This document shows, one piece after another, positions 1-34,154 of a stretch of 34,154 nucleotides of DNA. The notes under the pieces are model-generated. The model had not been told where the DNA came from, made no database searches, and saw only the letters and a program-made list of their open reading frames with translations. This DNA comes from Flavisolibacter sp. (lineage in GTDB: Bacteria > Bacteroidota > Bacteroidia > Chitinophagales > Chitinophagaceae), in contig JAQBNG010000013.1 of assembly GCA_028288675.1 (NCBI GenBank), forward strand, positions 1-34,154. The letters run 5' to 3'. Numbering within the stretch: position 1 is the stretch's first letter; each line of letters starts with the position of its first letter. Both the position numbers and the translations under genes were made by a program.

Positions 1-1
1 C

Positions 2-1222
2 CTGGAAAGCCTTCGCCTGTCTGTGTTTGATTCATTGCGTTGTGTGTTTGCAAAAAAAGAGTTTGATGTAAGGGCAATCAACTTTTCTACCTACGGCGCT
101 TCTTTTGTTTACATTGATGATGAGGGCAATCCTTTAACCCCTTTATATAACTATCTCAAATCATATCCGGAAGTACTAAAGAAAAAATTCTACAACGATT
201 ACGGTGGCGAAGAAGCGTTTTCAAGTCGAACCGCATCACCGGTTTTAGGAAGTTTAAATTCAGGAATGCAGTTGTACCGGTTGAAGTATGAGAAGCCGGA
301 AATATTTCAAAAAATAAAACATGCGCTTCATCTGCCTCAATATTTAAGCTATTTAATTTCAGGACAAGCTTACTCCGATTTAACAAGTATTGGCTGCCAT
401 ACCAACCTCTGGGATTTTCAAAAGAACAGATATCATGAGTGGGTAACCAGGGAAGGCATTGAGCCTGTGCTGCCCCCTGTTACTTCGTATGATAAAGTGG
501 CGCCTGCAGCCTTTCCAGGTAGTAATTATTTGGTGGGCACAGGCTTGCACGATAGTTCCGCTGCACTCATTCCTTACCTCGTTAATTTCACCGAACCGTT
601 TGTTTTAATTTCCAGCGGTACGTGGTGCATCAGCTTAAACCCATTTAATGATACACCACTTACACAAGAGGATCTGGCGAAGGATTGTCTATGCTATTTG
701 CAATACAAAGGCTTACCGGTTAAGGCATCCCGCTTATTTGCCGGACAGGAGCATGAAGATGCCGTGAAAAGAATTGCAGCACATTTTGATCAAAGCCCTT
801 TCTTTTATCGTGATGTTGATTTTGATCCTGAAACTGTGAGCAGCCAGCAACAAAAAAGTGACACTAAAGAAGCTGTTCCTGACTTTGCATCAAAAGACCT
901 TTCTGAATTCACATCCTGCAAAGAAGCGTACCATCAGCTAATGATGGATATTATTGAAAAACAAATTACTTCCACCAATCTTATTTTAAATAGCGGCAAT
1001 GTTAAACGCATTTTTGTTGATGGCGGCTTTAGTAATAACCCTTTATATATGAACCTGCTGGCAGCCGCCTATCCGCAAATGGAAATATATTCTGCTTCTA
1101 TGTCGCAGGCAACTGCTTTAGGCGCAGCATTGGCCTTGCATGGGTCGTGGCCAAAGAAGCCTTTGCCTAATGACATTATTCATTTGCATTATTATGGTTC
1201 GTTGATGCAGACGCTAATCTAA
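2..1222 (+). CDS. FGGY-family carbohydrate kinase, rhamnulokinase-like (5' end missing)
   Basis: The reading frame is open through the left edge, so the start codon and the N-terminal ATP-binding motif lie outside the window; the GTG at 23 is internal, since in-frame sequence continues upstream of it. About 406 residues are visible, against roughly 450-490 for the family. Visible FGGY features are a GLHDSSAAL motif whose Asp (about visible residue 184) is the expected catalytic base, an ISSGTW loop near 203-208, and the VDGGFSNN adenosine-site motif near 339-346 followed by ATALGAAL. Such kinases phosphorylate a ketose or polyol, for example L-rhamnulose, in the cytoplasm. The rhamnulokinase assignment rests on the HDSSA motif and on the GH105 gene downstream; L-fuculokinase or xylulokinase-like activity cannot be excluded. 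The next gene seems to have its own promoter, beginning 19 bp after this stop. Confidence 0.85.
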   Translation: MESLRLSVFDSLRCVFAKKEFDVRAINFSTYGASFVYIDDEGNPLTPLYNYLKSYPEVLKKKFYNDYGGEEAFSSRTASPVLGSLNSGMQLYRLKYEKPEIFQKIKHALHLPQYLSYLISGQAYSDLTSIGCHTNLWDFQKNRYHEWVTREGIEPVLPPVTSYDKVAPAAFPGSNYLVGTGLHDSSAALIPYLVNFTEPFVLISSGTWCISLNPFNDTPLTQEDLAKDCLCYLQYKGLPVKASRLFAGQEHEDAVKRIAAHFDQSPFFYRDVDFDPETVSSQQQKSDTKEAVPDFASKDLSEFTSCKEAYHQLMMDIIEKQITSTNLILNSGNVKRIFVDGGFSNNPLYMNLLAAAYPQMEIYSASMSQATALGAALALHGSWPKKPLPNDIIHLHYYGSLMQTLI

Positions 1223-1240
1223 GGTTGGTTAGGTGCTTTT

Positions 1241-1278
1241 CAGGATGCCACAGGATGATTGCCCCATCACTATTGTAT
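1241..1278 (+). promoter_or_regulatory. Candidate PUL promoter/operator A (tandem CAGGAT)
   Basis: Two CAGGATG copies start at 1241 and 1251, exactly 10 bp apart, preceded by CTTTT. A TATTGTAT box at 1271-1278 could serve as the -7 element. The GH105 ATG follows 64 bp after the first copy, in the context GCTATATG. The same architecture appears before five other transcription units in this window. Function as an activator site plus promoter is inferred from recurrence and position only. Confidence 0.5.
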
Positions 1279-1304
1279 AACATAGACCTTATTTTAACAG
1301 CTAT

Positions 1305-2426
1305 ATGAACAAACTACTGGTTATCCTCCTGGTGCTTATTACGACCCTTTCCTGCCGTGTACAAAGATTGCCTTCAAAAGAAAAAGTTCTGGAGCCGCTA
1401 ACATCGGCGAATGCCTACTTCATGAACAAATGGCCCGATCCGGGCAAGTCAATAATCACTAACCGGGAACGCCCAAGTAACATCTGGACAAGAGCGGTTT
1501 ACTACGAAGGCCTGATGGCCCTGCATAAAATTGATCCGCAAAAAAAATATTACGACTATGCTGTTGACTGGGGAACAAAACACAACTGGAGCTTGCGCAG
1601 TGGCAATACATCCCGTAATGCCGATGACCAATGCTGCGGGCAAACTTATATTGATCTCTATCTGATAGATAAAAAAGACGAACGTATCAAAGCTATTAAA
1701 GCCAGCATTGATAATATGGTAAAAACGGAGAAAAAGGACGACTGGAACTGGATAGATGCTTTACAAATGGCTATGCCTGTTTTTGTACGCCTGGGTGTTA
1801 TTTATAACGATACATCCTACTTTAGAAAGATGTATGATTTATACGCTTTTGCTAAATACAATCATGGTGGTAAAGGTTTATACAATCCTGCGGATAAACT
1901 TTGGTGGCGTGATAAGGATTTTGTTCCGCCATACAAAGAACCCAATGGCGAAGATTGCTACTGGAGTCGTGGTAATGGGTGGGTACTTGCAGCACTGGCA
2001 AGAACGTTGGAAATGTTGCCAAAAACAGACCCGCATTACAACGAATACCTGCAGGATTTTAAAGACATGTGTACCGCCTTAATTCCAATTCAGCGTACCG
2101 ATGGTTTCTGGAATGTAAGCTTGCACGACCCAACCAATTTTGGCGGCAAAGAAACATCAGGTACCGCTTTATTCGCCTACGGTTTTGCCTGGGGCATAAA
2201 CAATGGTATTTTGGATAAGAAAACCTACCAGCCTGTTATTGCTAAAGCCTGGAATGCGATGATAAAAGAAGCCGTGCATACTGATGGTAAATTAGGTTTT
2301 GTGCAAGGCACAGGTAAAGAGCCGAAAGACGGTCAGCCGGTTTCTTACGATAGTACACCTGACTTTGAAGATTATGGTTTGGGGTGTTTTTTATTAGCGG
2401 GAACAGAAATTTATAAGATGAAATAA
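1305..2426 (+). CDS. GH105 unsaturated rhamnogalacturonyl hydrolase (YteR-like), lipoprotein
   Basis: A 373-residue protein, the usual length for GH88/GH105. It should hydrolyse the unsaturated uronic acid at the non-reducing end of oligosaccharides made by a polysaccharide lyase, releasing for example rhamnose from rhamnogalacturonan disaccharide. A lipoprotein signal ends at TLSC (Cys17). The (alpha/alpha)6-barrel landmarks are present: ADDQ near 106-109, WNWIDALQM with Asp151 in the position of the YteR catalytic Asp143, WSRGNGW near 220-226, and KETSGTALFAYG. Unlike the SusD and FAS1 lipoproteins here, its Cys is followed by RVQRLP rather than KK plus acidic residues, which hints at periplasmic rather than surface location (inference). 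It is probably co-transcribed with the next gene, 41 bp away, from promoter A. GH88 is less likely given the active-site context. Confidence 0.92.
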   Translation: MNKLLVILLVLITTLSCRVQRLPSKEKVLEPLTSANAYFMNKWPDPGKSIITNRERPSNIWTRAVYYEGLMALHKIDPQKKYYDYAVDWGTKHNWSLRSGNTSRNADDQCCGQTYIDLYLIDKKDERIKAIKASIDNMVKTEKKDDWNWIDALQMAMPVFVRLGVIYNDTSYFRKMYDLYAFAKYNHGGKGLYNPADKLWWRDKDFVPPYKEPNGEDCYWSRGNGWVLAALARTLEMLPKTDPHYNEYLQDFKDMCTALIPIQRTDGFWNVSLHDPTNFGGKETSGTALFAYGFAWGINNGILDKKTYQPVIAKAWNAMIKEAVHTDGKLGFVQGTGKEPKDGQPVSYDSTPDFEDYGLGCFLLAGTEIYKMK

Positions 2427-2467
2427 TTTTTTTTAAGTGCTCAACGCGTCTTACCTTTTTCTATATC

Positions 2468-3901
2468 ATGAAAAAAGCTCGCTTTCTATTTTCTGTTTTC
2501 GCCTGTATGTGTATCACTACATACAGTCAAACAATTCAGTATAGCAGGCAAACCTTTCAAACTCCTTATGCCGATGCCATGCAGATGGTAGCCAATGTAG
2601 GAGGCTATCATCACCTGCTTTGCTTTAGTGCCAACAAGGTGCCTTCCATTTATATCTTTGATGCGCAACTGCAGTTACAAGGTAAAGAAGAGCTATCATT
2701 CAAACTTGAGGAAGCAAGCGATATACGAATCGTACCATTCAAAGAACATTATTATTTATATGTTCATTCCACCGGAACCACTGTGCATGAATTATGGAAA
2801 ATAAATGGTGATGGAACAACAGCTTTGTTATCGGTGCCATTTCAAAAACTGGTTGATTCTGTATTAAACAAAAACACCGCAACACTTCAATTGATTAATC
2901 AGCAGGAAGGCTTATTTGTAGCGGCCCATACCTATTTTGATGCTATGAAAAAGATGGGCAGCACCGTGGTAACATTGGATAAAGAATTAAATCCTTCACT
3001 GATCCGGAAAGTTTTTTATTCTTTCGATAAGGATTATGAAACCTTGCAACAATCTATGCTAGCCGGCAATAATTTGCTGCTATTAAAAACATCAAAAAAT
3101 GAGGGAAAAGGAAATTCCCTTGACGTTGTAAAAGTGGATTTAATTACAGGGGGATCCATCTCCAATTCATTTAACAGCGGGCTTTATTTGTACCTAAATC
3201 CCTCGTTTAAATTTAGCCCTAAAGATTCAGGCATTCTTGTGTATGCCACTTTGCGGGAGCCGGCTAATAGCAGCCGTACACAACGTAGCGTTTTTATTAA
3301 CCGGCTTAATTTTTCCTTGCAGGAGCAGGCGCCGCTTTCCTTATTAAGATCGCTGTTTAGGAATAACCTGGCTGCCAATTATTTATTGGTACAAGGACCT
3401 TCTTCCTGTTGGCTGAATATGGCGAACAACATACGGGTGTCAGTAAGGAATTCAATAGCGGCCCCCACCCGGGACTTTGTCACTGATGATGCCGGGGTTG
3501 TCAGGTTATCAAGAACTTCTCTACCCTCATTTATTACTCCCGAATACAACCAGCCTACGGCAATACGCTTTACTGTTTTGAATGAAAATTTCAAACCTGT
3601 TAAAGACAGTCTTATCGCCAACAACAAAAATGTATTTGATGTACAGCCGCGGCCTTATGCGCAATTCGTTATGAACAACAAAGCCTACCTTATTCTGATA
3701 CAAAATTTTTCTTCCAAACACCGTGGCTTGCTGATGGTGAATGCAACGGCTGACGGCCAGCTTACCACATCGGACTTACGGGTGTTTGACCGCTACAACT
3801 ACCTGTTGCCGCAATTGCAGGCGGTGGGCAACTATTTTATTTTGCCTTACACATATAAAAACGACATTGGATTGGTGAAGATTAAAATGGAAGATCAATG
3901 A
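2468..3901 (+). CDS. Secreted protein of unknown function next to GH105
   Basis: I do not recognise this 477-residue protein. It starts with a signal peptide (MKKARFLFSVFACMCITTYS) without a clear lipobox, probably cut near residue 21, so it is likely soluble in the periplasm or exported. The rest is rich in short hydrophobic strands separated by polar turns (for example HHLLCFSAN, HYYLYVHS, SGILVYAT, KAYLILIQNF, NYFILPYTY). This recurring pattern would suit a beta-propeller, but I cannot count blades reliably and see no catalytic motif. There is no C-terminal secretion (Por/T9SS) domain visible; it ends LVKIKMEDQ. It lies 41 bp after GH105 in the same direction and lacks its own copy of the CAGGAT promoter, so it likely forms a two-gene unit with GH105. 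A sensor, binding protein or unrecognised enzyme are all possible. Confidence 0.8.
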   Translation: MKKARFLFSVFACMCITTYSQTIQYSRQTFQTPYADAMQMVANVGGYHHLLCFSANKVPSIYIFDAQLQLQGKEELSFKLEEASDIRIVPFKEHYYLYVHSTGTTVHELWKINGDGTTALLSVPFQKLVDSVLNKNTATLQLINQQEGLFVAAHTYFDAMKKMGSTVVTLDKELNPSLIRKVFYSFDKDYETLQQSMLAGNNLLLLKTSKNEGKGNSLDVVKVDLITGGSISNSFNSGLYLYLNPSFKFSPKDSGILVYATLREPANSSRTQRSVFINRLNFSLQEQAPLSLLRSLFRNNLAANYLLVQGPSSCWLNMANNIRVSVRNSIAAPTRDFVTDDAGVVRLSRTSLPSFITPEYNQPTAIRFTVLNENFKPVKDSLIANNKNVFDVQPRPYAQFVMNNKAYLILIQNFSSKHRGLLMVNATADGQLTTSDLRVFDRYNYLLPQLQAVGNYFILPYTYKNDIGLVKIKMEDQ

Positions 3902-4306
3902 GTATTGCGATAGGGCCGGCTGTTTGTCTTTTGCGTGAGGGATAGAAGCGGCTATCCTTTTCCGGAGCATTGTGCGTAAAGCAAAAAAGATAGTAGCGCA
4001 TAGCCCGACGGCGCCTCGCCGGCACGCCCAAAATATTCATTTCTTGAAAACGATTTGTTGTAGGAAATGGGCTGGCAAGAATAATTTCCGCTACGGGTTT
4101 ATCAAGGGATAATGGGTGATGCTGTTGTTCTCAGCCTAAGCTTCAAGTGTGGTTTTAATTTAGTAAAGAAAAGAACCAATAGTAGCTCTGTATTGGAAAT
4201 ACAGGTTTTAACTGGTTGCGATTAATTCACTTTCGGTTAATGTCCCAACTCCACAGGATGGTTCTCAAATCCACTATATTTATTTTCCCTTTTTAAACAC
4301 GGTTGC
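3902..4306. other. Intergenic region before GH31
   Basis: 405 bp without a convincing gene. A short GC-rich hairpin (stem CGGCG/CGCCG, loop CCT) lies at 4009-4021; it lacks a following T-run, so at best it is a weak terminator for the preceding unit. The promoter-proximal end holds candidate promoter B (4254-4282). Nothing else is evident. Confidence 0.6.
4254..4282 (+). promoter_or_regulatory. Candidate PUL promoter B (single CAGGAT half-site)
   Basis: One CAGGATGGTT copy at 4254 is followed by a TATATTTA box at 4275-4282, close to the Bacteroidota -7 consensus TAnnTTTG. The ten bases before the copy do not match CAGGAT, so only one half-site is seen. The GH31 ATG lies 53 bp downstream, equal to 63 bp from where a first half would begin and so matching the 61-69 bp spacing of sites A, E and F. 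This is the weakest member of the set. Confidence 0.35.
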
Positions 4307-6739
4307 ATGCTTACACGAGGACTATTTTTCTTATCCATCTTTTTTATTACCACGACATCCATCGCCCAGCAAAACTTTAAAAAAACCGGCAATGAATTCT
4401 TATTTACTTCAGCCGGTAAAACACTGAAAATTGAATTTTGTTCGCCAACCATGTTCCGTGTAAGAAGTACGTCAACGGCCAGCTTTGAACCCAACGAACC
4501 CTGGATGGTAATTAAGTACAATTGGGCGCCAGTAGCAGTTACTGCAACCGAAGAAAAGGCTATGGTGCGTTTGAAAACAGCGCAACTAACTATTGTGATT
4601 CAAAAGCCTTCGCTGTCTATTGAAGTCATAAGTAAAGAAGGAAAAGTTCTTTCATCAGAAGCTGTCAAAGGTGGCGGAATTTCAACTACAGGAGAAGCTG
4701 TTAGCTGTGTAAAAAAATTAGGTGCCTATGAACATTTCTTTGGCTTTGGCGAACGCATGGATTTTTTAGATCGACGAGGCAAGGAACTCAAACTAAATGT
4801 GGGCCGGGGTACTGGTTTACCACATGCAGTAGGCGCTTATAATATTTTAGAAGCTAATTATTGCCCGGTTCCATTTTTCATGAGCACGGCTGGCTACGGC
4901 ATTTTTTTTCACAATGCTTATCCAACAAAATGGGACATGGGTAGCGAAAGGGGCGACGCCTATTCCTTTAGTGCAGAAGGCGGCGAGATGGATTATTATT
5001 TTATGCTCGGTCCAAAGTTTGGTTCCATCGTTTCGCAATACACATCGCTGACAGGCAGGGCGCCCCTGATGCCAAAAGCCGCTTATGGTTTACACATGGG
5101 CACGTACTCGGGCGGCACCTGGGGATACGAACACTTAACATCTGATGGATACGTAATAGCGTTAGCAAGAAGAATGCGTGAATTAGGAATTCCGGTTGAC
5201 CTGCTTTGGCTTGACAGCACCTGGAGAATTTTTGGTGAAGTAGGAGGAAAGGGAGCTACTTCTTTTGAGTGGCGGGAAACCTTTCAAAACCCAAAAGGCA
5301 TGTTTGACAGCTTGTATGCTATGAACTTTAAAATGGTTGGCGTACACCTGCGTCCGCGTTTCGACAATGGAAAAAAGATAAAACTTTTGGATACGGCACA
5401 ACGTTTAAAATTCACGTATCCTGAAGGTAATAACGCCGGTGAATTTGTCAATTTTTTTGACTCTGCTTCTGTAGACTTTTGGTGGAACCATGGTGTAAAA
5501 AGAGCCGCGGATTTAGGCGCACGGTTTTTAAAAACTGATGAAGGCAGCGCCTTTGGTGCGTTGGCAAATGAGAGCGATAAAATTGGCCCGCAGGGTAAAG
5601 AAATTTTAAAGTTGCACAACCTTTTTCCATTGGCTTATGCAAAAGCACCGTATGAAAAGTTTCAGCAATTTAATAAGCTGCGCGGATTGAATCAAACCCG
5701 TGAAGGCTATGCAGGCATACAACGTTATCCTTACATTTTTGCAGGCGACTGGCCTAGTGAGTGGCAATACTTTGCACCCGTTATTAAGGCAGGTTTGAAT
5801 ATCGGTTTATCAGGCGTTGGTAACTGGGCGCATTGCATGGGCGGCTTCGAACATGTAGCCGATCCGGAGCTTTACATACGCTGGGTACAGTTTGGTATGT
5901 TAAGCCCTGTTGCCTTGGTTTTTGGGATGGATCATCCGGGTTATAAAGAGCCCTGGAGTTATGGAAATGATGCGTTGCGAAACTTTAAAAAATATGATTC
6001 GCTGCGCTATAGCTTATTGCCTTATATCTACAGCCATGCTTACCAAATGAATCAAACAGGAGAGCCGTTAATGCGGGCTTTAGTTTTAGATCACCAGGAT
6101 GATGAAAATGTATATGAAATTGGTGATCAGTATTTGTTTGGTAAAGAGTTGATGGTTTGCCCGGTTACTACAAAGGGCGCACAAACAAGAACGGTGTATT
6201 TACCGGAAGGCGTGTGGTACGATTGGTGGACAGGAAAAAGATATACCGGTAAGCAATACATTCATGTAGTAACGCCATTGGATACGATACCCATTTTTGC
6301 AAAGGGCGGTGCTATCATTCCTACTCAACCATCAATGAATTATGTAAATGAAAAAAAAGTTGATGTGATAATGCTGGATATTTTTCCCGGCAATGGAAAG
6401 TTTAGTTTGTATGAAGATGATGGGGAAAGTTTAACCTACAAGCAAAATAATTTCCGTACAACCGATATAAGTCTGAAAGAATCAACAGGGCGGTATGAAA
6501 TAAACATAGATAAGCCCAGGGGAATTTATAAGCCGTCAACACATAGCTATCTTTTAAAACTCCATGCAACTACAAAACCAAAACAGGTAACAGAAAATGG
6601 CAAGTCGGTAAATGCATTACAAAGTAGCATTGGCGGTTCTGAAAAAAACGGTTGGTATTTTAATGAGAAGGAAAGTATGTTGTACATCAAAACTGCCTCG
6701 GATAACTTGATGAATTCCCAAGTTATTATCCAGGATTAA
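4307..6739 (+). CDS. GH31 family alpha-glycosidase (possible alpha-xylosidase/alpha-glucosidase)
   Basis: An 810-residue secreted enzyme with a signal peptide (MLTRGLFFLSIFFITTTSIA, cut near 20). The N-terminal beta-sandwich includes FFGFGERMDFLDRRG near 144-158, typical of GH31, followed by the TIM barrel (about 255-600) and C-terminal beta domains with the YEDDG motif. The retaining nucleophile is expected at Asp411 in FLKTDEG and the acid/base at Asp481 in FAGDWPSEW. GH31 enzymes cleave alpha-linked glucose, xylose or galactose and several other sugars; the specificity cannot be read here. The stretch usually reading GxPFWGxDIGGF is SGVGNWAHCMGGF (502-514), so it may belong to a less-studied subfamily. 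It has its own candidate promoter B and is followed by a 640-bp gap, so it is probably monocistronic. Confidence 0.9.
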   Translation: MLTRGLFFLSIFFITTTSIAQQNFKKTGNEFLFTSAGKTLKIEFCSPTMFRVRSTSTASFEPNEPWMVIKYNWAPVAVTATEEKAMVRLKTAQLTIVIQKPSLSIEVISKEGKVLSSEAVKGGGISTTGEAVSCVKKLGAYEHFFGFGERMDFLDRRGKELKLNVGRGTGLPHAVGAYNILEANYCPVPFFMSTAGYGIFFHNAYPTKWDMGSERGDAYSFSAEGGEMDYYFMLGPKFGSIVSQYTSLTGRAPLMPKAAYGLHMGTYSGGTWGYEHLTSDGYVIALARRMRELGIPVDLLWLDSTWRIFGEVGGKGATSFEWRETFQNPKGMFDSLYAMNFKMVGVHLRPRFDNGKKIKLLDTAQRLKFTYPEGNNAGEFVNFFDSASVDFWWNHGVKRAADLGARFLKTDEGSAFGALANESDKIGPQGKEILKLHNLFPLAYAKAPYEKFQQFNKLRGLNQTREGYAGIQRYPYIFAGDWPSEWQYFAPVIKAGLNIGLSGVGNWAHCMGGFEHVADPELYIRWVQFGMLSPVALVFGMDHPGYKEPWSYGNDALRNFKKYDSLRYSLLPYIYSHAYQMNQTGEPLMRALVLDHQDDENVYEIGDQYLFGKELMVCPVTTKGAQTRTVYLPEGVWYDWWTGKRYTGKQYIHVVTPLDTIPIFAKGGAIIPTQPSMNYVNEKKVDVIMLDIFPGNGKFSLYEDDGESLTYKQNNFRTTDISLKESTGRYEINIDKPRGIYKPSTHSYLLKLHATTKPKQVTENGKSVNALQSSIGGSEKNGWYFNEKESMLYIKTASDNLMNSQVIIQD

Positions 6740-7097
6740 ATGACTACCATAAGGCAGGTCTTTAAAGCTTCATTTTTCATTTTAGTGTAAATAAAAAAAA
6801 TTATGTCGATCAAGGCAAACTATCAGTAATGAAACTCGAAAAAAAATTACTATGCAACCTTGCGGGGGTAATGATGTTAGAATAAGGCTTATAGTCACCT
6901 CGAAATATTTCTATTAAAATAGATTCCAGATGCAAGCAACAACTCCGCTATATTTTTAGTCTTAGGTTCCGAAATCATTATGACCGGCTTTGTTCTTATA
7001 TTGGTCAATTTAAGCGGTTCATTTTATAATTTTTATAAAAGAATAGTTTAAGGAGCAGTACAATGCAATCGTTCCCGAAAATAGTATACTATATTTT

Positions 7098-7141
7098 CAG
7101 GATGCAGCAGGATAGTTGCCCTTACCAAATTGCTACTTTAG
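7098..7141 (+). promoter_or_regulatory. Candidate PUL promoter/operator C (tandem CAGGAT)
   Basis: CAGGATGCAG at 7098 and CAGGATAGTT at 7108 form a 10-bp-phased direct repeat preceded by TTTT. A TACTTTAG box at 7134-7141 begins 36 bp after the first copy, the same spacing as in sites D, E and F to within 1 bp. The SusC/D block starts 284 bp downstream of the first copy, implying a leader of roughly 240 nt if transcription starts just after the box. Site D resembles it closely, including AACGAG exactly 52 bp after the repeat start in both. Confidence 0.55.
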
Positions 7142-7210
7142 TCTTGCTGAACGAGGAATTTTACGACGTACACATTCGATTGCTAAAGGAAAAATTATAC
7201 GGATCGCTAT

Positions 7211-7366
7211 ATGAGAAAATCTTCACAACAATTAATTTACAGGGCTTTTTTATATGCTGGCCTGTATTGCTTTTTGCAAAAATCTTTCTTGTATAAAAAT
7301 AGTATCCTGCAAGCTGATTCAATGGTACCGTATCCTCTTATCCTTACAAATAGAGTAACCAAATAA
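7211..7366 (+). CDS. Possible 51-residue leader ORF in the FAS1-SusCD leader
   Basis: An ATG in the context GCTATATG, the same as the start context of GH105, SusC3 and the leader ORF at 25054, opens a 51-codon frame ending 15 bp before the first FAS1 gene. The product begins MRKSSQQLIYRAFLYAGLY, has a moderately hydrophobic first half and no recognisable domain. It could be a leader peptide, the remnant of an older gene start, or chance. A 77-codon frame starting at 7063 overlaps it but runs through promoter C and is less plausible. Confidence 0.2.
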   Translation: MRKSSQQLIYRAFLYAGLYCFLQKSFLYKNSILQADSMVPYPLILTNRVTK

Positions 7367-7381
7367 AAGCATTATCTAATT

Positions 7382-9589
7382 ATGAACAGATCTCTCATGC
7401 GAATGGTTGTTGTTTTTACAGCGCTTGCCCTATTGGCCGGTTGTAAAAAAAAGTTTGATGAATACTATGAGCGTCCCGTCAGCCTGGCGCCTCCTATTTA
7501 TCAGCAATTGCAAACCCGTGGAAAGTTCACCCAATTGCTTGCCTTAATTAACAAAGCAGGTTACCAGCAAACATTGAGTAATGCAGGTTTTTGGACTCTG
7601 TTTGCACCCAACGATGAAGCTTTTACAACTTTTTTTCGTGACAGGGGTATCACAGGTATTGAAAAGATAGACTCGTCCACTGCCCGGGCCATCGTTCAGT
7701 ATATGTTGGTTTACAACAGTTTTGATAAAGTAACTTTAGATGATTATCAATCTTCTACAGGTTGGTTACCCGATCAGGCATTCAGGCGCCGTACTGCATA
7801 TTATACCGGTTTTTACGATGATACTATGCAGAACGGGCAAGTGGTAAAGGCTACCCAGTCGAACAGAAACGGTACCGGCAATCCTTATGTTAGCAGTGAC
7901 AACAATAATAAATACATTCCCTACTTTACTGATATTTATTTTGCTGCCAAAGGGCTGACCGCTGCTGACTACACTTACTTCTACCCATCTTCTCAATTTT
8001 CAGGTTTTAATGTGGGGGAAGCAAAAGTAGTAACCAGGGATATTGCAGCTGAAAATGGTATTGTACATGAAATAGATAAAGTGATAACGCCTTTGCCTTC
8101 CATTGATGAATACCTGAGGAGTAAACCCGAATACAGCGAGTTTAAAAGACTTTACGACAGGTACCTGGTTGGTTTTGTTTTGAACGCAGATGCAACGAAT
8201 CGTTACAAATTAGTTAGCGGAGATAATAAGCAGGTATATGTAAAAACGTATAGCAGTGGCCTTGCATTCTCGCTTAATAACGAGAACTATGTGAAGTTGC
8301 AGGATAATGATGGCCAGCAAAACTCCTGGACAATTTTTGCTCCTAAGAATGATGTGTTATTAGCGTATGAAAAGAATGTTCTCCTTGAATATTATGGCTC
8401 ATTCGATAACACGCCAACTGCTATACTGTTAGATTTTTTAAATGCACACATGTGGCAGTCACCCGTGTGGCCAAGCAAGTTTAATTCTACTACCAATTTT
8501 GTAGGAGAAGAAGCACGTTTCAATCCACAAACCGATGTTGTTGATCGCAAAATATTAAGCAATGCGATATTTTATGGCACCAGCAAAGTGCAGGAAGCAA
8601 ATGTATTCTCCAGTGTATATTCCAGGGCGTACCTCGATCCGAAGTTTTCGATCATGACAAGGTTGTTAAATACCGACCTGAGATTTATTATTACACACCT
8701 GGGTTCACGCTTTACAATGTTTATGATGCCTGATGCTGTTTTAAGAGCGGCAGGATATGATTTCAACACAGCCAGTAACTTATATACATGTACCACTTGT
8801 GGTTCGGCATCCAGTGAAACCATCCGCCAAAACCTGCTGCGCATACTCAATACAAGTGTGATACCCGGAGATTTGCCGGATTTATCCGGTTCTGGCATTA
8901 CTGAAGCCTATAATGGCGAGTTTATAAAATGGAACAACAACCAGGTTATATCAATCGGAACGCAGGATGCGGCCCAGGTAGTTAGGATAGATAGCACAAG
9001 AACAACCGCAAACGGTAAAGTGTACTACCTGAATGGTCTTCTTTCATTTAGTACGGTAAACATAGGTACGCATATAAAAAATTTAGGTGGCACATCTACA
9101 GCATCGGACTTCAACTACTTTGCCAACTACCTGGTGGGCTCTAATGTTTATACTGCTGCTACGGGCGAAATAACCGGTACTGTTGCCGGATCCCTTTATA
9201 CTGTTTTTGTACCTTCTAATGCTGCAATAATGCAGGCCGTAAAAGACGGCGTTCTACCTGGTAGCGTAGCAACAGGGATACCAAACCTGACTGCCTCAAC
9301 CTGGACCCCCACACAAAGAGAAGATGTGAACAGGTTTATCCTGTATCACATACTAAATAAAAGGACTTTAATACCAAACGGAAATATAAACGGGTCTGGT
9401 TCTTTTGAAACCATGCTAAAAAATACAGTAGGTGAAGTGCTACCCATTACTGTAATCAATCTACCCGGAAGTATTCAAATCACAGACATGAATAACAGGA
9501 GGGCTAATGTGGTTGTGCCAAAAAGCAACAACCTTTCCAACAGGGCTGTTATTCATTTAATTGATAATTATTTAAAGTATACATTTTAG
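7382..9589 (+). CDS. Four-domain FAS1 (fasciclin) surface lipoprotein
   Basis: A 735-residue lipoprotein with lipobox LAGC (Cys21) followed by KKKFDE; Lys/acidic residues after the Cys suggest surface export. Four fasciclin-like (FAS1) units are indicated by repeated H1-type motifs: TLFAPNDEAF (72-81), TIFAPKNDVL (about 317-326), TMFMMPDAVL (about 445-454) and TVFVPSNAAI (about 607-616). Domain-closing segments are NGIVHEIDKVITP, GKVYYLNGLLSF and the C-terminal RAVIHLIDNYLKY. FAS1 domains mediate adhesion to proteins or glycans. Being first in an operon with SusC/SusD suggests a surface glycan-binding role like that of SusE/F-type proteins; this is inferred from context, and no catalytic site is visible. 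SusC1 follows closely: the likely ATG is 20 bp after this stop. Confidence 0.85.
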   Translation: MNRSLMRMVVVFTALALLAGCKKKFDEYYERPVSLAPPIYQQLQTRGKFTQLLALINKAGYQQTLSNAGFWTLFAPNDEAFTTFFRDRGITGIEKIDSSTARAIVQYMLVYNSFDKVTLDDYQSSTGWLPDQAFRRRTAYYTGFYDDTMQNGQVVKATQSNRNGTGNPYVSSDNNNKYIPYFTDIYFAAKGLTAADYTYFYPSSQFSGFNVGEAKVVTRDIAAENGIVHEIDKVITPLPSIDEYLRSKPEYSEFKRLYDRYLVGFVLNADATNRYKLVSGDNKQVYVKTYSSGLAFSLNNENYVKLQDNDGQQNSWTIFAPKNDVLLAYEKNVLLEYYGSFDNTPTAILLDFLNAHMWQSPVWPSKFNSTTNFVGEEARFNPQTDVVDRKILSNAIFYGTSKVQEANVFSSVYSRAYLDPKFSIMTRLLNTDLRFIITHLGSRFTMFMMPDAVLRAAGYDFNTASNLYTCTTCGSASSETIRQNLLRILNTSVIPGDLPDLSGSGITEAYNGEFIKWNNNQVISIGTQDAAQVVRIDSTRTTANGKVYYLNGLLSFSTVNIGTHIKNLGGTSTASDFNYFANYLVGSNVYTAATGEITGTVAGSLYTVFVPSNAAIMQAVKDGVLPGSVATGIPNLTASTWTPTQREDVNRFILYHILNKRTLIPNGNINGSGSFETMLKNTVGEVLPITVINLPGSIQITDMNNRRANVVVPKSNNLSNRAVIHLIDNYLKYTF

Positions 9590-9609
9590 TGAACTATACA
9601 AACTGCAAT

Positions 9610-12600
9610 ATGAAAAAATTGTTAGCGAACCTGGTTGTCTTGTGCTTTGCCTTTCTTCTTGCAAATTCTGTTGCAAATGCCCAGGGTACACCAGGTTCAA
9701 TTACGGTTCAGGGTCGTCTTCTTGATCAGGATAAGAAACCAATTCAAGGTGTAACTGTTGCCGAAGTCAATCGCGACCAAAGAACTATACGAGCCGTTAG
9801 AACTGACGTAGATGGAAATTTTGCTATTAAAATTCAAAGCACGTCAGATTCTTTGTCCTTCTCCTACATCGGCAATGAAACGATCCAGTTAGCTATAGGC
9901 AACAGAACGACTTTTAATGTTACAATGAGGTCAAGCACTTCAGGACTTGGTGAGGTAATTGTGGTAGCCCAAAGAAGGACAGATAATGGAATGATGTCGA
10001 TAAGGGACAAAGACTTAACGACGGCTACAACGAGAATTAATGCAAAAGACCTGGAGGAAATGCAGGCGGCTTCTATCGATCAGGCCCTACAGGGACGCCT
10101 CCCCGGTGTAGATATTACGGCAGCTTCAGGAGACCCTGGCGCCGGTATGCAAATCCGTATTCGCGGTACATCTTCCATAAACTCCTCCAACGACCCATTA
10201 ATCGTTGTTGACGGTATGCCCTACGAGACATCTGTACCCGCTGACTTTAATTTTGGTACAGCCGATGAATTAGGGTACGCTTCCTTGTTAAATATTGCGC
10301 CTACCGATATCAGGGATATTACTATTTTAAAGGATGCGGCTGCAACTGCCGTCTGGGGTTCACGAGCAGCTAATGGGGTAGTGGTTATCAATACAAAAAG
10401 AGGTGCAGTTGGAAAACCTGTATTAACGTACACGTTTAAAGGCTCACTGTCAAAACAGCCCAATGCCATTCCCATGCTTTCGGGTGACCAGTATTCTTCG
10501 CTGATCCCGGAAGAGTATATGAATAGAAATGGTGTTCCCCTGCCTACCCAGACAATCAAAGAATTTCTATACGATCCAAATGATCCTTATTGGTTCAATA
10601 ACTATAGCAATAATACTGATTGGGTAAAAGCCATCACACAGACAGGTTTGACACAAGATCACAATATATCTATGACAGGTGGTGGCGATAAGGCACGTTA
10701 TTATGCATCGCTAGGTTATTTCGGGCAAAAGGGCACTACAATCGGAACAAATTTAAGCCGGATCAGTACACGTGTTAATTTGGATTACAACGTATCTAAC
10801 AGGATAAAGTTCCGCAGCGATTTGTCGTTTTCTCATACAGATAATGACCGGAATTATGCAAATAACCTTCGGGACATTGCTTACAAAAAAATGCCCAACA
10901 TGAGCATTTACGAGTACGATGAATTTGGCAACCGTACACCTAACTTTTTCTCACCGGCATTTAATGTACAAGGACAATATGGAGGTATTTCAACTGATGG
11001 TAAAAATAACATCATTGGAACAGTAAATCCGTTAGCAATGGCTACAGATGCACGCTACAATATTATGAGTGAAAGAATAACACCACACTTCAACCTTCAA
11101 TATTCAATTATCCCTAATGTTTTACTTTCGGTTTTTGATGTTCAGTTTGACATTAATAACACGAAGAATAAATCTTTCCTTCCGCAAACGGCTACAGGTC
11201 GTCCGTGGACGGAAACTTCAGTAAACCGGACTTATGACGGTGATGTGGACGTATTTAATGTGCAAACAAAGTCAAGCTTAATCTTTACGCCACGGTTAAA
11301 GAACACGAAGCATGATATAATGTCATCGCTTATCTTCTTTACCTACGATAACAAAAGTGTTACGCAGGAAGCCCGTACCTCCAACACAGCTTCTTCCCTG
11401 CTGATCGATCCTTCTGCTCCTTCACGTACGCAAAATGCGGATCTCGCTATTGGTTCTGGAACCTACCAAACAAGAAGCATTGGTGCAACAATGAGTACGC
11501 AGTATAGCTTTCTTGATCGTTACATTATTAATGTAGGGTTACGGGGAGATGGAAACTCAAGGTTTGGCCCTGATTTCCGTTACGGTTTGTTTCCATCTAT
11601 ATCTACCCGGTATAGAGTATCCGGAGAACCATTTATGAAGAAGTATGAAAAATGGCTGGATGATTTAAGTGTCAGGGCCAGCTATGGCATCAGTGGTAAT
11701 GCACCACGCAGAGATTATTCCTTCTACAATACCTATGGAAATTTCGACTGGGGTTATTTAGGCCAGGCGGCTGTGTATCCCGCCAATATGGAATTAAAGA
11801 ACCTGCGCTGGGAAACAGTTACAGGTGCTAATGTGGGTATTAACCTTATCATGTTTAAGAACAGGATTAACCTGGATGTTGAAATGTATAAGAACCGCAC
11901 TAATAACCTTTTCTTTAACGGTTTGCAAATTTCCTCTTTCACAGGTTTTAATAGTGTTGATATGAACGTAGGCACAATGGATAACCAGGGTTGGGAGTTA
12001 GGGTTAAATACTTCGCTGTATAAAACCAAAAATCTTACAGTGGATTTTAATTTCAACATTTCCCGAAACGAGAACATCATTCGTGAAATATCTCCCTTCT
12101 ATCCTACGGAAAAAGGAAACATTACATCCAACGGGCAATACAAAACCTATATGCAGGTGAACAACCCATTTGGTTCTTTTTATGGCTTTAAGTACCTGGG
12201 TGTATATAAAGATCAGGATGAAACCATTGCAAAAGGTGCAGGTGGCAAACCTATCGTTGGACCAACAGGCCAGGTGATTTATACCCGGTTTAATTATCCG
12301 GCTGTTGACTATGTTTTTAAACCCGGCGATGCCATGTATGAGGATATTAACCATGATGGAAACATTAATTACATGGACGTGGTTTACCTGGGTAACAGTA
12401 ACCCGAAATTTACAGGTGGCTTTGGTGGTGGCGTGACTTATAAGGGAAGTTTAAAGGTTACTGCATTTTTTAATTACCGCTACAAATATGATGTTGTCAA
12501 TCAAACCAAAATGACAACAACCAATATGTCTAGCTACGATAACCAAAGTACTGCTGTATTGAGAAGATGGCGTAAGGAAGGTGACGAAACAGACATTCCA

Positions 12601-12903
12601 AGAGCCTTATTTGGTTCGGGTTATAACTGGCTTGGCTCGGACAGGTACGTGGAAGATGCTTCCTTCCTTCGTTTCAGAACATTGACCGTTCGTTATACAT
12701 TCTCCCAAACGTTCATTAAGAAATTAAAGATCAAAAATCTGAGCGGGTATATAACAGCAGAAAACCTTTATACGTGGACTAATTATACAGGACAAGATCC
12801 GGAAGTATCTACACGTGGCAGTGATCCGTTTCGTGTAGCGACCGATCAATCGATGACACCGCCTGTAAAAACTATTACCATTGGCTTAACTGGTTCATTC
12901 TAA
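9610..12903 (+). CDS. SusC-like TonB-dependent outer-membrane transporter (SusC1)
   Basis: About 1097 residues from the ATG at 9610, which gives a clean signal peptide (MKKLLANLVVLCFAFLLANS, cut after VANA). An in-frame GTG at 9589 overlaps the preceding stop and is less likely to be the start. Order of parts: a carboxypeptidase-D-like regulatory domain (about 32-108), a TonB-box-like EVIVVAQ (115-121), the plug with LQGRLPGVDI, the IRIRGTSSINSSNDPLIVVDGMP segment and ILKDAAATAVWGSRAANGV, then the 22-strand barrel. A DINHDGNIN calcium-loop-like motif typical of SusC lies in the C-terminal third. It should import oligosaccharides bound by SusD1, encoded 16 bp downstream. No N-terminal STN signalling domain is present, so control by an anti-sigma partner is not expected. 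Confidence 0.95.
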   Translation: MKKLLANLVVLCFAFLLANSVANAQGTPGSITVQGRLLDQDKKPIQGVTVAEVNRDQRTIRAVRTDVDGNFAIKIQSTSDSLSFSYIGNETIQLAIGNRTTFNVTMRSSTSGLGEVIVVAQRRTDNGMMSIRDKDLTTATTRINAKDLEEMQAASIDQALQGRLPGVDITAASGDPGAGMQIRIRGTSSINSSNDPLIVVDGMPYETSVPADFNFGTADELGYASLLNIAPTDIRDITILKDAAATAVWGSRAANGVVVINTKRGAVGKPVLTYTFKGSLSKQPNAIPMLSGDQYSSLIPEEYMNRNGVPLPTQTIKEFLYDPNDPYWFNNYSNNTDWVKAITQTGLTQDHNISMTGGGDKARYYASLGYFGQKGTTIGTNLSRISTRVNLDYNVSNRIKFRSDLSFSHTDNDRNYANNLRDIAYKKMPNMSIYEYDEFGNRTPNFFSPAFNVQGQYGGISTDGKNNIIGTVNPLAMATDARYNIMSERITPHFNLQYSIIPNVLLSVFDVQFDINNTKNKSFLPQTATGRPWTETSVNRTYDGDVDVFNVQTKSSLIFTPRLKNTKHDIMSSLIFFTYDNKSVTQEARTSNTASSLLIDPSAPSRTQNADLAIGSGTYQTRSIGATMSTQYSFLDRYIINVGLRGDGNSRFGPDFRYGLFPSISTRYRVSGEPFMKKYEKWLDDLSVRASYGISGNAPRRDYSFYNTYGNFDWGYLGQAAVYPANMELKNLRWETVTGANVGINLIMFKNRINLDVEMYKNRTNNLFFNGLQISSFTGFNSVDMNVGTMDNQGWELGLNTSLYKTKNLTVDFNFNISRNENIIREISPFYPTEKGNITSNGQYKTYMQVNNPFGSFYGFKYLGVYKDQDETIAKGAGGKPIVGPTGQVIYTRFNYPAVDYVFKPGDAMYEDINHDGNINYMDVVYLGNSNPKFTGGFGGGVTYKGSLKVTAFFNYRYKYDVVNQTKMTTTNMSSYDNQSTAVLRRWRKEGDETDIPRALFGSGYNWLGSDRYVEDASFLRFRTLTVRYTFSQTFIKKLKIKNLSGYITAENLYTWTNYTGQDPEVSTRGSDPFRVATDQSMTPPVKTITIGLTGSF

Positions 12904-12919
12904 AGAAAACTTAAGAAAG

Positions 12920-14452
12920 ATGCAAATGCTTACTAATAGAATTTTCAAATTTTTGTGCTTGCTGATCATGGTCAGCACGGCAAGCTCCTGTAAAAAGTGG
13001 CTTGACCTAAAGCCGGAGAATGGGATTATCCGCCAAAATTTCTGGAAGACAAAAGAACAGGTACAGGCTGCTGTTTTGGGTTGTTATGCCTCTTTGCTAG
13101 GTGCACCGGCAGGTATCAACGACAGGCCCTTACCGGAATATTTTTTCGTGTGGGGTGAGGTAAGAGCAGATATGCTGGCGCCTTCAACAGGAATAACAAA
13201 TGAGGAGCTGGAGATAATGAATGTGAATATTCTTGAAACCAATGGCATTACCAACTGGCGATCGGTTTACAGAACAATTAATTATTGCAATACGGTTATA
13301 GATTTTGCACCTGAAGTATTGCAAAATGATGCGACATTTTCGCAACAGGCACTGGATGCTTATTTAGGAGAGGCAAAGGCCTTGCGGGCACTCATGTATT
13401 TTTATTTGGTTAGAAGTTTTCGTGATGTTCCCTTAGTGTTGAAAGCTACTTCAAGTGATGATCAACTTGAACAACTTGCAAAAAGTACAGGTGCTCAGGT
13501 GCTTCAACAAATCGTGAAAGATTTATCGGAAGCTGAAACAACTGCACCACTTACGTTTAACAACCTCACCTACGATAAAGGAAGGATCACCCGCTATACG
13601 GTAAATGCTATCCAGGCCGATGTTTACCTGTGGATGGAAAAATATCCTGAAGCCACCGCTGCCTGCGATAAAGTTATCAATTCAGGAAGGTTTGGCCTGG
13701 TATCGTCTTCTACCTGGTTTACCAGTGTTTTTGTAAACGGAAATTCCAATGAGGGCATTTTTGAAATACAGTTCGATAAACAAAAATTAAATACGTTCTA
13801 TACAATGTTCCGTTCAAGGCCGCGGTTTTTAGCTGCCAACATTGTATCTGATCCCAGCGATGGATTATACCAGGTAGATCTCCAGGATGCTACAAAATTT
13901 GACATCCGCGGAGATGGTGCGGCTGCTAATTTCGGCGATGGCCGCATTTGGAAGTACGTTGGTATTGATTTTAATTCTATTCGTGCAGCAGAGGAATCAT
14001 ATGCACACTGGATCGTTTACCGCTATGCCGATATTTTGCTTATGAAAGCAGAAGCATTGGCAATGGCAGGCAACGGACAACAAGCTCTTGATCTGGTTGA
14101 CCGGATACGCATTCGTGGCCGGGCCTTAAATACCGGTGGAAGTTCGGGTACAGGTACTTCACGTAATGTAAGCCCTTCAGATACAGAAGGAATACTCAGT
14201 TACATTTTAGAAGAAAGATCCAGGGAGTTTGCGTTTGAAGGGAAAAGATGGTACGACTTGTTGCGCTTTGCAAAAAGGGAAAATTACAAGCGGCTCAATA
14301 TATTATTAGAGATGGTTTCAAGGAGTGTTCCCGGTAGTCTGCAGCAATCGGCGATTGCGAAATTCAGAGACCCAAACAGCCATTATTTCCCCATCTATCA
14401 ATATGAACTGCAAACGGATAAAAATTTAGTACAAAATCCTTTCTATAAATAA
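12920..14452 (+). CDS. SusD/RagB-like surface glycan-binding lipoprotein (SusD1)
   Basis: A 510-residue lipoprotein with lipobox SSC (Cys24) followed by KKWLDLKPENGI, a standard SusD N-terminus. The TPR-rich SusD fold is supported by the early FWKTKEQVQAAVLGCYASL helix, the central GEAKALRALMYFYLVRSFRDVPLV segment, YRYADILLMKAEALA, and the C-terminal ILEERSREFAFEGKRWYDLLR signature. It should cap SusC1 at the cell surface and deliver glycan to it. The ATG lies 16 bp after SusC1 and the next FAS1 gene starts only 6 bp after this stop, so these genes are very probably co-transcribed. Confidence 0.95.
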   Translation: MQMLTNRIFKFLCLLIMVSTASSCKKWLDLKPENGIIRQNFWKTKEQVQAAVLGCYASLLGAPAGINDRPLPEYFFVWGEVRADMLAPSTGITNEELEIMNVNILETNGITNWRSVYRTINYCNTVIDFAPEVLQNDATFSQQALDAYLGEAKALRALMYFYLVRSFRDVPLVLKATSSDDQLEQLAKSTGAQVLQQIVKDLSEAETTAPLTFNNLTYDKGRITRYTVNAIQADVYLWMEKYPEATAACDKVINSGRFGLVSSSTWFTSVFVNGNSNEGIFEIQFDKQKLNTFYTMFRSRPRFLAANIVSDPSDGLYQVDLQDATKFDIRGDGAAANFGDGRIWKYVGIDFNSIRAAEESYAHWIVYRYADILLMKAEALAMAGNGQQALDLVDRIRIRGRALNTGGSSGTGTSRNVSPSDTEGILSYILEERSREFAFEGKRWYDLLRFAKRENYKRLNILLEMVSRSVPGSLQQSAIAKFRDPNSHYFPIYQYELQTDKNLVQNPFYK

Positions 14453-14458
14453 TTTGAA

Positions 14459-16195
14459 ATGAGAACAAAACATTCTTTCATAGCAGCAATTTTAGCATGC
14501 GTATTTATTGTAGGTTATCTAAGCAGTTGCAAAAAGCTCGAACTTGTTACTGCCACAACCACTGATGTAAACATTTACGATTACCTGGTTCAGCACCCGG
14601 AGCAGTTTTCTGAATTTGCAAAAATTGTAAACAAATCGGGTTATAGCAGTTTCTTAAATGCCTATGGCGCCTATACTCTTTTTGCGGCCAATAATGAAGG
14701 TGTGAAAACTTTCCTGAAAGACATGAGCAAAGCTTCTGTTGATGATTTTACGGTGGTAGAATCGCAAAATATTGTGAAGCTTCACCTGATTCAGGATACA
14801 ATAAATACCAGTTCTTTTACAGATGGTAAATTACCGAAGGTTACCATGTTAGGGCAATACCTTCTGACGGGGGTTTCAAACACCAATGGAGTTTCAAGTT
14901 TTATCGTAAACAGGCAAGCCCTTATCGTTCAGCCAAATGTTCGTTTGTCAAATGGAAATATACATGTGCTTGACAATGTTTTAAGAGCGGCCACCAAGAC
15001 AGTTGCACAAACAGTTGAAGCAAATCCTGATTTCTCCATTTTTACGCAAGCTTTAAAAGAAACAGGTTTTTACGACTCGTTGAACATAGTAAACAACGCA
15101 GATACCAATCGTCGTTTTCTAACTGTAGTTGCTGAAACAAATAAAGCGTTGGCAGATTCCGGAATTACAAGTTATGCCGCATTAAAGGCTAGATATTCTA
15201 AAACCGGCAATCCAAAAGGAGCGAATGACAGCTTGCACATGTATGTTGCTTACCACATTTTTACCGATGCGAGATACCTTGCCGATATTGTTTCTACAGT
15301 TTCTGTAACAACCCTTCAGCCCCTGGAAGTGGTAACACCCAGCCTTGATGGAGAGACCGTGTTACTTAATGATATTTTTTTCAATGGTAACCATGAGCCG
15401 GGAATTCCTTTGGCCCGTACACAAAGTGATATTACCGCAAGCAATGGGGTAGTACATACGGCAGCATCGCATTTTGCTGTTAAACTGCGGGTGCCGATAA
15501 GGATTGATTTTGACGTGGCTGATCAGCCGGAGTTAAGAAAGCTAACCAGTGTTTACCGTCAGGCCACCACAGCTAACGCAATCGTAGCTAATGGAGGAGG
15601 AACTTTTTTTGCCAGGGGAACATTTGCTGATATAACATCATTCAGCAGTAATGCAACAGCTACACCTTACGTATCATATTGTGCTATGCCAGTTACCAAC
15701 ACTACTTACTATGGATGGCGGGCTGATTATTTACGGCCAGGGATGGGCAATACCACCAGAAGCCTTTGGGTGGAGTTCCGTACGCCATTGCTGGTAAAAG
15801 GAAGATACAAACTTTGGGTTTGCTATTATCGGGGTAGAGCATCCACTAACAATCCTGCATTTCCCAACCGTGTTGACTTTGACGGACAACCAATGCAAAG
15901 GACATTCGATTTTTCTGAACAAAAGCCTTCAGGTACACCGGGTGAACTGGAGGCCCTGGGTTATAAACAATATACAGAAGCACCCCTTACCAACACTGCC
16001 CCTGATATAAATAATGTAGGAAGATTAGTGGGTACGGTTGATGTGCAAACTACCAACAGGCATACGATAAGAATAACATTCCTTGCAAATTCTTCAGGAC
16101 AGGAGTTGAATTATTTGGATATGTTCCAGTTTATTCCGGTGAATGACAATCAACTGCGACCAATTTTTGCCAGGGACGGAAGGATAATTCCATAA
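14459..16195 (+). CDS. FAS1-domain lipoprotein with C-terminal beta domain (Fas2)
   Basis: A 578-residue lipoprotein with lipobox SSC (Cys24) followed by KKLELV. Two FAS1 domains span about 36-180 (H1-type YTLFAANNEG; end NGNIHVLDNVLRA) and 181-345 (VAYHIF; end NGVVHTAASHF). The remaining 230 residues form a different, beta-rich module with LWVEFRTPLLVKGRYKLWV, then RVDFDGQPM, and near the end HTIRITFLANSSGQELNYLD. That strand pattern resembles galactose-binding-like or CBM jelly rolls, so it may be the glycan-contacting part (inference; no family confirmed). It lies 6 bp after SusD1 and probably works as an auxiliary surface binding protein for that SusCD pair. No catalytic residues are apparent. 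Confidence 0.8.
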   Translation: MRTKHSFIAAILACVFIVGYLSSCKKLELVTATTTDVNIYDYLVQHPEQFSEFAKIVNKSGYSSFLNAYGAYTLFAANNEGVKTFLKDMSKASVDDFTVVESQNIVKLHLIQDTINTSSFTDGKLPKVTMLGQYLLTGVSNTNGVSSFIVNRQALIVQPNVRLSNGNIHVLDNVLRAATKTVAQTVEANPDFSIFTQALKETGFYDSLNIVNNADTNRRFLTVVAETNKALADSGITSYAALKARYSKTGNPKGANDSLHMYVAYHIFTDARYLADIVSTVSVTTLQPLEVVTPSLDGETVLLNDIFFNGNHEPGIPLARTQSDITASNGVVHTAASHFAVKLRVPIRIDFDVADQPELRKLTSVYRQATTANAIVANGGGTFFARGTFADITSFSSNATATPYVSYCAMPVTNTTYYGWRADYLRPGMGNTTRSLWVEFRTPLLVKGRYKLWVCYYRGRASTNNPAFPNRVDFDGQPMQRTFDFSEQKPSGTPGELEALGYKQYTEAPLTNTAPDINNVGRLVGTVDVQTTNRHTIRITFLANSSGQELNYLDMFQFIPVNDNQLRPIFARDGRIIP

Positions 16196-16385
16196 CCGTA
16201 AAAAAGGGCTCTACTACACCTCGCTGCGTGTTAGAAACATTAGCGCAACGAAGATTACGTGTCTTGAAGCAAGAAAAAGAGGGGACTTGAATTTCGATAC
16301 TGGTAGATATTATGATTTTTTAAACCAGCAATTGAATAATAATAACAACTACTTATAAAAAGCATTGGCTCATAAATTAAAAAAA

Positions 16386-17870
16386 ATGTATTTGAAAACA
16401 ACATTATTGTGGGTATTCTTTTTTGCCCTGTGCCTGGCCGGATGTAAGAAATGGGATGACCATAATAAGATCGGGAACCAGGATCTGTCAAAGACATTAC
16501 TGGACGAAATAAGCGGCCGCTCTAATCTTGGTAAGTTTTACGAATACCTGAAGAAAACCGGGTTGGATAAAGAATTGTCTTCTTCAAAAACTTATACGGT
16601 TTGGGCACCTGTGAATGACGCTCTGCAAAGCCTTGACCCTGCCATCATTGCTGACAGCGCTAAACTAAGACAGTTCGTTGCCAATCATATTTCGTATCAA
16701 ACCTATTTTACCCGGAATGCACAACCAGCCGTAAGAGTGCCTATGTTGAATGGGAAACGGGTAACGTTTTCGGCTACCAAGTTCGACGAGGCAAACATTA
16801 CAACTGCAGATATATACGTAAGCAATGGTGTTTTGCAGGTGATAGATAATGTTGCACCTGTGTATCCCAATGCATGGGAGTTGGTAAACAGTACAAAAAC
16901 GTTATTTCAGCAAAGTGCTTACATCCTGTCGCTTACACGCAAGGTGTTTGACCCTGCCAATGCTATTATAGATAGCATCAACCCTCAAACTGGTCAACCC
17001 ATTTATCGTCCTGGGACAGATAGTGTCCTTCGCAATCGTTACGACACCGAGGTGTATGACCTGCAAAATGAAGGAAAACAATACACGTATTTTATATTAA
17101 ATGACGCAGCTTTTAATACAGAAATTATAAAGCTGAATCCTTATTTTAAAACAGGTACAACAGACAGTACAAAAAATCTTGCTTCGTTTGCGGTTGCAAA
17201 AGACCTGACCGTTGAGGGACTTTATACGATAGCTCAATTGCCTGCTGTTCTTATATCAAAGTCAGGCGTTAAAATTCCAATTGATAAAAATAAAATTGTC
17301 GAAACACGCAAGATGAGCAATGGCATTGCTTATGTTATCAGCGGAATAAATTTCGATGTAAAAGACAAAATTCCAACAGCAATTGTACAGGGAGAAAATC
17401 CCCGCGGTTTTTTTGATGCAAATGGTGTTGCAGTTATTCCAAGGCAAAACAATGTTTCAGCCATTTTTATCAGGTCGCGTTTTAATCCTCTTACCAATCT
17501 AACGTTTACCGATATGTTTGCCTATAATCATGGCATCAGCGCTTTGAGTGTACAATACCGTGCACAGAACTTGCCTTCTGTAAAGTACAAAGTATATTGG
17601 GTAGCTCCCAACGATACGCTCTATGTGAATGGTGCAATTGTACCGGTAGTTTATAACCAGCGTTTAGCTATGGGTGTAAGAGGAACTAATTTCCTTCCAA
17701 GTGCTACAGGGCAGGCGGTAGCCATCAACAATTACAGCGAGGTTTATTTAGGTGATTGGATCCAGTCATCCTACGGTACATTAGATATGTTCCTCACAGC
17801 TGCCGCTTCTACAAGTAATACTGTAAACAGATTAAACCTTGATTACATCAAGCTTGTACCGGATTTATAA
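16386..17870 (+). CDS. FAS1-domain lipoprotein with C-terminal beta domain (Fas3)
   Basis: About 494 residues from the ATG at 16386, which yields a good lipoprotein signal with lipobox LAGC (Cys20) followed by KKWDDH; an upstream in-frame TTG at 16365 would add seven residues and is unlikely. Two FAS1 domains are visible: the first from LLDEISGRSNLGKFYEYLKK with H1-type TYTVWAPVND and closing NGVLQVIDNV, the second beginning AWELVNSTKTLFQQSAYILS with YTYFILNDAAFN and closing NGIAYVISGINF. The last ~150 residues are a beta-rich module with YKVYWVAPNDTLYVNG and a final TVNRLNLDYIKLVPDL strand pair. It opens the second FAS1-SusC-SusD unit. The 190 bp before it carry neither a clear terminator nor a CAGGAT element, so read-through from the first unit is plausible. 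Confidence 0.8.
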   Translation: MYLKTTLLWVFFFALCLAGCKKWDDHNKIGNQDLSKTLLDEISGRSNLGKFYEYLKKTGLDKELSSSKTYTVWAPVNDALQSLDPAIIADSAKLRQFVANHISYQTYFTRNAQPAVRVPMLNGKRVTFSATKFDEANITTADIYVSNGVLQVIDNVAPVYPNAWELVNSTKTLFQQSAYILSLTRKVFDPANAIIDSINPQTGQPIYRPGTDSVLRNRYDTEVYDLQNEGKQYTYFILNDAAFNTEIIKLNPYFKTGTTDSTKNLASFAVAKDLTVEGLYTIAQLPAVLISKSGVKIPIDKNKIVETRKMSNGIAYVISGINFDVKDKIPTAIVQGENPRGFFDANGVAVIPRQNNVSAIFIRSRFNPLTNLTFTDMFAYNHGISALSVQYRAQNLPSVKYKVYWVAPNDTLYVNGAIVPVVYNQRLAMGVRGTNFLPSATGQAVAINNYSEVYLGDWIQSSYGTLDMFLTAAASTSNTVNRLNLDYIKLVPDL

Positions 17871-17897
17871 AGAAGAATTTTTTTTCTATATAGTAAC

Positions 17898-20800
17898 ATG
17901 CAAATACCACCACTTGTGAAGAATAATTTTAAAAAAGGATTAATTATACCGGTATTGTTTTTAGGGCTTTTAAATGCAGGAGCACAAGACAATAAGGCCC
18001 GGGATAATCGTGCAAATAATAACAAACAAGCCCCTGCGCAAAAACTAGCCGCCGATACTGCCGCTTACAATCAAAGAGTTCGGAGTTTAGCCAATGCGGT
18101 TGAAATAAGCGGAACCATCACCGATGCTGCTTCCCGTCAGCCTTTGCGTGCCGTTAGCGTTTTCTACCATGACTACTCTGCTGCCATTACAGACAGTATA
18201 GGTCACTTTACAATAAGGGTTCCAAACAACCAAGTAACCATTGTGTTGCAAGCCGAAGGATACCAGGCAAAAGAACTTGCTTTGAAGGGACGAAAAACTG
18301 TAACTGCGGCTTTGTATGAAGATACCTACAGCTCTTTTTACGGTGCGGCGGCACTTCCTTTTGGAAGTCTGCCTAATAACCGCATTCCTTATGCAGTTAC
18401 CTCTGTACAATCAACTGGAAACTGGGCTCGTCCGGCTGAAACACCCGATGCTTTCCTCCAGGGAAAGGTCGCGGGTTTAAACGCTATCCGTCGCTCCGGA
18501 ACGCCTAACAGCGGGGCTAATTTGTTTCTGCGTGGTATTTCATCTTTGTACACAACCAACCAGCCTTTGCTTGTGGTAGATGGTGTTATTTATGATATAG
18601 AAGATTATGGCGGGTCACTCATCTCCGGCAATTACTCAAACCCACTTGCTTATATCGACATCAAGGACATTGATAATGTTACCGTGATCAAAGACGGTTC
18701 ATCAACCTATGGAACAAAGGGGGGAAATGGTGTCATTGTAATTACTACAGTAAGGGCAAAAGAACTGGCAACAAGAATAGATGCAGCGGTGTATGGTGGA
18801 GTGAACTTTGCACCTAAAAATCTGCCTGTGTTGGATGCGGGCCAGTACAGAACCTATCTTTCAGATCTACTTCAATCAGGTGGAGCTACGGAAGCACAAG
18901 TAAGGGCTTATCCATACATGAATGATAATCTTTCCAGTCCTGATTATTACCGTTATCACAACAATACTGACTGGCAAAAGCAGGTATTGCACAATAGTTC
19001 TTTTAAAGACTATTATCTTAAAGTGACAGGAGGCGATAACATTGCCCGGTATTCACTATCGTTAGGTGTTTTAGCTAATTCAGGTGTAGTAAAAGAAACC
19101 GATATAAGCCGTTATAATACACGTTTTAATGCAGACCTGAATCTTAGTAAAAAGCTAACGGCCACTGCAAACCTCAGTTTTACATTTAATGATCAAAGTT
19201 TAAAAGACCAGGGACTTGCTTCGAAAACAAATCCATTATATGTGGCCTTGATAAAATCTCCTTTGATTAATGTAAACGAAGTGTCATCAGCAGGTGCTGT
19301 TTCCCCGGTAGCAACGGATGTTGATACGTTTAATGTCAGTAATCCTGTGGCTTTGATCAGTACGATGCAGGGTTTTAATAAAAGTTATCGTTTTGCGGGA
19401 TCAATTGGATTTAATTACGCTTTTTCAAAATCACTCAACTTAAGTACTACTGTTGCAATAACGGTTGACAAGATTCGTGGAAACCTGTTTATTCCTTCGA
19501 AAGGTGTTGTGAATGATACATTGGATAATGGAATAATTGCCGACAGCCGCCTGGGAGCGCAAACAAAAAGAATGTTGAGTGTGTATAATGACACACGACT
19601 TTCCTATGATCAAATTTTTCACCAAATTCACCGTATATCCGGTAGAGTAGGTTTTCGTTTCCTGCAATCGAAAACAGAGCAGGATATCGCCTTGGGTGCA
19701 AATTCGGCAATAGACCAATTGCGCAGTGTAGGCAATGGTGTAGCAGCGTTAAGAAGAACAAGCGGAGATATAGGCAAATACAGGTGGATCAATACTTATC
19801 TCGGTGCTGACTACTCCCTGCTTGACAAATATTTTGTTTCCTTAAACGTTGCACTGGATGGCTCTTCGCGGTTTGGTAAAAACGTTTCGAGTGCATTGTC
19901 TTTGAATGGAAACAGTTTCGCCGTTCTGCCTTCTATAGCGGGTGCCTGGCTTGTTTCTTCAGAGAATTTTATGGCTAGCAATAAGGTTTTTGACCTGCTG
20001 AAACTAAGAGCTTCTTTCGGGCTTTCGGGTAACGACGACATTGGTAACTTCAATTCAAGGCAGTACTATATTTCACAAAACTTCCTGGGTACGCAGGGTC
20101 TTGTCAGGGCCAATTTTGGTAACGAAGGCTTACAATGGGAAAGTGTTCAAAAGTTAAACGGAGGTTTGGATGCAAGCATGTTCAACGAACGTGTGAACAT
20201 CTCTTTGGATGTGTACCAAAATAAGACGAACAAAATGCTTGTGAACGAGGCTCTACCCACAATAACAGGTATGACCTATGTTTTGACAAACTCGGGTAGC
20301 ATGAAAACAACAGGCGCAGAAGCATCTGTAATGGGACGCATTATTAACAAGTCAAGTTTGAAGTGGGACCTGGGTTTTACTATAGCACATTACAAATCCA
20401 CAATAACAGCTTTACCCAATAGCAGCATAATAACCGATTATGCCGGTGGAGCAATTCTTAGCAGTGTTGGTAATGGTCCAAATATGTTTTATGGCTTGAA
20501 AACAACCGGAGTATATACGTCAGATGCGGAAGCATCGGCAGGAGGTTTAGGTGTTAGGCAATCAAATGGTGCAATAACCCTATTTAGAGGTGGCGATATT
20601 CGTTTTGAAGATGTAAACGGTGACAAAATAATTGATAATAATGACCGTCAGATCATAGGTGATCCGAATCCGGATTTCATTGGTTCCATTACTAACAGGG
20701 TACAATGGAAACGGTTTACATTCGAAGCTTTATTCACCTTCTCACAAGGCAATGATATCTACAACTACACCCGGAGACAGTTAGAGTCGCAATCCAACTA

Positions 20801-21158
20801 TAATAATCAAACCCTTGCGGTATTGAACCGGTGGAGAAGCAATGGCCAGGTAACAGCTATGCCTCGTGCATCTTTAGGCGATCCTACAGGAAACAGCAAT
20901 TTCTCTGACAGGTGGATTGAAGATGGTTCTTACTTCCGACTGAGGACGGCTTCGTTATCGTACAACCTTCCCATCAAAGCTGGTTTCCTTAGGTACTCAG
21001 TGCTTTATGTTACTGGTAATAACTTGTTCACTCTTACAAATTATCTTGGCTTTGATCCTGAGATGAGTGGTTCGTCAAGAGCATTGGGCCAGGGCTTTGA
21101 TGTAACATTTGAGCCGCAGTTTCGATCTGTGCTGGCCGGCCTTAGAATTGGTTTATAA
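17898..21158 (+). CDS. SusC-like TonB-dependent transporter with divergent N-terminus (SusC2)
   Basis: A 1086-residue SusC homologue. The signal peptide (to about NAGAQ, residue 30) is followed by an Asn/Lys/Gln/Ala-rich linker of some 35 residues, then a carboxypeptidase-D-like domain (EISGTITDAASRQPLRAVSV onward). The plug is clear: LQGKVAGLNAI, LFLRGISSLYTTNQPLLVVDG and VTVIKDGSSTYGTKGGNGVI. The barrel carries a DVNGDKIIDNND calcium-loop-like motif and ends LAGLRIGL. The segment where SusC1 and SusC3 have a Val-rich TonB box reads YEDTYSSFYGAAALPF here, so no canonical TonB box is visible. It follows Fas3 by 27 bp and precedes SusD2 by 24 bp, and presumably imports a glycan fragment different from that handled by SusC1. 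Confidence 0.93.
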   Translation: MQIPPLVKNNFKKGLIIPVLFLGLLNAGAQDNKARDNRANNNKQAPAQKLAADTAAYNQRVRSLANAVEISGTITDAASRQPLRAVSVFYHDYSAAITDSIGHFTIRVPNNQVTIVLQAEGYQAKELALKGRKTVTAALYEDTYSSFYGAAALPFGSLPNNRIPYAVTSVQSTGNWARPAETPDAFLQGKVAGLNAIRRSGTPNSGANLFLRGISSLYTTNQPLLVVDGVIYDIEDYGGSLISGNYSNPLAYIDIKDIDNVTVIKDGSSTYGTKGGNGVIVITTVRAKELATRIDAAVYGGVNFAPKNLPVLDAGQYRTYLSDLLQSGGATEAQVRAYPYMNDNLSSPDYYRYHNNTDWQKQVLHNSSFKDYYLKVTGGDNIARYSLSLGVLANSGVVKETDISRYNTRFNADLNLSKKLTATANLSFTFNDQSLKDQGLASKTNPLYVALIKSPLINVNEVSSAGAVSPVATDVDTFNVSNPVALISTMQGFNKSYRFAGSIGFNYAFSKSLNLSTTVAITVDKIRGNLFIPSKGVVNDTLDNGIIADSRLGAQTKRMLSVYNDTRLSYDQIFHQIHRISGRVGFRFLQSKTEQDIALGANSAIDQLRSVGNGVAALRRTSGDIGKYRWINTYLGADYSLLDKYFVSLNVALDGSSRFGKNVSSALSLNGNSFAVLPSIAGAWLVSSENFMASNKVFDLLKLRASFGLSGNDDIGNFNSRQYYISQNFLGTQGLVRANFGNEGLQWESVQKLNGGLDASMFNERVNISLDVYQNKTNKMLVNEALPTITGMTYVLTNSGSMKTTGAEASVMGRIINKSSLKWDLGFTIAHYKSTITALPNSSIITDYAGGAILSSVGNGPNMFYGLKTTGVYTSDAEASAGGLGVRQSNGAITLFRGGDIRFEDVNGDKIIDNNDRQIIGDPNPDFIGSITNRVQWKRFTFEALFTFSQGNDIYNYTRRQLESQSNYNNQTLAVLNRWRSNGQVTAMPRASLGDPTGNSNFSDRWIEDGSYFRLRTASLSYNLPIKAGFLRYSVLYVTGNNLFTLTNYLGFDPEMSGSSRALGQGFDVTFEPQFRSVLAGLRIGL

Positions 21159-21182
21159 ACTTTAAAAGTATAAGACACTAAT

Positions 21183-22994
21183 ATGAAACTGAATTTTTTT
21201 AAGTCGTGCTTTTTATTACTGGTGCTTGCCGGTTTAACAGCGCTGTCATCGTGTAAAAAGATATTAGACATACAGCCGGAAAATATGCTTACCGGTGAGC
21301 AAACCTACCGTAACGTATTTGATGCAGATGCGGCAGTATTAGGCGTGTACGGCAAGTTTATGCAACTGGCTAAACCCTATGTATTGCTGAACGAGTTGAG
21401 AGCTGACCTGATGTCGCCGTCAATAAATGCTGACCTGTACTTGCGGCAGTTAAGCGATCATACGGTTGCTGCCGATAACCCATACATAAATCCTACGCCA
21501 TTTTATGAAGTCATCCTGAATTGCAATGATGTGATGATGAACTTTGATAAGATGCTTACAGAGAAGAAACTGAAGGTTGATGAACATAACCAACGTTATG
21601 CTGATGTGGCCGCCATCCGCACCTGGGTTTACCTGCAAATAGGTATTCATTTCAGCAAAGACCCGCAGGGCACAATCGGTATTCCTTACCTCACCAATCC
21701 TTTAGCTTCAATTGCTGATGTAAAGAATGAATCCAACTACCAGTATCTTCCCTTCCGGCAGTTGTTAGCCGAATTAATTAAAACAATGGAAGCTTTACCT
21801 ACAAAGGAATTATATACTACTACCACAACATTGGTTACCACTGTTGATCAGTACCGGACGGAAAAGTTTTTCGTCAACAAAAAAGTTTTGTTGGGAGACC
21901 TGTACTTATGGAATGCGGCTTATGATCCTTCCTCGTATAATAAAGCAGCCAGGATGTACAGGGAAATACTTTCTTATTACGACGCCAGGGGTAATGAGAA
22001 TACGCAGAAAAATTATTACAAACTGATTGGAGCTCCGGATCCTGCAACCGGCAACCAGCTCGCCGTTCAATACATTCGTTTCCGCGAAAGTGATATCAAT
22101 GCTTTATACGAAAGCAATACAGAAGGATGGCGCTCTATGTTTTCGCGTGGTAAGTTTAGTTATGACACGCAGTTTGATTGGGAGTGGATTTGGGTCCTGC
22201 CTTTTAGCAGCAATTTTGCGCCTAAAAATCCCTTCATTGATTTGTTTTCCAACGTTGGCGGAAGCTACCTTGTTAAACCATCGCAACAAGCGATAAGTAA
22301 CTGGAACAGCCAGGTACAATTCAATAGTTTTCCTTTTGATGCCCGCGGCCGGTTTACTTATAAAACCATTAATGGGCAACCTGTTATTATGAAGTACCTG
22401 TATTACTTCCTTGATGGAAACACTTTTTTACCCTCCATCAATTCCAATGGCCGAAGCGGCGAATGGTGGTTGTCCAGGGCAGCTTCGGTATGGACGCATT
22501 ATGGAGAAGCGGCTAATCGTGATGGCCATCCCAAACTTGGTTTTGCAATTGTAAACCAGGGTTTAAGAACTACATATACGCCGCCCATCACTGCTACTAA
22601 TCCAAATAACAACAACGTAACTAACATTCAGCAAACCTTCCTTCCTCCTCCTTACGATTTTGATGCAAGGAGCGGCGATAACCCTGGATTCAGAGCGATA
22701 TGGAGAGACATGGCCGGACTTAGAGGAAGAGCTAATTTAAGGCCCAGGGATTTGATTGGCAGTGATAGTACAACGCAAGTTGAAAACATGCTGGTTGACG
22801 AAGCCGCATTAGAGCTAGCTTACGAAGGCCAGCGTTGGTCAGATCTGCTACGCATTGCAATCAGGAGAAAAGATCCTTCGTTTATTGCAAATAAGGTTTA
22901 TGATAAACTATTGCAGGATGGAAGCGGCAACGCGGCCTCAGCAAGAGTAAAGTTGATGAGTGGCGACTGGTATCTTCCATTTAGATGGCAATAA
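21183..22994 (+). CDS. SusD/RagB-like surface glycan-binding lipoprotein (SusD2)
   Basis: A 603-residue lipoprotein with lipobox SSC (Cys24) followed by KKILDIQPENMLTGEQTYRN, a typical SusD start. The C-terminal signature is LVDEAALELAYEGQRWSDLLRIAIRR, ending with WYLPFRWQ. It is about 90 residues longer than SusD1; the extra length lies in the middle (roughly 280-480), where surface loops usually form the glycan site, including FLPPPYDFDARSGDNPGF. It should pair with SusC2. It is the last gene of the block, with a strong intrinsic terminator starting 32 bp after the stop. Confidence 0.93.
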   Translation: MKLNFFKSCFLLLVLAGLTALSSCKKILDIQPENMLTGEQTYRNVFDADAAVLGVYGKFMQLAKPYVLLNELRADLMSPSINADLYLRQLSDHTVAADNPYINPTPFYEVILNCNDVMMNFDKMLTEKKLKVDEHNQRYADVAAIRTWVYLQIGIHFSKDPQGTIGIPYLTNPLASIADVKNESNYQYLPFRQLLAELIKTMEALPTKELYTTTTTLVTTVDQYRTEKFFVNKKVLLGDLYLWNAAYDPSSYNKAARMYREILSYYDARGNENTQKNYYKLIGAPDPATGNQLAVQYIRFRESDINALYESNTEGWRSMFSRGKFSYDTQFDWEWIWVLPFSSNFAPKNPFIDLFSNVGGSYLVKPSQQAISNWNSQVQFNSFPFDARGRFTYKTINGQPVIMKYLYYFLDGNTFLPSINSNGRSGEWWLSRAASVWTHYGEAANRDGHPKLGFAIVNQGLRTTYTPPITATNPNNNNVTNIQQTFLPPPYDFDARSGDNPGFRAIWRDMAGLRGRANLRPRDLIGSDSTTQVENMLVDEAALELAYEGQRWSDLLRIAIRRKDPSFIANKVYDKLLQDGSGNAASARVKLMSGDWYLPFRWQ

Positions 22995-23026
22995 GTTATT
23001 GTCTTTCAAATAATAAGCTTTAGTAT

Positions 23027-23057
23027 AAAGACGGGTACAATGTTATCCGTCTTTTTG
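23027..23057 (+). terminator. Intrinsic terminator after the SusCD block
   Basis: A perfect 8-bp stem AAAGACGG / CCGTCTTT (23027-23034 and 23047-23054) encloses a 12-nt loop and runs into TTG, giving CTTTTTG. It lies 32 bp after SusD2. On the opposite strand the stem is followed only by ATACTA, so it would terminate the convergent esterase transcript less well. Confidence 0.8.
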
Positions 23058-23216
23058 TTTTACTGGTTAATAGAGAAACTGTTTTTCGTCTTCGCTTTTT
23101 TAGCATCATGTTTTCCTTTTATAGTAGTCGCCAGGCACCATCTTTTGAGTAGCATTCGCATTACTGATGTACTCAACTAAGAAATGAAATTTTGATTTGT
23201 TATGGCCACCTTCCTT

Positions 23217-24713
23217 TTAATCTGAAGTGAGATGTTTTCCCAGGTCTCGCATGGCAATCACCTTAAAATGGTGCTCTTTCATGTATTGCAGGAATTTGGT
23301 AAAAATCTCAACTGAAGTGGTGTAATCAGGGTGGGCGATGTCTGGAACACCATGTATGGTGAAAGCTAAAATCTGACGGGGTTGCAGGTTCTTCAAAGCA
23401 TTCCAGGTTCGCTCGTGAAGCTTTTCTGCGGAACCCATCGTGTAGCTGGGAATTACGAGGTGTCCGTCCTGTTTTGGATCATAATATTTACTGCCCCCCT
23501 GGCGGCCGTATCGGTAGCCCATTTCGTTTAAAACAACCTGCGACAGTGAATCGGCCCTGTTGCCGGGATAGGCAAAGGAAATGGGCTTCGGAATGCCATA
23601 CTCCTTGCACCTGGCTTCAATATAACCAATCTCTTTTTGCATCCCTTCGCGGTCAAGCTTCGTCATATTCTTGTGATGTCCTGTGTGGTTCCCGATTTCA
23701 AATCCCATTTGGTACAGTTCAGCAATCTGCGGCCATTTCATATAATACACAGAATCAGCCGGAGATTTCCAGGGCATTTCGCAAACGAAGAACGTGGCAT
23801 CAAAGCCATATTTTTTTAAAAGCGGAGCAACGATAGTGTAATGACTAATCTCCGCATCATCGAAGCCAAGGATTACAATTGGGTCTTTGGCTGGTACATT
23901 TTTGATTTTTGCAAACAGTCTGGTCATAGGCTTGGCTTCATTTCCCACTGTCTGCAACTTCTTCATGGCATCTGCATATCGCTTACCCAGTTCTCTCGCC
24001 GATGGCGTATCAAAATGTAGATGGTCGCCTTTATCTGCAAGCCCTTTGGCAGAAACCACCGCAGTATAAGGAACTTGTTGTGGTAATTGATTAATGACTG
24101 GATTGATGTAATCCATTTTATTGAAGTAGCCAATTTCTCCAGCTACAAAAGGCAGGTTAGGATTTCTCAGATCGGTGCGAAGGCGGCTGATCAGGATTTT
24201 CAATTTTCTCATATAAACAGCAGAAGGCAGGGAGTCGTTGTCTGATTCGCCTTGATGCCAGAGTATTCCTTTTAGAACACCTTTTTGCATAGCTAATTTT
24301 GCCCGTAAAATGGCATCATTGTAAGGATGGAAAACCTTTAAGTAAACTGCATCCGGCTCCCACACCTTTATCGGTGAGCCACCAAGGGCACACGGGATTA
24401 ATCCAATCTTGATGTTTTTATTATTGCCCAATATTTCTTTGGTAAAGCTGATGGCCGGACCAACTCCTGCTGATGCAGGCTTGTCAAAATGGACAGGGTC
24501 AGCAGCTGCTACCCATTGACCGAGTGAGTCGAGCATAAGTATTTGCGGATTCAGACTCTTGCTGTCTGCATCAAGTAGACCTCTTCCTGCCATATTGGAC
24601 TGCCCAATCAAAAGGTAAACATGAAAATTGCTGTCCACTATATCTTTTTGTGAATGGCTTTGCAAGGCTGAATACAACATGCAAATACTAAGAACGATTT
24701 TTATTTTCTTCAT
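23217..24713 (-). CDS. Secreted SGNH acetylesterase fused to NodB/CE4-type polysaccharide deacetylase
   Basis: 498 residues from the ATG at 24713, chosen because it gives a proper signal peptide (MKKIKIVLSICMLYSALQSHS); the in-frame TTG at 24734 would put seven unneeded residues in front. The N-terminal half is an SGNH/sialate-O-acetylesterase-like domain: GQSNMAGRG with nucleophile Ser39, GGSPIKVW (111-118), WHQGESD (152-158), and the Asp230-His233 DxxH pair. The C-terminal half (about 278-498) is a NodB fold: ILGFDD with metal and catalytic Asp285/Asp286, HTGHH with His343 and His347 (HxxxH metal motif), and FAYPGN (380-385). Both halves keep their key residues, so two deacetylation activities, one O- and perhaps one N- or O-linked, are predicted. 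Targets may be acetylated pectic or xylan-type sugars. It is transcribed toward the SusCD block and away from GH2. Confidence 0.88.
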   Translation of the reverse strand: MKKIKIVLSICMLYSALQSHSQKDIVDSNFHVYLLIGQSNMAGRGLLDADSKSLNPQILMLDSLGQWVAAADPVHFDKPASAGVGPAISFTKEILGNNKNIKIGLIPCALGGSPIKVWEPDAVYLKVFHPYNDAILRAKLAMQKGVLKGILWHQGESDNDSLPSAVYMRKLKILISRLRTDLRNPNLPFVAGEIGYFNKMDYINPVINQLPQQVPYTAVVSAKGLADKGDHLHFDTPSARELGKRYADAMKKLQTVGNEAKPMTRLFAKIKNVPAKDPIVILGFDDAEISHYTIVAPLLKKYGFDATFFVCEMPWKSPADSVYYMKWPQIAELYQMGFEIGNHTGHHKNMTKLDREGMQKEIGYIEARCKEYGIPKPISFAYPGNRADSLSQVVLNEMGYRYGRQGGSKYYDPKQDGHLVIPSYTMGSAEKLHERTWNALKNLQPRQILAFTIHGVPDIAHPDYTTSVEIFTKFLQYMKEHHFKVIAMRDLGKHLTSD

Positions 24714-24762
24714 TTTAGAAAATTCATTTTGCAACTTCTAATCGGAAACAATCATTTAGTTT

Positions 24763-24900
24763 TTACCCAAGACTATCCCTATCGTAGATAGAGCCACAAG
24801 TGTTTTTACCGGCATCGGTATAAACACCAGCCTTTTGTGCGAAGCTGTTAGTAGAAAACAGGAAGACCATAAAGAAAGAACAGAAGTAATTACGACTCAT
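24763..24900 (-). pseudogene. 45-codon secreted-protein ORF, probable truncated gene remnant
   Basis: The frame from the ATG at 24900 gives a convincing signal peptide, MSRNYFCSFFMVFLFSTNSF, cut around AFAQ-type Ala-Gln at 21-22. The mature part is only 23 residues (KAGVYTDAGKNTCGSIYDRD then SLG) before TAA. Candidate promoter F lies just upstream with its half-site 51 bp from the ATG, matching the spacing at other promoters here. The product is too short for any enzyme and I recognise no family; the likeliest reading is the 5' end of a secreted gene whose body was lost, leaving its promoter to drive the esterase 49 bp further on. A genuine small exported peptide cannot be excluded. Confidence 0.45.
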
Positions 24901-24917
24901 ATAACGAAGCAATTGCT

Positions 24918-24951
24918 CTAAGATAATAAGGCAAAAGAATTGGGCATCCTG
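24918..24951 (-). promoter_or_regulatory. Candidate PUL promoter F, minus strand (single CAGGAT)
   Basis: On the minus strand CAGGATGCCC reads from 24951 to 24942, and a TATCTTAG box occupies 24925-24918, starting 26 bp after the copy. That equals the second-copy-to-box distance at site C. The short ORF start at 24900 follows. The preceding ten bases do not match a first copy. It probably drives the truncated ORF and the esterase/deacetylase. Confidence 0.4.
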
Positions 24952-24987
24952 TACAATCATTTGTTGATTATGTCTCGAAATGAAGTT

Positions 24988-25032
24988 CAGGATGCAGCAG
25001 GACAGCCAACTATTTTGCAACCTGAACTTTAC
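24988..25032 (+). promoter_or_regulatory. Candidate PUL promoter/operator D (tandem CAGGAT/CAGGAC)
   Basis: CAGGATGCAG at 24988 and CAGGACAGCC at 24998 are phased by 10 bp and preceded by TT. An AACTTTAC box starts 37 bp after the first copy (25025-25032). With site C it shares the first 15 bases of the repeat, the CTTTA core, and AACGAG at +52. The GH2 start lies 264 bp from the first copy, again a long leader as at site C. It sits 36 bp from the oppositely oriented site F. Confidence 0.5.
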
Positions 25033-25053
25033 TACTCTAAACGAGCCAGCTAT

Positions 25054-25179
25054 ATGAAACCAACATTCTGCAAAATCAATTTTTCTGCAAACAGAAAGTA
25101 CTCATACTCAGAAGATCATTACTTGAACCTACTTACTATTAAGGTGCGGTTCTACAGTTATGCAGACAGTAACAACTAA
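25054..25179 (+). CDS. Possible 41-residue leader ORF or decayed gene start before GH2
   Basis: An ATG in the context GCTATATG lies 66 bp after the start of operator D, exactly where the real genes begin at sites A and E (64 and 69 bp). It opens 41 codons (MKPTFCKINFSANRKYSYSE onward) that end in TADSNN-like polar residues with no signal peptide or domain. GH2 begins 72 bp later. It may be a leader peptide or the scar of a gene once driven by promoter D; chance is possible. Confidence 0.2.
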   Translation: MKPTFCKINFSANRKYSYSEDHYLNLLTIKVRFYSYADSNN

Positions 25180-25251
25180 CATGGTGCCACTACAGCAATA
25201 ACAATCTTTAGAGGACAATAAAATAACTTGATAAACAATTAAGTGAGCCAA

Positions 25252-28227
25252 ATGATAAAATATTTGCTTTTAGTATTCTTCTGTGCTTTTCTAATAAATA
25301 GTGCATTGCTTGCACAAAGCACAGCACAGCGAATAAAATACAATTTCAACAGTGGCTGGAGAGTCTTTGTTGGTGATTTGAAAGAAGCCTCTGCACCGGG
25401 GTTTGATGATAAACAATGGAAAGCTGTCACCTTGCCTTATGCATGGAATGAAGACGATGCTTTTAAAAAAGACATTGTAAATCATTCTACCGGCATTGCA
25501 TGGTATCGCAAGCATTTTAAATTGCCCGCAACAACAAAAGCTCAGAAAGTTTTTTTAGAGTTTGAAGGCATCCGGCAGGCAGGTGAATTTTATTTTAATG
25601 GTGTGAACATTGGACTGCATGAAAATGGTGCGATGGCATTTGGCTTTGATGTAACAGATCTTGTGAAGTTTGGTAATGAAGAAAATGTTGTTGCGGCCAG
25701 GATTGATAACGACTGGAATTACAGGGAAAAAGCTACCAACACCAAGTACCAGTGGGAAGACAAAAACTTTAATGCTAACTATGGTGGCATTTCCAAAAAT
25801 GTCTATTTGCATATTACACCAAAAATTTATCAAACCCTGCCTTTGTATTCTAACCTAAAAACTACGGGTGTCTATATCTATGCTGATCATTATAACATCA
25901 AGGGAAAGTCTGCAACTATTCATGCGGAATCAGAGGTAAAGAATGAAACAAGCATAGTACAGCAAGTGAGCTATGAAGCATCAGTTATTGACTTGAAGGG
26001 CAAGCTTGTTCAAACCTTTACCAGTGCCGCAACAACCCTTGCACCCGGCGAAACAAAAATACTTAAAGCTTCATCGCATGTAAATGGCCTGAACTTCTGG
26101 AGCTGGGGTTATGGTTATTTGTACAATGTGCAAACAACATTAAAAGTGGCCGGTAAGCCTGTCGATGTGGTATCAACCAAAACCGGCTTTCGCAAAACTG
26201 AATTTAAACAGGGAATGATCTATCTCAATGATCGTGTAATAATGGTTCATGGCTATGCACAACGCACATCAAACGAGTGGCCGGCAATCGGGCAGTCGGT
26301 TCCTGCCTGGTTAAGCGATTACAGCAATGGGTTGATGGTTGAAAGCAACGGTAACCTGGTAAGATGGATGCACATCACGCCCTGGAAACAAGATGTGGAA
26401 AGCTGTGACCGTGTAGGGTTAATGCAAGCCATGCAGGCTGGCGATGCAGAGCATGATGTGGAAGGTGTTCGCTGGGAGCAAAGGAGATTCCTAATGCGAG
26501 ACGCCATTATTTATAACCGAAACAATCCAAGCATTATTTTTTACGAAAGTGGTAATGAATCAATCAGCGAGGCACACATGCGGGACATGAAAAGTATCCG
26601 CGATCAATTTGATCCGCATGGCGGTAGAGCAATTGGCAGTCGGGAAATGCTTGATAGTAAGACTGCCGAATACGGTGGCGAAATGCTTTACACCAATAAG
26701 AGTGCGCATATACCTATGTGGGCCATGGAGTATTCAAGAGATGAGGGGTCCAGAAAATATTGGGATGATCTTACACCACCTTATCACAAGGATGGTGATG
26801 GTCCCCTGCACAACGGTCAGCCAGCCAAAGACTATAACCGAAACATGGAATCGCATGCCATAGAAAATGTAAAAAGGTGGTTTGAATTCTGGAACGAAAG
26901 GCCCGGAACAGGTAAGCGTGTTAGTGCGGGTGGCGTTAATATTGTTTGGTCTGAAAGCAATACACATCATAGGGGTGAAGAAAACTACCGCCGTAGTGGG
27001 GAAGTGGATGCGTTGCGTATAAAAAAGCAGAATTTTTATGCAAACCAGGTTATGTGGGATGGATGGGTAAATCCTGAAAAACATCGCCTGCACATAGTCG
27101 GTCACTGGAATTACAATCCCGGTGTCAAAAAAGACATCTTTGTTATCTCTTCTTCTGATAAAGTAGAATTAAAGGTGAATGATAAATCTTTGGGTCAGGG
27201 CATAAAAAGTGACGGCTTTCTTTTTACATTCAAAGACGTTGAGTGGAAAGCTGGTAAAATTGGTGCTGTTGGTTACGACGAAACCGGTAAACAAGTTTGC
27301 AGTCAAACCATCAACACTGTAGGCCCTCCCATGGCCCTTCGGTTAACAACAATTAAGAGACCTACCGATTTTATTGCCGATGGACATGATCTGGTACTTG
27401 TTGAAGTGGAAGTGATCGACGCAAAAGGTAATCGTTGCCCAACTTCTTTAGACATGATTAATTATATCTTGAATGGCCCTGCAGAATGGAGAGGTGGTAT
27501 GGCTATGGGCCCAGATAATTATGTTCGTACCAAAACATTCCCGGTAGAAGGGGGGGTAAATCGTTTTTTAATTCGTTCTACCACGCAACCCGGTACAATT
27601 ACAATTAAAGCAAGTGCAGAAGGTTTAAAAGATGCTACATTAAGTTTAACTACTAAACCATTTATTACTGAAAACGGATTGTCTAAAGTTTTGCCTTCAA
27701 CTGGGTTGCCTTCTCTTTTAGGTAGAGGACCTACTCCGGCAACAGCTTCTTACATTATGACCCGAACACCTATTACTATCATTGATGCAATAGCCGGCGC
27801 CAATGCCGACACCACCTTAGCCAGTTACGATGACAATGAGTTATCGGATTGGGTAAATGACGGTAAGCTTTCAACTGCATGGATAGAATACACATTGGAA
27901 AGAGAAGCAACAGTGAGTGAGATTACGCTAAAGCTGAATAACTTTCGTTCAAGAGTTTATCCACTGCTCATAACTGTCGATGGCAAAGAAGCATTCAACG
28001 GCATGACGCAAACTACACTGGGCTATTATACCATTCGATGTAAACCGCAAAAAGGTAAGAAAGTAAGGATCCAATTAGTTGGTAGTGCTACCAACAACGG
28101 CGCGAATGGCGAAGTAGAAGTAAATGGCAAAAAACTGGATGATGGCGTAGTAAGAGATGACGCCAAAGCAAAGGGTACATTGAGTATTATTGAAGCGGAG
28201 ATTTATGAAAAACTCAGCGGGCAGTAA
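25252..28227 (+). CDS. GH2 family glycosidase (beta-galactosidase/beta-glucuronidase type), multidomain
   Basis: About 991 residues from the ATG at 25252, which gives a signal peptide (MIKYLLLVFFCAFLINSALL, then AQ); the in-frame GTG at 25243 is less likely. Domains in order: jelly-roll sugar-binding domain (about 25-190, with GIAWYRKHF), Ig-like domain (195-305), TIM barrel (about 310-600), beta-sandwich domains (620-810), and a C-terminal discoidin-like domain (about 845-990, LSDWVNDGKLSTAWIEYTL). The acid/base is expected at Glu436 in YESGNES and the nucleophile at Glu493 in WAMEYSRDEG. GH2 members remove beta-linked galactose, glucuronate, mannose or others, so the exact sugar is unknown; galactan side chains would fit a pectic substrate. 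It has its own candidate promoter D, about 220 bp upstream, and is followed by an 0.9-kb gap. Confidence 0.92.
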   Translation: MIKYLLLVFFCAFLINSALLAQSTAQRIKYNFNSGWRVFVGDLKEASAPGFDDKQWKAVTLPYAWNEDDAFKKDIVNHSTGIAWYRKHFKLPATTKAQKVFLEFEGIRQAGEFYFNGVNIGLHENGAMAFGFDVTDLVKFGNEENVVAARIDNDWNYREKATNTKYQWEDKNFNANYGGISKNVYLHITPKIYQTLPLYSNLKTTGVYIYADHYNIKGKSATIHAESEVKNETSIVQQVSYEASVIDLKGKLVQTFTSAATTLAPGETKILKASSHVNGLNFWSWGYGYLYNVQTTLKVAGKPVDVVSTKTGFRKTEFKQGMIYLNDRVIMVHGYAQRTSNEWPAIGQSVPAWLSDYSNGLMVESNGNLVRWMHITPWKQDVESCDRVGLMQAMQAGDAEHDVEGVRWEQRRFLMRDAIIYNRNNPSIIFYESGNESISEAHMRDMKSIRDQFDPHGGRAIGSREMLDSKTAEYGGEMLYTNKSAHIPMWAMEYSRDEGSRKYWDDLTPPYHKDGDGPLHNGQPAKDYNRNMESHAIENVKRWFEFWNERPGTGKRVSAGGVNIVWSESNTHHRGEENYRRSGEVDALRIKKQNFYANQVMWDGWVNPEKHRLHIVGHWNYNPGVKKDIFVISSSDKVELKVNDKSLGQGIKSDGFLFTFKDVEWKAGKIGAVGYDETGKQVCSQTINTVGPPMALRLTTIKRPTDFIADGHDLVLVEVEVIDAKGNRCPTSLDMINYILNGPAEWRGGMAMGPDNYVRTKTFPVEGGVNRFLIRSTTQPGTITIKASAEGLKDATLSLTTKPFITENGLSKVLPSTGLPSLLGRGPTPATASYIMTRTPITIIDAIAGANADTTLASYDDNELSDWVNDGKLSTAWIEYTLEREATVSEITLKLNNFRSRVYPLLITVDGKEAFNGMTQTTLGYYTIRCKPQKGKKVRIQLVGSATNNGANGEVEVNGKKLDDGVVRDDAKAKGTLSIIEAEIYEKLSGQ

Positions 28228-28437
28228 AAGTTGTAAAGTGGACTAATGGTGCCTTCATGGAACTCAAGTAGTAATCATATTCTTGTATTTCAATTGATAA
28301 GAGTGGCAGGTTTTTAGCACCTAATTTTAGATATTAAGTCAGGATAGCACAAGGCAATTGTTTTACCAGTAAAAATAATTTTAATGCTAACAATGAATTG
28401 CTGTTGTATGATGAAAATGAAATTTTTTCTGGTCAAC

Positions 28438-28455
28438 GCCTGAAGTTATTCAGGC
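28438..28455. repeat. Perfect 7-bp inverted repeat with 4-nt loop
   Basis: GCCTGAA, loop GTTA, TTCAGGC. It lies 211 bp after GH2. No T-run follows on either strand, so it is a poor intrinsic terminator. It could be an RNA hairpin in the 3' region of the GH2 transcript. Confidence 0.5.
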
Positions 28456-28762
28456 TTCAATATTCTAAACAGCAACCATTTTAAATTAAAAAAGACTTTG
28501 CGAAAAACCGGTCATCGTCTCTCATATGCAAACAACCGTTAGCACAAAAGTTGGTGAATAAAGTAACGCCTTCTACTTTATTGATCAATAAAGATTTTGT
28601 TTTTCTTCCTTGTATAATTAGGGCTCAGTTGTTATTCATCAAGGCCAATACGGACATATTAAAGTTATACAGCCAATTAAAAGTGCTCGTGGTGATGTAG
28701 GAAAGGGCCTTAACAACTTAGAAATACATAGATTCATGAAAAGGTCAATGAAAATCTGGGCT

Positions 28763-28789
28763 GGTTATCTAAAAAAATTTTAGATAACC
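28763..28789. repeat. Perfect 12-bp inverted repeat with 3-nt centre
   Basis: GGTTATCTAAAA (28763-28774), AAA, then TTTTAGATAACC (28778-28789). It is the longest perfect dyad I noticed in the window. No T-run follows the stem on the plus strand. It lies about 270 bp upstream of promoter E and could be a protein-binding palindrome, a bidirectional transcription end, or part of an untranslated RNA. Confidence 0.6.
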
Positions 28790-29057
28790 TATTTGCTGCG
28801 TAAAACCTGTTTGTCTCCTCTAAATCATAACGTGAATGAAATTGCAAGAGATGGCTTAAAAACAAAAGGAAGAGTGCATTTCTGATTGTTGCTTACACGT
28901 GAGCTGTAGAAACAACGCCCACGGCGACAGCCACGGTTTACGACTCCACAAACCGATGACAATTTGAAATGCACCAAAAGAAAACTTTCCCGTCGTAAAA
29001 GCAGCAACTTTTGAAGCAGTATCTATTCTTACTTCTGCTAACGTTATTAAAATCTTT

Positions 29058-29102
29058 CAGGACAGTTCAGGATAACTGTTAAAAAAAGTTAAAATAGTTT
29101 AG
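29058..29102 (+). promoter_or_regulatory. Candidate PUL promoter/operator E (tandem CAGGAC/CAGGAT)
   Basis: CAGGACAGTT at 29058 and CAGGATAACT at 29068 are phased by 10 bp and preceded by CTTT. A TAGTTTAG box starts 37 bp after the first copy (29095-29102). The SusC3 ATG lies 69 bp after the first copy, in the context GCTATATG as at GH105. This is among the clearest members of the promoter set. Confidence 0.55.
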
Positions 29103-29126
29103 TTCTTCATAAATCTCCACTGCTAT

Positions 29127-32100
29127 ATGACTAACAAAACTGCTTCCCCGAGAAGTGTTGCTATAACAACATGTTTGCTTTTGTTTTCTTTTCTGTCTTT
29201 TGCACAAAACACTTTTAAAGTTTCCGGTAAAATAAGAGACAATGCCGGCCAGCCTTTGGAGGGTGTTACAATACAGGAGAAGGGCACGTCCAACAGAACG
29301 CTCAGTAAAAATGACGGAAGTTTTAGCCTGTCCGTGGCATCGGGCAATGCGGTACTCGTAATAAGTTCGGTAGGCTTTAACCAACAAGAATTTCCCGTAA
29401 ACAACAATGCTGATTTTAATGCGTCGCTGGCGGCCGCTGCTAATTCAATGGAAGACGTAGTGGTAGTAGGTTATGCAACCGTAAAAAGAAAAGATGTAAC
29501 GGGTGCCGTTGCAGGTATTAATCAAAAAGATATCAGGTCCCGCCCGGTAGATAATGCACTACAGGCTATGCAGGGTAAAGTTGCTGGTGTAGACATTACT
29601 TCTAATGAGCGCCCCGGCCAGGTGGGTAGCATTAACATCCGTGGTGTACGTTCTTTAAAAGCATCTAACTCCCCGCTTTTCGTTGTGGATGGTATTCCGT
29701 TAAGCAGTGGTGGTATCGAGTATCTTAATCCTAACGATATAGAATCGATAGATGTATTGAAAGATGCATCGGCTACCGCAATTTTTGGATCGAGAGGTGC
29801 CAATGGTGTTGTAATTGTTTCAACCAAACAAGGGAAGGTTGGCAGAATGCAATTGAGTTTTAATAACTCTGTAATTATTGAAAATATAAATGACAGGGCG
29901 CCGGCTATGAGTGCTTCAGAATCTATCGATTTTCGTCGCTGGGCATATTATTATTCAAATCCTGTTCAATTCCCAAGAGGCGATAATCCTAATATAGCCA
30001 ATGATAAAACAATATTTCTTGCTACCAGCGACCCTGCTGCCTGGGCTAATATTGAAAAGGGCTGGGCATCGGGTAAATGGGACGGTTCCCTGGTACCAAC
30101 TACTGACTGGAAAGGATTGGTATCACAACAGGGTATTACAACCGACAATACTATAAGTGTTAGTGGAGGTACTAATAAAATAAAAGCGTACGGCTCCTTT
30201 GGATATTTAAATAATAAGGGGACTTCTATTGGCCAAAAGTTTACCAGGTATTCTGGTAAAGCAAGTGTTGATATTCAGGCTACTGATTGGTTTTCTATGG
30301 GTCTGAATATGAACTTATCCAATAGTGTCCAGGAGTTTGGTCAGTCCAGTTCAATTATTGGTTCGTTTGTTGGATCACCAGCCACCAGCGTTTATGAATC
30401 TGCAAGAAGACTTTACACCTATGCAGTTCCTTATGATGCTACCGGGGCAAGGGTTCTTAATCCGGGTGGAGACGTGGCATTCAAAAATGTGGTAGATGAA
30501 TGGAACTATACGCAAGATCAGCGTAAAACACTCCGGGCCTTTGGTAGTTTATATGCACAGGTCGATTTCGGTGGCATCAGTCATGTTCTGAAGGGATTAA
30601 AATACAGGATGAACTTTGGTCCCGATTTTTCTCAATACCAAAACGGAATTTATATTGATGGTCTATCTGCTGCCAGCAGCGGTATTAGCTCCGCATCTTT
30701 GCAAAAAGCGCAAAATTTTTCATATACCATCGATAACTTATTATACTATGATAAAGTAATAAGTAAACATAGTTTCGGTCTTACACTTTTGCAAAGTGCT
30801 ACCAAATTTGTAGCTGACCCGGTTACTACCATCATAGGATCCGGTATTCCATTCGCAAGCCAAAAATGGTATACACTGAATAAAGACGTTATTCCGGCTG
30901 CTAACCTTTCAATAGTTAGAACCGCTGATTTAATAGAACGACAATTAGTGAGTTACATGGCACGGCTAAACTATAGTTATGCTGACAAGTATTTATTAAC
31001 GGTATCTGCCCGCCAGGATGGTGCATCACAATTTGCACCAGGAAAAAAATATTCTTTGTTTCCAAGTGCTGCATTAGCATGGCGTATAAGAAATGAAGAT
31101 TTTCTCAAAAATGTAACCTGGATCAACGATTTAAAACTTCGTATAGGTGCTGGCGTTACGGGCAATTCAGCGGTTGATGCCTATACCACAAAAGGTGCTA
31201 TTACACCTTTATTTTATCCTTTTGTAAGTACCATCACTGCTGGTTCACTTCCATCTTCTGTATTTGCCAACCAGGAACTTGGCTGGGAAAAAACGACTCA
31301 ATATAATTTGGGGCTCGATTTTGCTTTTTTAAAAGGGCGCATTTCAGGCGCAATCGATGTTTATAGATCTAAAACCAAAGATTTAATACTGGCACGTAAT
31401 ATTCCTACGGTCACTGGCTTCAGTTCTACATTGCAAAATATTGGACAAACTGAAAACCGGGGCATTGATATAAGTATTAGCACGTTGAATATGACTACTA
31501 AAAGTTTTCAATGGACGACTACTTTAAATGCTTCCTTTCAAAAAGAAAAGATTATTTCTTTAGCAAATGGTAAGCAAAATATGATCAATGACACATTGTT
31601 TATTGGTCAACCTATCGGAGTAATTTATGGTATTAAGGCAAACGGTTTATGGCATGTATCTGATTCGGTGGAGATGAATAAATTCAATGCTAACCTGCCC
31701 ACTGGTAAATTTTCTCCGGGAAATGTAAGGCCAGTAGATCAAAATGGTGATTATAAAATTGATGCAAATAACGACCGTGTAATTATAGGGAATACGAGAC
31801 CAAGATGGATCGTGGGTATGACAAACGGGTTTACCTATAAGAACTTCGAATTGTCAATCTTTATATATGGTCGCTTAGACTATTGGTTTAATACTGGCGG
31901 CGAAGCCCAGGTGGCAAGAGCCAGTACACGGTTGATAAGTTATTATACTGCAAACAATACCAATGCTGAATACCAAAAGCCAATTTATTCCACTGGCACA
32001 GGTGACTTGTATTCCGGTTCATTAGGATTTCAAAAAGCATCCTTTATAAAAATCAGGAATATTTCAGGATCATATACTCTTGACCCGAAACTTGCAAAGA

Positions 32101-32243
32101 GCATGCATATGTCAAGTTTGAGATTGTATGTTCAGGCTACTAATCCAGGAATGCTTTTTTCAAAGATCAAATTCATGGATATGGACCTGGCTTCCTTTAC
32201 CAACAATCGTGGCTTCACCGTGGGAATTAATGCAGCATTTTAA
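29127..32243 (+). CDS. SusC-like TonB-dependent outer-membrane transporter (SusC3)
   Basis: 1038 residues, a standard SusC. The signal peptide runs to about SFAQ (27), then a carboxypeptidase-D-like domain (30-100, KVSGKIRDNAGQPLEGVTI), a canonical TonB box EDVVVVGYATVKR (109-121), and the plug with MQGKVAGVDI, INIRGVRSLKASNSPLFVVDG and VLKDASATAIFGSRGANGVV. A DQNGDYKIDANND calcium-loop-like motif lies near the C-terminus, which ends TVGINAAF. No STN domain is present. It forms a third transport system with the SusD 17 bp downstream, separated from the first two by the esterase and GH2 genes but apparently under the same type of promoter. Confidence 0.95.
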   Translation: MTNKTASPRSVAITTCLLLFSFLSFAQNTFKVSGKIRDNAGQPLEGVTIQEKGTSNRTLSKNDGSFSLSVASGNAVLVISSVGFNQQEFPVNNNADFNASLAAAANSMEDVVVVGYATVKRKDVTGAVAGINQKDIRSRPVDNALQAMQGKVAGVDITSNERPGQVGSINIRGVRSLKASNSPLFVVDGIPLSSGGIEYLNPNDIESIDVLKDASATAIFGSRGANGVVIVSTKQGKVGRMQLSFNNSVIIENINDRAPAMSASESIDFRRWAYYYSNPVQFPRGDNPNIANDKTIFLATSDPAAWANIEKGWASGKWDGSLVPTTDWKGLVSQQGITTDNTISVSGGTNKIKAYGSFGYLNNKGTSIGQKFTRYSGKASVDIQATDWFSMGLNMNLSNSVQEFGQSSSIIGSFVGSPATSVYESARRLYTYAVPYDATGARVLNPGGDVAFKNVVDEWNYTQDQRKTLRAFGSLYAQVDFGGISHVLKGLKYRMNFGPDFSQYQNGIYIDGLSAASSGISSASLQKAQNFSYTIDNLLYYDKVISKHSFGLTLLQSATKFVADPVTTIIGSGIPFASQKWYTLNKDVIPAANLSIVRTADLIERQLVSYMARLNYSYADKYLLTVSARQDGASQFAPGKKYSLFPSAALAWRIRNEDFLKNVTWINDLKLRIGAGVTGNSAVDAYTTKGAITPLFYPFVSTITAGSLPSSVFANQELGWEKTTQYNLGLDFAFLKGRISGAIDVYRSKTKDLILARNIPTVTGFSSTLQNIGQTENRGIDISISTLNMTTKSFQWTTTLNASFQKEKIISLANGKQNMINDTLFIGQPIGVIYGIKANGLWHVSDSVEMNKFNANLPTGKFSPGNVRPVDQNGDYKIDANNDRVIIGNTRPRWIVGMTNGFTYKNFELSIFIYGRLDYWFNTGGEAQVARASTRLISYYTANNTNAEYQKPIYSTGTGDLYSGSLGFQKASFIKIRNISGSYTLDPKLAKSMHMSSLRLYVQATNPGMLFSKIKFMDMDLASFTNNRGFTVGINAAF

Positions 32244-32260
32244 AAACAAAACATTGAAGT

Positions 32261-34154
32261 ATGAAAAAGAATAAAATTATTATCTATATGGCAATCATTG
32301 CCTTTGTAATGATTGCTCCTTCCTGCAAAAAAACTTTCCTAGATGAAAATCTTACAACAGCAAGAAGTTTGGAATTTTATAAAACCGATGCGGGTATTCA
32401 ATCACTGGTAACGGGCACCTATCATCACGTGTTTAATGCACAGTTTAACGGCGAATTTGCGTATGCCAACATGGCTTATGGTACAGATGAATTTCATGTA
32501 GGAGGCGACAACTCAAACATAGCATTCACTTCTTATGGTAATGGACTAGCTTCTATTATTGCTGCTGTTAATGGTAACACGGTTACTGCCAATGCGCAGT
32601 GGGATAACTTATACATAGGAATAGGCTATGCAAACCTGGTAATTGAAAATGCAATTGCAAGCGCTTCCACTGCTGATGCTATTAAGAAAACTGCATTGGG
32701 CGAAGGATATTTTTTTCGTGCATTTAGTTATTTAAGATTAGTAAGCCAGTATGGAGCTGTTCCTTTAAAAATTGCTTCAAGTACCAGTGTTGAATTAGAG
32801 TTTACCCGTGCTGAGCCTAAGGCTGTGTTCACACAAATTATTGCTGATTTTACACAGGCTTATAACCTTTTAGGGAATACAGGGGCACCGGCGAAAATAA
32901 CTAAGGATGCTGCTGCGCATTACTTGGCTAAAGCATATTTATCCCGTGCCAGTGAAATTAACGATTCATGGAATTCTGCTACCAAGGCTGCCGACCTTGC
33001 TGCTATAACGCCTTTGTGTGATGCTGTTATTGCGGCCCATCCATTGGCGCCAAATTTTGGTGATTTATGGAGATACACAGCCGCTGACGGTGCAAACGAA
33101 AGACTTAGCGAGATAATTTTATCTGCTCAGTTTACTACCGATGCGTCTGCCACCGGAGTTAATCAACAGCACCTTTATTACGGAGGCCGCTACGATGACC
33201 TACCTCAGATGCAACGGGACCTTAGTGGTAACAGGCCGTTTAGCCGGTTAGCTACTAATTATTTTATGTATCGGGTGTATGATTTAGTAAATGATTCTAG
33301 ATTTTGGAAAAGTTTCAGAACCAAGTATTTGGTAAATAGAGCTGCAGCCCCTTATGTTAATGGGGACGTCGGTGTAATGTATGTAATCAATCAGCCAGGA
33401 GATACGAGGTTTCCTTCTTACAAGGTACTAAATACAGTTCCGTATGCAAGAACAAACAGACCAATAGCAAGCGTTTATGTGGCATACCCTAACGGTACAA
33501 CCTCTGATGGTGCACTGTTTGCCGATGTTCGTTTTCCATCCTTAAGTAAATTTTTTGACGGTTCCCGTGTAGGTGGTTTTAATGATATAGACGGACTTCG
33601 TGATGTTACTTTAGCCCGTAGTGCCGAAACTTATTTAATTGCTGCCGAAGCGAAAATACGTCTTGCGGCTATGGGTACCGGTGCCTACTCTGATGCTTTG
33701 CCTTATATTAACCCGGTAAGGGCAAGAGGGCAATACCAGGCTGGTGAAAATCGGACAGCCTACTATGATGGTGGCGGTGCCAGTAATGCAACCTTACAAG
33801 CAGGATTACCTTTTTCTTACATGGCTGAGAATTCTTATGCCGAATCTAATAACCTTAGTTTAGTAGCACCTCCTTCAACAGCTACAACCTTGACTGTCTC
33901 AGGCATTGCTTCATTGCCTGCAAATGACGAGTACATTATTACGAGATTAGGGTATAGCACCGCTTACGATAGAATGATGTGTTTTTTATTGAATGAGCGA
34001 TCAAGAGAACTGGCCGGCGAATACTTACGTTGGCAGGATTTGTCCCGTACTAAAACACTGGTGGCAAGGGCTAAAGCATTTAATCCTGATGCAGCACCCA
34101 ACATTAAAGACCATCATTTGCTGCGGCCGATACCACAAACTTTCCTTGATGGAA
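32261..34154 (+). CDS. SusD/RagB-like lipoprotein (SusD3), truncated by window end
   Basis: The frame from the ATG at 32261 stays open to the last base, giving 631 visible residues. The N-terminus MKKNKIIIYMAIIAFVMIAP leads to lipobox PSC (Cys22) and KKTFLDENLTTARS. SusD features are GEGYFFRAFSYLRLVSQYGAVPL, SAETYLIAAEAKIRL near the middle, and the C-terminal MMCFLLNERSRELAGEYLRW. The final visible residues HHLLRPIPQTFLDG resemble the last helix-strand region of long SusD proteins, so probably only some 10-25 residues lie beyond the window. It should be the surface partner of SusC3. The TPR core is interrupted by long insertions (for example residues 330-440), as in the large SusD subgroup. 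Confidence 0.93.
   Translation, partial: MKKNKIIIYMAIIAFVMIAPSCKKTFLDENLTTARSLEFYKTDAGIQSLVTGTYHHVFNAQFNGEFAYANMAYGTDEFHVGGDNSNIAFTSYGNGLASIIAAVNGNTVTANAQWDNLYIGIGYANLVIENAIASASTADAIKKTALGEGYFFRAFSYLRLVSQYGAVPLKIASSTSVELEFTRAEPKAVFTQIIADFTQAYNLLGNTGAPAKITKDAAAHYLAKAYLSRASEINDSWNSATKAADLAAITPLCDAVIAAHPLAPNFGDLWRYTAADGANERLSEIILSAQFTTDASATGVNQQHLYYGGRYDDLPQMQRDLSGNRPFSRLATNYFMYRVYDLVNDSRFWKSFRTKYLVNRAAAPYVNGDVGVMYVINQPGDTRFPSYKVLNTVPYARTNRPIASVYVAYPNGTTSDGALFADVRFPSLSKFFDGSRVGGFNDIDGLRDVTLARSAETYLIAAEAKIRLAAMGTGAYSDALPYINPVRARGQYQAGENRTAYYDGGGASNATLQAGLPFSYMAENSYAESNNLSLVAPPSTATTLTVSGIASLPANDEYIITRLGYSTAYDRMMCFLLNERSRELAGEYLRWQDLSRTKTLVARAKAFNPDAAPNIKDHHLLRPIPQTFLDG

Follow-up and report, generated by a model that had tools for sequence, protein, structure and literature searches.

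The window analysed here, the whole stretch of 34,154 nt, raises the question of what the CAGGAY repeats recurring in front of its PUL genes are for, and which protein would read them. PUL control in Bacteroidota is usually described as local, with HTCS, SusR-like regulators or ECF/anti-sigma pairs responding to fragments of glycans. HTCS and SusR are among the local regulators described in PMC3878776.

Results

A tandem CAGGAY element in the window and its genome

The window holds 60 copies of CAGGAY on its two strands, with four pairs at an offset of 10 bp and none at any other offset between 6 and 40 bp, the 20-22 bp of an HTCS-like repeat included. Order-1 simulations of the window gave a mean of 0.013 pairs, and four pairs were reached in 0 of 300. 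Only 12 of the 60 copies lie outside ORFs of at least 100 aa; these include all four pairs. The pairs start at 1241, 7098, 24988 and 29058 (+), with copies exactly 10 bp apart as the initial annotation had reported, and the lone CAGGAT that it placed at 4254 (+) is there as well. A copy is also present at 24951 (-); it had been called single, but a variant copy precedes it at the usual spacing to make a pair (AATGAT-N4-CAGGAT).

The window's own genome (G000, 4.74 Mb) contains seven CAGGAY pairs, against none for the control pattern. Five are intergenic, four of them in the window and one on contig C220, where this fifth intact site lies upstream of a GH28 gene. The remaining two look coding, in ilvC (L005) and in a TonB-receptor-like frame (L007); both gene identities are our own reading, and the ORF listing holds no closed ORF at L007. 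A 16-mer scan allowing three mismatches gave 60 own-genome matches, the five known sites among them, against one in the control. The single-copy pattern CAGGAYN{19,22}TANNTT was rejected as a regulon finder because it is unspecific (125 own-genome matches against 40 in the control).

Transcription units and sites in the window

The window begins with an FGGY kinase gene (23..1222, +; Pfam), probably for a rhamnulokinase, which would be the end of a rha operon. The rhaT promoter and a divergent GntR/LacI gene would then belong to the same region, on contig C162 of G000 (L142); the presumed join of the two contigs follows the gene order of G003 (L065). Behind the kinase, tandem half-sites CAGGAT-N4-CAGGAT (1241..1256, +) and a putative -7 box TAACATAG (1278..1285, +), 21 bp past the second copy, precede a GH105/GH88-family gene (1305..2426, +; Pfam PF07470, Glyco_hydro_88), the first of its unit. 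GH105-like genes in G003 (L039), G006 (L067) and G041 (L080) have a similar promoter upstream, with the same box variant. Before the GH31 gene (4307..6739, +; Pfam) stands the lone CAGGAT (4254..4259, +), assigned mainly by its intergenic position, with an unrecognisable first copy in front and a -7-like TATTTT behind (4281-4286, +). The boxes at 1278 and 4281, each at 27 bp when measured from where the second copy (or the lone one) begins, had been missed by the initial annotation.

Tandem half-sites at 7098..7113 (+), with a putative -7 box TACTTTAG (7134..7141, +) 20 bp past the second copy, precede a block of fasciclin, SusC, SusD, fasciclin, fasciclin, SusC and SusD-like genes (7382..22994, +; Pfam), whose first gene begins 284 bp after the first half-site. 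Its internal gaps contain no tandem sites, and the block is probably one co-transcribed operon. Comparable blocks in G003 (L065), G006 (L068) and G012 (L171) have comparable promoters upstream. On the opposite strand, the variant pair (24946..24961, -), recognised from its sequence and by alignment, and a -7 box TATCTTAG (24925-24918, -) stand before a gene for a SASA acetylesterase with a polysaccharide deacetylase domain (23217..24734, -; Pfam). The half-sites at 24988..25003 (+) precede the GH2 gene (25243..28227, +; Pfam), and their sole candidate box, TGAACTTT (25023-25030, +), lies at 25 bp and is weak and unconvincing. The last pair (29058..29073, +), with a putative box TAGTTTAG (29095..29102, +) 21 bp past its second copy, lies before the third SusC/SusD pair, which consists of a SusC-type receptor gene (29127..32243, +; Pfam) and, downstream, a SusD frame running from 32261 to the contig end (+).

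A seventh, degenerate site had been overlooked. It reads CAGGAT-N4-CAAGGC (28340..28355, +), is accompanied by TAATTTTA (28376-28383, +), and was recognised when promoters of G003, G006 and G043 were aligned with it. The next 700 bp or so contain no listed gene.

Three generalisations of the initial annotation needed trimming. A TAnnTTAG-like box 26-27 bp from the first base of the second copy, or of the lone one, is present at 7134 (TACTTTAG, 26 bp), at 24925 on the minus strand (TATCTTAG, 26 bp) and at 29095 (TAGTTTAG, 27 bp), but not at 24988. The regular distance from the first or implied first copy to an ATG holds at 1241 (64 bp), 4244 (63 bp) and 29058 (69 bp); at 24988 the 66 bp are correct, but this ATG opens a 41-aa ORF that is separate from the GH2 frame starting at 25243. 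Lastly, the element was said to precede every PUL unit, which is true only if the genes at 2468 and 16365, without sites of their own, are co-transcribed, as they probably are.

Placement and targets across the family

The element does not occur equally often inside genes, the outcome named beforehand as speaking against it: 25 of 30 unselected family-wide matches were intergenic and five lay inside ORFs. The next ORF is on the same strand in all 25 intergenic cases. We domain-scanned 23 of these loci, leaving out L182 and L195, which have only a short ORF behind the site, and the genes following were GH78 (4), GH106 (1), GH28 (3), SusC (4), fasciclin (3), SASA (1) and other or none (7). A PSCyt1/PSCyt2-DUF2231 protein, which has no obvious connection with rhamnose, was the target in three of the 23. 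Control totals of the two strict-site genome scans, tallied from tables, were 10 and 13. A LacI-type site is no general partner, being present within 100 bp upstream of just 6 of 147 tandem promoters. A rhamnose/rhamnogalacturonan regulon is well supported. The proposal of one common promoter element with direct-repeat docking, tying the PUL units together, is supported too.

The gene for a GntR/LacI chimera often lies near CATGAY sites

Promoters of rhaT, the L-rhamnose transporter gene, have the same layout with CATGAY in place of CAGGAY; the own-genome example is CATGATAGTCCATGAT with TACTTTTA. NCBIfam confirmed the identities of rhaT and of rhamnulose-1-phosphate aldolase. Divergent from rhaT on contig C162 (33026-34057, -) lies a gene for a protein that we propose to call a RhaR-like GntR chimera, a best candidate that the initial annotation did not list. 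It combines an N-terminal GntR winged helix (PF00392 above cutoff in 4/4 chimera proteins) with a C-terminal LacI/GalR-type sensor domain (PF13377 above cutoff in 2/4). The AlphaFold model (pLDDT 89.5) has helices within residues 20-69 and wing strands at 73-83, and Foldseek matched it to LacI, PurR, LacI-type repressors and the AraR effector domain 3tb6; the AraR DNA-binding domain 4egy is also among the structure matches. The C-terminal part has a periplasmic-binding/LacI fold and no aminotransferase-like domain of the MocR type was found, nor did Pfam give a membrane-sensor signature. In G041, what had been taken for an HTCS gene next to the chimera proved to encode a BNR_4 protein.

Linkage was counted over 136 distinct listed CATGAY sites and 123 chimera places, one each in 123 of the 183 chimera genomes. 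For 61 of the 136 sites, in 61 genomes, a divergent chimera gene starts 43-508 bp away; among the matches listed, 68 of 136 sites have no listed chimera gene within 15 kb, and in 49 of 80 named loci no strict site lies closer than 600 bp to the chimera. In G356 and G146 the chimera-adjacent site is CAGGAY and precedes a gene other than rhaT, in G405 and G117 CAGGAY stands at rhaT itself, and in G361 the pair is mixed, CATGAC/CAGGAT. Both site types are probably read by one protein, since G000, G003, G006 and G014 each yielded one chimera copy and have both.

Co-occurrence, and other candidate regulators

Across 394 family genomes, with the chimera called at E<=1e-60, it is present in the genomes holding 450 of 471 CAGGAY promoters, in 121 of 140 genomes with CAGGAY (p=3e-34), in 65/65 with at least three CAGGAY sites, in 108 of 114 with CATGAY (p=1e-38) and in 82/82 with both, the p values being inflated by common ancestry and genome size. 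At least one strict site occurs in 147 of the 183 chimera genomes and neither type in 36; 25 genomes have a site and no chimera at this threshold, and G008 has two chimera copies and zero strict sites. The chimera is strongly indicated as the regulator that reads the sites.

Co-occurrence is unable to separate co-inherited genes, so a separate, unlinked activator inherited along with rhamnose use might read the sites, the chimera being a mere neighbour; its gene is indeed away from rhaT in G006 and G014. Against this, the chimera gene stands divergently next to a site in 61 genomes, and in G356 and G146 its neighbours are other targets; we regard such an activator as improbable.

An AraC-family regulator (the type encoded at L137:16413-17318) has its gene next to that of the chimera in two genomes, G041 and G043, and the Bacteroides RhaR is an AraC-family activator of rhamnose genes (PMC3870299, PMC3878776). 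Sites occur in 53 of 62 genomes with this AraC gene (one ortholog group, E<=1e-110; p=1e-18), but the chimera is also present in 62/62 of them, and in genomes lacking the AraC gene the chimera-site association persists (p=1e-20). Moreover, the ortholog is missing from 24 of 65 genomes with at least three sites at E<=1e-110 and from 15 of 65 at E<=1e-60, and the protein has no match at E<=1e-15 in G000 or G014, which both have sites. We reject this AraC protein as sole regulator and consider it very improbable that it reads the sites at all. The AraC protein of G043 (L078) has listed matches outside G043 of only 28-38% identity and no ortholog pattern. Of the regulator classes suggested initially, neither HTCS nor the AraC protein examined is supported. 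Predicted Bacteroides HTCS motifs repeat at about 21 bp (PMC3878776), and in three other groups the predicted rhamnose motifs of AraC type have a 21-bp repeat (PMC3870299), against 10 bp here.

The -7 box has a preferred spacing

Spacing was assessed on 54 distinct sites in retrieved loci (out of 59 matches) chosen without requiring a -7 box. Among 24 intergenic TTCAGGAYN4CAGGAY sites of chimera genomes, TAnnTT begins 20-22 bp past the second copy in 18 and TAnnnT in 21, and no other single offset has more than one TAnnTT. The corresponding TAnnTT counts are 0/5 for intergenic sites of genomes lacking the chimera and 0/25 for sites inside ORFs, one row of which (L067) is a GH105 promoter within an over-extended frame. 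Intergenic pairs without any TAnnTT in place also occur in chimera genomes (L087, L096), and in the own genome it is properly placed in just three of five intact pairs. A spacer of 20-22 bp was found for 66/66 CAGGAY and 61/62 CATGAY intergenic sites, which had been picked by a pattern already requiring TAnnTT at 18-22 bp.

In Flavobacterium psychrophilum TAnnTTTG lies at -12 to -5 (PMC9723704), and for this reason a pair with a 21-bp spacer would fall at about -49 to -34. Its predicted centre near -41.5, taken from the -7 coordinates, would be the position of a class II activator, and the TAnnTT spacing supports the initial proposal that the second copy occupies the place of the -33 box.

One hexamer in the -33 place at a narrow spacing could also be the upstream box of a dedicated sigma factor. 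The downstream box is, however, of the house-keeping TAnnTT type rather than an own -10 element distinct from sigma-A, as ECF promoters have, and in place of one box there is a direct repeat with a 10-bp period. A dedicated sigma or ECF factor, as first suggested, is scarcely credible.

Discussion

Our computations give an element with a preferred -7 spacing, intergenic placement and defined targets that is linked to, and co-occurs with, the chimera gene. With a probability of about two in three, we infer that the GntR/LacI chimera binds this element, by prediction, and probably activates the rhamnose/rhamnogalacturonan regulon, although GntR regulators as a rule have palindromic sites. Two copies of the chimera would occupy CAKGAY half-sites in a head-to-tail arrangement spaced by one DNA turn, the second standing in for the -33 box, and would probably recruit RNA polymerase with sigma-A to a -7 box of the plain TAnnTT type. 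The signal may be rhamnose or a rhamnose product in the cytoplasm, and one signal would then jointly switch on L-rhamnose uptake and breakdown (CATGAY) and dispersed rhamnoside/rhamnogalacturonan PUL genes (CAGGAY).

Activation is our presumed sign of regulation. The same chimera on the same sites might instead repress, blocking RNA polymerase at -33 until released by rhamnose or a derivative. In favour, the element overlaps the -33 region, AraR of B. subtilis has the same architecture (PMC4494728) and is called a repressor in solved-structure entries, and NanR is a GntR repressor on direct GGTATA repeats (PMC8012715). Repression fits poorly with a second copy that stands in for the -33 box and with the narrow -7 spacing (18/24 at 20-22 bp, at most one at any other single offset). 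Such spacing is needed by activators and usually not by repressors, and we judge repression unlikely.

A fuller version of the activator reading is doubtful as a whole: a class II activator that docks on direct repeats spaced by one turn, a letter code with CATGAY mainly for rhamnose uptake and breakdown and CAGGAY for PULs, and the GCTATATG leader as a coupled second layer of control. If the two-letter code were true, a single protein could give an ordered or graded response, with CAGGAY on the costly PULs.

A single regulator of cytosolic sugar-sensing type, whose gene often neighbours that of the rhamnose transporter, appears to run this transporter, a catabolic operon and several dispersed PULs by way of a common promoter architecture, and soil-type Bacteroidota seem to use one short repeated signal to turn on rhamnose and pectin genes. 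The element offers a prediction rule for rhamnoside/rhamnogalacturonan genes, unannotated ones too, in Chitinophagaceae and some relatives, and a test case for activators on sigma-A promoters with a weak -33 box; its two half-site types lead to a specific binding prediction. Searches of an open-access library brought up no earlier description that we recognised of the site or regulator, and in the passages covered none of class II activation on one-turn direct repeats by a GntR/LacI architecture.

Comparison with known systems

Like the chimera, AraR of Bacillus subtilis joins a GntR winged helix to a LacI-type sensor and serves sugar regulation (PMC4494728). AraR is named a repressor, whereas the presumed sites of the chimera stand at an activator position in a rhamnose regulon as one-turn direct repeats. 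AraR operators are palindromic, in contrast to the predicted chimera sites, CAKGAY-N4-CAKGAY, and the neighbours and presumed targets of the chimera are rhamnose-type genes rather than the arabinose genes of AraR. MocR-type GntR activators (GabR, TauR, PdxR) share the winged helix, the divergent gene order and, as presumed for the chimera, direct repeats and activation, but carry an aminotransferase-like domain instead of a LacI-type one, and their repeats are reportedly spaced by two or three turns of DNA, not one (PMC5320631). NanR of E. coli is likewise a GntR protein on direct hexamer repeats, (GGTATA)3; unlike the proposed activator it represses, from a position downstream of where the polymerase binds (PMC8012715), and it belongs to the FadR subfamily (PMC4494728).

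Among rhamnose regulators, DeoR-family RhaR regulons have imperfect direct repeats with a 10-11 bp periodicity, while the Bacteroidetes rhamnose regulator in the same set is AraC-type (PMC3870299). In Bacteroides thetaiotaomicron, HTCS and RhaR govern PULs, rhamnogalacturonan included, from direct-repeat sites, but their DNA-binding domains are of AraC type and their sites are spaced by about 21 bp (PMC3878776), against 10 bp for the sites assigned to the chimera. HTCS sensing is periplasmic, whereas the chimera has a LacI-type sensor. In the pho box, a couple of direct repeats spaced by roughly one turn replace the -35 box and PhoB activates in class II fashion; PhoB differs from the chimera in being an unrelated protein, an OmpR-family response regulator with an 11-bp period.

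A phased promoter element in the window and in the rest of the genome

The window is one contig (C130) of a 4.74 Mb genome assembled in 254 contigs, and Pfam matches identify in it the end of an FGGY kinase gene, a GH105 gene, a GH31 gene, a fasciclin-SusC-SusD-fasciclin-fasciclin-SusC-SusD block, a gene whose product joins a SASA esterase to a deacetylase domain, a GH2 gene and a third SusC/SusD pair; one further protein gave no match in the Pfam scan. The initial annotation had noted phased CAGGAT elements here, and we found that this was right: there are four pairs of CAGGAY half-sites with a period of exactly 10 bp, all of them intergenic and far above chance expectation. Genome-wide there are seven such pairs, namely these four, two that are apparently coding and one on contig C220, which lies 5′ of a GH28 gene, with a divergent alpha/beta-hydrolase gene and, farther along the cluster, genes for a PL11-type lyase and a GDSL esterase. 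A TAnnTT box at the -7 position is in place at only three of the five intact pairs in this genome; site 1241 has TAACAT there and the box at site 24988 is weak. From its position, the single-copy site at 4254 is a putative promoter element.

A degenerate promoter copy is also seen at 28340, followed by about 700 bp (28340-29040) without a listed gene, as if a transcription unit had been lost there. Its leader resembles promoters in three related genomes (G003, G006 and G043), of which that in G006 precedes a GH88-family gene.

The rhaT promoter and a candidate regulator

The key step toward naming the regulator is the promoter of rhaT, which in this genome encodes an NCBIfam RhaT equivalog. 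It contains CATGATAGTCCATGAT and TACTTTTA and has the architecture of the CAGGAY promoters with one letter changed. The divergent neighbour of rhaT codes for a 343-aa protein, a chimera that joins a winged helix of the GntR type to a periplasmic-binding-like domain of the LacI type; the structure model is that of the Terrimonas ortholog. Of the 394 genomes of the family, 114 contain CATGAY pairs (control, 13 matches). Among the matches listed, 61 of 136 CATGAY sites are divergent from the chimera gene and 43-508 bp from its start, seven more lie within 15 kb of it and 68 are elsewhere. A strict site was found within 600 bp of the chimera gene at 31 of 80 named loci, including those of Segetibacter, Niastella, Terrimonas, Mucilaginibacter and a Cyclobacteriaceae MAG, and was absent at the other 49. 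CAGGAY stands at rhaT itself in G405 and G117, G361 has a mixed pair, and in G356 and G146 the chimera gene is adjoined by other genes, with CAGGAY pairs. Since four genomes (G000, the genome of the window, with G003, G006 and G014) each have a single chimera and yet contain both CAGGAY and CATGAY sites, one protein probably reads CAKGAY.

Spacing to the -7 box

In 98 relatives TTCAGGAYN4CAGGAY gave 59 matches, against two for the control pattern. When 54 distinct sites were sorted by place, with no box demanded by the search pattern, TAnnTT was found 20-22 bp past the second copy at 18 of 24 intergenic sites in genomes with the chimera, at none of five intergenic sites in genomes without it and at none of 25 sites inside ORFs; any other single offset gave at most one TAnnTT among those 24 sites. 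The looser TAnnnT, which takes in TAACATAG of the GH105 promoters, has this spacing at 21 of the 24. Across all loci retrieved, with the spacer limited to 18-22 bp by the search pattern itself, it was 20-22 bp, most frequently 21, at 66/66 CAGGAY and 61/62 CATGAY intergenic sites. If TAnnTTTG is placed at -12 to -5, as described for Flavobacterium psychrophilum (PMC9723704), a 21-bp spacer puts the pair at -49 to -34, centred on -41.5. The GGAY of the second copy then stands where a -33 TTTG has been described in Bacteroides fragilis (PMC7366714). That this TTTG is missing is weak evidence on its own; the tightness of the spacing carries more weight.

Co-occurrence of chimera and sites

The pattern CAGGAYN4CAGGAYN{18,22}TANNTT has 471 matches in 140 of the 394 genomes (control, 10). 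At E<=1e-60 the chimera is present in 121 of these 140 genomes vs 62 of the 254 without the site, in all 65 genomes holding at least three CAGGAY sites and in all 82 holding both kinds; at E<=1e-100 the figures are 108/140 and 62/65. The p values for co-occurrence are only indicative, because shared descent keeps the genomes from being independent samples and any feature is more abundant in the larger ones. Neither strict site was found in 36 of 183 chimera genomes, among them G008 with two chimera copies, and 25 genomes have a site and no chimera match at E<=1e-60. One of the latter is G032, 98% complete, which has a rhaT-like CATGAY promoter (G032:C2:92045-92087); here the chimera gene may have fallen into a gap of the assembly, or a different regulator may be at work.

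An AraC-family protein could also be the reader of the sites. Its gene (L137:16413-17318 and orthologs at E<=1e-110) adjoins that of the chimera in G041 and G043; however, it is nested inside the set of chimera genomes, all 62 genomes with it also holding the chimera, and it is missing in 24 of the 65 site-rich genomes. It may act as an additional regulator linked to rhamnose, and the chimera is the preferred candidate for the reader.

Target genes

In a sample made up of the first match from each of 30 genomes, with no hand-picking, 25 sites were intergenic and five inside ORFs; at all 25 the next ORF was on the same strand, 42-340 bp off. The 23 downstream proteins scanned were GH78/GH106/GH28 (eight), SusC (four), fasciclin (three), PSCyt1/PSCyt2-DUF2231 (three), SASA, amidohydrolase, YHS and FG-GAP (one each) and one without a match. 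The shared theme is L-rhamnose-bearing glycans, not pectin in general. The PSCyt1/PSCyt2-DUF2231 genes, which come from a single other genus (g28; L177, L180 and L183 in three genomes), were an unexpected target and may belong to rhamnoside breakdown.

The initial annotation had also proposed a single regulon whose tandem site resembles that of class II activators. That idea is largely right, although the regulon was incomplete, as by our reading it also takes in rhaT (through a CATGAY site), the C220 cluster that begins with GH28 and the degenerate site at 28340, and on the regulator the proposal was silent or off the mark.

Leader elements

The element GCTATATG occurs four times in the window (both strands counted), at 1300, 7206, 25049 and 29122 (+), each copy 59-108 bp past the first half-site of a tandem. 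Same-genus loci totalling 488 kb contain 32 tandems and 16 copies of the element, 12 of which lie 40-130 bp past a tandem. It often includes a start codon, and several rhaT leaders have GCTATA without one. Short ORFs of 51 aa (7211-7366, +), 45 aa (24900-24763, -) and 41 aa (25054-25179, +) start at TATATG past a promoter and end before the main gene. In six genomes looked at, the main gene of fasciclin-led PULs begins 243-340 bp past the first half-site, and the short ORFs before it show no evident sequence likeness to one another.

A LacI-like element of the GGGAACGATTGCGTAAATA type is found at most 50 bp upstream of six of 147 tandem promoters (L037, L046, L065, L068, L079 and L322); the first five of these precede SusC or fasciclin-like PUL genes. 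In the window, site 7098 is preceded by part of the element in reverse orientation (7065-7079). G020 (L087) has it in the interval that separates a LacI gene from a SusC gene.

Proposed mechanism and known systems

Given its LacI-type domain, the chimera probably binds a sugar in the cytosol, and judging from the neighbouring genes this would be L-rhamnose or one of its phosphorylated products. From the geometry of the site, two winged helices would dock on one face of the DNA, one turn apart, where they would adjoin sigma-A at -33 and recruit polymerase. The chimera could instead act as a repressor, as does NanR, a GntR protein on direct repeats (PMC8012715), but we consider this less likely. 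Activation from direct repeats is likewise described for GntR proteins, in the MocR regulators (PMC5320631). An AraR-type architecture combined with direct repeats and an activator position was not found in searches of an open-licence library; the architecture itself is shared with the AraR subfamily (PMC4494728).
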